Part shown: piece after piece, positions 1 through 64,000 of the stretch
How positions within the stretch are numbered: the first letter of the stretch is position 1
Layout of the letters: each line of letters opens with the position of its first letter
Assembly: GCA_015178975.1 (NCBI GenBank)
Contig: WHVD01000160.1
Coordinates: forward strand, 1 to 64,000
Length of the DNA: 64,000 bases
Origin: Hysterangium stoloniferum
Lineage: Eukaryota > Basidiomycota > Agaricomycetes > Hysterangiales > Hysterangiaceae
Direction of reading: 5' to 3'
Position numbers and translations under genes: made by a program
The notes under the pieces: model-generated
The model's database searches: none
The model's input: the letters and a program-made list of their open reading frames with translations, nothing else
Told to the model about the DNA's origin: nothing

Positions 1-511
1 GGTTGATTCTTGGGTACCCCGATTGCTCTCGACATTGTCTGTACGAGGCACGTGGGTGATGAATCCCCCACCGGTCGTGGATGTACTGGCTGTCGGGCTC
101 GCGGGACCTTTTTGAACTTAGGGAGGACTTGCTTGTTTTGTTGGAAAGGGAGCATTATAGCACGATAAAGTGGTGAAGTTGAAGATAGAGGGAAGGGCTG
201 TAGATAGGTGAAGGACGTGGTGTGAAAGATAAGAAAAATTTATGCGAATTTACGTGTACTTTTTTATATACATTGAATTAAAACTCCGCTCGGTTGGTCG
301 TTAAATAAAATTCATTAATTGTGGCCGGGTTTTGGGAAATGTGTCCACCGCCAATTAGTGGTTGTCCCAATCGACCGGAGGGATAGAAAAATGAAAGAGA
401 ATAAAAGCCAATGAGATGGCTCACTGAATAACTGAGATATTTCTGAAAGGAAGTTACGAAAGAGATGGAATAAATGATAGAATAGATGATTCCTTGAGCG
501 CATATATCCCG
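1..511. other. Non-coding 3' region of gypsy-1
   Basis: No domain, tandem array or LTR terminus matching the 5' LTR (7943-8586) was found here. It is probably 3' untranslated sequence of gypsy-1. A short open frame at 315-503 (minus) has low-complexity Phe/Ser/Leu composition and no motif. Confidence 0.4.
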
Positions 512-1440
512 TTAAATGTTGAACAGCGCCTTGTACACCCTCAGAAGTGCCGGAGCATTTCTGAGGTCAGTGCTGCTTAACCACGAATCCTCTTCGGTCC
601 ATAACCTTTCCAGCGCACCTAAATAGCAGACGATTTCGCTGTTTCCTATGTCCAACAATAGCTTCGACTTCATATTCTTCATGATCTGATTTCAACTCTC
701 TTAGGTTCTCAAGTTGGGGTCTTGGACCTAGCTTGGAAGGAGAGGGTTGATATTTCCGCAGATGATCCCGATTAATGACTGGATGCATCGGATACTCCAG
801 GGGGATCTTAAGCCTAAATACTTGAGAGTTCAATTTCTCAATGACCTCGAATGGTCCAATCCGTCTTTGTATTAGTTTCTTCCCCATTCCCTTGACTTCC
901 ACCAGTTTCGAGGGAGTGGGGGTTCACCAATACAAAGTCTCCCTCAGAGATATCTTCTACAGGTCTTTGCTTCTTGTTATACGCTCGTGCTTGAATCTCT
1001 TGGGCTCGAGCGATTGAATCCCGTGCCATCTGCCGATGATTTTCTAGCTCGAGGATCCATTGGTCGGCCATAGGGCTGTCTGATAGTTCTCTAGGAACTA
1101 GGGGTTCATCACCTCCTAGAACTCGAGACATTCCTCTTGGAAGGTATCCCATTAATAAGAAGGCCGGGGCGTAGTTTGTGGAACAGTGAACAGTCGAGTT
1201 GTATGCATGAACAACTACCTCAATCCACTGGGACCAGCTTTCCTTAGCAGAAGCACAATAGGCTCGAAGCATCTGTTCTATGGTCGCATTCATATTCTCC
1301 ATTTGCCCATCCATTTGAGGATGATGAGCTGAAGATACCGCAAGGGTGGTACCATAGATCTTACAGACTTCCCGCCAAAACCTGCAGGTCCATCTCTTAT
1401 CCCGGTCACAGATTATTCGCGAGGGCAGTCCGAAGGGGCT
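512..1440 (-). pseudogene. gypsy-1 integrase C-terminal half and chromodomain
   Basis: The stretch 838-1440 contains the last part of the integrase core, with the catalytic-Glu context GQMENMN, then the helical region LENHRQMARDSIARAQEIQ. After a frameshift, 512-902 continues with the GPFEVIEKL C-terminal beta domain. A chromodomain follows: EYEVEAIVGHRKQRNR in one frame, and after a one-base shift WLSSTDLRNAPALL ending at a TAA at 512-514. Integrase joins the cDNA to the target; chromodomains of this family are known to steer insertion towards modified histones. At least two frameshifts break it. Confidence 0.85.
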
Positions 1441-2240
1441 TGCCTACCTGTTTGACAAATATTTGTGCGAATCCTTCAGCAGTAAGGTTCGAAAAGGTAG
1501 GTATTGTAATAGCGTAGCGCGTCAATTTATCAACGGCAACGAAGACTGCGGAATACGAATCCTTTCCTGAATCGGGTAGTCCAGTGATCAAGTCCATAGA
1601 AACTACCTCGAATGGCCTAAAAGGTACGTCAGCCGGTCTGAGGGCTCCTTGACGAGCGGTGTGATCGACTTTGGTTTTTTGGAAGATGTTGCAGGTACGT
1701 GCATACGACACGCAATCTTGTAGCATTCTTGGCCAAAAGAACTGGTCTTTCATCAGGTTGAACAACCGCTGACCTCTGGCGTGTGCTCCCTCAAAAGGGT
1801 TATCATGTACCAACCTTAAAATCGAGTTAATCATGGTTCTGGGTACACAGACTCGACTTTCCAGTCCGAGTCGCAAAAGTACAGGAGTCGGTTTGCTCCC
1901 ACGAAGTAGTGAGAAGGAGTAACAACCGCATTGGGTGAAGGGGTATCTAGAGCATAGAGATTCCTGAAAACGGGGTCCCTTGAATAACCCTCTAGAAATT
2001 TCTTTATATATCCCTCCTCGATGCTGATTAGTAGCTGAGGATGGACGCAATGCGAAGTCAGACTCGTCTTCCTGGTCATTCCTTATTGCGTTATGAGAAT
2101 CCCATTCTGACTGTCGGACCTTTTGAGTTACTCCGAAAGGTTCCATAGAATTGAGTATGGTAGAGAAGACCGCCTTCTTAGCGGGTTCGTCCTTCCATAG
2201 TTTTTCCTCAGTACTCTTGTCCAGAGAGGTCGAGGTGATA
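1440..2240 (-). pseudogene. gypsy-1 integrase N-terminal zinc domain and core
   Basis: The minus-strand frame gives the HHCC zinc-binding module (RLVHDNPFEGAHARG, then CVSYARTC) at about 1680-1830. The start of the DDE core follows, with VVSMDLITGLPDSGKDS and VFVAVDKLTRYA carrying the first catalytic Asp. It continues without a large gap into the core remainder at 838-1440 after a frameshift near 1400. It is the 3' part of gypsy-1 pol. The order and motifs leave little doubt about identity. Confidence 0.88.
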
Positions 2241-2289
2241 GCCTGCAAGTCATCTCTAATAGGGCTCACGAAGGCTGGTACCTGAGGGA

Positions 2290-2860
2290 GTCTGGACAGT
2301 GGATCCACGATTGCTGTGAAACTCTCCCTGCTTGATGCAAAATCTCGAGACCTGGAAATGCAGTGTATATGCACCCCCCATGCGGCTAGTCGACGATTAG
2401 TGTTCTCGTAAGATCTAGCCCATTGCAGAGCTGCATGGTCCGTAATGAGCAGAACATGTTCACCTTCAATGAAAGGTTGAAAGTGGACTAGTCCCTCCTT
2501 TGCTGCTAACGCTTCCCGTTCAGTAGCAGAATAGTTACGCTCAGCACTTTTCAGTGTGCGACTCCAATATGCAATGACTTCGTTCAACAGTAACTTCAGT
2601 CGCCTCAAAAGTGGGTCCCCACGAATCCGACCACTCAATCTCGGGCTGTTTGGTTTTGTACCGATGAACAAAGGATGGCACATCCTGCGCACGGTCAAAA
2701 GCCAACTTGGCTTGGGCATAGATTTTAGTGTCCACTAAGTCTCCTAAAGCCATCTTCTGGACTTGTTGGAGACAACAACCCAAGGCAAAATCCGAAGCGT
2801 CCGTATACAATCGGTAGGGCATCCCACTAACTGGATGTCCCAGCACTGGAGCTGATCCTA
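2290..2860 (-). pseudogene. gypsy-1 RNase H domain
   Basis: RNase H removes RNA from the RNA:DNA hybrid during reverse transcription. The motif YRLYTDASDFALGCCLQQ near 2800 carries the first catalytic Asp. After an insertion and frameshift near 2560-2700 the frame resumes with VIAYWSRTLKSAERNYSATE and the ITDHAALQW motif near 2440, which holds another acidic site. An extra segment between these halves (DLVDTKIYAQAKLAFDRAQ) is long for the domain. Confidence 0.82.
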
Positions 2861-3590
2861 ATGCGGTTTTAACATCCTCATAAGCTCGGACATGTTCAGC
2901 AGTCCACGTCCAGGGTGTTCCCTTTTTTAGGAGCGAGAATAAAGGGGACACCATCCATGAATAGAATGGTATATACGCTGAAAAGTAAAGGACCATTCCA
3001 AGGAACCGTTGTAGGTCAGAAACCTTAGTGGGTGGGGCCAATTCCAATATAGCGTGAACTTTTTCTTGGTGGGTTGAAAAGCCCAACCTGGATACTTTAT
3101 GACCCAATAACAATATCGAATTATATCCGATAAAACATTTCTTGGGAGAGAGAAGTGATACCGGCCGAAGCGATAGTGCCAAGCACCTGATTCAGGTGAA
3201 GCAAATGATCATCCCAGTTCTTAGAGAATATGACTATGTCATCAATGTAGACTAAACAAAAAATCCACAAGTAGGGTGCTAAAACTGTTTGCATGACGCG
3301 CTGAAATGTGGAGGGGCCATTTCTGAGCCCGAATGGCATCCTTTTAAATTGCCACAGCCCTCTATGGGATCTAAAGGCTGTTTTGGGCTTATCGTCCTCC
3401 AACATTTCTAATTGAGTAAACCCGGCTAGCGCATCGAAAGAAGAAAGAACATTTGACCCCGACAGCGCCTGCATGATCTCCGATTGACGTGGTAAAGGGA
3501 ATTCGTCTGGAACAGTGAGATGATTAAGTTTCCGATAGTCGATGACCACCCGCGGTTTACCATTGCGATATACTACAAAGGCTGGCACTC
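2860..3590 (-). pseudogene. gypsy-1 reverse transcriptase
   Basis: The canonical gypsy reverse transcriptase motifs appear in order: RVVIDYRKLN, QLEMLEDDKPKTAFRS, GLWQFKRMPFGLRNGPSTFQ and the catalytic LVYIDDIVIFSKN near 3230. The thumb and connection follow with LLGHKVSRLGFST and LQRFLGMVLYFSAYIPFYSW. Frameshifts occur near 3580, where the protease-side frame stops within IEPSKSP, and near 3170. Conventional motif residues are kept, so the decay is by indels rather than by loss of active-site residues. Confidence 0.92.
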
Positions 3591-5450
3591 CCCAGGGCTT
3601 TTAGATGGCTCAATGACACCCTGTTCGAACCAGGTATCCATTTGCTCGTCTATAACTCTCCTATTGGCAGGGGACGAAGGGAACATAGGCATGGATATGG
3701 GCTGGGCTCCCTCTTTCAAGGGGACAGGGACTCTACATTCCACTTGCCCTAACCGTTCGTTGACTCCGAAAGCCTTAATGTTCTCAGTCAAAACTGATCT
3801 GAGACGTGGCAGGACCTCCATTAGTATATCCGGTCCCAAATTGACTAACTTGTGAAGATCCTCTGAGGCAAATTTCTCATTATCAGCCACTGCAGCCGTC
3901 TTAGGACCAGGCGGTTCGAAATCGTCCGCAATCTCTGGTTCAACAGGTGGCTTAGGCCTTTCTGAGGCAACTTGATGGTCCTCCTCAAGTTGAGAGAGAC
4001 TTTCGATAAGGTGTGCAATCTTGGTCGTGCCTGCTACCATGAAACCTTTCTCCTCGAGTGACCTGGGCTTGTGAGCCCAACGAGCGGGGTCATGAATTAT
4101 CCCTATTGTCTCCCCTCGTCGGATAGTCTTAGGGGTTAGCGATGGATTGGCTAAAGGTACTGCCGCACTATTCCTTGAAATTGCCATGATTGGTGTGGCT
4201 AATATCGAACCGTCCTTGTTTTGCAATACAATTCCTTCAACAATCCATTCATCGCCCTCTAGATCTTCAACAAAAATAGGCACTAGTCTGGCTGACTCTG
4301 GATCGATAGTGCAATCCTCCAAGGCTCGCGCGACTCTTTCAGTACGCACACCTTTATCGGGGAGAGAGGTGAGTTTGGATTGCTCCTTCTCATGCTTCCC
4401 GAAAGGGGCCTTATTGACGGTGAAGGTCAAAGGTTGAGGTTCCTTAGAAGAACTGGCTGGAATAAAACCCTGTCGTCCCAGGAGAATAAGTCTAGATCCC
4501 AACGGCTGATCTCTTAGAGTACCAATTTCATAATTAATATGGAAGTCTTCTCCTAAAAGAATTGGCACCGTCATTCCTCTAACGACATAAGTTTCTGCCG
4601 TGAACTTCAGTAACGTTCCACTGTCGTCCTCCAGGTAAATGGGAATATTAACATATCCGATAACCTTAGCGTTACCCGTGAGCTGGATTAGACGTAACTT
4701 GAGTCCTTGTTTCAACTTATATATGCCCTGCAGCTCCTTGTAGAATTCCTCTGATATAAGGGAAAGATCCTCTCCCGTGTCCATTCGAATTTTAACGCGT
4801 TCGGGTGAATCGGGAGTTCCTACATGACCGAAAACATGGAGCGCTGCAACTCCTATGCTAGAGTAACCACTGGGAGGATCCCGTTTTCGATAAAGGATCG
4901 TAGTATCCTCCTTCATCAGACGACTGGGACGAGGGTATTGGATTCGAGGCCTCTTACTTTCCTTGCGCAGGGACAAGCTTACGTTCCTGCGCTCACTTCG
5001 GCAAGGAACATGCTTTGAAGAGGAATCCAATACTGGATCATCGTCGCTGTCCTCCGAATCCGAGTTCTCGTACGGTAGTAAATCGGGGGGGTTCCCGGGA
5101 TCAAACGGGAAAGTGTCAACATCAGCTCCAGGCGAACAGAGCAAATTCGAACTGATTTGTTCATGAGAATCTCCAGTCTGACAGTAGTTCTCAGTCAGGC
5201 CTTCAAGGTCCTGCCGATGAGCACTCAGCCGGTCTCCTTTTTCGAAGAAATCTGTGGCGAGTATGGATACATAAGCTTCAGATGGAAGAGCTTCACCAGT
5301 CGTTCGATTTTCCTCCCTCACTAATTTGTCTCCGACATGGGGCGCATAAATGGAAACAAAAGTCAATTCGTCATCAGAGCTATTTACTTGTCCTTGTATA
5401 GATAGTCCATGAACCTCTTCATATAACCTTTGCTCCTCAGCTTCCTCCGA
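3573..5450 (-). pseudogene. gypsy-1 pol N-terminal part: linker, aspartic protease, reverse transcriptase start
   Basis: This is a long open stretch, continuous with gag. A Glu/Asp/Ser-rich linker (ENSDSEDSDDDPVLDSSSK) precedes a retroviral-type aspartic protease with active-site RMDTGEDLSLIS near 4780 and a later ILLGEDF segment. The protease normally cleaves the gag-pol polyprotein; the active-site triplet is DTG. A further ~300 residues of poorly conserved linker run into the start of the reverse transcriptase (GVIEPSKSP) before the frame breaks near 3585. Confidence 0.85.
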
Positions 5451-7865
5451 CATATCCTGTGTGGAGCATTTGTTGATAGAGACATAATGAGACATTTTGC
5501 CAGCTTGAGGGCAGTCTATCTTAAAATGCTCCGGACTTCCGCATATCCAACATTCCTTGGTGGGTTTGACCGCGCTCTTCTTGTTACTCCTCTCGAAGAA
5601 CATTTTTCCGTGACGCTTTCCCTGCATTGGATTAGCGACGTCAGGGACGGTCCTTCTCGTCGAGCCTCTCTCGTTAGTCTCACTAACGAGAACCTGGTTA
5701 GGTGAAGGGAAGTCGTCGATGACTCTAAAATCCACTTCCTGACCCTCTGCTAACATTACGCACGGTTTCTGGAACCTATAACGTTCCCGGTGTGTTTGGA
5801 CCCAAGCATTAATCAGGGCTTCTTGCAGGTTATTAGCATAAGTCTGCAAACTCATGATATCATTGATGGGTTGTCCTTGAAGAAGGTAGAGCCATTCCGT
5901 AGGCAGCGTGAGAATGAGTCTGCATGTCTCATCTCCTCTGTCCTGGTGGAACCCGTACAGAAAACGATAGAGTTTAACTCTCCGTTGGATGTAGTGGACG
6001 GGTGTCTCGCGATTGTGACCAACTTGTCGAAATTTCATGGCTTCCCATTCTAAGGCCAAGGATTCACGCCAGTGAGTTCCAAGCAATCCTTCCACAATGC
6101 CCCAGAGAAATGACCCGTGAGATTGACTGAATTCAGTATGATACTCACGGTCTAGGGTGCTCCACCAGACCTTAGCATTTCCCATAAGTCATCTTGGCAG
6201 AGCAAGTCCTAACATCACACTCAAAGAGTCTGATATCTCCGCAAGACTCATGATGTCCATGATATAGTCCAAGGCCTTGGATTGGGCTCCATCGTATTCG
6301 GGGAGGTCAGACCATTTGATCTTGAGGTCGCTGGTGTTAAGAGTGATCGTCTTGTCCTTAGGTAAGTCATCAATAAGCGCGCTGGCTTGAGACCGCATCG
6401 GAGTTCGAAAAGGGGTGTTAGGCACTCTATTGTGGCGCTCCCCACGTCCCGAGTTCCCTCCTCGGTCTGAAGTGCTCGAACTCCCGGATGAATCACTAGG
6501 GGGTCCTCCTGATGGCAAGAAGGGATTCGAAGTGATCGGCAGAGAATGGCGGGGACCGTCTGGATTCAGCGATCCTCGACCAGCGACTGGGCCAGCTATA
6601 CCCTCAGTGAATGCCGTAGAGAAGGACGGTTGACCCTTGCTGGCGACTGATCGATTTCTGACGGTGGTCACCTCGTTCCCAACGTTAGGGCTGTTGGAAA
6701 CTCCCTCAAACGCGACACGAGAGCGAGGATCTCCCTGTAAAGGCGTGGGACCAGATTCCATCGCGATTTGTCTCTCCATCTCCATCGTGTTCAGGAGTCG
6801 ACGCGGCTGAGGTTGATGAAAGGGAGCACAGACCTCAATCCTCTTTTCTTGAAGGCGTTCTATCACCTGCATCCTCAAGTCCAGCGGAAAGTCCTCCATT
6901 ATCACAGGACGGTTGAGAGAAGATAGGAAACGAGTATCTGGAGACCCATTTAGGTTGCAAACGAACGAATCAGTCGTGGAGATAGGCGAATCGGGGACCT
7001 GAATTGAGTCGTTATAGGGGAGGAGTACCTCTAAAACCATCTTATCGAGTCTTCTTTGATTTCGTCTCAGCCGACCCCTTAAAGTGAAGTATGCAAACGG
7101 CAGATTTGGCGTGACTCCATTGAGAGACTCCTCCAACATGCGGATGTACATGTACTGGTAGTCGACCTTAGGCACGACATGATCTCCGCCAAGCAGGACG
7201 TGCAGGATCTGCAATGCATCATCATGCGTACGAAGTGCCTCAAGGAAGAGAGAGAACACCTCCTGCTTGAGAATTCTTCTTCCTCCTTCCGTAGCGGTAG
7301 TCACCTCATTCGACCATTCGGGAATCGATCGGGTCAAGTCCTCGAGGTTCCCTGGTCGCGTGAATAAGTCTCGCGCCGATAAGATCGCTTGGTAACGACC
7401 CAACCAAACTGCTACAGTCACTGGTAGAATGGGGTAATCCGTATTGTACTCCTCTACAAAGGGAGTAACCAGATCCTCAGAGATTTGATCGGTGTAGTAC
7501 ATATCCCATTGTACATCGATGGGCTGAGCATAAATCATACAACCTCCGAGGAACTGCTTGAGGATAACCTGTCTCGGTGGGAACCTGAGAACAGGCGAGG
7601 GTGCTCGACCAGTCTCAACGTTGGCTCCAGGGGCGTTCGACTGCCCGAGTGACGAGCGTTCTTCAGGTGGGTCGGGCGGAATGTTCGTTGACGAATCCGC
7701 TACTACTCCGGAAGGATCCTCCAGAGGAGTTGATCCTTGGAGAGTCGACGAAGACTTCCTCAAAGTGACATTACGGGGTGGTTCCAAATTAGCAGATTTT
7801 TGACGAGGCATGGAGCCACTCGGAGCTGATGAAGACCTAGGTGTTTGGTTCTTGCCTGTAGTCAT
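5450..7865 (-). pseudogene. gypsy-1 gag with CCHC zinc knuckle, interrupted by one TGA
   Basis: The start is taken at 7865 (MTTGKNQTPRSSS), the first ATG after the primer site. The N-terminal ~450 residues are Ser/Pro/Arg-rich and include WLGRYQAILSARDLFT, shared with the decayed gag at 54969-56515. A TGA at 6186-6188 interrupts an otherwise continuous frame (LALPR then MGNAKVWWSTL); CGA to TGA is the simplest explanation. The capsid-like part follows, then one zinc knuckle CWICGSPEHFKIDC near 5520 for RNA binding. Confidence 0.85.
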
Positions 7866-7924
7866 TCGCGTGTTTGAGTTTTAGTAGTCCAATAATAAGA
7901 TCTTTCTTCGTAGGAAAAGAACGG

Positions 7925-7942
7925 TCCAGCCCAGATCACCAC
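7925..7942 (-). promoter_or_regulatory. Putative primer-binding site of gypsy-1
   Basis: Directly inside the 5' LTR end the minus strand reads TGGTGATCTGGGCTGG. Its complement ends in CCAGATCACCA, the form expected of a tRNA 3' end. The related element at 56570-56586 has TGGTGATCTGAACTGG in the same position, so the site is conserved between two copies. The primer tRNA was not identified. Confidence 0.55.
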
Positions 7943-8586
7943 TGTGAAGAGTTGATAGATTCTGACCGTTCGATATACGAAGAATAGTGTTTATTCAACT
8001 ACTATTAGCAGGTATTGACCGTACAGTACAATACCATAGATTACTAGACAAGCAGTACTAGTAAGAAGACACGCTATGCATCACAAGAGCAACTGTACAG
8101 TTGCTCTTGACGGCTAGAATGAAAGAATGAAAGAGTTGACCTTCACGGTACAACTCGTAGCTAGATGTAAAATAGATAATCAACGCGAAGCTGAATATCT
8201 AGAGTAAAGAGATAATAGCGTGAGTCGACTATAATGTTGACTAGTGCAAAGACCTTCGAGTGGAACTCGACCTTCACGGATCGAGTCCAAAGTACGTTAG
8301 TATGCGAGAGAATACTACCTTTATAGGTAGTTGAGACGTTACCCTTGACACCTCTCGCTATTCGATGTCTGGGTTGTTTACGAGGTGGTGTCTGCTGGGT
8401 AAAAAGTGTCTGTCGTTTTGGCACCGAGAGCGCCCAGACGTATACACAAAGCTTCGAACTACAAAATAAAGGTATGCTCGAAATATAGAAAGAATATAAA
8501 GGAAGAAAATAAAAGATAAATAATAAAGTACTATAATCCAACTATTATTCCTTAGTCCAATTATGCATATATGCATACCCTTTACA
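7943..8586 (-). repeat. 5' LTR of gypsy-1 (related to family F)
   Basis: On the minus strand the block starts TGTAAAGGG at 8586 and ends CTCTTCACA at 7943, a TG...CA pair 644 bp apart. Family F LTRs elsewhere (55198-55839, 642 bp) end with the same CTCTTCACA, and the downstream primer-site region also matches. The outer edge is exactly the first base of the T1 inverted repeat. Short open frames inside are not supported as genes. Confidence 0.75.
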
Positions 8587-9013
8587 AAGAGAAACCAGAC
8601 ATTTGAAAGGTTGGACGAGTGCAGGAGGTTTGCTCTGTGGTAGAATAGTCTTTGCACTTTGTGTTCTCTGATGACCATGGATGCTCTCCTGGCATGTATG
8701 CATATTAGCATTCTCTTTGCCAGGGAGTATGCGCGAGTTCTCTTTGTCTGTTGTGACGTTCGCACGCCACGTTGCAGCAGTGGCAATGCTCTTTAGCAAA
8801 CTTGCAGGAGGGGAAAAGCCAGTGGGTGCTCCAGATCAATCACCCCAAGGAGGAGTGACTTCAATAAGCCGTTATGCGTCCGCCTCTGATGGTGAACGCA
8901 AAGAGAGGGTGGAATGAGACCGGTCCTTGCCTATGAAGACGTATAAATATATGTATAATACCGCATGAGCCTAGAGAAAGATATAATACCGCATGAGCCT
9001 AGAGAAAGATATA
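8587..9013. repeat. T1 left terminal inverted repeat (~400 bp)
   Basis: It begins AAGAGAAACCAGACATTTG and matches the reverse complement of 13978-14371 with scattered differences. The inner end repeats a 28 bp unit (TAATACCGCATGAGCCTAGA and following) twice at 8956-9011, where the right repeat has one copy. Read outward, both repeats keep a short open stretch (SLLKSIATAATWR, KENANMHT), so the sequence may derive from coding DNA. Confidence 0.8.
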
Positions 9014-9429
9014 GGTATGGTTTGTGTAGGACAGGACATGGCAACAAAGACTGTTAGCAGCTCAATCTTGAAGGAATGCAAATATGCTTACCATTCCCGA
9101 AAGTACCAACTGCTGACCACCCTCAATGATGAGGTGCCCTCCTTATCATGTCTATCTTTGTATCAATACTTCAGACTCATGTTGGCATGTCAATGAAGAT
9201 AAACATGAAGCTGTCTCAAGGTTTCCCTGAGTGAAGGGAAAGATGCAAAATTGAGCTAAAAGAAATCTCCCATGCTCCCTCAAAAGCTTTATTCATTATG
9301 GGTAATAAAAGGTCAGTCTCTGCGAAATGAAAAGCAGGAAAGAAAACTTTACTTACAGATGAGGGAAAAGGTATGTCTCTGACCTCTTGAGAACATTGCT
9401 GTTGATATTCAGCATCTCCAGATGCTGGT
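9014..9429. other. T1 subterminal region, no gene recognised
   Basis: No domain or repeat was recognised between the left inverted repeat and the accessory-gene ATG. It presumably contains the promoter of the accessory gene. An open frame at 8993-9196 has no motif. Confidence 0.4.
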
Positions 9430-11315
9430 ATGAAAACCAGGTCATACTCGGACACCGCACATAAACGTGTCACTTGGGCACACCTACTCTCCAACACTGA
9501 CCTGGATGACAATGCACTTCAGGATACTCCAAAAGATGCAGCTGTTGATGACTATAGACCAGAAGTAGATGCCAGTGACAGTGTCGATTCTGAAGACATT
9601 GTGATGGTCAGTGCTGATAGTGAGAAAGATGATGACAACAGCACCATTGAGGAGGGACAGAAGCTGAAGAGGAGGGCAAAGACTAAGGGAAGGCCTCCCA
9701 AAGCAGCTGCAAAGGCACAACCAATATTGTCGGACAATGACCGAAGTATGTACTTCAATCATCTGACACTTGTACCCCTGACTTTGTGACATCTGCTTTA
9801 GCCATCTTCGTTCCACTTGGATTTTCAAATGGGCAAGGCAGACTTACTATTCCATTTGGTGCCACCTTTTCTGAAGCACTGCATAATATATATGAGTTTA
9901 TGGGATGCCATAACTTTACTAGAAAGCCAGATCTACGTATGTTCTCAAGGGAAGTCCACGTGAAGGCATCAACCTTCACACTGAGATAGATTGGGAGGGT
10001 CTGAAGCAGCATGCTCGCTTGGTCCATACAAAAGATGCAATTATCAATGGCAAACTTCTTGTTGATGAGTCCCAGGGGGTAAGCTTGTGTCTGCCTGGAC
10101 TGACAGGTGCATCTTTCTGACAAGTTACGAAGTATATGGCCTCCTTGCGAAAGAGACTTGCAGATACGACTACCGGTGCTCTTAATGCCCACAGCAAAAA
10201 ATGGAGGAGCAAAACTGTAGTGCTGCCAATGTTGAACTTGGATACAACTGCTGGGCTGCAGTTAGATGAGAGTGAACTAATGTCTATCAAGGAGAAAGAA
10301 AAGATGCAGATTCTCAAAAATCGACTCAAGCAATGCACCAAGTGTGGTGAGGAAGTGTATTGCAAAGTCAACAAGCATGCCGTGCATGTGCCTCTGACTT
10401 TGGGGTGCAAATTCATGCATGGGCATGTGCAATAGTGAGTGGAACAAACTAATATATTATATATTCCTGACCCTGAGATAGGCCCATGATACACATGGAG
10501 TAATGCTGGATATTCCACCTGACACTGGTGCATTTGAAGACTTCCATGCCACCAGAGCTGAACGTCTTGCCAAAACAGCTTCTGTACCTACACTAGCCAC
10601 TGGTCCTTGCCCTATGGACATGACCAATGCTACAGCCCCATTTGCTGCCATGATGATGGGCATGGCCTCGGGAATTGCAAGCATGATGCATGCACCTCCA
10701 GTGGCTCAGGCCCCTACTGTCCTTAGCACAGCAACAGTTGCCAACTCTAGCAACAGTTGCCAACTCTAGCAACAGTTGCCAACTCTAGCAACAGTTGCCA
10801 ACTCTAGCAACAGTTGCCAACTCTAGCAACAGTTGCCAACTCTAGCAACAGTTGCCAACTCTAGCAACAGTTGCCAACTCTAGCAACAGTTGCCAACTCT
10901 AGCAACAGTTGCCAACTCTAGCAACAGTTGCCAACTCTAGCAACAGTTGCCAACTCTAGCAACAGTTGCCAACTCTAGCAACAGTTGCCAACTCTAGCAA
11001 CAGTTGCCAACTCTAGCAACAGTTGCCAACTCTAGCAACAGTGGTGGTCTGTAGAACATGAGTTTTGACATTGATTACCCAGAGATGGAGGTTTTTTTTC
11101 AGGAACTTATGGAACACCATCCTCAGTGTCGTGGCCTAGATGGCATAGCTGCCAACCTTGTGGCAAAGGATTTCCTTTGCATTGATGAGATAGCAGGAAT
11201 GTCAGAGAGTTGGTATGAGGGACCACCATGCAGCTTGAGTGAAGGAAATGCAAACTTTGTCTCCAAAGCTGTGAAGAAGGCAGTTAACCGAGCACAGCGT
11301 GATTCTCTAATCTGA
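9430..11315 (+). CDS. T1 accessory protein (AT-hook-like, Cys-motif, SAM-like C-terminus), multi-exon
   Basis: Exon 1 (9430-9745) encodes an acidic Ser/Asp-rich N-terminus and a basic KRRAKTKGRPPKAA block resembling an AT-hook. Introns with GTATGT donors follow at 9746-9801 and from 9937. Later exons give GRLTIPFGATFSEALHNIY, then CTKCGEEVYCKVNKHAVHV near 10335-10395, and finally IDYPEMEVFFQELMEHH with FLCIDEIAGMS and NFVSKAVKKAVNRA (11064-11310). The last block aligns by eye with the SAM-like end of the T2 accessory protein. A 16-unit 19 bp array (10732-11035) has stops in every frame, so it must be spliced out or it destroys the gene. Exon ends after 9937 are uncertain. Role unknown; it may act with the transposase. 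Confidence 0.55.
10732..11035 (+). repeat. 19 bp tandem array, 16 near-perfect units, inside T1 accessory gene
   Basis: The unit CAACAGTTGCCAACTCTAG is repeated exactly 16 times and followed by a partial CAACAG. Each unit carries GT and, 12 bases later, CTCTAG, so a splice from any GT to any later AG stays inside the array. 19 is not a multiple of three, so all three frames hit TAG within 57 bp. The high identity points to recent expansion. Confidence 0.95.
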
Positions 11316-11603
11316 AAGATCTGGCAATAGTTGTTTTGCGTACTTGTTCTATGCCAATTTATATGCAATACTATGAGTATTTCACAAGTAAAACTACCTA
11401 GCTAGACATATTTAGAATGATGGAACCAACCATGAATGTGATGGGGTTTGACAGCCTCTAAAGCTGTTAGATTATATAATACCAACCATTGTTCCAACTG
11501 GGACCATATGGTGTACAGCTCTGAGTTCAGTGTGTATATGATCTAATAGGAATGGCGCTTAGGGTTATATCCTTAAGTACAGTGTAAGACCAAACCTATC
11601 CAA
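11316..11603. other. T1 spacer between the convergent genes
   Basis: No coding or repeat signal was recognised. It lies between the 3' end of the accessory gene and the tRNA-like sequence, and likely holds 3' untranslated sequence. Confidence 0.4.
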
Positions 11604-11675
11604 GGTCAGATGGTGTAGTGGTTAACACCTTTGTTATGTAATCAAGAGATCCTGGGTTCAATCCCCAGTCTGGCT
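11604..11675 (+). tRNA. tRNA-Thr(UGU)-like sequence, probably a pseudogene or SINE head
   Basis: The 72 bases fold as a cloverleaf. The acceptor GGTCAGA pairs with TCTGGCT, with two G-U pairs; the D arm is GTGT/ACAC around AGTGGTTA; the T arm is CTGGG-TTCAATC-CCCAG. The A-box (TGGTGTAGTGG) and B-box (GGTTCAATCC) for RNA polymerase III are present. The anticodon would be TGT, but position 33 is A instead of the near-invariant U and pair 31-39 is T-T, which argues against a working tRNA. It sits just beyond the 3' end of the T1 transposase. Confidence 0.5.
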
Positions 11676-11689
11676 ATTCATTTTCTACA

Positions 11690-12864
11690 TTACTTATGTT
11701 TTCTAACAAAAGCACCATACAGAAATAAGTAAGGCTTGCCCTTCTGACCAGCTTCAATTTCACTGCAGAAGTGTGCACCATGACGATGAATGTAGGCCTT
11801 GATGAATGAGAAACACTCTTCAATCGGGTTGAAATCAGGTTAGTATGGTGGTAGGTACATAAGTTTGACACCCCTGCAGGAATTCAGCATTGGAAAAATG
11901 TCTAAACAGTTAAAGTGCTTACCGCTGGTCACACATTTCTTTGACACCATCCACATGATGGATTGCACAATTATCAATAACTAGCACACTCCGTGGCTCA
12001 GGGTATGGGTTCATTTCTTCAAGAAGTCCTGCAAGCCATGCTTTGAAGGTATTACCATTGAATGAACCTTGAACAATCTGAGCATAAATAATGCCGTTGA
12101 GGGATAGTACTGGAAGGATTGAATAGCTGTGATTGTAGCTCAGGTGGTGCAACTGCAAGAGCATCAAGGTACTCACTGTTCTCCATGCTGAAAATAACTG
12201 TGCACAGTAGCATGCTTCCCCTTCATTGCACATCCCATAGTGCAGTAGGTTGTGAGTATGTTCACAGCACTCTCATCACCAAAGACAAAATGCCAGGGGG
12301 GTTCCTTGGCAATATCAAATTGAAATGTTTCACGAGCTTCTTCACAGCGTTCCACAGCAACCTTTGAGAGCTGGAAAGCAGTGAGTGGTAATACAACTAG
12401 TAACTAAGCATTGAGCACATACCTTTTTACTTGTAATACCAAGGAATTTGAGGGACCGTTGAATGGTGGAGAGAGAGACAGCTACCCCATGTTGCTCTAA
12501 GAGCTGCTCTGCAATCTCATCCAGGTATATGTCTGGAGAACGATCCAGAAGAGCTAACATGAACTTGGAGCAGAAATGAGAGATGTGCTGATGACTGGAA
12601 GATAGGTCAAGACTATACCTCAACATGACAATCATCCAGCAACTGCTCCTTGCCCATCTTCTGGTACTTATTTGGATCCTTCACAACTTCTCCAATCTCC
12701 TGGTGGGTCTGCAAGACACATTGCACCACACGAAGTGACATGTTGAGGTTATTGGCAATATGGGTGGAGGTGTGTTCTAGTGTATAGTGCTGGTATATGA
12801 CTTGTTCCTTCAGGTCCTTTGAGTACTGCTGCTGAGAATCAGCATTTGGATTAGGGGAAGGCAT
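11690..12864 (-). pseudogene. T1 transposase, DD34E IS630/Tc1-like, five exons, one in-frame TAA
   Basis: Exons on the minus strand are 12619-12864, 12423-12563, 12177-12370, 11923-12126 and 11690-11873, each bounded by GT/AG. Exon 1 (MPSPNPNADSQQQYSKDLK) holds a helix-turn-helix; exon 2 gives LDEIAEQLLEQHGVAVSLST. The catalytic residues are D in FVFGDESAV, D in VLVIDNCAIHH and E in PDFNPIEE, with 34 residues between the last two. A TAA at 11840-11842 falls in PPY-stop-PDFNPIE, just before the catalytic Glu. Exon lengths 141, 194 and 204 match T2 (141, 197, 204). It would cut and paste T1 at the inverted repeats. Confidence 0.85.
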
Positions 12865-13277
12865 AAGAGCAGACAGTCAACAAATAAGAGTTCAATTGGA
12901 CAAATGTAATTTGCCCGAGTTCTTTAGTGATCATAGGTCTCACCCAGTGTCACTGTGTGACAATCTCCCCTTATTGTTCACTGGTGCCTTTTCCTTCTCT
13001 TCGTCTCCCATCTCACAGGATGCTTACAGCATCTTCAACAGTTCTTTTTATTTCACTACCGTTGAACCTCTGAATTCGAAAGAGTAGGAGGACCGGTGGC
13101 CACTTCGTTAGCCACACGATATTTACAATACAGCACATTCAGCCACTGCTGGCTTTGATGGGTAGCCCATTTACTCACAGAAGTAACAGCAACTGGCAGT
13201 GCTCCAAGCTCTTTTTGCCATGCCCGCCCCGGCTAGTGATCCAAGACCCACTCAGCTTCACTTGACTTTATGCTGGT
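12865..13277. other. T1 upstream region of transposase, no gene recognised
   Basis: It lies 5' of the transposase start and probably contains its promoter. A short open frame (12896-13087, plus) has no motif. An imperfect palindrome (GCTGGTGTGCGCCAGC) occurs near 13270. Confidence 0.35.
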
Positions 13278-13787
13278 GTGCGCCAGCATTCACACCACTT
13301 CAAACCTACATGCCACTACACCCACTTCCTTGGTGCTGAGCTTGGACAACATTTAAGTCCGCTCCTCTATGATGAGTCCACAGCACCTCCTACTATCACC
13401 AGCCCACTTGTTCCTGGCTTCCCATTGGAGGACATCTTTCCCTCCTATGATGACTCTTGCTTATCCCAACCACCTCCCGATGGCTCTGGCTCATCCCAGC
13501 CACCTCCCGATAGCTCTGTATCCGCTGACAGCTCTTGTGTGTCCCCCGAAGTTCGCACATCCAGTATTTTACCTTGCAGCACTGAGCCACTGCTCCTCTC
13601 CATTGAGGCAAAGGTGCAACCATCTTGGACCTCTGCAACGTCTCCTTCTGAACACCTTTTGAATATGCAGAACCTGACGGAACCACAGAGACTTTTAGCA
13701 AAAAAGCTGTGGGAATTTTTACTTTGTACCGGTAGACTCATTGACAGTATTGTCAGGACCAGGAAAAGTATTGGGGATGCACTGTGA
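13278..13787 (+). CDS. Unidentified Pro/Ser-rich ORF within T1
   Basis: The frame is open for ~169 codons but lacks an ATG at its left edge, so it may be an internal exon. It contains a duplicated peptide (SCLSQPPPDGSGSSQPPPDSS) and ends NLTEPQRLLAKKLWEFLLCTGR...GDAL. The next open stretch, 13890-14099 (MILPNADLRITVPVALNDLYFDPDKP), could be a following exon running into the right inverted repeat. T2 has no counterpart in this position, so this may be cargo gained by T1. Function unknown. Confidence 0.35.
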   Translation: MRQHSHHFKPTCHYTHFLGAELGQHLSPLLYDESTAPPTITSPLVPGFPLEDIFPSYDDSCLSQPPPDGSGSSQPPPDSSVSADSSCVSPEVRTSSILPCSTEPLLLSIEAKVQPSWTSATSPSEHLLNMQNLTEPQRLLAKKLWEFLLCTGRLIDSIVRTRKSIGDAL

Positions 13788-13977
13788 AAGGCAAGTGGGT
13801 ATGAAAATGGTCCATGAGCAAAGGTTAGTTCCTTCTATATCATTTGGCTGTACTAAAGTGGTTCAGGTCTCGAGAGACTCCTATGAAAAATGATTCTTCC
13901 TAATGCCGACCTCCGAATAACTGTGCCAGTTGCTCTTAATGATCTGTACTTTGATCCTGACAAACCAGAAACACCAG

Positions 13978-14371
13978 GTATATCTTTTTCTAGGCTCATG
14001 CGGTATTATATATTTATATGTCTTCATAGGCAAGGACTGGTCTCATTCCACCCTCTCTTTGCGTTCACCATCGGAGGTGGACACATCACGGCTTATTGAA
14101 GTCACTCCTCCTTGGGGTGATCGATCTGGAGCACCCACTGGCTTTTCCCCTCCTGCAAGTTTGCTAAAGAGCATTGCCACTGCTGCAACGTGGCGTGAGA
14201 ACGTCACAACAGACAAAGAGAACTCGTGCATACTCCCTGGCAAAGAGAATGCTAATATGCATACACGCCGGGAGAGCATCCATGGTCATCAGAGAACACA
14301 AAGTGCAAAGACTATTACCACAGAGCAAACTTCCTGCACTCGTCCAACCTTTCAAACGTCTGGTTTCTCTT
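13978..14371. repeat. T1 right terminal inverted repeat
   Basis: It is the reverse complement of 8587-9013 from GGTATATCTTTTTCTAGGCTC at the inner end to GGTTTCTCTT at 14371. The outward open reading (GFSPPASLLKSIATAATWR) is kept here as well. The following bases (GCTTTATTCACTACACAATC) may also belong to the repeat, because the left counterpart is covered by gypsy-1. Confidence 0.8.
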
Positions 14372-15435
14372 GCTTTATTCACTACACAATCACTGACTTT
14401 GCGGGGGAGCGCCGGGCCCATATGACATCAGTGAACAGCTGTGATAGAGATTAATAAAACAAATGAATAAAACAAATGGGAGCTTACTGTGATTTTGCAC
14501 CAGGGGTGAAAATGAGATAAATGCAGTCATGCATGAATGGGAAGACCGGCCAACTAGTGTTGAGGCAGGGAGTAACTATGGAAAGAAAGATCAAAGTCAT
14601 AGTTAGCACAGGAATTCACAAGCAAAAAGAACAAGATGGGACTCATGTTCCAAAATGGCCTTCATGGTAAGATATGAATATCACTCAGGCTACTTGGTTT
14701 GGTGTCCCACATCCAGGGGAATAAAAAAGGTACGAGATGTACCACTCAACATGACATCATATGGTCCCTGTAAGCTAAGTGGGGGAGCATGGGGCCCCTA
14801 TGACATCAGTGAACAGCTGTGATAGAGATTAATAAAATGAATGAATAAAATGAATGCGAGCTTACCGTGATTGTGCACCAGGGGTGAAAATGAGATGGAT
14901 GCAGTCAAGCAAGAATGGGAAGAACAGCCTGTTAGTATTGCAGCGGGAGTAACTATGGAAAGAATTAAAGTCATAGTTAGCATAGGAATTCGTAGGCAAA
15001 AAGGACAAAATGGGACTCATGTTCCAAACTGGCCTTCATGGTAAGAGACGAATGTTATTGGAGTGACTTGGTTTGGTGTCCCACATCCAGGGGAATAAAA
15101 AAGATACGAGGTGTACCACTCAACATGATGTCATATGGTCCCTGTAAACTAAGCGGGGGAGCACTGGGCCCATGTGACGTCACTGCAGGGTGAACAGCTG
15201 TGATAGAGATTAATAAAAGAATGAATAAAGTCAAAGCCAGCTTACCGTGATTTTCCACCAGGCATGAAAATGAGGTGGATGGAGTCATGCATGAACGGGA
15301 AGGCCCATTAGTGTTGAGGTGGGGAGTAACTACAGAAAGAATTAAAGTCATAGTTAGCATAGGAATTCATAGGCAAAATGGACAAAATGGGACTCACGCT
15401 CCAAACTGGCCTTCACAGTAAGAGCGACTTGGTTT

Positions 15436-15817
15436 TGTTAGAGTATGATACTACAGCTCTAACATAGTCTATTATGATCTCCATATTTTTCTGATACTTG
15501 TAGTATTTTTCCCAGCACTGTAGGTGCAGTATTGAGTGAGTTACCTTAGGTTGGTACCTCCTGTATAGGTGCTTAGATAAGCACCTAGTAGTAGTGTTTA
15601 CTTTCCAATCACACTCACAGGTATGTCTTTACAGTTGAATATACTTAGTGTTTACTTTCCAATCACACTCACAGGTATGTCTTTACAGTTGAATATACTT
15701 AGTGTTTACTTTCCAATCACACTCACAGGTATGTCTTTACAGTTGAATATACTTAGTGTTTACTTTCCAATCACACTCACAGGGTGTTCTGCAAAGTGTT
15801 ATTCAACTGTTTCAACA
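15436..15817 (+). mobile_element. LTR-like insertion (382 bp) with GGTTT target duplication
   Basis: The block starts TGTTAGAG and ends TTCAACA, flanked by GGTTT at 15431-15435 and 15818-15822. Removing it restores the satellite unit. It holds a 10 bp-stem hairpin (TAGGTGCTTA-GA-TAAGCACCTA, 15566-15587) and the 54 bp array below. No coding domain is seen, so it is a solo LTR or a small non-autonomous element. Confidence 0.7.
15595..15783 (+). repeat. 54 bp tandem repeat, three units and a half
   Basis: Three identical units and a partial one start TGTTTACTTTCCAATCACAC. 54 is a multiple of three, so one frame reads MSLQLNILSVYFPITLTG three times. No evidence favours translation; it lies inside an LTR-like element. 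Confidence 0.9.
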
Positions 15818-16234
15818 GGTTTGGTGTCCCACATCCAGGGAAATAAAAAAGATACGAAGTGTACCACTCAACATGATGTCATATGGTCCCTGTAAGCTAA
15901 GCGGGGGAGCGCGGGGCCCATATGATGTCAGTGAACAGCTGTGATAGAGATTAATAAAACGAATGAATAAAACGAATGTGAGCTTATGGTGATTGTGCAC
16001 CAGGGGTGAAAATGAGATGGATGGAGTCATGCATGAACAGGAAGAAAGGCCAACTAGTGTTGAGGCGGGGAGTAACTACAGAAAGAATTAAAGTCATCGT
16101 TAGCATAGGAATTCGTAGGCAAAATGGACAAAATGGGACTCACGTTCCAAAATGGGCTTCATGGTAAGAGAGGAATGTTATTGGAGTGACTTGGTTTGGT
16201 GTCCCACATCCAGGGAATAAAACAGATATGAGGT

Positions 16235-17148
16235 GTGGCCTTGGGATTCGATTCCTCATCCATGTCTGTAGATGTCACTCGTAAAGTACCAAGCTTTAAT
16301 ACTGGGACATCATCTCTATCTCCTACCTCCGGAACAGCTTCACATCGACCAACAAACTCCCTCAAGGTTGCACCTACTGCTCGGTATAACCCCTCTATCA
16401 CCGCCGACATGAGCAATTGCACTTCCGTCTTGATGGCCAGTTCATTCGCATTGAAGGAAAATAGTGTGGTCAATTCATGCACAAGTTCTGGTCGATGTGT
16501 TCCTGTGCGCAAGCCAATACCTGCCATTTTCGCAGCTGCACATAAAGGGAAGCAGATTGAGAATGACATGGATAATGCTGTCGTACATGAAGTCACGCGA
16601 CAGAATAAAGAAAATCGTAAAAGTCACATGCTTGTCGATCTTACGAAGCTCAAGGTGAACAAGGAGGTAAACATCACTACTCCTGTGTCAGAGGGTAGGC
16701 GCTGCAGGATTGTTAACACCTGTGGTGGAAGGTTAGCTTTCCTTGCTATGATTTATGTTTGGTCTGGTGACAAGATGAATCAAACTTCATTCAGATCCTC
16801 CATGCTTATTCATGAGTGATACATTCCCCCGTTCAACGAAGGAGTCCACCGGTATCACAGGACTTAAACAAAGCATCAAGCAATTGTTGGGTAATTTAAT
16901 CACTTCTTTGACTTGAGTCTCTAGTCCAACTGATTTTTCTGCAGACAAAGGTGTCTGGTTATACAAGAGTTCCGCCTTAGGGAGCTATGGTAACTTACTC
17001 GGCAACAAATCAACCACTGGTCTATCTTCGGTCACTCCAGAGCTCAGTCATTCCACAGAGGGGGATAGTACAAGGCCATCCAAAGATACAAAAGAATCTT
17101 GGGAAAGTGATGCTGCTGTTCACATTGGTATGTTTACATCATGATAGA
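16235..17148 (+). CDS. Unidentified two-part ORF, possibly spliced
   Basis: The first stretch (16235-16819) reads MALGFDSSSMSVDVTRKVPS, continues Ser/Thr/Ala-rich with AAHKGKQIENDMDNAVVHEV, and ends IYVWSGDKMNQ. A second frame starts at ATG 16812 (MSDTFPRSTKESTGITGLK). A 54-base GT-AG intron (16891-16944, ending TTTTTCTGCAG) then joins it to DKGVWLYKSSALGSYGN through VHIGMFTS at 17148. How the first stretch joins the second is unclear (frameshift or unseen intron). I recognise no domain. It may be a captured or broken host gene, or part of an element. Confidence 0.35.
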
Positions 17149-17570
17149 ACCGGCAAACTAATAACTCCCCACATGTAGCCAAAGGTTCTTTACCAACAGT
17201 GTGCCATGCAATAAGAAATGAGCAGATAGCTGCAGATAATCGCTTGGATTGAATGACTATTTGGATACGGAATGTAGAGAGAGTGGTCAAGGATGCACGA
17301 GCTAATTTTGCTGCAGGAAGCATGACGCCATTGCCCCCTCCCCCTCCACGGACTGCTTAAGCCAACTGCCGAGCTTCCGCAAAGGTCACAGAAATATTCC
17401 AGGACAAGAACACGGCTGGAGACAACAGTCTAAATGACACACCTCCTGTGCATCAGCGACTTGTTACCCTGGTATCAAAATCTCCTGAGAACCAGATATT
17501 ACACAGGAATCTTTTTTGACATGATCAAATTTCTTTCAATACTCTTCACACATCTGAAGAGTATCCCTTT
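17149..17570. other. Unassigned sequence left of Tc1-A
   Basis: No domain was recognised on either strand. Minus-strand reading through this region should continue gypsy-H downstream of its zinc knuckle, but the protease is not visible. The element is probably truncated around 17340-17520. Confidence 0.3.
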
Positions 17571-17719
17571 TCAATTTTCCAATTGAATCTTTGATTCTTG
17601 ATTCAACTGATCAGATTGAGTTGTCAAATCTTGAACTTCAATGATTCTTCCTTTTGCTACTTGATGAGTTTTTCTTTTCGCACAATTCCTCACTGAATGG
17701 CCTTTTTCTCCACATAATA
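17571..17719 (-). pseudogene. gypsy-H gag, 3' half of zinc knuckle and C-terminal tail
   Basis: Read on the minus strand after the TA of the Tc1-A insertion, the frame gives LCGEKGHSVRNCAKRKTHQ and a Gln/Asp-rich tail ending at a TGA (17571-17573). The first Cys of the CX2CX4HX4C knuckle lies on the other side of the 12.2 kb insertion, at 29924-29926. The two halves join in frame if the insertion is removed, which shows the exact target site. Confidence 0.8.
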
Positions 17720-17915
17720 CAGTGACTCAAAAAACCCTTTGCATGTTTTGTACTTCAGACTTATATCCCTGATACCTCAAAGAATAAAAATGCAACAATA
17801 TCAAGAATATTTGTGAATATTCTCTATCATATCTAGATTATGGAAGTATGGTGCCATTACATAAGCTCCAAATATTTATATACAAGAGACTCATGCGAAG
17901 GGTTTTTTTGCTGAC
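17720..17915. repeat. Tc1-A left terminal repeat with inverted inner tip
   Basis: The ~196 bp repeat matches 20381-20484 plus about 29806-29920 in reverse. Its outer tip (CAGTGACTCAAAAAACCCTT) recurs inverted at its inner edge (GAAGGGTTTTTTTGCTGAC), so a single repeat has two facing tips. Confidence 0.8.
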
Positions 17916-17932
17916 CACTCTGACCCACAAAA

Positions 17933-18563
17933 CTACTTATATTCAGTACTTGGTACACCCTTTGCCTTCAACACAGCTGCAACCCTCCTAGGCATACTCT
18001 CAATCAAATTCTGACACATCTCTGCATCAATCTTGTTCCACTCCTCCTCCACCTCCAGTATCCCTTTTGGTTCAACCTCATACTCCCCCAGCCTCTTCTT
18101 GATATGACCCCACAAGTGTTCAATGGGGTTGAGGTCTGGAGACTATGTATGCTGGCCATGGGAGGACATTGAAATTATTATTTTGAAACCAAGTCTGGGC
18201 CTTCTTGCAAGTACGCTTGGGGGTCATTATCTTGCTGGAAGATGACATCATCCACAGATTTTCCAAAATAGTTGAGGCTGGCTTGAAGGTCCTTCATAAT
18301 CTTGAGATAAAGGTCTCCATCCATCCTCCCATCTATCTTGCAAGCATACCCAGGTCCCTCCCACAGCATGCAGCACCCCCATACCATCACAGATCCTCCT
18401 GCAAACTTCTGAGTCCCCTGAACCAGCCTGTTACTCAAGCCCTCCCCAGTCCTTTTCCAGACCCACTTCCTCCCATCTGACCCCAACCTGTTGATTTTGG
18501 TTTCATCAGACCACACCACCTTCTTCCAGTCCTCCACAGAACAAAGCTTAGAGCGAAGCTTTG
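17933..18563 (-). pseudogene. Tc1-A transposase, catalytic part (DD34E)
   Basis: The minus-strand frames give VEDWKKVVWSDETKINRLGS with the first Asp, then GGSVMVWGCCMLWEGPGYAC and VIFQQDNDP with the second Asp. After a frameshift comes WGHIKKRLGEYEVEPKG, ending LKAKGVPSTEYK. It is close to the Tc1-B transposase at 41608-42628. The segment around the catalytic Glu (SPDLNPIEH) is frameshifted. The N-terminal part lies at 20113-20292, across the LTR insertion, and ~70 residues between them are missing. Confidence 0.85.
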
Positions 18564-19255
18564 TGTTAAGAGTGTGTGCGGAGCTTATCAGAGGGTTTCC
18601 AGAGAAACCTGCAGGAAAGCTGGTAGGACTTGGCTTCAGCTTATAGACTGCACCCTTGCGAGATCATGTCGTCCAATTTCAGATGGATAGACAGGAATCC
18701 CAGGAAATGGGTAGTTGGTGGTCGAGGGGTCGGGGGGTGATGAGTCAGAGGTCAAAGTATAGATGGGTCGGAGCCCATGGGCTCTGACGAGGTAAATAGC
18801 GGTGTGTTTCAAACAGGAGATTAGAGTGGAAAATATACTGGGATTACTGGGGGGAATCTAAGCTGAAAACTTAGTTGATTTTCTGACCAGATTGTATGTA
18901 CAACATTAGCTAATTTATCTAGACTGCTGAGTGTATGCAGTACCAAATCCAGTAATAATGAGATCCAAACAAGTAATCATGAAATGAGATAAGTAAACAC
19001 CAAGTTTGGTGTTAGGAACAGAACAGAGTCCAAAATGTGACAGGTCATTAGACCATAATGGGAATGGTGTGGGAGCAGAGTCCAAATCATGACAGGTCAT
19101 TTGTCCATAATGGGCACAGGGCTCAGTTAGAGAGCTGATGGGTTTTCCGAGCAGAGTCCAGTGACTGGTACATGGGACAGGGTCAGAGATAGACAGGATG
19201 GATGTGCACAGGTCCCAGGCAGGTATTCTGGTGACTGATACATCAGACGGCAAAG

Positions 19256-19980
19256 GAGGATAACCCAAAACTTTAAAAGTTATTTATCCACTAAAATGTA
19301 TATATTTATATTGTTTGTTGTAAAATTAATATTTAAGCAAATTCAGTCTATCAGATGACATTCTGAAGAATCCAAAAATATTAATATTTATCCTATGTCT
19401 GACAAAATTTAGTCAAACAATCATCTATAGATTATTCTTTTGGAATAAATTGTACAGATTGGTACCTAAGATAGTTCTAGTTAACTCTCTAAACCAACTA
19501 AATTTAAATTATATGAAATATATTTGAAAGTTTGCTTGTATACAAGAGAATACATTATAACCCAAAGATTAAGTCATAACCCAAAGATTAAGTCATAACC
19601 CAAAGATTAAGTCATAACCCAAAGATTAAGTCATAACCCAAAGATTAAGTCATAACCCAAAGATTAAGTCATAACCCAAAGATTAAGTCATAACCCAAAT
19701 AATTTTGGTTAACTATAATGTTTGTGGACATTTTAAAAGTCACAGAGATACTACAGAATGCATTTTATCCCAAAGATTAGGTAACAACCCAGATAATCTT
19801 GTATAACCATGACATTTCTGCATATTTTAAAAGAGCATACAAGTCTTAAAGATCAAATTTTGGGGTAATGAAATATAAACCCCTAAAACATGTAGTCATA
19901 GCCAGAGGAAGTAGTCTCACTTAAAAATATGAGGAATTTTTCATAAAATTTTGTATATTCAATCAATTGTGACTATCCTC
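19256..19980. mobile_element. AT-rich TIR element (725 bp copy) with CAAAG duplication
   Basis: The ends are GAGGATAACC and GACTATCCTC (7 bp inverted GAGGATA). CAAAG lies immediately outside on both sides (19251-19255, 19981-19985). The reverse complement of nearly the whole block recurs at 53969-54591. There is no coding capacity, so it is a MITE-like non-autonomous element with a 5 bp duplication. The superfamily was not identified. Confidence 0.85.
19557..19695 (+). repeat. 19 bp tandem repeat inside the AT-rich element
   Basis: About seven copies of CATAACCCAAAGATTAAGT. The other copy of the element has only about two, which accounts for most of the 102 bp length difference between the two copies. 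Confidence 0.9.
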
Positions 19981-20112
19981 CAAAGGTTGGGCATGAACAG
20001 GATTGACATCCAGGTCCTGGTGGGTATTCCGGTAAACTGATAACTGGTGCATGTAGGGTGCAGGTGCATATAGGGTAGTGCCTGGAGTCCAGCAGGTTTT
20101 CTGGTCATAACA

Positions 20113-20292
20113 CTTTGAGACTGTGCCAATGCTATGACCAGTAGAAACTGCAATGTGGCTAGCTGAATGACCAGCATCAAGCAGTGAGAGGATATGATTC
20201 TGGCTGGCAAGAGACAAAGTGCATATCTTGGGAATTGGGGTATTACTAGTTGCTAAAGGTGATATATTTATACTCCAGTACAACATGGTCAT
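20113..20292 (-). pseudogene. Tc1-A transposase, N-terminal helix-turn-helix
   Basis: The minus-strand reading SQNHILSLLDAGHSASHIAV and STGHSIGTVSK matches the start of the Tc1-B protein (AQYEILSLLDAGHSARQISV). This is the first DNA-binding helix-turn-helix of the paired-like domain. It is cut by the LTR at 20112; on the far side the frame resumes with LRSKLCSVEDWKK, so the second helix-turn-helix had been deleted before the LTR arrived. Confidence 0.8.
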
Positions 20293-20380
20293 GTGACATC
20301 ATGTGATTTTGTTGATATGACCTAATTGGAGGTAAATAATCAACAAGGTCACATGACTATAAGCATTTATAGTCATCAAA

Positions 20381-20484
20381 GTCACCAGCAAAAAAACCCT
20401 TCACATGAGTCTCTTGTATATAAATATTTGTAATATTTCCATATTTGGAGCTTATATAATGGCACCATCCTTCCATAATCTAGA
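20381..20484. repeat. Tc1-A right terminal repeat, inner half
   Basis: Starts with the inverted inner tip GTCACCAGCAAAAAAACCC and stops at CATAATCTAGA, after which the Helitron block begins. The missing outer half is found at about 29806-29920. Confidence 0.82.
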
Positions 20485-20489
20485 CAAGC

Positions 20490-20625
20490 TTAGGAACCCT
20501 TGCTACATTGCGGGGTGGTCGCTTTGCAACTGGCCCCACAACTTTGCTGCAGGCTCCAGCTTGTTGGGGGGTGAAGCCCCCCAAACCCCCCCGCATCGAC
20601 AACTTTTAAGTATTTCTGAGACTCT
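20490..20625 (-). repeat. Helitron 3'-end module, outer copy
   Basis: It shares GGAACCCTTGCTACA, the hairpin TTGGGGGG-TGAAG-CCCCCCAA (20564-20584), ACCCCCCC and TTAAGTATTTCTGAG with 23500-23590. It carries an extra ~35 bp (GGTGGTCGCTTTGCAACTGG and following). GC-rich hairpins a short way inside the 3' terminus are a known Helitron feature. Confidence 0.65.
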
Positions 20626-20634
20626 TTGAACAGA

Positions 20635-21064
20635 AAGTGTTCAGAGAATGGAAAGTGTTCAGAGATGAAAGTGTTCAGAGAACGGAAAGTGTTCAGAGAA
20701 CGGAAAGTGTTCAGAGAACGGAAAGTGTTCAGAGAACGGAAAGTGTTCAGAGAACAGAAAGTGTTCAGAGAACGGAAAGTGTTCAGAGAACGGAAAGTGT
20801 TCAGAGAGTGGAAAGTGTTCAGAGAGCGGAAAGTGTTCAGAGAGTGGAAAGGGTTCTCAGAGCGGAAAGTGTTCTACGAACAGAAAGTGTTCTAAGAGTG
20901 GAAAGTGTTCTAAGAGTGGAAAGTGTTCTAAGAACAGAAAGTGTTCTAAGAGTGGAAAGTGTTCTAAGAGCGGAAAGTGTTCTAAGAGCGGAAAGTGTTC
21001 TAAGAGTGGAAGGTGTTCTAAGAGCAGAAAGTGTTCTAAGAATGGAAAGTGTTCTAAGAATGGA
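20635..21064 (+). repeat. 18 bp tandem array (~24 units)
   Basis: Units are variants of GTGTTCAGAGAACGGAAA, shifting to GTGTTCTAAGAGTGGAAA in the right half. 18 is a multiple of three, so several frames on both strands stay open (for example repeated VFRERK or SVQRTE). This is a property of the array and not evidence for a protein. Confidence 0.93.
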
Positions 21065-21104
21065 AACATCAGTCACAAATGGAAGCCACAGCCCCAAAAG
21101 GAAA

Positions 21105-21240
21105 CAATGGCTACAAAAGGAGACAAAGGTTACAAAAGGAAACAACAGTTACAAAGGAAACAACGGTTACAAAGGAGACAATGGTTACAAAGGAGACAAT
21201 GGTTACAAATGGAAACAATGGTTACAAATGGAAAGAGTGG
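21105..21240 (+). repeat. Second 18 bp array (GGTTACAAAGGAGACAAT type)
   Basis: About seven degenerate units of AAACAATGGTTACAAAGG follow directly on the previous array. They are distinct in sequence but have the same period. Confidence 0.85.
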
Positions 21241-21424
21241 TTAAATTGACTCTCAACTGCAAGTAATTACTGTGGTCACTCAATTTATTTATTTTGATTT
21301 AATGTATTCTATTTTGATTTATTGAATTTTATTTTATTTTATTGTTTTTCATTTCGATTTATTTTATTTTTAAACATTTTACATTCATTTATTGTATTTT
21401 ATTTGAATTATTCTGATTTTATTG

Positions 21425-22730
21425 AGGCCGATCAGAGGGAGATGGAGGAAGAAGGAAACAGTACACACAGCAGCTGGACAAAGAGAGAAGGAAATAGTAC
21501 ACACACTCACTGAAGAAAGGGTACACACCACCTGGAGGAAAGAGAGGGCTGATCAGAGGAGGATGGTGAAGAAGGAAATGGTAGACACACACTGCAGGAA
21601 AGAGAGAGGAGGTCAATCAGAGGAACACACACTGGCTGGAGGAAAGAGAATGGAGGCCAATCAGGGCAGGATGAAGAGAGAAGGAAAGGATACACAAACC
21701 ACCTGGAGGGAAGAGAGGGCTGATCAGAGCAGGATGGAGAGAGAAGGAAATAGTACACGCACTCGCTGGAAGAAAGAGAGAGGAGGCCAATCAGAGCAGG
21801 ATGGAGGGAGGAGGAAAGGGGACATGCACCTCCTGGAGAAAAGAGAGGGGAGGACAAAGGGAGAAGGAAATGGTACATGCACCGGCTGGAGGAAAGAGAG
21901 AGGAGGCCAATTAGAGGAGGACGAAGAGAGAAGGAAATGTTACACGCACCTCCTGGAGGAAAGAGAGAGGAGGCGGATCAGAGGAGGACAAAGGGAGAAA
22001 GAAATGGTTCACCCACCGGCTGGAGGAAAGAGAGGAAGCCAATCAGAGGAGGATGAAGAGAGAAGGAAACAGTACACACCTCCTGGAGGAAAGAGAGAGG
22101 AGGCCGATCAGAGGAGGACAAAGGGAGGAGGAAACGGTACATGCACCGGCTGGAGGAAAGAGAGAGGAGGACAGAGGGAGAAGGAGCAGTACACGCACCG
22201 GCTGGAGGAAAGAGAGAGCAGGACAAAGGGAGAAGAAGTGGTACACACACCGGCTGGAGAAGAGAGGGGGCCAATGAGAAGAGGACAGAGAGAGGGAAAG
22301 GGAACACACATCAGCTGGAGGAAAGAGAGGGGAACAATCAGAGGAGGACAAAGAGAGAGAGGAAAGGGAATGCACACCGGCTGGAGGAAAGAGAGAGGGC
22401 CAATCAGAAGAGGACAGAGAGAGAGGGAAATGGAACGCGCACCGGCTGGAGGAAAGAGAGAGGAGGCAAATCAGTGCAGGACAGAGGAAGAAGGAAATGG
22501 TAGATGCACCAGTTGGAGGAAAGAGAGAGGGTCCCGATGAGAGGAGGATGGAGAGAGAAGGAAACGGTACACACACCTGGAGGAAAGAGAGGAGGATAAT
22601 CAGAGGACAAAGAAAGAGGAAATGGTACACACACTCGCTGGAGGAAAGAGAGAGGAGGCGGATTAGCACAGGATGTAGGGAGAAGGAAAGAGTACACACA
22701 TCACCTGGAGGAAAGAGAGAGGGTGCGCTG
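21425..22730 (+). repeat. ~65 bp GA-rich satellite, about 20 units
   Basis: Each unit contains CTGGAGGAAAGAGAGAGGAG, then CCAATCAGAGGAGGA, GGGAGAAGGAAATGGTACAC and GCACCGG. Spacing varies from ~55 to 67 bp. A plus-strand frame of ~370 codons and several minus-strand frames are by-products of the repeat. The same satellite recurs at 63220-63510. A short GATGGGTGCAGGTG array follows at 22730-22803. Confidence 0.92.
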
Positions 22731-22800
22731 TGAATGGGAGTGGGTGCGCAGTGGTGGATGGGTGCAGGTGGATGGGTGCGCAGTGGATGGGTGCAGGTGC

Positions 22801-23499
22801 ATATCGCCACCTATTGACGATTCAAGTTATCGCTCAAGTCACCACATCGGAAACCATCACCCCTGATGCTGATGTATGCTTTTGCGGTGATCAAACTCCG
22901 TTTACACCCACGTCAAAAATACTGGTATTATCTGGTTAAACTTTTGATACGTCCCTTTTATTATATTGATCCGTTCTATCCTATGTTTCACATATGTCTA
23001 TCTATATTTGTAGTCCTCGAACTATTTCCTTTTACCGTAATTCCGCTCTCGGTTATCATCAGCCTCCGAACTAACCATAAACTTCCTGTTCCTAGTCGAG
23101 CTTATTGTTAATACCATTTTCTGCCTTTCTCCCCATTAGTATTTTCTAGATGCCTGTTACTTGTATATGAACCCGCTGTAGTTGTAGTTACTAGGCAATC
23201 AGAATATCAACTCAGAATACCCTCTTACGTCTGTAGCAGTCTCATACTAAGGATACCCTCATCCACCTTCACGTGCGCTCACCCACTTCTGGCCCCGACC
23301 CCTTGGCCCGACACTTGACTTGTCCTTCAGTCCTGATCGGTATCTCGCCGAAAGGAACTCTTTAGGATTTGTCTTCACCCGTCCGAAATTTAAGGACACA
23401 CTACGGATATTTGTGAGGGCGCAGCACATAAGCTGAAGCTAAGGCCTTCCGATCAGTCCCTGTCAGCCACTGACATTAGTCAGTTTTCAGTTCTTAACA
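22801..23499 (+). repeat. LTR, family G, 5'-truncated
   Basis: The block matches the reverse complement of the complete solo LTR at 32547-33268, but lacks the first ~55 bp. It ends CAGTTCTTAACA at 23499, immediately followed by the inner Helitron 3' module. The core motif GCAGCACATAAGCTGAAGC is at about 23421-23439. Confidence 0.85.
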
Positions 23500-23590
23500 G
23501 GAACCCTTGCTACACTGCGGGCTCCGGCTTGTTGGGGGGCGAAGCCCCCCAAACCCCCCCACGTCCATGACTCTTAAGTATTTCTGAGCA
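23500..23590 (-). repeat. Helitron 3'-end module, inner copy
   Basis: It begins GGAACCCTTGCTACACTGCG and has the hairpin TTGGGGGG-CGAAG-CCCCCCAA at 23532-23552. It lies ~70-160 bp beyond the helicase stop (23661), the expected place for the native 3' end of this Helitron. Confidence 0.7.
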
Positions 23591-23660
23591 CTTCTAAGTA
23601 TTTACATATCACAATCACTATTAAAAAAAATTCAATCAAAACAATAAATACATTAAAACT

Positions 23661-25853
23661 TCAATCTAATAATACATCTTTGTACACTATATTTGCTGTT
23701 CTCTTTGTCTCTTTTAATAATATTTTTATCCTATTCCAACTTCTTCCCCTTGAAAGTCCTACATACAATTGCCCATGTCCAAACACTGCCATTCTCAAAT
23801 CTATTCCTACCACTTTCAAAGACTGTCCCTGTGACTTGTTAATCATCATTGCAAATGCTAACCGCACTGGAAACTGAATACAATGCAGTTTAAATGGCAG
23901 TTGATCATCATTTGTAATTATTTTGATCCGTGAAAGAAATGCCATTTTTCCACTACATGGTCCAGTTAGGATCTGCACTTGAAGCAAATGATTTTCCATT
24001 TTCACCAATTGCAATTGTGTCCCATTGAAAAGCCCCCTCTGTGGATCTATGTTCCATGATAGCATCAATGGCACTCCTGGCTTCACCTCAAGTCGACTTG
24101 GTGAGATTCCACCAAAATTCAGGCTGTTCAAATACTCTACAGGATACATCTCTGTCTCACTGTCTCCCTCTGCAGTATCGGCACTGTGGTATACACAACT
24201 CTCCCCAGGGAATTTATTCAGAAGTTCTGAATTAATCACATCAACCTCTGAATTTCTTGGACACAGAATTGCCCAGTCTAAGAAGTCTTCATCTTGCCAA
24301 TCTCTTTGGTCTCTATCCACATGGATGTCTGGATATATCTCTGCAATTAGATGAGACATTTCTAGACCACAGATCATATGAGGAGGGATATCCATTGTAT
24401 GATCCAAAGGTAAATCCTTTCCATGGCCTATATCCAATAGCCACTGAGCAAACTGTTGACTGTCTGGATCATCCTGGTCCACCTGCATATTCTTTTTCAA
24501 GAAGAGTACCTTGATATGCTTCCACAGTTCTGATTTCTGGATACATTGTCCAATGACCTGTTCTTTCAAACCCTTTGGTACAACAGGCAAAGTCTGCTGA
24601 AAGTCACCTCCCCAGGCAACAGGAATCCCTCCAAAGGGAAGATCCTTCTTGTCTAATAAATCCCTCAGGGTTCTGTCAACTGCCTCACATGTAAAATGTG
24701 ACTGCATTGGAACTTCATCCCAGATAATCAGTCGGACTTTCTTCATGAGCTCTGCTTTTTCTGAACCATTGTTGATATGATATAGAGCATCCTTCTCACA
24801 GGGAACAGGGATTGAAAATGGGCTGTGAGAAGTGCGACCACCCTTGAGAATCATTGATGCAATTCCAGAAGATGCCACACAAAGCACAATGTAGCCCTTG
24901 GCATGACATGCATGTGCCAGAGTATTCCATACAAAGGACTTGCCAGTGCCACCTGGACCATTTACAAAAAACAATTTTCCCTGCTGCTCCTCATCAACTG
25001 CCTTCATGATAGTCTCAAAGGCAGCTCGTTGTTCAGGATTGCACTTTTCAAGATTAGCTTGGGCACTGGCATGCTCAATATCAACATCATAATCTGACTG
25101 CTCTTTAATGAGACGGTTGCCAAGAATCCCATCCCAATCATCAGTGCAGTTTGGCATAGTTGGATAGTGTGAGAGGGACTTTCCAGAATAGTGGAGGATC
25201 CTATCAATCTCATAGAGACCAAAGTCATAAATGTTGTTTGGTGATGGATTGAGAATGCCATGTTCTTGCTGAAGTATAAACTTCAAATCATCACAAAGAA
25301 ATACTTTAAAGTCATTCCAGAGTTCATGGGGTTGTGCAGGGAAAGACATGGTCAAAATGATAGCAAACAATCTGCAAAGTTGAAACCCAGACTCTATGCG
25401 ACTGGCTTCTGTGAGGCATATGTGCCACTGGTGATCATCTTCAAGCAAACCACATGCAACACAGGCTTGTTGAAATGTGGGATAAGTCTCACCCTGAAAG
25501 GTCCTGAGCTGTTCAAATGAGGTGGCACCTTTGACAACAGTGAGCAATGTACGGAGATGGAATCTTTCCCCACTGGCAATATTAACAAAATGAATACGCC
25601 CTATGGAAAAACCGCATTGATGTGGCTTCCATGATTTAGTCTTGGGTACAAATGTGAAATACTCAGGAAAGTCCATATAAAATGTATCCTTGGCATGCTG
25701 TCCATTATATCCAATGAGATCCTTAGAATTAGCCTCAAAATAAGCCATGAGAGTTGTCCCTGAATGCTCTGCCCTTTGCAAAGCTTCAGCAGGACCCTGA
25801 TCACCATCAAAAACTACAGTGTTTTCCCCAGGGAGATGGACACGGAGTGCCAT
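23661..25853 (-). pseudogene. Helitron helicase part (PIF1-like superfamily 1 helicase)
   Basis: The 730-codon frame has Walker A (NGPGGTGKSFVWNTLAHAC), Walker B (LIIWDEVPMQS), GGDFQQTLPVV (motif III type), and the C-terminal motif AFAMMINKSQGQSLK with YVGLSRG. It starts MALRVHLPGENTVVFDGDQ. In Helitrons this helicase is fused to the Rep nuclease and unwinds DNA during rolling-circle transposition. Here the Rep frame ends in TAA at 25854-25856 and the helicase frame restarts at 25853, so one base has been gained or lost. The helicase part itself is open throughout. Confidence 0.93.
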
Positions 25854-28144
25854 TACTGCAGGAACCTGGTGTGGAGTTCATTGTGCATTAATTGCCAGAC
25901 AGACTCATGTGCACTGACATAACGTGCATCAAGGTACTGTTGAATTTTATCTGGTGTTGTTCCAAATTCCATAGTTGTACGATCATGGCCCTTGTAACAA
26001 TATTTATGCATGTACTTCATTGACCTATTGGTAAAGGTCAACTCCACATTGATGTGGCATTCAAAGGTGAGAATCAAAATAGGAGAGTAAGGGACAACAT
26101 GTCTGTTGTCATATGTAAACTTGGGAGTTTCATAAACCCTTCCATTGTTAGGGCGACGGCATGTTGGATAGCCTTCCTCATTGACAATGGTGGTTTCACA
26201 CCACTCCTTTGGATAGTGTTTACTACATTTCTTATCTACCATACAGGCAGCATTTGGATGATCAGTTCCACAGGGACCATGGGTCATGAGTTGTCCTACT
26301 AAATTAAATAGTCTGGGATGTGTTTCAGGATCTGGAAAACAGGCAGAAACCATTGAGTTGACATCTTCTGGTGTCCTTGGCTTATTCTGGTCATCAAACC
26401 ATATGAGGCAGTGCATGTGTGGAAGACCACACTTTTGGAATTCAATAACATGGATATGAGCTACTGTTCTACCAAAGATGTGATCTTCTGTGATCATCTT
26501 GAGAAACTTAGCCTTCTTTGCAGCAAAGACACGGGACACCAAATCAGGCTGATCAGCAGGGGTCTGGCCAGGAAGCAATTCACGGGTGACCTCCTCCCAA
26601 TTGGGATTGGCAGTCATAGTGATGAAGCAGCTGGCATTGCCATACTTGCATGCAATTGCAAATGAATTGTGTAGACTTTGCCTCATATCCCTTGAACCCC
26701 CAGCAAATGAAGAAGGTAGTATCACCCTCTGACCAATATTATTAGCATCTGTATTGACATCCTGATTTGTAAATGCATCAACCACCTGGTTGTAGAGTTC
26801 TGCACGTAACCTTGGTTGATTATCCCTCAGAAATCTCAATCTGTGCTGCTCTGTTATGGCCCAGGCATTGACAATATACTGCTGGAATAGCTTTTGTGCA
26901 TAAAAAATGGTCATGGCTTCATTTGCTCTGGGAAATAGGCGATAGGCATAATATTCACACTGGGTCACTTTACGACTTTTATCTTCATCTTCACCTTCTT
27001 CATCCTGCTGTCCAGGCTGGGGCTGCCAATTTTGATTTGCATAGGGAATGTCCCATGACCAACCACGCTCACCTCTGGGGAAGAGCATGACATAGTGAAG
27101 GGGTGTATAAATGGCTTGTGCATCATGCACATGATGGAACTGGCCTCCCCTTCTCTGAACAATAATATCCCTTGGATCACCACGACCTGTATCACCCTCT
27201 CCAGGGAGAATGACTGCAAGTTCATCACCAGTTGGAAGGTTGTACTGTCGTGGATCATTAAAAGCCTTGTAGCTCAGTCTAACATGTAACCTTGGAGTCT
27301 CTGCCTGTGTCCTCAATCGTTCATGTGCCTGGCAATAGAGTTCTATAAAGGGATTATATTGCTCCATCATATCCTGGAGGTCAGAAAAGGTTTGGTTGTT
27401 CAAGTTTCGATTTGCCCTGTGATTCTGCCTTTGCTGCAATGCCTGCCTCAGTCCATCCACCTTTGCCAATGCAGGATCATGGATGTAAAGCTGAGCATAA
27501 CTACGTGATACACCTTCTGTGTAAGGAATCAAGGCACCATGCTGGTGATACAATTCACCATGAATTTTGAAGACATATGGGCCACCACCACCTTGCAAGA
27601 CAGACTCATCCAAATTGACACCAAGTGATGTAAATGCAAATGCATTATTATATGCCTGAATATTTTTCCGAAATTCTTTGCCATTGTCTGTATTATCCTC
27701 AAGGAGGGACCTTAAAGTGTGAGGGACTGGCTCAAGTATTGGGACGGCCACCTTTCCTTGTTTACCTGCAGCAGACCTACCTGCAGCAGAGCTACCGGCA
27801 ACAGACCCACCTGCAACAGAGCCACCTGCAGCAGAGCCACCTGCAACAGACCCACCTGCAGCAGAGCCACCTGCAACAGACCCACCTGCAGCAGATCTAC
27901 CTGTAGCAAAGTCACCTCCAACAGACCTACCTGCAGCAGAACCACCTGCAGCAGAACCACCTGTAGCAGAACCACCTGCAGCAATTACATTGTGGTGAGG
28001 CAATTCTGGTGGTTGCTGGGCCACCAAAAATGGATTATCAGATTGACCTGCAACACCACGGGCATGTGGGAATGGTTGAGCAGGGGGTGGAACATCATGA
28101 TCATTCACAGCTAAATGTCGATGGCAGTCAGAGGGGGATGTCAT
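25854..28144 (-). pseudogene. Helitron Rep (HUH nuclease) part
   Basis: The start is set at ATG 28144 (MTSPSDCHRHLAVNDHDV), although the frame is open ~54 codons further upstream. An N-terminal Gly/Ser/Ala repeat (27760-27985) is followed by the Helitron-like N-terminal domain, with YYAYRLFPRANEAMTIFYAQ and FIT-MTANPNW. The HUH motif is KCGLPHMHCLIWF near 26410. The tyrosine motif is YMHKYCYKGHD near 26000, with two Tyr in the usual spacing. Rep nicks and joins single strands at the element ends. The frame breaks at the junction with the helicase. Confidence 0.92.
27760..27985 (-). repeat. 15 bp repeat encoding Gly-Gly-Ser-Ala-Ala in Helitron Rep
   Basis: About 14 imperfect copies of a 15 bp unit (minus strand GGTGGCTCTGCTGCA type) encode a GGSAAGGSVAGGS run near the Rep N-terminus. 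The flexible composition suggests a linker. Copy number probably varies between elements. Confidence 0.88.
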
Positions 28145-29800
28145 TTGCAGTTGGGCCCTACACTGCCGTCGCTCCGCCTCCCGATTACGTTCAGTGTTTG
28201 ATCCATAATAATAGAAGGATCCACTCAAGAGAAAAATGCCAGTACAATATACTTGGTCACAGCACACAAAGGCTGTATAGGTACACTCAAAAGACCTGTT
28301 CACCAATATGGCACACTTTCACCAATTGGGAAGCACCACAAAACAAAAAAGAAAAAAGGCAGGCCAAGCTGTAGTAGCAGAGACAGAAAACCTGCAAAAG
28401 AGGGGAGAGAGGAGAGGGAGATGGTTGAAATAATTTAGGCTAAAATAAGTCAAAAATGTAAAAAAGAAATCATGAATAAACTTTAACAGCATTAGAGATG
28501 GCATTAATACTAACCTGGAGGTGGCCTGTATCTCACAGGGAGAATAGAAACAGCAATAAAGCCAAAACCTACAGAATGGAAGGTCAATGTTAGCTGTATG
28601 AATTATTTCTAAGCCAAAAATGGTGAAACTAATTACAGGGAAAGGACTCACTTTCAATTAATCCACTTATACTTACAGAAAGCAATCACAAAAGCAGTAG
28701 AGAGTGTCAGGGAAAAGGAACTTAGACAAATGGGTCTAAAATAGCCCAAAAAAAAACAAAAAATAAAGCATAATCAGTTTCTAACAGCATGAGGAAAGAT
28801 ATAAATACTAACCTGGATGGATATTATATCTTCCAGCAAGAATAGAAACAGCAATCAAGGCCAAAAGGCACAAAATAGAAGGTCAGTTTCACTGTATAAA
28901 TGATATTTGAGCCAAAAAAGGTTAAGGTTAATTAGAGGGACAGGACACACCTTCAATACTCCACTTATACTCACAGAGAGGACTCAAAAAAGCAGTGAGA
29001 GTCCCAGGGAAAAAGAATTCAGATAAATGGGTCTAAAATAGCCCAGAAATGCAAGAAATAATGCATAAATAAATTAAAATAGCATGAGAAGGTTCAGAAC
29101 ATACTTGGGACTATAGGATAGCCTTCAGACTGTGTATTCCAATGAGAAGAACACCCGGGAAAGGGTAATCTGACTGCAAATAAATTATTTAATCATTAAA
29201 AAAAGCAAAAATTAAATAATAATAGATAGGAGCTCACCACACCTTTTATGTTGCCTGAAGAGTTGAGGAAGGCTTCAGATATGATAGATGTTCAATATGG
29301 GGGGTCCAGGGCCAGTGGATAGCCAGACTCTAACTGCAGAATAATATATTTAATTATGAAAAAAGCGAAATTTAATACAATTAAATAGAGGCCTCAGCAC
29401 ACCTTGGTATGGGCCCAGGTACCTTGAGAAATATTCCAGAGAGGATCCCCGCACAATTTAATGAGCACAAAGGCAGGGGAGGGAGAGGGGAAGGGAGAAA
29501 GTGTTGCAGCCTCAAGACTTTATGCGGGCTTCCGGACTTCCCACGGTGTTACACAACATCACAGAATGCTCCCGCGGCACTAAAAAATACCCCCACGAGT
29601 GCCAAAAAGCTCCCGTGGCCTTAAAATACCCCTGTGATTGCAAAAATGCTTCCGGATTTGGTTCCGTGCTGATGTAACAACAAAAGCTGAGTCACTAACG
29701 GTACCTTTAATTTTTCGGGCATCTTTTTTGGCCGAGTCGGGATTTTCGCGTATTTTCGTGCATAGCGCCCACAACCCACGGAGCAAAATTCATATATATG
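28145..29800 (-). other. Helitron 5' region with ~297 bp tandem units
   Basis: Similar segments containing GGTCTAAAATAGCCC and TACTAACCTGGA recur near 28436, 28733 and 29030, giving a period of about 297 bp (28430-29130). No protein domain is seen. The last ~300 bp (29480-29795) is GC-richer, with CTCCCGTGGCC and CGGAGC motifs, and may hold the 5' terminus, which on the minus strand starts near GCTCCGTGGGTTGTGG. Confidence 0.5.
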
Positions 29801-29805
29801 GATAT

Positions 29806-29920
29806 GGATATGATAGAGCATATTCACAAATATTCTTGATAGTTTTGCATTTTTATTCTTTGAGTTATCAGGGATATAGGTCTGAAGTACAAAACATGTG
29901 AAGGGTGTTTTAAGTCACTG
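29806..29920. repeat. Tc1-A right terminal repeat, outer half
   Basis: The sequence from GGATATGATAGAGCATATTC to GTTTTAAGTCACTG matches the reverse complement of 17720-17833. It is followed by TA. It completes the terminal repeat interrupted at 20484. Confidence 0.85.
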
Positions 29921-31060
29921 TATACAAAATCCCTCTTTAAATATTCTTTCCCATTCAGCAGGAAGTAATCGACCATCAGGTCCTAGAATTGTCAAAGACA
30001 GTTTCACTTGAGTCAAAGGTCTAATTATTCTTGGAGTCTGTGTCATCAGTTTTGAAGATGACAGTATTTGTGATGTCAAAGGATAAGTTGAAAACATTGT
30101 CATTTGTTTCCTTTCAAATCTTCACAGAGTTAAACTTGATTCTGTTTCTCATTGTCATACATTTTCCCACATCCAATAATAAGAATCAAGTCGAAGGGCT
30201 GCCATTCATAGTTTGGTAAAACTTTCTGGTTGAACTTGAAGCTTCACTATTTCGTCCTTAATTTGATTTGGAAGTCCCTTGTAAAAGCATCATCATAAAG
30301 TGAATTCATCATATTGAGTTTGAGCAGCAAGACTTGTAAATTGTATTGAATACTTCACAACATGATTATGAGTCTGTATTTGAAGATTGTCGAGTTTTTC
30401 TTTGGCATCTCCTTCTGTGTCAATTTCTCCAAGCTGAGATATAATTCATCAAATAAGTCGAAATAATCCACAAGGAAAGACGGAGGAGGAATCAGAGGAT
30501 TCAGCAAATAAGGTTGCCACCATTCTTGAGCAGTTTTCTGGAAATATGAAGTTACCATCATAATATTTGACTAATCAGTTTGATACAACTTCAGTCAAGA
30601 TCAATAGACCACTTTGCATTGAGCAATGAAATTCTTCAATGTCAAAGGTTCTTCACCCGTAAACTCTTCCAGCTTATTCATAGTAATTTCATGTTCCTTT
30701 GAAGTAGATAGCTGTTCCTTCAATACTTTCCCAAGTGCATCTCTGAAATGTCAAAACATCTTCTCATCCTCAGAAGTAATAGGTTCCAGGAGCAGAGAAT
30801 TGGGTAAAGGCATTAAAGGTGACTCAGATTCTTGAATAGGCAAGGTCAGCTCTTCTTGAACTTCTTTGGATTCTCGAATTGGTGATGCAGCTCAAATAGT
30901 AGTCGACATTGTAGCTCTTCGAGTTTTAGTTAATGGAGATACTGGAATTCTTGATCATTGAATAGTTTTTGGTGAGGGAATGGAAGCCACAGATTGAAAT
31001 GCTGTAGTATTGATGCTTTGGTAGTCTTGAATCACATCCTGGGCTTCATCAACAGTTGAT
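29921..31060 (-). pseudogene. gypsy-H gag, N-terminal and capsid-like part
   Basis: On the minus strand a degraded N-terminus (SESPLMPLPNSLLLEPITSE, then EEFTGEEPLTLKNFIAQCK) leads into the retrotransposon gag domain (SYFQKTAQEWWQPYLLNPL, LVDYFDLFDELY) at 30355-30561. It then continues to KEGFCI, where Tc1-A cuts the zinc knuckle. The visible in-frame stops in the N-terminal part are mostly TGA, the pattern expected from C-to-T or G-to-A decay at CGA or TGG codons. Confidence 0.8.
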
Positions 31061-31452
31061 AGTCAGAAAATACTGACACAAATCGAATTTCTACTCAACA
31101 AAGTTGAATACCAATCAAATAATATTCTATTTATCAAATTCAGAAGCCTCATTTGATGAAGTATTACTTCATCCTGTTGATAAAGTAAGAGGCTAATGCT
31201 AGATGAAAAGGCTCACTGATGTAATGTCGAAGAGTTATGACAATACAGGACTCAGATTATCAATACAGAAACTAATATACACATGGTGGTCAAGATAAGA
31301 GGGAATTGAAGACATGTATATATTTGAAAAATTGATTTCTTTTGATTTTTAATTGATTTTTTGTTTGTTGTGATTTTAAGTTGTTTTTCGATAGGTTGAA
31401 TATGTAAATGTCGAAGATAGTGTCAAAATTTTCTTGAGTTAAAAGTTTAATG
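31061..31452. other. AT-rich spacer, possible degenerate LTR
   Basis: It lies between the integrase/chromodomain of one minus-strand gypsy and the gag of the next, where a 3' LTR and a 5' LTR would be expected. No TG...CA pair or TSD was found. Confidence 0.3.
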
Positions 31453-32200
31453 TCATGGAAGATTTGGATATTTTTGATGAAATTCTTCAATAAGGTCAAA
31501 AGCATGTTCAATATCTTGAGAACCTAACCAAGAAGTTTCTTCATCTGTCTTTTCATATCCTAACCAATCAACTAAATATTGTAATGAGTCTTGGTATCTT
31601 TTGTCGAATTTTGAATCCAAAATCTCTCAAATTTCATATTCAGGTTCTTCTTCAATGTAAATTGGTGGGAGAGGTGGTTGTTTTTGATTTTGGAAAGTAT
31701 TGGGATAAAATGGTTCTAACATAGAAATGTGAAATATGGAATAAATTCCTTTGACATGATTGGGGAGTTTTAATGTATATGAATGAGATCCTGGTTGAGT
31801 GATGATTTCAAAAAGGCCTAATATTTTTTCTGATAGTTTTTCCAAGGGTTGAGTTGTTTGAATAAAGTTGGATTGTATGAAAACTTGAGAATGGATTGGA
31901 AAAGTGATTGGTTCTTTTTGATGTATGTCACCATAGTTCTTCCTTCCATGTTCAACCTAGATGCATGTTTAAGGGTCACTGGCCTTCGTAAGCATTGGTT
32001 GTGGTGGTTTTGCTGTCATTCTTTTGCTTTATGAGCCAATATTTGTAGTTCGAGGTGAAGACTCATTCTAAATATTTTATTTCATTTTTGTAGTTCATTT
32101 TCTGTTTTTATTACTGCATTTTTGATGTTATTTCTGATGGCTATGGGTTTTGGCTGTCATTTTCAATGAATTGGATTACAGCTATTGAATTTGTGACATG
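31453..32200 (-). pseudogene. Gypsy integrase C-terminus with chromodomain
   Basis: 31627-31845 gives KILGLFEIITQPGSHSYTLK and FHISMLEPFYP, the integrase C-terminal beta domain. After one TGA the frame continues ILDSKFDKRYQDSLQYLVDW, LGYEKTDEETSWLG and HAFDLIEEFHQKYPNLP, a clear chromodomain ending at 31453. Upstream (31860-32200) is a decayed stretch including RRPVTLKHASRLNMEGR. It belongs to a gypsy element other than gypsy-H, because it lies on the 5' side of that element's gag. Confidence 0.8.
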
Positions 32201-32546
32201 AATATTTTTTCATTTCTAAATTGTCTTTTTAACATCCCCATATAAGAGACCGATCCAACTCTCATCACCCAATTTCACTCGACTTTCATTGATCCCAATT
32301 TAATCCTGATTTCAAGATACCACTTGCAACATTCCAGCTTTGTACTTCCAAATTGTGGCTTCTACAAGTTTGATTTTTTCAATGGTTCTAAAAAACCTTT
32401 AAATGTACAATTACTTGATAACAATCATGTGCAGAACAGTTGCTTCCAGAGGTATAGTTGAATATTCTCTGAGGAATATTGCAAGACTGTCATGTGAGTG
32501 TGCATTCTCCAAAACTGGTACCCACCCTTACATGCTGGTCAGCTGG
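32201..32546. other. Unassigned sequence left of solo LTR G
   Basis: No domain was recognised. It is probably decayed gypsy pol, interrupted by the LTR at 32547. Confidence 0.3.
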
Positions 32547-33268
32547 TGTTAAGAACTGAAAACTGACTAATGTCGGTGGCCGACAGGGACCGATCGGAAG
32601 GACTTGGCTTCAGCTTATGTGCTGCGCCCTTGCAAATATCCGTAGGATGTCCTTAAATTTCAGGCGGGCGAAGACTAATCCTAATGAGTACCTTTTGGCG
32701 TGATACCGATTGGAATCGAAGGACAAGTCGAGCGTCAGGCCAAGGGGTCGGGGCCGGGAGTGGGCGAGCGCACGCGAAGGCGGATGGGGGGATTCTTAGT
32801 ATGAGACTGATACAGGCGTATGAGGGTATTCTGAGTCGATATTCTGATTGCCTAGTGACTACAACTACAGCGGGTTCATATACAAGTAACAGGTGTCTGG
32901 AAAATACTAATGGGGAGAAGGGCGGAACACGGTATTAACAATAAGCTTGACTAGGAATGGGAAGTTTATGATTAGTTCGGAGGCCGATGATAACCGAGAG
33001 CAGGATTACGATAAAAGGAAATAGTTCAAGGACTACAAATATAGATAGACATATGCGAAACATAAGATTGGATGGATCAACATAATAAAGGGGACGTATC
33101 AAAGTTTGACCAGACAATACGAGTTATTTTGACGTGGGCGTAAACGGAGTTTGATCTTCGTGAAAACATTCGTCAGCTTTGGGGCCGATGGTTTCCGATA
33201 GGATGACTTGAAACGTTGACAAGTGGCGATAACCTTGGGACCGATAGGGTTGCGACACGGTCGTAACA
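32547..33268 (-). mobile_element. Solo LTR, family G, complete, GCTGG duplication
   Basis: Plus-strand ends are TGTTAAGAACTG and CGGTCGTAACA. GCTGG flanks both sides (32542-32546, 33269-33273). Length 722 bp. In LTR sense it starts TGTTACGACCG and carries the core motif GCAGCACATAAGCTGAAGC. This copy defines the family G boundaries. Confidence 0.93.
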
Positions 33269-33389
33269 GCTGGTTACTGATGACTAGTGACATTCTGGTG
33301 GATTCTGGATCTTGATACTAGTCTGGAAGATGGTTTGGAACCTGATATGATGTCTGGAAAATACATACTCCATAAAGTCTCTGGGAATA

Positions 33390-34000
33390 GATCTTCACAA
33401 TATCATTCATCAAGTGTTGGAAAGCCACCAAAGCATTGGTGAGTCCAAATGGCATAACCAGCCATTCAAAAGAACTGTAGCATGTTCAGAATGCTGTTTT
33501 CCATTTGTCACCTCCAGCAATCTGCACCAAATGATAGGCATGTCACAAATTGATCTTGTATAAATGCAGGCTCTCTAAGGGGCATCTACAAGGTCTGTGA
33601 TGATTGGAAAAGGGTACCTATCCTTCTTTGTGACTTTTTTGAGTCCTCTAAAATCTATGCAAAGGTGCAATGAGCCATCCTTCTTTCTGACACAAAGAAT
33701 CAGGGTGCTGTAGGACAATGTGGAGGGCCATATAAAGCCAATACAAAGGTGTTTGTCTATACATTCTCTAAATAAAACCAGTTCGGATTGTGAGAGGGAG
33801 TATATGTATATGGGAGGAGGGTCTGCACCATCCTCAAGGTCAATTTTAAGATCATAGGTTCTGTGGGGGACTAAAGTGTTGGCACACCATTTGCTGAAGA
33901 TGTCCATGAAGCCATGATACTTCTCCAGGATGCCATTGAGGTCAACAGTGGCCTCTGAAAGGGTAGTCACACATGTGGAGGTGCTGAGCTGAGAAATGTT
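33390..34000 (-). pseudogene. gypsy-I reverse transcriptase fragment
   Basis: The minus-strand reading gives KYHGFMDIFSK, RTYDLKIDLEDGADPP, SLSQSELVLFRECIDKH, CVRKKDGSLHLCIDFRGLKK and PFPIITDLVDAP. After a frameshift comes [20 protein letters not shown]. The TGA at 33486-33488 stands where Arg is expected (before TCYSSFEW). The catalytic YxDD part is missing to the left. The right side is continuous with the protease at 37914-38430 once T2 is removed. Confidence 0.85.
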
Positions 34001-34002
34001 TA

Positions 34003-34130
34003 TTGCTCTTTGCATAATTCATGGCGGAGTCCAAAACCTTCATTTTTTGCTGCCGTTTTGAAGTGAGAAGTTGTAAAGGGTATATCTCCTCAAATATTGT
34101 GATTCAGGTCAAGTGTTGTATATAAAAATT
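34003..34130. repeat. T2 left terminal inverted repeat
   Basis: About 115-130 bp, matching 37797-37911 in reverse, including GGCGGAGTCCAAAACCTTC and AGGGTATATCTCCTCAAAT. Confidence 0.9.
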
Positions 34131-34431
34131 GATGTATTTTTGTCTTTCTTGAAAACTATGGAGCCAAAATTTCCACTATCTCAACAGATAAAATGCATTA
34201 CAACCTAATGAGTAAGTGTTATAAGACTCCTTTTATATGGTATTTAATGGTCAATTTTTTGTGAGAATATACCAGAGTGATTTCATTATACATATAAAGA
34301 TTCTCATGGAGGGATTTGCTATAGATATTTGTGTTTTAGCCTCTAAAGCAATTTCTTTTTGGGATAGGCGCTCTACATTTTTCATCAGTGTATAGGCAGT
34401 GGTTCTTCGGAAACTGCATCCAATTACAATC

Positions 34432-36264
34432 ATGGGAGGCACTAGAAAGACCATCAGAGGTTCCAGAGGCCAATTCATAGCCACCACCCGTGTCACTGAA
34501 CCATCCATCCCTGCACTGGCAGCTCCTCAGAATCGGCATCCTAAACTACGGCCAATTTTCAAGGATGCTGCCACAAAAAACTTGCAAAATCAACAGAATG
34601 ACCCTGAGATAGATGTGATGTGTGTTGCAAATGTCCTTTTGGAGATGAAAAAGGGTTCTTCTGCTGCTATACATAACAAAAAACAGGAGGCAGGTTTTCG
34701 GGCAGTATCTGGTACTACTAGTAAGTAATCTAATATCTCCTACTCTACTCTTATACTTTTATTTATTTATAGCTCATACCCATGGCTATCACAAGAACAA
34801 CACAATCACAGGAGATCTTAGAGAAGATTATTTGGCCGAAGGTTTTTTTTTATAATTTACTAGATTTTTGATATTTCAGCTAATAGTTCTTAAATATACA
34901 AGGTAGTAGTGATATATTTAAGGACGCAAGTGACTACAGTCAAGAATATGATGAAGTTGAAAATGATGGCGAGAATATGGTGTCTGCTGGACAAGTTAAA
35001 AACATATTCAAGATCCGATTTGAAATTCCATATGGAGCTGCTACACGCGACCTCAGAATAAACTCAGATGCGAGATACACAGACTTCCTGGTTGACTTAG
35101 CAGATTCTATGGGTTTGAAGGTTTCCAACCTTCGGGTGGGATACATTTTCTCTTTCTTGCCAAAATCCCCTAAACCCAAACCCAAACTGTTGGAGAGTGA
35201 AAAATGCTGGAACATACTGATACGTGATTTAGCTACTTGGATTGAGGCTGAAAAGCGTAAAAATAAAGGAAAAGGGATCGTCCGGCCTTGGTCAGTTCGT
35301 ATTGAGGATCTCAATAAAGATATAGCTGTCACACATGGAAAGGTAAGTTAAATTATATCAGAGACAATTTGAAACTTAACCTATTTATTAGCGAAAGAAG
35401 ATACCAACAGATGATGTCAACCAGCCAGCCCTTCAGAGACGCATGGGAGATAGTGCTGACGCTTTCACAAAGGAACACGACATAATCAAGGACATTGAGA
35501 AATATCATGCATGCAACAAGTGTAATGCAGCTTGCACTACTCTACCTAAGAGTCGGGATCACTATGTTTATACAATGGCAGATAAAGCTATTTGGGCCAA
35601 TCTTGTGGTATGTATAATATCCATAAGACATCTATTTTTCTGTACTAACACATAGAAGTCCCAAGGCAAAGCATCCATTACCAAGCCACCAACATCATTG
35701 GACTTAACACCTCGTATCCAGCTTCGTGACCTCAAAGCAAAGCTAGATGACAATTCCGCAGTCACCGAAACTCAAAAATTACTCGCAGAAATGCGGCAGC
35801 TTAAAGATTTTGTATTACCAATGGCCCTCAATCAGCCTGAAATCAAGTTCCCAAAGGCAGCTGTACCAACACCATATACACCTATTCGAGTTGGTGATGA
35901 AGGTACACTCCATTTTCGTGGGTGTCCAGGCTCTGCCTCTCCAAAGAATGTCTATAAAGCAGAGTCTCACAAAATGGCATCAGAAGTTGATTATCCTACT
36001 CTCGAACAGTGGCTGGGTAGCCTGGATGTGCATTCACTTCGTGGTCGTGACAACCAAAATTATAGTCGGTTCCATCCCTTGTTCATAGAACAAGGGTTTC
36101 TTCGATTGGATGACCTCGCTGATTTGTCAGGAAAAGACTTGCTTGATTTATTTGAACAGCATGGAATGAATGCAGGAACAGCCAATCGACTGATCAGATG
36201 GGCAAAAGAGGACTCTACCATACTTTCAGTGGAACCCCTTCGCAAGAAATCATGCCATGAATAG
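34432..36264 (+). CDS. T2 accessory protein with Cys motif and C-terminal SAM-like domain (~540 aa, five exons)
   Basis: Exons 34432-34720, 34773-34841, 34903-35342, 35392-35607 and 35656-36264 are joined by GT-AG introns of 48-61 bp and give one frame of about 540 codons. The N-terminus is basic (GGTRKTIRGSRGQF). Then comes a beta-rich segment (FKIRFEIPYGAATRDLRINS, LVDLADSMGLKVSNLRVGY) that could be a ubiquitin- or PB1-like fold, and a Cys motif (YHACNKCNAACTTL). The C-terminus DYPTLEQWLGSLDVH, FLRLDDLADLSGKDLLDLF and GTANRLIRWAKED has the pattern of a SAM domain, a protein- or RNA-binding, often self-associating fold. The T1 protein shares the layout. Function unknown; partnership with the transposase is inference. 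Confidence 0.75.
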
Positions 36265-36301
36265 TATGGGTAAAAGAAAACATTCTATTTGGTCATTACA
36301 T

Positions 36302-37499
36302 TTAGACATATCCACATTTATCATAGAATGCATGTGCATCATCTGCCGTAATTGAAAAAACTGCACTTATCAACCGCACATATACATCTGAATCATCTTT
36401 TGCAGTCCAAGCAGCTCACTCAACACCACCCTCATGCCGAATTTGTGCTTTGATAGCAGAAAACGCAAGCTCAATGGGGTTGTAGTCGGGGGAATAAGGA
36501 GGTAAACATTCAATTCGCATTCCACTGTATAAAATCCAATTAGTAGTATAAATAAAAGAGGATTAAGAGAATACCGTGAATGAATTAGATCAATAATTCC
36601 CGGATCCTTGTGAATCTTGCAGTTGTCCATCACAATAACTGAATTCCGGGCAGGGTATGGCTGCATGCGGTCCAGAAGGCCCTCAATAAATTCCATGAAA
36701 AGCTCCGTATTGAAAGATCCTTCAACAACTTTTACGGATATCATGCCACTATGTGAGATGGCCAGAAGAACAGAATACCTTATATTTACATTAGTAGTTT
36801 AAAGTAAAAAACAGAAAAGAGACATACCGTCTTCCCCGCATAAAAAAACATTTCCGCAGAGCCCACTGACCCTTTAGTGCCCACCCATACCCACGATAAG
36901 TTGTCTGACGGTCGAATGAGCTCTCATCTACAAAGATGAGTTGGTCTGCAATGTATGTCTTACCCATGTGATACACGTAGGCTGCACGTTTCTCTGCACT
37001 ACGTTCTCTTGCAATCTTTGTAAGCTACATGAGAAACAATACCGTTGAATATTAGTAACACCACTAAATGAGTAATAATAAAGCACATACCTTCTTCATA
37101 GTGAAACCCGACTTCTGAAGTGCTCTCCACACAGTTGATAATGATACTGAAGTCCCACACATATCTTCTAGGCTCTCCTTCAGCTCGTCCAGGTAAATGT
37201 CCGATGCCTTTGCGATTGAACCAAGCAGAAACTAGAAAAGAACATCAGGTAATTATAATATGAAAATCTATGTGAGCACTCACCTCTCGATCACCTTCAT
37301 CAAGTATTGACTTTCGTCCTTTGCGTCTGCTAGGGGAGTGGACAACTTGTCCAGTGCGCTTATAGATGGACAAGATACGTTCAATCGTTCGGCGCCGCTG
37401 ACCCGTGTATTCCATAATTTTAGCTATAGATAAGTGTTTTGCCATGAAAACAAGGGTCCACCGTAAGTCATCGGACAAAGGTCGTTGTCGTGGTGGCAT
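36302..37499 (-). pseudogene. T2 transposase, DD34E IS630/Tc1-like, five exons, one in-frame TGA
   Basis: Exons on the minus strand are 37284-37499, 37091-37231, 36828-37024, 36575-36778 and 36302-36524, with GT-AG introns. MPPRQRPLSDDLRWTLVFMA and RRRTIERILSIYKRTG form the helix-turn-helix domain. Catalytic residues are D in IFVDESSFDR, D in VIVMDNCKIHK and E in PDYNPIELAF, with 34 residues between the last two. A TGA at 36416-36418 (GGVE-stop-AAWTAKDD) lies after the catalytic Glu. Without it the frame runs to TAA at 36302. The stop could be a recent mutation; read-through cannot be excluded. Confidence 0.9.
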
Positions 37500-37796
37500 A
37501 GCGAGCGTGATGGGGAGAAGAACTGTCATGGCACAAACCGTGACTGTGTGACAAAGCAAAACCATTTTTACACGACATTGAGCACACAGATTACTTATTC
37601 CAACCGTAAAGAGTCTCAATATAGTGTTATAATTGGGAATGAAAAGGTCACCATTTACTTAAACCGCTAGATTTCTTGGAAAATTGACTAACTTATGTGA
37701 GGTAATCATACCGGCAGCACCAGCAGCACATACTTTTTGTGACAATCTGGCACCATAGGAAATAAGAGAAAATACATTAGATCAAATTTCATATAG

Positions 37797-37911
37797 TACA
37801 CTTGATTTAAATCGCAGTATTTGAGGAGATATGCCCTTTACAACTTCTTACTTCAAAACGGCGGCAAAAAATGAAGGTTTTGGACTCCGCCACGAATTAT
37901 GCAAAGAGCAA
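37797..37911. repeat. T2 right terminal inverted repeat
   Basis: Reverse complement of the left repeat, ending GCAAAGAGCAA before TA. Confidence 0.9.
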
Positions 37912-38440
37912 TAACAAAAATGTCGGGCATTCATCCATCTTACTGGTATGTAAAAACATGTCAGCATTAACTAAAGAGATGGATGGGGGGTCTGTCAGGG
38001 AGGGGTTGGCCAGCAGAGCCGCTACTCCCCTGGCCAAGACTGAAGAAGCTGGAATTTGACTGTCAGGCACCCAGAAAGTAAGATGGCCCAATACCTAGTC
38101 AATCAACAGGTTGTAGCAGGTGAGCCAGTTGTATCCAAGGATGACTGTGCAATTCACATCCAACTGTGTCACATAAAATGTGAGCTGCTGATGAGTTCCA
38201 CATGGAAAAATGACTGCAAGGTCACAAACCTGAGTTATGACACTATTGCTAGTGCCATCAAAGAGTCGGAGGGGGACCAGGTCAACTGATCAAGTCTTGA
38301 GCTTGTGAATGGGGAGGAAATTGGTGTCTATGAAACAGTGGGTAGAGCTGGAGTCCACCAAAGCTCTAAACTTTGAAGGGGGGAGTGCTGAGGTCAAACA
38401 AATGAAGACCAAATTGTGGTTTGAAAGAGTGGACACATTG
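37912..38440 (-). pseudogene. gypsy-I protease and linker
   Basis: The minus-strand reading gives FRALVDSSSTHCFIDTNF with the protease Asp (DSS instead of DSG), LRLFDGTSNSVITQVCDLAV, VTQLDVNCTVILGYNWLT and LGHLTFWVPDSQIP. It parallels the gypsy-C protease (51155-51895) closely. A TAG replaces the Trp codon in LIDWVLG. gag is not seen further right, because a degenerate LTR begins at about 38497. Confidence 0.82.
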
Positions 38441-38496
38441 AGCCAGAAGGCCATGATTAAAAGATAACAGTTTATGAGCTTGAGTTCTAATATACT

Positions 38497-40054
38497 GTTG
38501 ATATTTAAGCAAAGGGGTTCAAAGGAGGCTCTATGTCAGAGGCCCAATGATAGAGATCATACTAGTCAGGAGGTCCAACTCTATAAAATGGGTGGAGCTT
38601 GGCTTCAACTTATGTGTTGCACCTCATATGAACTGTTAAGGTGTTCCAGTATTTCAAACAGAGCAGATAGTATGATAATAACTAAAGACAACACATAGCT
38701 CACTCAACTGGGGGGCTGATATACATACTAAGAGTCATAACATAGATGGTCACAGCTTCCCAACAACACCTTAGAGGGTATTGGAGAGGGAGTAAATGGA
38801 CTGAAGACTAATCTAACTTGATATTAGAACTGAGGAGCAGTAGCATACATGGTAGGAACTTTACACAAAGGTATAACAGATAAGCAGGGGTGTGATCAAT
38901 GAGGTGAGAAGTAGTGATGGGTCAAAGGAAGTGCAGGAAGAGGTAGGGATCAAACTAGAACTAAGTACAATGTAACTAGAGTATACTAAGAGGGGATGAG
39001 GTGGAAAATAATGTTTATACATAGGTCAGGTGGTGGGAGAGCATTGTCATGGAGTGTTACGACCGGACAATCCCGCCGGACTCCGGGCACTAACCTGTAC
39101 ACCCCCACGTGCTACAAGCACCAATCGTCTGTTTATAGGATTTCCCACCCGGACTCCGTTACGTCAAGACTAGTTACGTTCGACCTCATTAAGACACATA
39201 TCAGTCACCAGACTTCCCCCAGACTCGGTCTCTGTCTATGTCCATCTTCGTCCCACGCATCAGTCACTGGACCCCGCTCAGAATCCCGTCACTGCTCTAA
39301 TCGAGCCCCATTCCCGTTTTAGTCAAATGACCTATCACGATTTAGGACTCCGCTCCCACTCCGTTTCCCGTTATGGGTTATGCTTTGTCACGATTCCGAC
39401 TCCGCTCCGTTCCGTTCCGTTCCTAACACCAATTTGGTGTTTACTATTCCTGTTTTATGTTTTGTTAGTTTCGTTTTGTTATTACTGGATTTGGTATGTC
39501 ATTCACTCCATGGTCTATATAAACTGGTAGATGTTGTACATACAATCCAGTCAGAAAATTAGCTTAGATTCCCCCCAGTAATCTAATAACATTTTCCACT
39601 CTAAAAACCTTACTTGATTCACATCGCTCGCACTAGTCGGAGCCCACGGGCTCCGGCGCATCTATCTCTCTCAACTATCTCGACTCACGACCCACAACCT
39701 CCGACTCACAAACCACGACCTCCGACTTACGACCTACCCACGAACCCTGCCCAGACTCCCCGGGATCCCCGTCTGTCCGTTTGAAATTGGACAACACGAT
39801 CTAGCGAGGGTGCAGCCTATAAGCTGAAGCCAAGTCCTACCGGATATCCCGCAGGTTTCTCTGGAAACCCGGCCTGTGTGTGTATCCTAACATGGAGACA
39901 GAACAAGATGGCTACCAGGAAATGTTATTATGAACTGAGTGTCAGGGTGCCACAGGTAGTGACACCATGGTCAGGGGTACTGATAGTGGGATGCTGTAGG
40001 GTGACAAGGGGTAGAATGAGCTTGTGGGGGGCTGAACAACTGGGATCCTAACAT
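38497..40054 (-). repeat. Degenerate LTR (minus sense), interrupted by solo LTR A
   Basis: Plus-strand ends TGTTGATATTTAAG and GGATCCTAACA are about 715 bp apart once the family A LTR is removed. GGCTTCAACTTATGTGTTGC at about 38600 is a variant of the core motif found in other LTR families. No TSD was found and the overall match to a known family is poor. Confidence 0.45.
39055..39892 (+). mobile_element. Solo LTR, family A, complete, TGGAG duplication
   Basis: Starts TGTTACGACCGG and ends GTATCCTAACA (838 bp), flanked by TGGAG (39050-39054, 39893-39897). It defines family A; reverse copies are at 18564-20112 and 60521-61256. The core motif is GCAGCCTATAAGCTGAAGCC near 39808. This copy is GC-richer and retains many CG dinucleotides, so it is probably the youngest of the three. 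Confidence 0.93.
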
Positions 40055-41257
40055 AAGGTCCATGATGGTACAGTCTAGCAACTACATATATAATTTTGTA
40101 AAATAAGGAAATTATTAAGGGGATCTTGGCATATGTTTTCCAGGAATAGATATGGTTGGTTTGTAATCTTTGGTACCAACAATATCAGGCCTGGAATGAA
40201 ATCCAAATAATTTGGGAAAATGCTGGAACAGAAATGATATAAATAGTACTGCACATAAGAATCAATACCAGTAGAGAAATAAGACAGACAATTTCAAAAT
40301 AAGAGGAATAACTAAATAGATTTCAGGAAGTCCAGTGATCCAGTAAGTCAAGAATCCCAAAGTGTCCACAGATGGTACTTCTTGACTGATATGAGATTTT
40401 ACCAGCAGGGAATTCACCACAAGAGAATGTATAAGGAGTTAAAGCTTATATATATCCCTGGCTGGTATTAAAATAAAACCTGTTGCTATGGAAGTGACCA
40501 AAGCAGATAAATAAATCCTAAACCTACACCTTGGAGTCTAGAGTTTAAGCCACTCAAAACTGTATAAGTGAAAGAGGCACAAGACTACAGCAAACTAGGG
40601 TCTTGCAGGTGTACTGTACTTCTCACTTAATAGTCTTGATCTATCAGCCAGGTACTCCTAACCTAATCAAAGAGCAAGCTATTAAAAAGGAGAAAAAGAG
40701 ACAACTATATAAGGATAGTACTTTTCCAAAGCAAGAGATTTCCAAAATTCTTACAGAAGTGTAGAATAGCTGGAAAGAAACAATGCTCAATAACACTGGA
40801 TGAAAAGAGAAGTAGATCAGAGTGTGACCAAAAGATATAGTGTGGTTTGGGTCAGGAATTGCAGAGGTTGACTGGCAAGGCTCGAATTTCTTTCAAACTC
40901 CAACATTGAATCTCTCTATAAGTACCACACACTGCTATGAGGGTGTCGCAAAAAGTAGACAATTGCCATAAATATACATGTTAGTTTCAAACTAAAACAT
41001 AGCTATACTTTGAATGGTAATACTCAAAATACCATTTTAAATGATATATGCTCTTAGAAAAGGGGCTAATTCACAATTTTAAACATCAAAATCCAGTCAC
41101 AGGGCCACCACTGTACACAGATTGATATAGGATGAAGAATATATACAAAACAATATCCATTCCATGCTAGGTGCTAGAAAGTAAGACCTAATAGTAAACT
41201 CAGTCTCGTATATGGATATAATGGACTGAGGTGTGGGGACATTCTGGCTACAGTATA
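40055..41257. other. Unassigned AT-rich sequence
   Basis: No open frame, domain, tandem array or element terminus was recognised in ~1.2 kb. Confidence 0.4.
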
Positions 41258-41259
41258 TA

Positions 41260-41473
41260 CAGTGACTTACAAAACGTATCCAATGTTTTGTAGTTTCAGC
41301 TTATATATGCTATATCCCAGTAGATAAAATAGTAGAAATCACCAAAATATTTGTGAACATGACCTATCATGTATATATTTATATGGTAGAACTATATTAT
41401 GTAATATCCATATATGGAAACACTATGAATATTTTAATGGAGAGGGTTCATTGGATACGTTTTGTAACTGACA
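41260..41473. repeat. Tc1-B left terminal repeat with inverted inner tip
   Basis: The outer tip CAGTGACTTACAAAACGTAT recurs inverted at the inner edge as TTGGATACGTTTTGTAACTG. The right repeat (42655-42867) mirrors this, so the element has four tip-like sites. Confidence 0.88.
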
Positions 41474-41607
41474 GGTTCTGGGATGAAAACCATATGCCTA
41501 TGTTGATTGTTTGCATTTGGTTATGTTTTTCAACATGTCATGTGATCATTCTATACTACAGTATAAGTTGAAGGGCTTTCTCAGCTAAGATTCCCTCAAT
41601 TCTAACT

Positions 41608-42628
41608 ATGCATCCCCTTTTCACTGCTGCCCAGTATGAGATCCTTTCTCTACTTGATGCTGGCCATTCTGCCAGACAAATTTCAGTTTCTACTGGCTAT
41701 AGCTATGCTACTATCTATCTCTAGACTTCATTCTAAACACCATTCCCACCTTTCCAAGTCCTCTGGTGGTCACCCTTCCAAACTCTCCACAGCCAACATC
41801 CATTTTGCACAACGCCTTATCAGCTCTGGAAAGGCTGATACAGCTGTAGATGCAACAAAGGCACTTTGCACTATCACCAACCAGTCACTCAATCCTCCAA
41901 CAGTGCATCATTGACTCAAGGCAGCTGGGATGAAGCCTGTGGTAAAGAAGAAAAGGCCTCTTCTTTCTAAGAGGCATAAAAAGGAGAGAATGGATTTTGC
42001 TTTGGCATATCAGGATTGGACTGTGGAGGATTGGAAGAACGTGGTGTGGTCTGATGAGACCAAAATTAATAGGCTGGGGTCAGATGGCAGGAAGTGGGTG
42101 TGGAAAAAGGCAGGGGAGGGCTTGAGTGACAGGCTGGTTGAGGGAACCCTGAAGTTTGGTGGTGGATCTTTAATGGTTTGGGGGTGCATGCTGTGGGAGG
42201 GGGTTGGGTATGCATGCAAGATTGATGGAAGGATGGATGGGGATCTCTACATCCAGATTCTGGAGGATGACCTGCAAGCCAGTCTTAAGGACTATGGTAA
42301 ATCTGCCAATGGTATCATCTTCCAGCAGGACAATGACCCCAAGCATACCTGTAAGAAGGCCCAGAATTGATTCCAAGAAAATGGTTTCAGGGTTCTCTCA
42401 TGGCCAGCACAGTCTCCTGACTTGAATCCCATTGAACACCTATGGAATCACCTGAAGAGGAGGTTGGCAGGGTATGAGAATGCACCCCAGGGGATGGAAG
42501 AGTTGTGGGAGAGGGTGGTGGATGAATGGTACAAGATTGATGAAAAGGTGTGTCAGGATTTGATTGAAAGTATGCCTAGGAGGGTTTCAGATATATTAAA
42601 GGCAAAGGGTGGCTACACTAAGTACTAA
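41608..42628 (+). pseudogene. Tc1-B transposase (DD34E), one frameshift and two TGA codons
   Basis: ATG at 41608 gives MHPLFTAAQYEILSLLDAGH, a helix-turn-helix. A frameshift near 41715 leads into LHSKHHSHLSKSSGGHPSKL. The frame crosses a TGA (after NPPTVHH) into KERMDFALAYQDWTVEDW, VVWSDETKINRLGSDG with the first Asp, and GIIFQQDNDPKHTCKKAQN with the second Asp. A second TGA precedes QENGFRVLSWPAQSPDLNP with NPIEHLW holding the Glu, at the 34-residue spacing. It ends at 42628. One TGA probably replaces CGA, the other TGG. Confidence 0.92.
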
Positions 42629-42654
42629 ATACTAGTAATTTCCTGCCTAAATGT

Positions 42655-42867
42655 GTCAGTTACAAAATGTATCCAATGAACCCTCTCCATTGAAATATTC
42701 ATAGTGTTTCCATATATGGATATTACATAATATAGTTCTACCATATAAATATATACATGATAGGTCATGTTCACAAATATTCTGGTGATTTCTACTATTT
42801 TATCTACTGGGATATAGCATATATAAGCTGAAACTACAAAACATTGGATACATTTTGTAAGTCACTG
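42655..42867. repeat. Tc1-B right terminal repeat
   Basis: Reverse complement of 41260-41473, with both outer and inner tips (GTCAGTTACAAAATGTATCC and GGATACATTTTGTAAGTCAC). Confidence 0.9.
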
Positions 42868-43159
42868 TATACTGAGAACAGCAATTAGTGATAGGAACGA
42901 GGGTAATATGGAGTAAGGGGAACATGAGACAAAGAGAGAAATGAGACATGTGGCCACACCTTGGTTCCTTATGTGTCCATGTGGTCTCTTTGTTATTTCA
43001 ACCCTGCATACTCTTGTTCGTCCAAATATCACTAGAGAGGTTTTACAGTGTTATCCAACACTAGGTACATGTGTCTTTGAGGGCATTTTGACGTGTTCAC
43101 GGCAGTCGTGACCTGCACGGCACTTTCCATGGCCCCTTAAGAAGTGGGGCTTCAAATCC

Positions 43160-44100
43160 CATGATGTCGATCTTTGCCTTCTTATGTAGATATTACTGTC
43201 CTGTCTATCCTTTGCCTCCTTAGGCATTCCTGTAATGTTCGGTCCTTTGCCTTTTCAGGGGGGTGTATGGATCCCCATCCCATCACTCCTATGGAAAACC
43301 TTAAAAAATGTATTCCCAGACATTATCTCGGAACTAGGGATGGTTACAAAGTCCCTTATAACTTGTACAAAGAAACCATTGTAAGACTAGTATCTGCTGC
43401 AGGTGCAGACAGACACTAGAATGAGTGATGGGGAATAAACCACTACTTTATTGAAATCCACATGTACATAATATATACTAGTGGAGAACAATGGGATGTG
43501 AGCAACAATGGAATGTGGACTACAATAGGATGTGGACTACAATGGGATGTGGACAACAATAGAACTAATTATTACCAAATCACAGTGTAGGGAGTCTCAC
43601 TCCCTTACACCATTCCGGCATTTGTTGTTTCCAATGGCTTAGGAAGGCAGGCTTCATCTATCACGGTCAATCCTTTGCCTTCTTTGGGCTGTCGATCCTT
43701 TGCCTCCTTAGGCATTCCTGTGATGTCAGTCCTTTGCCTTCTCGGGCAGTGTATGGATCCCTATTCCAGCACTTTCCAGATAATATGCTATGGAAATCCT
43801 TCAAAAATGTACTCCAAGACCTTCCTAGGAACCGGGGATGGTTACAAAGTCTCTTGTACGATGGAACAGTTCTGGTGTTTGTTTTTTCCAATGGCTTGGG
43901 AACCTAGGCTTCACTTCCTGTGATGTCGATCCTTTCCCTTCTTAGGCATTCCTGTGCAGATGGTCCTCTTCCTCATTAGGTATTACTGCAGTGTCGGCAT
44001 TTTGCCACCTTCTTGTGGCAGCAGTGTATGGATCCGCATTCCATCACTTTCCAGCAATTCCCAGATAATATGCGGCAGTATTGCACAATCTATATCTCTC
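43160..44100 (+). repeat. Degenerate ~300 bp repeat with CCTTTGCCT motifs
   Basis: Blocks at about 43160-43400, 43660-43900 and 43925-44080 share GATCCTTTGCCTCCTTAGGC, GTGTATGGATCC and GGGATGGTTACAAAGTC. They are imperfect tandem or clustered copies of an unidentified repeat. A four-unit ~21 bp array (GGATGTGGACTACAAT type) lies between them at 43485-43585. Confidence 0.7.
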
Positions 44101-45040
44101 GAATGTCACTACAAATCTCAACTACATTGATGATATTTCATAAATGACCTCGAGAATTGGACAACCAATGTGGCAACCCCCTTTGATTCATGAACCTGGG
44201 ACATATTTCATTAAGATGTTACAACCATTCTACAACTATACAGGTCCCATTAATTCGACAAGTTGCTGGAGCTTTGTTTTGTGTCACCTAGGCAACCATT
44301 TTACAATTGCCTTTGCCCATCCAACGAACCCATCATATCCTATTTCATGTCAACCCAATTTATTCAGTTGCATTTTTTTTTTAGGTCTCCGACAGGGAAC
44401 TATGTAACAGGAGGAGTAGAGCGGTGAGAGGGTGCATTGAGAGTTAAGACACTGCACAATAGGAAGGAGGCACTCCCTATGTTTATATTTGATGCACTGA
44501 TCGTGGCTGCCTTCATATCTTCCATTCTTTAGAGCAGCAAGGAGGAGTATTGAGAAGAGAACACCACACTATGGAAAGAAGCAGCCCCTCCTTTGTTTAG
44601 GTTTGCTGCACAATAGTGTCTATCCATCCTTCACTGCACTCGTCACGCGTGCATCATATCCGCCATCCTTCAATGTCTCTCTCAACCTACTCTAGTGTGT
44701 AATTGTGTCCACTTCATTATCTCATCACCACCACATATATTGCATCTGCACTCAACATTCTTGACACTGTCCCATTGTCAGTCCTGCTCATCAGCATGTA
44801 AATATGTCTGTCCACCAATTTCCATCAACATTGATTCCAAAATTCTGCTCATGTATACTCATCATTTCATTATTGCCTCTGAGCAAAATTTTTGCGTGCC
44901 AATCTGCACCATCATCTATTACCTATGTGCGAATTTTTAGTGTGCCACCATGCACTATCTTACTATTCCTTTGAGTGAAATTTTTGTGTCATAGGTACCA
45001 TCATCTTATCACCTCTGAGCGCAATTTTCGCCATCATTTT
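44101..45040. other. Unassigned sequence
   Basis: No domain or element terminus was recognised. Short plus-strand open frames (44144-44407, 44695-44940) have no motifs. ATTTTTGCGTG-like phrases recur loosely at 44880-45030. Confidence 0.35.
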
Positions 45041-45055
45041 TCTGTCAGCTATATT

Positions 45056-45440
45056 TTCTTGGAACCGCCTGTTCCAAAGTCTACCACAACCACTCCTTAA
45101 TAGGAACTAGGTAATTTATGGGACACAAGTTATGGCAAAATTTATAGAGCTTAAACTTGAATTCTTTCAGAACTGCCTGTTTCAAGTTGATCATGACCAC
45201 CTCTGTCTGGCCAGTGATGAAAGTTATGGCAATATAGCTCATTTTTATGGAACCGCCTGTTCCAAGTTGACCGCAACCACCTGTCTGGCCAGTGATGAAA
45301 CTTATGGCAATATAGCTCAATTCTTTATGGAACCGCTTGTTCCAAGTTGACCACGACCAACTCTGTCTGGCCGCTAATGAAACTTACAGCAATATATTGA
45401 GCAAAACAAAAAATAATAATGACAAATTTTGTGGAACTGC
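45056..45440 (+). repeat. ~80 bp tandem repeat
   Basis: Four to five copies contain GGAACCGCCTGTTCCAAG, TCTGTCTGGCCAGTGATGAA and TATGGCAATATAGCTCA. The GGAAC...GTTCC part is itself an inverted repeat. Copies differ at about 10-20% of positions. Confidence 0.85.
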
Positions 45441-45461
45441 TTGTTCCAAGTCCACTGCACC

Positions 45462-45717
45462 TGTTACAATTATGTCACAACCTGATGGTCCCCGAGGTTA
45501 TTGCTAACATTTCAAGTTATTGATCAAGTCATTGCATCGGAAACCGTTGGTCACCTGATGCTGATGTATGCTTTCACGGCGATCAAACCCTGTTTACACC
45601 CCCATCAAATTATACTTGTACTATCTGGTTATACTCTGATATGTCCCTTTTTTATTATGATGATCCATTCTATACTATGTTTCACATACTGTATGCCTGT
45701 AGCTCTTTGAACTGGGG
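45462..45717 (+). repeat. LTR, family G, 3' part lost
   Basis: Starts TGTTACAATTATGTCACAAC and follows the family G order (TCGGAAACCGTTGGTCACC, GATCAAACCCTGTTTACACC) until gypsy-C begins at 45718. The remaining family G sequence is not found to the right of gypsy-C, so this LTR was already truncated or was deleted later. Confidence 0.75.
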
Positions 45718-46017
45718 TGTTAAGTGCCGTGTCAGAACCTATTCCAGAACTATTGGAAAGTCACTGGGAAGTTGGAAACTATTGGATAGGGTCAGGACGT
45801 CGGCTTCAGCTTATGTACTGCACCTCTACGCAAACACTCGGGCGTCCTTAATTTCAGAGACAAAAACTTACACACTGGAAGATATGGATATTCAGAGTTC
45901 TGAAGAGTTCCAAATATCAAACATACAGAAAGACGGAAAAGGGAATAAGAAACTAAGTCGATATCAGATCTAAAGTAAACAACAATTTGCAGGAACTAAT
46001 ATAGATCATCTCGTTAT

Positions 46018-47241
46018 TGTAATGTATTTAGGGGTTTCTCTTGGATAGCTCAATATATGCTAGTGTCACAGAGCTTAAACAATAAAATAAGCAAAAGTCC
46101 AGTAATTTAAATACTGATAGATTAATTAGTTGGGCTATTAAGCTTAAACAACTAAAATAAATGCTTATTGTGATTATTGAAAGGTTCAATAGAACAATAT
46201 TTTTAGCAAATAAACAGCTATTCTTTGAGAATAGGGGCTAGAAGCTGAGTATATCCACAGTAACTTAGCAGAGCCTTGATATAAAGCTTCAGTTTCTTGT
46301 ATGCTTATTTGTACCTATTAGTAAATATTTAGCAAGGTGTTAAATAATTTATTAATAGAGAAAATAATTTGTGTTGGATTTCCTGTGTGCTTGTACTTGA
46401 TTAATTCACTAACTTAGGTATGGGCCTTGAATAATCTAAGTGTTGGCAGGGATTTTAGTAAGGATACTTAGATAGTTATTAGGTTTATTATATATTTAAT
46501 AAGCCTAAAGGGTAACTGTGAGGCTGGGGGAACTTAGATGATTAGCTAAGTTCAAGAGTTGCTGACAAAGAGTTCTAGATTCTGCAAGTGTAGGTGCTTG
46601 CAGTTAGTGTATCAAACTAATTATTGTCATTATGATGAGATAACCTTCTGATCTGTGCAGTAAAATATGTGTGATAAGTTAGTTTTTATTGGAAACTTGG
46701 CCCTCCTTATATACATTTTGATAACTAAATAATTAACTATTTATTTATTTTATGAGGTGATTATTTAGATCATAATGACCTCATATTCTACTTATTTTTT
46801 ACCCTTTATTTATCTTATGACTCCCCTCTCTGAGACAATGGTTCCAACCTTTTGCTTGAACATGAAGGTTCAAGGCCGCAGTCCCGGGATGGAAGCAAAT
46901 GCTGAGTCGGCGAATCAAATAATGACTCGAGTATGTATGTCGTTACAGTCACATCCGTGACTGTATGATATCCCGAGGTCGGAGGCTTATCTAATAAGTC
47001 ACATGACACTAAAAAAGCGCAAACAAGGGTGCAGCAAGTGAAATATATAATAATTAGTTAAAAATTATAATTAATTAATTAAGATATAATAGCACTATAT
47101 GAGCTCATATATGCTATTATTATGTGAAGTTAAAAGGAACTAGACAATAGAAATATAATAAAAATACAACAGATTTGAGAAAATATTAAATAATTCAAAG
47201 AAAATTAAGAGAACGTTATGAGATAATGCTGATACCTCACA
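46018..47241 (+). mobile_element. Solo LTR, family D, GTTAT duplication
   Basis: Starts TGTAATGTATTTAGG and ends TGATACCTCACA (1224 bp). GTTAT lies on both sides (46013-46017, 47242-47246). Removing it restores the gypsy-C LTR sequence seen at 53540-53550. A second copy is at 62124-63073. No coding domain; a short open frame at 46775-46960 recurs in the second copy by homology only. Confidence 0.88.
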
Positions 47242-47326
47242 GTTATTGTACTACAAATTTAGGATCATAATAAGATGAAATCGGAAGTACATATTCTGAA
47301 ATGGGAATACAATAAGATGGACTAGG

Positions 47327-48064
47327 TGTAATGTATTATTACTATTTAGCATACTTGTAAACTCTTTTTACTTGAGTTAAGTAGCGTAGCTTGAGAAAGG
47401 AGATTCAAATTCAAATTAATCTGTATGTAGGAGTTTTGTCAATTAAATCAGTATCCACTTTTATTCAACTACATGCCTGTGTCCCTTTTCCAAGGAGAAA
47501 GCTCAACTCAAGGAAACAAGACGGTCAACAGATTGGCAAGGAGAGTACTCAACTTAAGCACAATGTGTGGACCTAGTAGGCAAGTGTAGCTAAATGAGCA
47601 AGTGATGTGATATTGAATGATGTTAAATACATGATTTGTGCCTGTATTTATACTAGTCCAGGATCCTGCTTACTAAGTAATGTGACTAGGAGAATGAGTC
47701 AGTATTTCCCATACTTGACTCATAAGTGTATTTCAGAGTCATCCAACCAGCTATGACTATGTATCTGAGTCATAGCTCTGATCATAACTCATTGCATAGT
47801 CATATTGATATGACTTCACCAATGAGTCATCTACTTCAATATGTAGTCAAGGAGATGGGGTAGATTGCATACTATAAGGGCTAGAGATACCTTATTAGTA
47901 TGTAATCCATGACTCTGCTGGTTTCCATGGCAAATCTTATGTTATCAGAACAATGACATCTTAAACTCTTGAGCCAAAGTTAAAGGATCTAGTCCTCTAC
48001 TATTTGACTAATGTCCCTTAAAGGTTAAACAAAGCAAAGAAACAAAGTGATAAAATATATGACA
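47327..48064 (+). mobile_element. Solo LTR, family E, CTAGG/ATAGG duplication
   Basis: Starts TGTAATGTATTATTAC and ends ATATATGACA (738 bp). The flanks CTAGG (47322-47326) and ATAGG (48065-48069) differ by one base. The uninterrupted LTR at 53605 reads GACTAGGGAAAATA, which confirms the site. The first ten bases equal those of family D. Confidence 0.82.
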
Positions 48065-48489
48065 ATAGGGAAAATATTCTGAAATGGAAATACAATAAGT
48101 AAATGAGTGAATACTTGTCAGTCGACAAATTACTAAATGTGGAACAAAGGTGAGATCCAGAAGTACAGGAACTATGAATGTTCCATAGTTGGAATTTGGG
48201 GTTGGATATTGATGCAGAGGTCAGATGTTTCAGATGATATCAGATATTAAAGTATCTGGGAACAGGTTGTAACAGTACCCCCCTGTTAGGCCAAAATCCC
48301 ATAGAGGCAATTAGGTACTGAGCGTTGAAGCGACGGTTGATTGTTATGTGTTGTGAAATTTATGCACTTCTGAAAGTGAGAGTTTCAGCTGCTGGTCTGA
48401 GTATAAAAACTCCCAAATATTTGAATTAATGATTTTGTTTCTTTAACCACAACTTGCATGTTGATTCATTGACCATTATTTGCCAACAC

Positions 48490-48806
48490 TCTGGAAGATT
48501 CAGATGCTGAAATTGCTGTACTCGCTAAAATGTCAAAGGTCAAAGAACTTCAACAAAAATGACAGAGGATGGCAGAGTTGAAGTGGCAACAAGAGGAGGA
48601 GGAGTGTGTGTTGATGCAGGAATTGAATGAGGTGGAAGAAGCAGAAACATGTGAGTTGGAGCAGATGAAGGCAGAGAAGGAAGTGGAGGAAAAGAGAAAG
48701 GAGTGGTTGTGGAAGGTTATGGAAGATCAGAGGTTGCGGGAAGAGGCAGAGAAGAAATGGCAGGATGCCATGGTGCAGTGGTTGAAAGAGAAGCGGGATG
48801 GAAAAG
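48490..48806 (+). pseudogene. Foreign gag N-terminal coiled-coil fragment
   Basis: The plus-strand frame reads DSDAEIAVLAKMSKVKELQQ, a TGA, then MAELKWQQEEEECVLMQEL and a Glu/Lys-rich run to QWLKEKRDGK. This is a long charged coiled coil of the sort seen at the N-terminus of some fungal gypsy gag proteins. It is opposite in orientation to gypsy-C. It breaks at 48807, where a family B LTR starts. Confidence 0.6.
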
Positions 48807-49040
48807 TGTTATGGCCCATGCTTGGAACCCTGAGGCACCTGACATTACTCCACAGATCCCATCAGATACTGGATCTCCTTTTTGGGCTGGTTCCTTATGT
48901 CCCAATTAGTATGACCTGTATAACCAGTTATGTTATGTCCTTTCATCCTCATATGTATTTCTCGAATATCGGAAACCCACACCCATCATATTTTCCTAAT
49001 AGTGATAGTCTTTGTTCTATTTTAGGTAGTTCCTGTCTCC
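48807..49040 (+). repeat. LTR, family B, 3'-truncated
   Basis: Starts TGTTATGGCCC and follows the complete family B LTR at 58177-58774 (ATGTCCTTTCATCCT, ATAGTGATAGTC) until it is replaced by gypsy-C integrase near 49040. It is fused to the coiled-coil fragment on the left. Confidence 0.8.
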
Positions 49041-49849
49041 CGGAGAGATGCTGGTGGTTGCATTCGGAGAGTTATTGTAGGTGAATTCCATGAGTGGAAG
49101 AAGGGATTTCCAATTGTCCTGTTGGTAGTTGCAATAAATGCGGAGATATTGTTCCAGGGTTTGGTTGGCACATTCTGTTTGTCCATCACCTTCCAGATGA
49201 TATCCCAAGGTGAAGTGTAATTTCATGTCGAGGATTTTTCCAAGGGCTTGGAAGAAATGGGAAACAAACTTGGAGCCTCAATCGGACGTTACATGAGATG
49301 GAACACCATGTTTGGAAAATACATGAATAATGAAAAGTTCCGCTAATTGTAAGGATGTGATTGTATCATGAGGGGTAGGAAAATTCCTTGTTTTGAGAAT
49401 CGATCTACAACAACTAGGATGGATGTAAAGCCTTTGGAAGTTGGAAGTTGTTCAATAAAATCCATGGAAATTGAGTTCCAGGGTTTTTCTGGTATTGGAA
49501 GTTGCTTGAGAAGGCCATATGGCTTATGTCTCTGGGATTTAGAGCATAAGCAAGTGGTGCATGACTTACAGAACTGGGTTATGAAATCTTGGAGGTTGTG
49601 CCAACTATATTCTCTTGGGATTAGACCAAGAGTAATGCTGTTGTGTCTGGAGATTGGATGATTGTATTTGTACTGAAGTACACAGAGTTGGAGATTGTTG
49701 GAATGTGGAACACAAATACATCCATCAAGCTGGATGAAACCTTGAGAGTCTTGTGACCATTGGGGTTGATCGGGATTATCAGGGACTTCTAGATGTGGTT
49801 TGAGGGCCAGATTGGAAGTGAGTGTGGAAGGATATCTTGATGTAATCAC
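49040..49849 (-). pseudogene. gypsy-C integrase, zinc domain and core
   Basis: 49343-49849 gives CKSCTTCLCSKSQRHKP (the CC of the zinc module) and WNSISMDFIEQLPTSKGFTS with ILVVVDRFSKQGIF. 49040-49226 gives the end of the core: FTLGYHLEGDGQTECANQTL with the catalytic Glu, [20 protein letters not shown] and NNSPNATTSISP. The C-terminal domain is replaced by the foreign fragment. Frames are broken between 49226 and 49343. Confidence 0.88.
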
Positions 49850-49977
49850 TTGATGGCCATAATAATGATGCTACGCATAATTGATGTGGAAAGTTGCTGT
49901 GTTGTAAAAACTGGTTTCAAGTTATGTGGATTAACAACAGCATAGTTACTTTCCCCCTCTTTAGGATAGACATCTCA

Positions 49978-51150
49978 TCATTGAGTCATGGCATCTGGCT
50001 TTCCACCAAGATGTCCAGGTCGGAAACGGATAATCAGGTTGAAAGTGGCAAGAAATTCGGACCAGCGGGCTTGCCAATGGGTCAAACGTTTAGTAGTGAA
50101 AAAATATTCAAGATTTTTGTGATCAGTAACAATGTCAACGGGGGTTGTGGAACCTTTGAGGTAGAGCCACCAATGTTTGAAGGCTTCAAAGATTGCCAAA
50201 AGTTCCTTATCATGAACATCATAGTTGAGTTTGGAAACTGAAAGTGTCTGAGAAAGAAATGTGACCGGATGAATTTCACCATCAGAATCTTGAATGGAAA
50301 GGATCATGGCAATTGCATAGTCAGAAGCATTGGTTTCCACAATAATCAGAACATCAGGTTTCCAATGAGGAAGGATTGGAGCAGAAGTGAAAGCATTTTT
50401 TAAAGTCTGGAAAGCAGAATGGCATTTGTCATCAAAGACCCATGTTTGAGATTTATGGGTAAGGCAAGTGAGTGGTATTTTAATATCTGAGTAGTTCCAA
50501 ATAAAATGACAGTAGAAGTTTGTGAAACCTAAAAATGACTGGATGTCTTTGAATTTCCATGGTTCAGGCCAATCACAGATAACTTAAACTTTAGCTTCAT
50601 CCATACAGAGACCATCAGGTCCGATAATGAAACCTAAATATTCAATAGAATCCATGTCAAATAGCATTTTTTACCATTGGTGAAGAGACCATTTTTTTGG
50701 AGTCTTCGGAAAACCTCACAGACCTGCTTTTCATGAAGAGCAGGATCCCCAGAAAATACCAAAATGTCATCCAAATAGACTATAACACATACATCAAGCA
50801 TGTCAGAAAATATATCATTAACAAAATGTTGAAAAGAGGAAGGGGCATTGGTAGGGCCGAATGGCATAACCAACCATTCAAAGGATTCATAGCAAGTTCA
50901 AAAAACAGTCTTCCATTTGTTGCCCTTGGCAATTTGGACCAAATGATGGGTGTGTTTAAGGTCTATTTTGGTATAAATCCAAGCTTTCCATGGGGCATCA
51001 AGTAAGTCAGTAATGAGTCAAAGTGGGTATTTATCTTTCCTCCGTGTTATGGAATTTAAAACTCGGAAATTGACACAAAGTCGAAGGGAACCATCCTTTT
51101 TTTTGACAAAAAGGACATGCACTCCATATGGAGACTTTGAGGGATGGATA
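49978..51150 (-). pseudogene. gypsy-C reverse transcriptase and RNase H
   Basis: RNase H (49978-50340) reads METNASDYAIAMILSIQDSD, FLSQTLSVSKLNYDVHDKEL and VDIVTDHKNLEYFFTTK. The reverse transcriptase (50500-51150) has [20 protein letters not shown] and the catalytic [15 protein letters not shown] near 50800. A TGA at 50898-50900 stands at the same codon as the TGA in the gypsy-I fragment. Decay is by stops and small indels. Confidence 0.9.
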
Positions 51151-51154
51151 AAAC

Positions 51155-51895
51155 CTATCGACAGATGTTCATCAAGAACTCCCAAATAGACAAAACTTCC
51201 GATTGGGACAATGGGTAAATAGGTCCTAATGGAAGGTTTGAACTGGGCTCAATATCAATTTTTAAGTCATAAGGTCTATGTAATGCAAGCTGGTCAGCTT
51301 TTTGCTTACTGAAAATATCTGCAAAATCATGGTATTTTTTGGGAACTCCTTCCAGGTCAGTTTTCAGCTCAGATAATTCTGGAGTTGCAAAATGTCCAGA
51401 TGCTTCATCAACTTTTAAGCTGATCAAAAAACACTGTGATCCATCCAGTTTACTCACCCTAACAAATCTCAAAGTGTTGATGAGAGAGATTTTCAGAGCT
51501 TCAGAGGTTTTGGTAGAAGCCAGAGGTGCCATAGAGACTGAAGAGGCTCTGGGCAGATTAGATGCTGCAGGAGGAATGGAAGTGTCAGGAGTCCAGAAAT
51601 TAATACTGCCCAATACCCAGTCAATCAATGGATTATATTGGGTGAGCCAGTTGTATCCAAGAATGACCAAACAGCTAGACTCCAACTGTGTTACGAAAAA
51701 AGTAACCATTTGGGATGTTCCACATGAGAACTGGATAGACATGTCACAGGCCTGAGTAATTACTGTATTGCTAGTGCCGTCAAACAGATGCAAGGAAATT
51801 GTGGGAACAGAATGGAGTTTCAGATTATGTTTTGTGGCAAAAGTGGTATCTACAAAACAGTGTGTGGAGCCAGAATCTATCATACTGTAGCTCAT
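51155..51895 (-). pseudogene. gypsy-C aspartic protease and reverse transcriptase N-terminal linker
   Basis: The 246-codon frame starts MSYSMIDSGSTHCFVDTTFA, where DSG is the protease active site. It continues LHLFDGTSNTVITQACDMS, VILGYNWLTQYNPLIDWVL and a Ser/Ala-rich linker, then VPKKYHDFADIFSKQKADQL and [16 protein letters not shown] leading towards the reverse transcriptase. It aligns with the protease at 37912-38440. Confidence 0.9.
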
Positions 51896-52000
51896 AACAC
51901 TAAATTTCCAAGAAGGTCAGAAATGAGTTTTACAAATAGTGAGTCAGGATTAGAGAGAGCGGACATGTTGAAACAGATAATCTCCGAAGCACAGAGAGAG

Positions 52001-53254
52001 TCAATGCAACCCTCTGTCTGTGCAGATTCCAGAGGGCTGCTTACTCTTTTTTTGACTCCATGGCGGGTTTTCCTTGGATGTTGTAGTCATGGTGGAAGTT
52101 GCCATGTGAGCCTTGGAAGAGTTTGACTTAACAGTACAATTGGAGACCTTGTGTCTGCTTTTTCCACAAAAGAGACAGAGGTCATTATCCATGCACTGTT
52201 GTTTCTCCTTCAGAGTGAGTTTACCATTGGAACCCAACAAGTGGGAAATATCAGGTTTATCAGAAGTTGACTGTTTTTCCTTATTGGGTTTCTTGTCTTT
52301 CTTCTGATCAGAATTTGATTTGCCAGTATTAGTGCCAGTATTAGTGCCAGTGTTGCTGGTATTATTGCCTGAGTTATTTCCAGAAGACTTGCTAATTGAT
52401 GCCTTGTTGCTTTGAGGACATTCCATTGGATTCTCTTGGGAAACCTTGGCTTTTCATTCCCAATAGTGGGCATCAGATGTCTGAGCTTTAATCTGCATGA
52501 GTTGGAGAGTTTTCAGCTTTCCATCTTTACAGATCTCGTCTTTAAGGCGTGATGGAAGTCCATATAGAAATAGTGCCTGAGTGTGGAATCATCCCATCCA
52601 CAACGTGCGCTGAGGGTATTGAACTTGACAAGATAATCGGAAACTTGTTGATTGTCCTTCATCTTAAGCATCATTAATTCATGTTCCACTTCACCGGTTT
52701 GGTCATAAGGTCTGAAATTAGTTTCCAGTTCGTTCCAGTCATCGAGCCATACAGGTGTCTCATTGGATATTCTGGATATTCTGGGTTCAAACCAATCCTG
52801 AGTGGGATCCTTGAGATAAGAGAGTGCAAAATTGACTTTTCGACTGTCAGATTTAAATGTGGTGGGTCAATCACAGAAACTGAAATGGCATTGGAGAAGG
52901 AAATTCTTCAATTTTTTTGGATCTTTGCCAGTAAATGGTTCAGGTTATTTGACTCCAGTGCAGGATGATTCTTTGCTTTCCTCAGCAGATTTCAAATAGT
53001 CAGCGAATTTCACAATGGAGTTGACAAACATCATTTCAGCCGGTTCATCAGAAGATTCTTTTTTGATTTGTCCAGCTGTTCTTCTACTTCATTGTCAGAA
53101 ATGTTGGGAGCATTGGGATCCTTCGCTACCTCAGTAACTTCTTTCATCAAAGCTGATGCTGTCGGCTAAGTTGGGGTTTCAGGTTGGGTGGTATAAAGTT
53201 GCAACAGGGATTGAAGTTGAGATGGTCCTTCAGCAGCTTTGCATTTGGGACCCA
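52001..53254 (-). pseudogene. gypsy-C gag with zinc knuckle
   Basis: Start at 53254 (MGPKCKAAEGPSQLQSLLQL), soon hitting a stop. The capsid-like part includes MMLKMKDNQQVSDYLVKFNT, LSARCGWDDSTLRHYFY and LPSRLKDEICKDGKLKTLQ across frames. A Ser/Asn/Thr-rich linker (NNSGNNTSNTGTNTGTNTG) precedes CLFCGKSRHKVSNC, a CCHC knuckle near 52150. Several stops and shifts. Confidence 0.82.
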
Positions 53255-53289
53255 TGATGAGCAAGTCACAGAGTTGAGATCTGATATAC

Positions 53290-53808
53290 TGGTAAGTGCC
53301 ATGTCAGAAACTATTAGATAGGGTCAGGACATCGGCTTCAGCTTATGTGCTGCACCTCTACACAAACACTCGGGAGTCCTTAATTTCAGAGATTAAAACT
53401 TACACTGGAAGATATGGATATTCAGAGTTCTGAAGAGTTCTGAATATTGAGCATACAGAAAGACAGCAAGGGAATAAAAAACTAAGTCAATATCAGATCT
53501 AAAGTAAAGTACAATTCGCAGGAACTCATATAGTTGTCTCATTATTGACTACAAATTTAGGATCATAATAAGACAAAATGGGAATACAATAAGATGGACT
53601 AGGGAAAATATTCCGAAATGGAAATACAATAAGTAAACGAGTGAATACTTGTCAGTCGACAAATTACTAAATGCAGAACAAAGGTGAGATCTGGAAGTAC
53701 AGGAACTATGAATGTTCCATAGTCAGAAGTTGGGGTCGGATATTGAGGCAGAGGTCGGATGTTTCGGATGATATCAGATATTAAAGTATCCAGGAACAGA
53801 TTGTACCA
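53290..53808 (-). repeat. gypsy-C 5' LTR (519 bp)
   Basis: Plus-strand ends TGGTAAGTGCC and GATTGTACCA. The core motif is GGCTTCAGCTTATGTGCTGC near 53334. Compared with the 3' LTR, both termini have C/G in place of A/T at the same inverted position (TGGTA/TACCA against TGTTA/TAACA). Confidence 0.9.
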
Positions 53809-53820
53809 TGGGGGGGGCAC

Positions 53821-54968
53821 TGTGAGGGGTACCCCTCTCTGGGGAATGTACCCATTGTTGTATTATATTTCCCATATATTTTCCTTATTTTTCTACTATT
53901 TTGTGACTAAATACAATCTTTGCTTCCATGCATTTACATTAGTTTGAGGATCCATGTACACCTGTGGGGAGGATAGTCACAATTGATTGAATATACAAAA
54001 TTTTATGAAAAATTCCTCATATTTTTAAGTGAGACTACTTCCTCTGGCTATGACTACATGTTTTAGGGGTTTATATTTCATTACCCCAAAATTTGATCTT
54101 TAAGACTTGTATGCTCTTTTAAAATATGCAGAAATGTCATGGTTATACAAGATTATCTGGGTTGTTACCTAATCTTTGGGATAAAATGCATTCTCTAGTA
54201 TCTCTGTGACTTTTAAAATGTCCACAAACATTATAGTTAACCAAAATTATTTGGGTTATGACTTAATCTTTGGGTTATGACTTAATCTTTGGGTTATGAT
54301 GTATTCTCTTGTATACAAGCAAACTTTCAAATATATTTCATATAATTTAAATTTAGTTGGTTTAGAGAGTTAACCAGGCTACCAATCCCCATTGTGTAAT
54401 TTATTCCAAAAGAATAATCTATAGATGATTGTTTGACTAAATTTTGTCAGATATAGGATAAATATTAATATTTTTGGATTCTTCAGAATGTCATCTGAGA
54501 CTGAATTTGCTTAAATATTAATTTTACAACAAACAATATAAATATATACACTTTAGTGGATAAATAACTTTTAAAGTTTTAGGTTATCCTCCTGGGTACA
54601 TAGACTCTTGTGGGTACACACTTACTTTCATCTTATGTACATACTCTAGTGGGCATAACAGAGAGCTCAGACACTTTTCATACTATAACCATCTACTCAA
54701 ACTTGCTCATCACTACTTACACCTCTTCAGGCTTTTCTATTTCTTTCTTGCAAACTACTCTGACCTATCTCTGTTTCACTGGACTTGTTCCATTGGAATT
54801 GTACTGCAAAGATCAATTCCAATTTATTATCATAATTGCCTCCAGCTCCCTTATGGTTGCTTATGACAATTATTTTCCTGTACTTTGATTGTCAATATAA
54901 TATTATCATACTTAGAGGGTCAATATTCTTCATATATCAAGTGGTCAGAACTGATATGACTCTTCACA
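53821..54968 (+). repeat. LTR, family F, interrupted by the AT-rich element
   Basis: Starts TGTGAGGGGTACC and ends CTCTTCACA. Without the insertion it is ~520 bp and matches 55198-55839. The right flank is gag sequence of a related element; the left flank is unrelated, so the left junction is a deletion or rearrangement. Confidence 0.82.
53969..54591. mobile_element. AT-rich TIR element (623 bp copy)
   Basis: Reverse complement of 19256-19980, from GAGGATAGTCAC to GGTTATCCTC. The flanks GTGGG and CTGGG (53964-53968, 54592-54596) agree at four of five bases. It carries only two copies of the internal 19 bp repeat (54249-54297 region). Confidence 0.85.
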
Positions 54969-56515
54969 AAAGACTCAGTCATTGATGGTTGGGATGAAGG
55001 CACTTGTGTCATTTTGTCATACAGGTGGAGCAATTCCATCATCATCTTGTCACATTTCTCTTGGTTATGCATAAGTCTAGACCTAAGTCTGAAGTACACA
55101 AAGGTATGTTGGGTAATGTTTCAGAGAGAGAATGTTCTAACATCTGGATATACAAGTAGTGACAATTGACTTTGGGGACAGTATGATTACCCCCAATTGT
55201 GAGGGGTACCTCTCTGGGAAATATAGCCATTTCATTGTATTATATTTCTTATATTTTTCTCTTATTCTTCTAACTAAGGTATTCTTTTTTTATATTCATT
55301 TGTGTTAGTTCGAAGATCTATGTATGCCTGTGGGCATATATGTACATACCATAGTCTTATGTACACTGGGTGTAACTTGGAATCCAGACATTTTTACTCA
55401 TCTCATAACCACAGCTTGCACAAGACATCCTTTTGAAGTGTCCTGCAAGCTGTGATTGGGGTATCATCTCAGCCATCTCAAATGGCTACAAGTTAAGACT
55501 TCACACATTACTCTTAGATCCATACTTTGTAGTTGAAGCTCAGACCTTCTTACTCAAACATGCTCATCACTATCAGTATCTCCTCGCACATTTCTATTCT
55601 TTTCTGTGAACCACACTTATCTTTGTCCCAATTCATTGGAATTATCCCATTCAGGATTGTACTGTAAAGGTCAATTCTATTTCCCATCTTAGTTGCCTTT
55701 AGTCACCTCACAGTTACTTACAGCAACCAATCCCCTTTTACACCTGTATTGTACTTTGATAGTCAATACAGTTATATCGTACCTAGAGGATTGATATTCT
55801 TTGTATATCAAATGGTTGGAATTTCTACAACTCTTCACACTGATCAACACATGCAAAATCTGCAATCTACCATCATGTATGCTGAGTAAATTGACAAGTA
55901 GCATAAACAAGTCCTTCTTGATTCCTCTCATTCCCTTTTCCCATAGAACCATCACCTCATCAGACCACTCAGGAATTTGCTTAGTGAGGTTGTCAAGGGT
56001 TCCTGATCATGTCCACAGGTTTTGCATGGATAGGATACTGTGATATCTACCCAACCAGGCTGCTGTTGCCATGGATATGGATGGATATCTCTCCTTGTAA
56101 TCTTGCATGACAGCTGTAACTTCCTCCTCAGCGATTTGAGAAGTGTAGTGCACATCCCATCTACATATCATTAACCGGTTCAGCATAAACCAATGGGCCC
56201 TGGTACATCTGCTGAAGCATAACTTGTCATGGGGGGAATTCCAAAATGATGTCATCATATTGAAGGAATGGTGTGCCAACTCCCAGACCACTTCATTGTT
56301 CTGGTTGACCAGGAGAAGCATTCATTGACAGTGCAACTTCGATCTCAGGGGATGTTTTGATAGAGGCTTGCCTTTGGGAAGTCAACAAAGACTTTCTCAT
56401 TGTGACATTGCATGGTGGTTCAAGACCAGTGGGTTTTCATTGTGGGAGAGAACTGCCCTGCATTGTCGGAGACCTTTGGAGTGGAGACTTACTCATAGTC
56501 ATCATAGATACCTAG
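54969..56515 (-). pseudogene. Family F element gag (related to gypsy-1 gag)
   Basis: Minus-strand pieces parallel the gypsy-1 gag in order: LEPPCNVTMRKS near 56420, WDVHYTSQIAEEEVTAVMQD and ATAAWLGRYHSILSMQNLWT at 56000-56170, LQILHVLI at 55860, and after the LTR insertion GGNHTVPKVNCHYLYIQMLE at about 55150. It then reads MTQVPSSQPSMTESF down to 54970. Both breaks are family F LTRs in the opposite orientation. Confidence 0.82.
55198..55839 (+). mobile_element. Solo LTR, family F, inserted in family F gag
   Basis: Starts TGTGAGGGGTACC and ends CTCTTCACA (642 bp). Flanks CCAAT (55193-55197) and CTGAT (55840-55844) are a decayed duplication at best. gag reads continuously across it (HVLI then GGNH). 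Confidence 0.8.
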
Positions 56516-56586
56516 AGGTAGAGATTTCCTTGCAAAAAAAAAGAATTTTCTTCATAGGAAAAGAACTGTCCAGTTCAGATCACCAC

Positions 56587-57195
56587 TGTGAAGAGTCATT
56601 GTAATTCCAACCATTCAATATACGAAGAGTATCCACCTTCTATCTCCAATATGGGCATATTGACTATCAAAGTACAACACAAGTGTAAAGACTGTTAGTT
56701 GCCATAGGCAACTGTACAGCAGCCAGAGGCAACTAAAGTAAATAATATAGAATCAACCTTAATGGTGCAATTCCCAGTAAAATGCACCCAATGAAACAGA
56801 GGAAAGGTGAGAGAGGATTCACTAGAAGAAAGAGAATGAGCAAGGAGTGCAGTAGTTGATGAATGAGTTTGAGTGATGAGCCTTATACTTCAACTGTAAA
56901 GTATGGAGCAGAGAGTAAGACATTCAAGTTTTAAGTATGGCCATTTGAGATGGCTGAGATGATACCCCAATCCCAACTTGCAGTGGAAACTTCAAAGGAT
57001 GTCTACCAAGTTGTGGGTTCTGAGTAAACATGTCTGAATTCCTATGCTTAGGGTGTCTGCCAGTTTACATGTGTCTATGTGTCCATGAGTGTCCACATGC
57101 CCACAGGCATACATAGACCTTCAAACTATTAGGAGGAGATATTCAATGAATATTTTGGAAAAATCAATAAAAATAAAATGTAGAAAAATATGATA
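56587..57195 (-). repeat. 5' LTR of the family F gag element, truncated
   Basis: The plus-strand start TGTGAAGAG is the reverse of the family F end, and the primer-site region (TGGTGATCTGAACTGG, minus) adjoins at 56586. GGGGTATCATCTCAGCCATC matches 55198-55839 in reverse. The outer ~30-100 bp is lost near 57195. Confidence 0.75.
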
Positions 57196-57465
57196 GAATC
57201 GGAAATCATATCAGTGATGTGTGCTCTTAGACACTTAGCCCTATCCCTCACAGCAGGTGTGCCCAGTACTATGTGTCCATTAGCTCCATCTATGCTAGAA
57301 CTGCACAATGAAATTACTGGGTCACCTGCTGCAGTGCCTGGAGAAAAAATGCTGGAAAGAGATGGTGAATGTCTGTGGCATGTACCTTCACAACAGTCAG
57401 CATCATCTTGCAGTTTTCTGTCAATCTGAGCCCAGGCTCTCTGTATAGCATCTCATTTGGATGTG
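57196..57465. other. Unassigned sequence
   Basis: A plus-strand open frame (57190-57429) has no recognised motif. It may be host-derived or decayed element sequence. Confidence 0.3.
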
Positions 57466-57944
57466 TGTTAGGACCGGGAAACCCACCAGGACCCAGAACA
57501 CATCCTATAAGTATCCGACTCTCTATATCACAGGATCACATGCACCAGACTCCACCTGGATAACCCAGACTCCATTCTATGTGCCAACTCTCTGTATCAT
57601 ACAAACTACACACTGGACCCCCCCTGTTCTCAATCTGTCTTTGCCCATTTGTCATCTGGTTTATTGTGTTATTGTACTCTTCATATGTCTTTTTGTATGT
57701 CTAAGTTAGTAGTACAATAATCTACTAGTCTATATAGTCCAGTAGTTATTTGTACATACAATCCAATCAGAAAATTGACTTAGTTTCTACTTGCCTTTTG
57801 CTCCTTGTGTATTCTCAGAACCCACTCCTGTTTGAAATTGGACAATGTGATCTGTGAAGGCACAGCACATACACTGAAGCTGTGTCCTTCCCAGAACTTC
57901 TGCAGGTTTCTCCAGAGACCCACCCATGAGCCCTGTGCTTAACA
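57466..57944 (+). repeat. LTR, family A-like, 5' LTR of gypsy-K
   Basis: Starts TGTTAGGACC and ends GTGCTTAACA (479 bp). It shares the family A order (ACATACAATCCAATCAGAAA, TTTGAAATTGGACAATGTGA, CAGCACATACACTGAAGC). A gag start follows 30 bp downstream. Confidence 0.75.
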
Positions 57945-57973
57945 GTATTTTCTGATCAATCTCACAGATTGTC

Positions 57974-59069
57974 ATGACCATGCCTCCAAGAAAGAAACCA
58001 TCTGAACAAGAGGAGGCCACTCCACTCCAGTCACCACCATTTTATATATATACCAGTCAGATATCCAGACACAACCCTAGACACCACAGATGAATCCCAC
58101 TTTGAAGAAATACCAGAAAGTCTAGATACCTCTGAGTACAAGGAAGAGTCTGTGGCCCCCAACAAGGGCAAAGGTGTGTTACGACCCATGTTCAGGATCC
58201 CCAGGGGCCCCAAGTCACCTAATATTACCCACACTCTCGGATTCCCATCAGTCACTGGATTTCCTTTTTAGCCTGTTTCATTATGTCCCAGCTAGTATGA
58301 TCTGTATGTCCGACCATGTTATGTCCTTTCATCCTAATATGTATTTTCCAAATATCAGAAACCTGAATATGTTGTATTCCCTAAATAGTGATAGTCTTGT
58401 CCTACTTTATGTATTTCCTTGTCTCCTCATTAGTATGTTTTAGATGCCAGAAATTCACATTAATACTGAGCTGTAAAGTAGTTACATATATGACAATCAG
58501 AATATCAACTAAGTTACTCTTCCAGTTCTTCGTTCATCTCTCGGACTTCCATTCTTCTCCTCTTTTTCTTCTTCTCTCTCCTTCTTCCCTGCCTTCAAAC
58601 AACCCAGGAATCCGACAATTCTTCGCTGTTCAGGTTTCCAACAGTTAAGTCCCATATGCTTGAAATCCCAGGACAACTGATGGAACCTTTGTGAGGGCAC
58701 AGCACATAAGCTGAAGCCACATCCTACTGTTCAGACCCCATCAGACTTTCAACCTCACAACACACAACTTAACAAGGTGTCAAAAACTCCCCAACTACAG
58801 CATGACTGCACCCCAAGGACCCCACTTCTGAAGTTTTAGCAGGCACTATAGATAAATTTATGACTCACCTGCTTGAAGAACGAAAGGAAAAGGAACAGGA
58901 ACCTCTGCAGTCAAAGGTCAATGCTTTGGAACCCTTCACAGGTTACAACCTCAACAAACTGTCCACCTTCCTCATGCAATGTCACTGCAATTTCTGCAAT
59001 CGACCCACTGCATTCTCCACAGACTCCCAAAAAGTCAACTACACACTCTCTTACTGTTATGTATTTTAG
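57974..59069 (+). pseudogene. gypsy-K gag, interrupted by solo LTR B
   Basis: MTMPPRKKPSEQEEATPLQS begins the frame. After a shift come TDESHFEEIPESLDTSEYKE and ESVAPNKGKG up to the LTR at 58177. Beyond it KFMTHLLEERKEKEQEPLQS, NALEPFTGYNLNKLSTFLMQ and SQKVNYTLSYCYVF are typical of the gypsy gag capsid N-terminus. It ends abruptly at 59069, where unrelated AT-rich sequence starts. Confidence 0.75.
58177..58774 (+). mobile_element. Solo LTR, family B, complete, AGGTG duplication
   Basis: Starts TGTTACGACCC and ends CACAACTTAACA (598 bp), flanked by AGGTG (58172-58176, 58775-58779). The core motif GCACAGCACATAAGCTGAAG is near 58696. Confidence 0.92.
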
Positions 59070-59500
59070 TGATTTTTTCTTTAATTTCCCCTCCAAAAAC
59101 AAAGAGAATCGAGAAATTGAATTAAAATGTATTTATATCACTTACAAACCTTTGTACACATTCTTCAGAAATAAATTGAATTTTTACAATTTATTTCATA
59201 TTTTTAGAGCCAAATCTAAGCTAGATATGAATTTAATTCTTCTTTGTTTTAATAAAATAGAATTCATCAGCTAGCATTAAATGCAAGAGATCACGTGACA
59301 TTCACAGGACATTTCAAACTCCGACAAGGACAAAATGTGATGTGAAATAATCATGCATAATCAAGGCAATATATATTTATATATTATTATAATAAAATAG
59401 TATTATATTTATAATTAACTAAAAAGTAAATATAATAACTATATAATAATATCAAACCGGCCACCTGGCACTTATTACATGACACATGGGAACATTCATC
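59070..59500. other. AT-rich unassigned sequence
   Basis: No domain was recognised. TATTATAATAAAATA-type low complexity occurs at 59370-59450. Confidence 0.35.
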
Positions 59501-59534
59501 ACAGCAAGTGACATTTGTTACAATGAGGTACAAT

Positions 59535-59745
59535 GGTAATTAGAATATTGTAGAATATTCTATAAGGTTCTAGAATGTTCTATTATATCTAGAATATTCT
59601 ATAGTGTCTTAGAAATAGTTAGAATCTTCCATAATGCTCTAGAAAATTCTAGAAAATTCTACATGACATCATTCATCCCAGAATGACATCATTCAATCTT
59701 CTAGAATCTTCTAAAATGTCTCAGACTAAAATGTATATAAGGAGC
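59535..59745 (+). promoter_or_regulatory. Heat-shock-element-like array with TATA box, probable U3 of gypsy-J LTR
   Basis: From 59540 to 59720 alternating AGAA and TTCT pentamers are dense (AGAATATTCT, GTTCTAGAATGTTCT, CTAGAATATTCT, TTCTAGAATCTTCT). This is the nGAAnnTTCn layout bound by heat-shock factors. A duplicated GACATCATTCA follows, then GTATATAAGGAG at about 59731. A gag fragment lies ~570 bp downstream in the same orientation. Promoter function is inferred from layout only. Confidence 0.5.
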
Positions 59746-60300
59746 TCAGCTCCAGCCTTGAATAGAACACTGGCTTTTCTGTATTACTTATCCACCTCTA
59801 GTTGAGTTGTTGGTTATCAATAAAAGTAACAAACAATCTTGGTTATCATTTTTAAGATTAGGAATACATTTCTAATTTCTCCTGGTTTTAGCCATAAATA
59901 AATACTGAGAATATTCTTGCAGAATCTATGAGACTACATTAAGATCCTGATAAGTTAGTATCACAGTAGACCCTGTAGGTTAGTGTAAATAAAGCATATA
60001 TTAGCCAAATAGTGTTTTATTCTATATCTAATCTTTTGACCTGTTTATAAATATTTTTACTGTTTGATAAATAGTATAAAATATATATAAACCAACTAGA
60101 ATTGAAGTTGAATCTAGTTTTGGAATCAGTGCATTGTTATTCATATTTTAGTAGTTGTTTTCACAGAAAAAGAACAGCTTTCAAAAGCAGCTCTCAAAAC
60201 CTTCTTTGCAAAGTAGGGTGCATATATTCAAGTAAACTCTTGACTTACAGGGGTTCTAAGTCTATTCAGGCTGCCACTGATTAATATCATTAAATTATTT
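59746..60300. other. Probable remainder of gypsy-J LTR and leader
   Basis: Downstream of the TATA-like box there is no gene. The LTR end and primer site could not be fixed. AATAAA occurs near 59990. Confidence 0.35.
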
Positions 60301-60301
60301 T

Positions 60302-60520
60302 ACCTTGCAGTGAATTGAGTATTTGCACATTTTGATAGAGCATTGGACTCCTTTTGCAGAAGATAGTATTAAAATAAGGCTAATACATCACACTTACCTC
60401 TCAGGATCTGCATTGAAATGGTTTGAACTGGCTTTTAGCAGACTTACCAAGGAAGAGCCAATTTGGCTTGATGATTGGAATGCATTTGTTGAAAAATTGG
60501 AAATGCATTTTGGCCCATAC
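60302..60520 (+). pseudogene. gypsy-J gag fragment
   Basis: The frame reads DSIKIRLIHHTYLSGSALKW, FELAFSRLTKEEPIWLDDWN and AFVEKLEMHFGPY. This is the conserved end of a gypsy capsid N-terminal domain. It is cut at 60521 by a family A LTR. Confidence 0.75.
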
Positions 60521-61256
60521 TGTTAAGGGTGCGTACATGGAGGGTTTCTGGAGAAACCCACGGGAAAGCTGGTAGGACTTGGCTTCAGCTTATAGGCTGC
60601 ACCCTCACGAGATTGTCTTGTCCAATTTCAAACGGGTGGACGGGAATCCCGGGGAGTCCAGGTGGGGTTCATGGGTCGAGAGGTTGGGGAGTCGAGATAG
60701 ATAAGTGAGAGGTCGAGTGATAGATGTGTCGGAGCCCATGGGCTCCGACGAGTAAGAGCGGTGTGTTTCAAAGAGGAATTTAGAGTGGAAAATATACAAA
60801 GATTACTGGGGAGAATCTAAGCTGATTTTCTGACTGGATTGTATGTACAACATCTGCCAGACTATATAGACTGGTGGAATGAATAACATACCAAATCCAG
60901 TAATAATGAAAAGTAAACTAACAAACATAAAATGAGGTAAATATACACCAAACTTGGTGTTAGGAATGGGACAGAATGGAGTGGAGTCCAAATCGTGACA
61001 GGTCATAAAACCATAACAGGAACGGGGCAGGAGCAGAGTCCAAATCGTGACAGGTCATTTGACTATAACAGGAATGGGGCTCAGTTAGAGGGCTGATGGG
61101 TATTCCAAGCGGGGTCCAGTGACTGATGCATGAAGTAACGAATGTCGAACGTGGACAGGTCTGATGTATGGAGTCCAGTAGGAATTCCAGTAAACTGATA
61201 ATTGGTGTGTATAGGGTGTGGGTGCATATAAGTTAGTGCCCAGAGTCCGGTAGGGA
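60521..61256 (-). repeat. LTR, family A, 5'-truncated
   Basis: Starts TGTTAAGGGTGCG on the plus strand (the LTR 3' end) and follows family A in reverse to CAGAGTCCGGTAGGG. The first ~25 bp of the LTR are missing. The core motif is GGCTTCAGCTTATAGGCTGC near 60581. No TSD. Confidence 0.85.
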
Positions 61257-61920
61257 GGATATCTGAAAACTATTAAGTATACCAAATTCTAATATACTCT
61301 AAAGGTCATTTAAACATCTGGGATGTGATTCAAACATAATTTGGTTTTTAAAACTTTCAAAAAGTTTTAAACTCTCTCATACATTACAAACTAAAGAATC
61401 TTTCTGGACACGAGTAGACAATAAAAAAAATTAGTAGTTTGAAACACTAATACTTTTAAAAAGTAGATACCTTTAGATAGTCCATTCCATGCATATGTAT
61501 ATCATTGGCACCTCTAAATACATATGTATTACTTCGGAATGGATCTGTCAATCTGAACAGATTTCTACTTGATTCAACATACCCAGAATATATAGGTAAT
61601 TTCACTTAATAAAGAAGGCCATAGGATGAAAAATTTCCAATGACATCTCATATATTTTACTAGGAAATAACTACATTACAGCTTTTAAAAGACAAAGTAC
61701 TAATAAAAGTATTAGTAGACATCTGTAAAAGGAAGGAAATTATATACAATAGAATTTGTTAAATAACTATGGGTTGTATAAGATGTAATGTGGAGAACTA
61801 GTTCTGGTGGTTGTTTTTTGATGATATAATTGTTTCAGAATAGATATCACTATTTAAAGATGGAGTTTTGTAAAAATAAGACTTTTATTAGTAAATATTT
61901 GAGATTATAGTAATTATAAA
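61257..61920. other. AT-rich unassigned sequence
   Basis: No open frame of note, domain or terminus was seen. Confidence 0.35.
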
Positions 61921-62123
61921 CACCCTCCTAAGTCTTGCTCTAAGTATCCTGCTCGCCAGTAGTGGCTGGGGGTGCATTGTTGTAAGCAAATTCTGCAAGT
62001 GGTAACAGGGATTTCCAATTGTCCTGTTGATAGTTGCAATATACATGGAGGTATTGTTCCAATGTCTGATTGATGCACTCGGTTTGTCTGTCACCTTTTC
62101 CCGGTGATATCTGGATGTGAAGT
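61921..62123 (-). pseudogene. Gypsy integrase core fragment
   Basis: The minus-strand frames read [20 protein letters not shown] and [20 protein letters not shown], matching 49040-49226 closely. The fragment is cut on its right by LTR family D. Confidence 0.8.
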
Positions 62124-63073
62124 TGTAATGTATTCAGGGGTTTCTCTTAGATAGCTCAATATATGCTATAGTGTCACAGAGTTTCAACAATAAAACAAGC
62201 AAAGGTCCAGTAATTTAAATACTGATAGATTAATGAGCTGCACTATTAAGCTTAAACAACTCAAATCAATGCTTATTTTGATTATTGAAAGGTTCAATAG
62301 AACTGTGTATGACTCTTTTAGCAAATAAAAGAACTATTCCTTGAGAATAGGGGCTAGAAGCTGAGTATATGCGCAGTAACTTAGCAGAGACTTGATATAA
62401 AGCTTCGGATTCTTGTACATTTATTTGTAACTATTAATAGTTATTTAACAAGGTGTTAAATATTTTATTGATAGAGAAAATAATTTGTATTGGATTATCT
62501 GAGTGTTTGTACTTGATTAATTCAATAAACTTAGGGCTGGGCCTTGAATAATCTAGTATTGGCAGGGAATTTCAGTAAGGATGACCTCATATTCTACTTA
62601 TTATTTACCCTTTATTTATCAAATGATTCCCCTCTCTGAGACAAGGGTTCTAACCTCTTGCTTGAACATGAAGGTTCAAGGCCGCGGTCCTGGGATGGAA
62701 GCAAACAATGAGTTGGCGGAATCAATTAATGACTCGGGTAGTCACATCCGTGACTTGTGTGACATCCCGACACCGGAGGCTTCTCTAATAAGTCACATGA
62801 CTTCAAAAATGCGCAGACAAGTCTGCAGCAAGGTGCCGAAAAGCAATAACTAAGTAAATAAAATATAAATAATTAGTTAAAAATTATAATAAATTAATTA
62901 AGTAATAATCGCATAATACGAGTCCATATATGCTATTATTTATGTGAAGTTAAAAGGAATAAGGCCTATTTTTCACAATAAACATAATAAAAATACAATA
63001 AAAAATTCGAGAAAATATTAAGTAATTCAAATAAAATTAAGAGAACATTATGAGATAATGCTGATACCTCACA
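62124..63073 (+). repeat. LTR, family D, second copy with internal deletion
   Basis: Starts TGTAATGTATTCAGG and ends TGATACCTCACA. It matches 46018-47241 but lacks ~310 bp (joined near 62580, CAGTAAGGAT to GACCTCATATTC). It is followed directly by an inverted copy of its own first 42 bp. Confidence 0.85.
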
Positions 63074-63115
63074 CATATATTGAGCTATCTAAGAGAATCC
63101 CCTGAATACATTACA
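63074..63115 (-). repeat. Inverted 42 bp tip of LTR D
   Basis: CATATATTGAGCTATCTAAG through to CTGAATACATTACA is the reverse complement of 62124-62165 with one mismatch. It abuts the LTR end without a spacer. Confidence 0.88.
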
Positions 63116-63219
63116 ACCTGCCAGCACCCACGTGCATGTTGTGTTTGCAAATGTGCGTCCAAACCGGAGCAGTGCATTGTCGCTGCATCGTGCCCGGCAA
63201 TGCGCATGAGTTGGCATGT

Positions 63220-63510
63220 AATGCACTTCCTGGAGGAAAGAGGAGCATGATCAGAGCAGGACGAAGAGAGAAGGAATGGGTACACACACCAACTGGAGGA
63301 ATGAGAGAGGAGGCTGGAGGAAAGAGAGGAGGCCGATCAGAGGAGAACGAAGAGAGAAGGAAACAGTAGACACACTCACTGGATGAAAGAGAGAGGAGGC
63401 TGATCAGAGGAGGATGGAGGAAGAAAGAAACACAACATGCACTGGCTGGAGGAAAGAGAGAGGAGAGATGGAAATGGTACACGCACTCACTGGAGGAAAG
63501 AGAGATTGAG
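63220..63510 (+). repeat. ~65 bp GA-rich satellite, second locus
   Basis: Four to five units with CTGGAGGAAAGAG, GATCAGAGGAGGA and GAAGGAAACAGTA, the same satellite as 21425-22730. Minus-strand frames here are repeat by-products. Confidence 0.9.
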
Positions 63511-63589
63511 AAAACTGGTGACAGGCACAACATCTGTGTGACCATAACGTGGGCAAGCTAGGACACGAGTGAGTGTAATGTGCCCAGTT

Positions 63590-63820
63590 GCACAATGTGA
63601 GTGATGTGGGTGAGGTAATATGAGGTGAGTGAGGTGGCACGAGGTGAGTGAGGTAGTGTGATGTGAGTGAGATGGCATGACTTGAGTAAGATGGCGCGAT
63701 GTGAGTGAGATGGCACGACATGGGTGAGGCAGCACGATGTGGGTAAGGCGGCACGATGTGGGTGAGATGGAGTGACGTGAGTGAGGCGGTGTGACATGAG
63801 TGAAGTGGTGTGTCACATGA
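63590..63820 (+). repeat. ~20 bp GTGAGTGAGATGGCACGAT array
   Basis: About 11 degenerate units with period near 20. Open minus-strand frames rich in Ser/His/Pro (repeated HLTH) come from the array. Confidence 0.85.
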
Positions 63821-64000
63821 ATTTCACATGAACGGCACACTGTGTGACCAAGCATATTATGTCACGAATGTGATGGAACGTCACACCTGGGAGTGCACAT
63901 GACAGTAACTGGGGTGCCTATTGTGGGCGTGGGAACTCGAAGGCTCGCTTCACTCACAAATACAGACCATGAGAAGACGAAGGCTCACTTCACTCGCAGG
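63821..64000. other. Right edge, short duplicated phrase
   Basis: CGAAGGCTCGCTTCACTC at about 63938 recurs as CGAAGGCTCACTTCACTC at about 63978. Nothing else was recognised before the window ends. Confidence 0.5.

Follow-up and report, generated by a model that had tools for sequence, protein, structure and literature searches.

Single-gene economy partly explains why Tc1/mariner and IS630 elements are in use as tools. A second gene, acting as helper or DNA binder, is familiar from PIF/Harbinger (a Myb-like protein) and CACTA (TnpA), though these, like VANDAL with its VANC, belong to other transposase superfamilies, and their likeness to what follows is one of second-gene role. The Arabidopsis VANDAL protein VANC is an anti-silencing protein whose targets, according to the abstract, form tandem repeats. 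That Tc1/mariner elements typically encode a transposase alone is stated in PMC12242761, with which the preliminary description of the present locus agrees in its remark that Tc1/mariner and IS630 elements usually carry only a transposase; PMC7386202 mentions pogo elements that have one ORF or two. Accessory-bearing Tc1/mariner elements are already known from ciliates. According to PMC12242761 and PMC7325037, the TBE elements of Oxytricha combine a DD34E Tc1/mariner transposase with extra proteins that are under purifying selection and have been proposed to be accessory factors, and the Tec elements, also described in PMC7325037, have long (~700 bp) inverted repeats and carry further ORFs beside a DD34E transposase. 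As TBE and Tec already carry accessories, the fungal pairing described here, that of an IS630-like transposase with a predicted PB1-like/zinc/SAM-like protein, is a variant and not the first of its kind.

Hysterangium stoloniferum is a truffle-like, root-associated fungus. The window, i.e., the whole stretch of 64,000 nucleotides that was analysed, holds T1 and T2 (Table 1), two of the approximately seven lineages, labelled T1-T7, of IS630-like DD34E transposons present, and what is said below of the family as a whole refers to the genome of this one species. The preliminary description saw in both elements an accessory gene on the plus strand facing a minus-strand transposase; that plan is borne out, and the lengths it gave for transposase exons 2-4 (141/194/204 nt in T1, 141/197/204 nt in T2) match exactly. 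The surrounding region is crowded with nested elements.

Table 1. Positions in the window of the features of T1 and T2
Feature	Position	Strand	Remarks
T2 transposon, 3.9 kb	34003..37911	.	inverted repeats, TA flanks, empty sites, copy L024
TA flanking T2	34001-34002 and 37912-37913		
T2 left terminal inverted repeat, 174 nt, 83% complementary	34000..34173	+	first 3 bases are flank
T2 right terminal inverted repeat	37741..37914	-	
T2 accessory gene, 540 aa, 5 exons	34432..36264	+	34432-34720, 34773-34841, 34903-35342, 35392-35607, 35656-36264
T2 accessory, predicted PB1-like beta-grasp region	35004..35309	+	P0001 residues 154-255
T2 accessory, zinc-finger-like motif CNKC-x3-C-x8-H, then helix	35512..35607	+	aligned with five other lineages
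T2 accessory, predicted SAM-like C-terminal helices	35980..36216	+	
T2 transposase	36419..37499	-	exons 37284-37499, 37091-37231, 36828-37024, 36575-36778, 36419-36524
T1 accessory gene, broken copy	9431..11312	+	SAM-like end 11058-11312
T1 transposase, broken copy	11777..12864	-	ATG 12864; exons 12423-12563, 12177-12370, 11923-12126, last about 11777-11881
T1 inverted repeat, left arm, 399 nt	8587..8985	+	candidate end only
T1 inverted repeat, right arm, 95% to left arm	13979..14371	-	copies stay similar beyond

The end of T2 first placed at 37911 is corroborated by the inverted repeats and the TA on either side. The insertion point lies in what was judged by eye to be a Ty3/gypsy-like pol region, and empty sites exist, in that a query of the joined flanks matches across the junction elsewhere (e.g., C510:33693-34067, 83%) with a 2-base overlap, TA; target duplication of TA is seen for T2 in these empty sites and for T3 in its end sequences. 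A second copy, L024, matches at 98.9% over 3919 bases. The accessory frame is open in the window copy, in L023 and in L024, and NCBI protein P0001 (531 aa) is the accessory model minus 27 nt of exon 5; the transposase runs for 288 codons to a TGA, beyond which 37 more codons are in frame. T3, of 4.5 kb with inverted repeats of ~531 bp, encloses both genes, as T2 does within its own terminal repeats, and its boundary, TTA|CAGCCG, occurs at each of the two ends in L038 and in L039, and is absent at the left end of L037. T2 and T3 are units carrying both genes. Of T1 as an element, the two-gene plan stands, but the window copy is broken in both genes and its 399-nt repeats are candidate ends only, because L029, L030 and L033 match T1 past 14371, resuming from 16261 (15901 for L033) and, in L030, reaching 17497, beyond which L030 and L033 remain alike. 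The T1 accessory is broken by a 19-bp minisatellite (about 10737-11040), inside which NCBI P0003 terminates, and by frame breaks, and the last exon of the transposase has a TAA stop at PPY*PDFNPIE.

How general is the pairing? A transposase of the same clade lies convergent to the accessory at 47 of the 54 accessory loci in the H. stoloniferum genome; at one further locus it is present in another orientation, and at six (C108, C112, C511, C529, C51 and C124) none is found inside 6 kb. Among those of the six that were read, C112 is the internally shortened T1 copy L033, and C108 has a T2-like transposase ~7-9 kb off. An accessory is lacking at 18 of 66 transposase loci. By chance ~0.4 pairs would be expected, against the 47 convergent ones observed; all seven lineages have the accessory, and 47 of the 48 paired loci are convergent. 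The two-gene, convergent plan is the majority arrangement for this IS630-like clade in H. stoloniferum, and accessory homologues are, as had been anticipated, mainly beside an IS630-like transposase, in this genome at least. L040, a Tc1-like element in the H. stoloniferum genome, had by eye no such accessory among its ORFs of at least 60 aa.

The T2 transposase scores 100.1 bits with DDE_3 (cut-off 28.6), 25.3 with HTH_33 (cut-off 25) and 155 with the NCBIfam IS630 model (cut-off 100), while T1, in a query row without its last exon, gives 40.1 with DDE_3 and 28.0 with HTH_33. The D-34-E spacing is 34 in T2, T3, T6 and T7, and also in T1 by a hand count over window exons 4 and 5. DDE_3, helix-turn-helix and DD34E, with TA duplication in T2 and T3, place the family in the IS630-Tc1-mariner group, and ordinary Tc1/mariner and IS630/ISY100 elements have these same features together with inverted repeats; a transposase as only gene, which is typical of the group and not defining, is what most of these elements do not have.

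The accessories of T1 and T2, described at the outset as having little identity, are indeed hardly alike when taken alone (BLASTP E 0.014 over 59 aa; hhalign of the T2 accessory against the T1 group, E 0.12), and their homology rests on both being linked via the other lineages: T2 against the remaining lineages has a profile score of 60.1, the best of 40 shuffles reaching 19.3. Profile comparison shows common descent of the accessories, and the suggestion that the two might be unrelated falls. The motifs first picked out, IPFGATF/IPYGAAT, CxxC and DYP, are all present, and a C-C-C-[H/C] zinc motif is common to the six lineages read. Models of two lineages, of low confidence, suggest PB1-like and SAM-like domains also, so that the original SAM-like label agrees with the fold comparison, to which the PB1-like part and the zinc motif are additions. 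The protein seems to begin with a disordered stretch, followed by a PB1-like beta-grasp and the zinc motif, and a disordered linker joins these to the SAM-like C-terminus. Pfam PB1 had no match among the accessory proteins scanned, a Pfam scan of the T2 accessory model to E 1 came out empty, and P0002, P0004, P0012 and P0013 gave sub-threshold Pfam matches only, none of them a kinase. The position of the acidic OPCA motif, judged by eye, is basic (KPKAK) in T6 and T7. Sequence searches of solved structures yielded weak matches with A3 (Gfi-1 zinc finger, 0.28; Cdc24 PB1, 0.73 and 0.75) and none up to E 5 with A9. The 14 database proteins of the family are all termed ‘hypothetical protein’, with no precomputed Pfam domain. 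Database searches gave 1, 10 and 3 proteins, all from H. stoloniferum, which does not establish confinement to that species since ~8000 candidates sharing exact words were scored per search.

TBE resembles the H. stoloniferum elements in joining a DD34E transposase to a conserved extra protein with a zinc finger. It differs in having two extra proteins, a 57-kDa one that combines zinc finger and kinase domains and a 22-kDa one, inverted repeats of ~80 bp with telomere-like tips and a ciliate host, whereas the fungus has one PB1-like/zinc/SAM-like protein and repeats of 174 bp (T2) or ~531 bp (T3), at whose tips (TTGCTCTTTGC in T2, CAGCCGTTTCGG in T3) telomere-like repeats are absent. The TBE kinase domain has no counterpart in Pfam scans of the accessories, and a site-specific recombinase, which is what Tec ORF2 is, was not seen in the fungal elements, short of a profile search. 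Among the papers listed in literature searches, none treated such a pairing in a fungus; an earlier mention may exist in Repbase or in Muszewska et al. 2017, which deals with cut-and-paste transposons of fungi.

The preliminary proposal that the second gene is under selection stands between subfamilies, where accessory dN/dS is 0.13 and 0.30 and points, in these two comparisons, to constraint (in three further ones dS was saturated and gave no ratio), but is met by a mixed picture among close T2 copies: over all T2 pairs the accessory gives 0.37 to 4.3, the latter from one close pair with 16 changes, and the transposase 0.21 to 1.3. L024, L025 and L026 have stops inside their transposase frames. 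Between lineages, identity is 17-40% for accessory domains and 39-66% for the transposase, and the two correlate (r 0.75, p 0.006; accessory values rounded, and T4 left out as its PB1-like and zinc exons are unassembled).

Because it has been kept by evolution, the accessory is probably a helper for transposition. The best explanation, to which we give somewhat better than even credence, is an oligomerising transposition cofactor in a two-gene IS630-like clade. The protein would enter the nucleus, bind the element or the transposase and, through its PB1-like and SAM-like parts, oligomerise on the long inverted repeats, and the oligomer may bring the element ends together or recruit transposase. 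A tentative extension, less likely than not, is a new class of assembly factor, whose PB1-like/zinc/SAM-like filaments on long inverted repeats would make an IS630-type transposase, self-sufficient in other settings, partner-dependent, with mobility conditional on oligomers or lifted silencing.

Could the accessory instead be an anti-silencing protein like VANC, binding the noncoding parts of its own family and stripping repressive marks so that transposase is expressed? Its domains diverge faster than the transposase and the inverted repeats are long and noncoding; but the VANC targets of that abstract are tandem repeats, and a search of the T2 and T3 inverted repeats for repeated binding sites gave scattered two-copy repeats only, nothing convincing. 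We consider this reading unlikely, if the strongest rival to a cofactor. Less probable still is a self-regulator that curbs harm to the host, either as a dosage-dependent repressor or by modulating transposase assembly: modelled folds of oligomerisation type would suit a titration device and constraint between subfamilies would fit, yet selection on single selfish copies would keep a repressor less easily. A passenger with no part in transposition, i.e., a captured host gene or fragment, an origin not favoured here, might account for accessory loci without a nearby clade transposase and transposase loci without accessory, but is very improbable given the accessory in every lineage, the near-uniform convergence and the low between-subfamily ratios. 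Chance adjacency of unrelated genes from different nested repeats, of which the region is full, is rejected with near certainty because of the genome-wide pairing and the empty sites, and the inverted repeats enclosing both genes also oppose it.

If the accessory is a filament-forming assembly factor, it would represent a fungal origin independent of the ciliate TBE and Tec accessory systems. A clade that has kept a second protein across approximately seven diverged lineages offers a naturally occurring test of which functions such a transposase may be missing inside the nucleus of a eukaryote, the candidates being end synapsis, nuclear entry and escape from silencing.

The accessory gene and the transposase gene that face each other in T1 and T2 are, as T2 and T3 show, two convergent genes of one mobile unit; they have stayed together through deep divergence at most loci, and both are constrained between subfamilies. 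The window covers bases 1 to 64,000 of contig C69 in the 111-Mb genome of Hysterangium stoloniferum, an ectomycorrhizal basidiomycete. Both elements singled out in the preliminary description are real, and the lengths it gave for transposase exons 2-4 (141, 194 and 204 nt in T1; 141, 197 and 204 nt in T2) proved exact.

Is T2 a single mobile unit? It is. When its flanks were joined as a query, 42 matches were listed, not all of them across the junction; those at C510:33693-34067 (83%) and C103:88006-88383 (82%) span it, and the window itself gives two half-matches whose overlap is the two bases TA. There is a full-length second copy (L024, 98.9% identity across 3919 bases), and others are rearranged (L023) or partial (L025). 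P0001, the NCBI model of the T2 accessory, equals ours minus 27 nt of exon 5, and the transposase runs to codon 288, then TGA, with another 37 codons in frame past it. Judging by eye from the ORF at 33575-34018, T2 seems to have gone into a pol region of Ty3/gypsy type. T3, in our numbering of the lineages T1-T7, provides with T2 the clearest element anatomy: three loci (L037, L038, L039) have in common a block of ~4.5 kb in which inverted repeats of ~531 bases enclose both genes, and the ends, TTA|CAGCCG, are present on both sides in L038 and L039 and on one side in L037. The window's T1 copy is broken. Its transposase has a stop inside the PPYSPD stretch, and its accessory gene has frame breaks and, at 10737-11040, a minisatellite whose 19-bp period is no multiple of three, for which reasons NCBI's P0003 terminates within the minisatellite. 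As other T1 copies have similarity past 14371, resuming from 16261 and in L030 reaching 17497, the 399-nt repeats are not taken as the true ends; L030 and L033 are alike still farther out.

Features of the window, and transposases elsewhere in the genome that gave no accessory hit
Feature	Position	Strand	Remarks
T1 inverted repeats	8587-8985 and 13979-14371		399 nt, 95% alike
T2 element	34003-37911		inverted repeats 174 nt; TA at either side
T2 accessory gene		plus	5 exons, 540 aa
T2 transposase gene		minus	5 exons
gag/pol-like ORFs	3573-7880 and 31627-34018	minus	Ty3/gypsy-type retrotransposons by eye; T2 beside or inside one
Tc1-like transposase fragments, another type	18178-18663; 41915-42370	minus; plus	WSDETKINRLGSDGRKWVWK common to both
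Long repetitive stretches	20490-22810		both strands carry open frames
Two long neighbouring ORFs (738 and 821 aa)	23661-28318	minus	translations resemble, by eye, Helitron helicase and Rep parts
T3-related transposases with no accessory hit	C101:997431, C408:4865, C488:9100, C495:1081, C75:167619, C383:7451, C339:16167, C373:7061, C468:654

A genome search with the C-terminal parts of the accessories gave, after merging of hits, 54 loci (T1 8, T2 6, T3 6, T4 7, T5 17, T6 4, T7 6), and transposase loci were sought with one T3 and one T2 query. Among the matches listed, 47 of the 54 are followed, no more than 6 kb downstream and on the opposite strand, by a transposase of the same clade; at one (C335, T1) it has another orientation, and at six there is none within that distance. 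Chance would give ~0.4 pairs. The gap between the genes is mostly 0.2-0.6 kb; at the T7 loci (C157, C39, C303, C187, C1:4337259, C533) extra sequence widens it to 1.7-4.2 kb. Viewed from the transposase, and again among the matches listed, 48 of 66 loci show an accessory no farther than 6 kb away and 18 do not; nine of these 18, T3-related and with almost equal hits and scores, may be one repeated family. The one on C101, a contig of 998,644 bases, lies ~1 kb from the contig end, a hint that it is subtelomeric. Twelve of 25 transposase places first scored as lacking an accessory hit were read, with C68 (L035) as a thirteenth: an accessory is present at C68, and of type T6 or T7 at L050, L051 and L052, it lies just beyond the edge of the piece read at L053, L054 and L060, and none was found in the pieces read at L049 and L055-L059. 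Of 1664 candidate DDE_3 loci 150 were scored; ten of these lie within 6 kb of an accessory, every one of them a member of the same clade. L040, a Tc1-like element of another lineage with its own inverted repeats, shows by eye no such accessory among its ORFs of at least 60 aa.

The accessories form a single protein family. Those of T1 and of T6/T7 align over 330 columns (E 1.9e-15), and those of T3/T5 match T6/T7 at E 1.1e-6. By these sequence comparisons T2 is the outlier, with E of 0.0046 against T6/T7, 0.12 against T1 and 0.031 against T3/T5. With a profile that combines all of those lineages it reaches a score of 60.1 (E 3.5e-7, 330 columns, all three parts covered), compared with 16.5 for its reversed sequence and 19.3 for the best of 40 versions with residues shuffled inside 40-residue windows. 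The six lineages read (all save T4) have a zinc motif, C-x2-C-x3..7-C-x7..8-H (C in place of H in T5), a conserved W after it, and another conserved W in helix 2 of the PB1-like region.

Comparisons between subfamilies show constraint on the accessory, and those among the youngest copies do not show it clearly, since dN/dS is low in the former and mixed in the latter. For the T5 accessories L061 and L002 it is 0.13 (65% identity, 222 codons; dS 1.7, near saturation) and 0.08 in the SAM-like part, for T6 accessories (L051, L052) 0.30, and for T3 against T4 transposases 0.08. Open-frame T2 accessories give 0.37 (L023/L024), 0.47 (L023/window) and 4.3 (L024/window, with 1 synonymous change and 15 others), and pairs with the partial copy L027 range over 0.64-1.45. 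In a comparison of six lineages, accessory and transposase identities are correlated (r 0.75, exact p 0.006), as expected if the two genes travel together.

What might the second protein do? Head-to-tail assembly is a known habit of PB1 and SAM domains. That habit, the transposase's own helix-turn-helix (a profile match) and the long inverted repeats lead us to favour an oligomerising cofactor that would help transposition by gathering transposase, or element ends, at the repeats. The main rival, by analogy with the Arabidopsis VANDAL protein VANC, is that the accessory would be an anti-silencing protein, the activity ascribed to VANC in PMC10398659. According to PMC12242761, Tc1/mariner elements typically encode transposase alone, for which reason it is termed surprising that TBE elements of Oxytricha have two accessory proteins and that these are under purifying selection; their co-expression in E. 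coli left TBE binding unchanged. In Tec elements the inverted repeats are long and further ORFs are present (PMC7325037). The fungal lineage is unlike these ciliate elements: its accessory is a different protein with no kinase match, and its tips are not telomere-like. A literature search, incomplete in its coverage of fungal DNA transposon papers, found none on this lineage. For these reasons we count the fungal lineage as a new form of accessory-bearing Tc1/mariner element, of a kind already known from ciliates.
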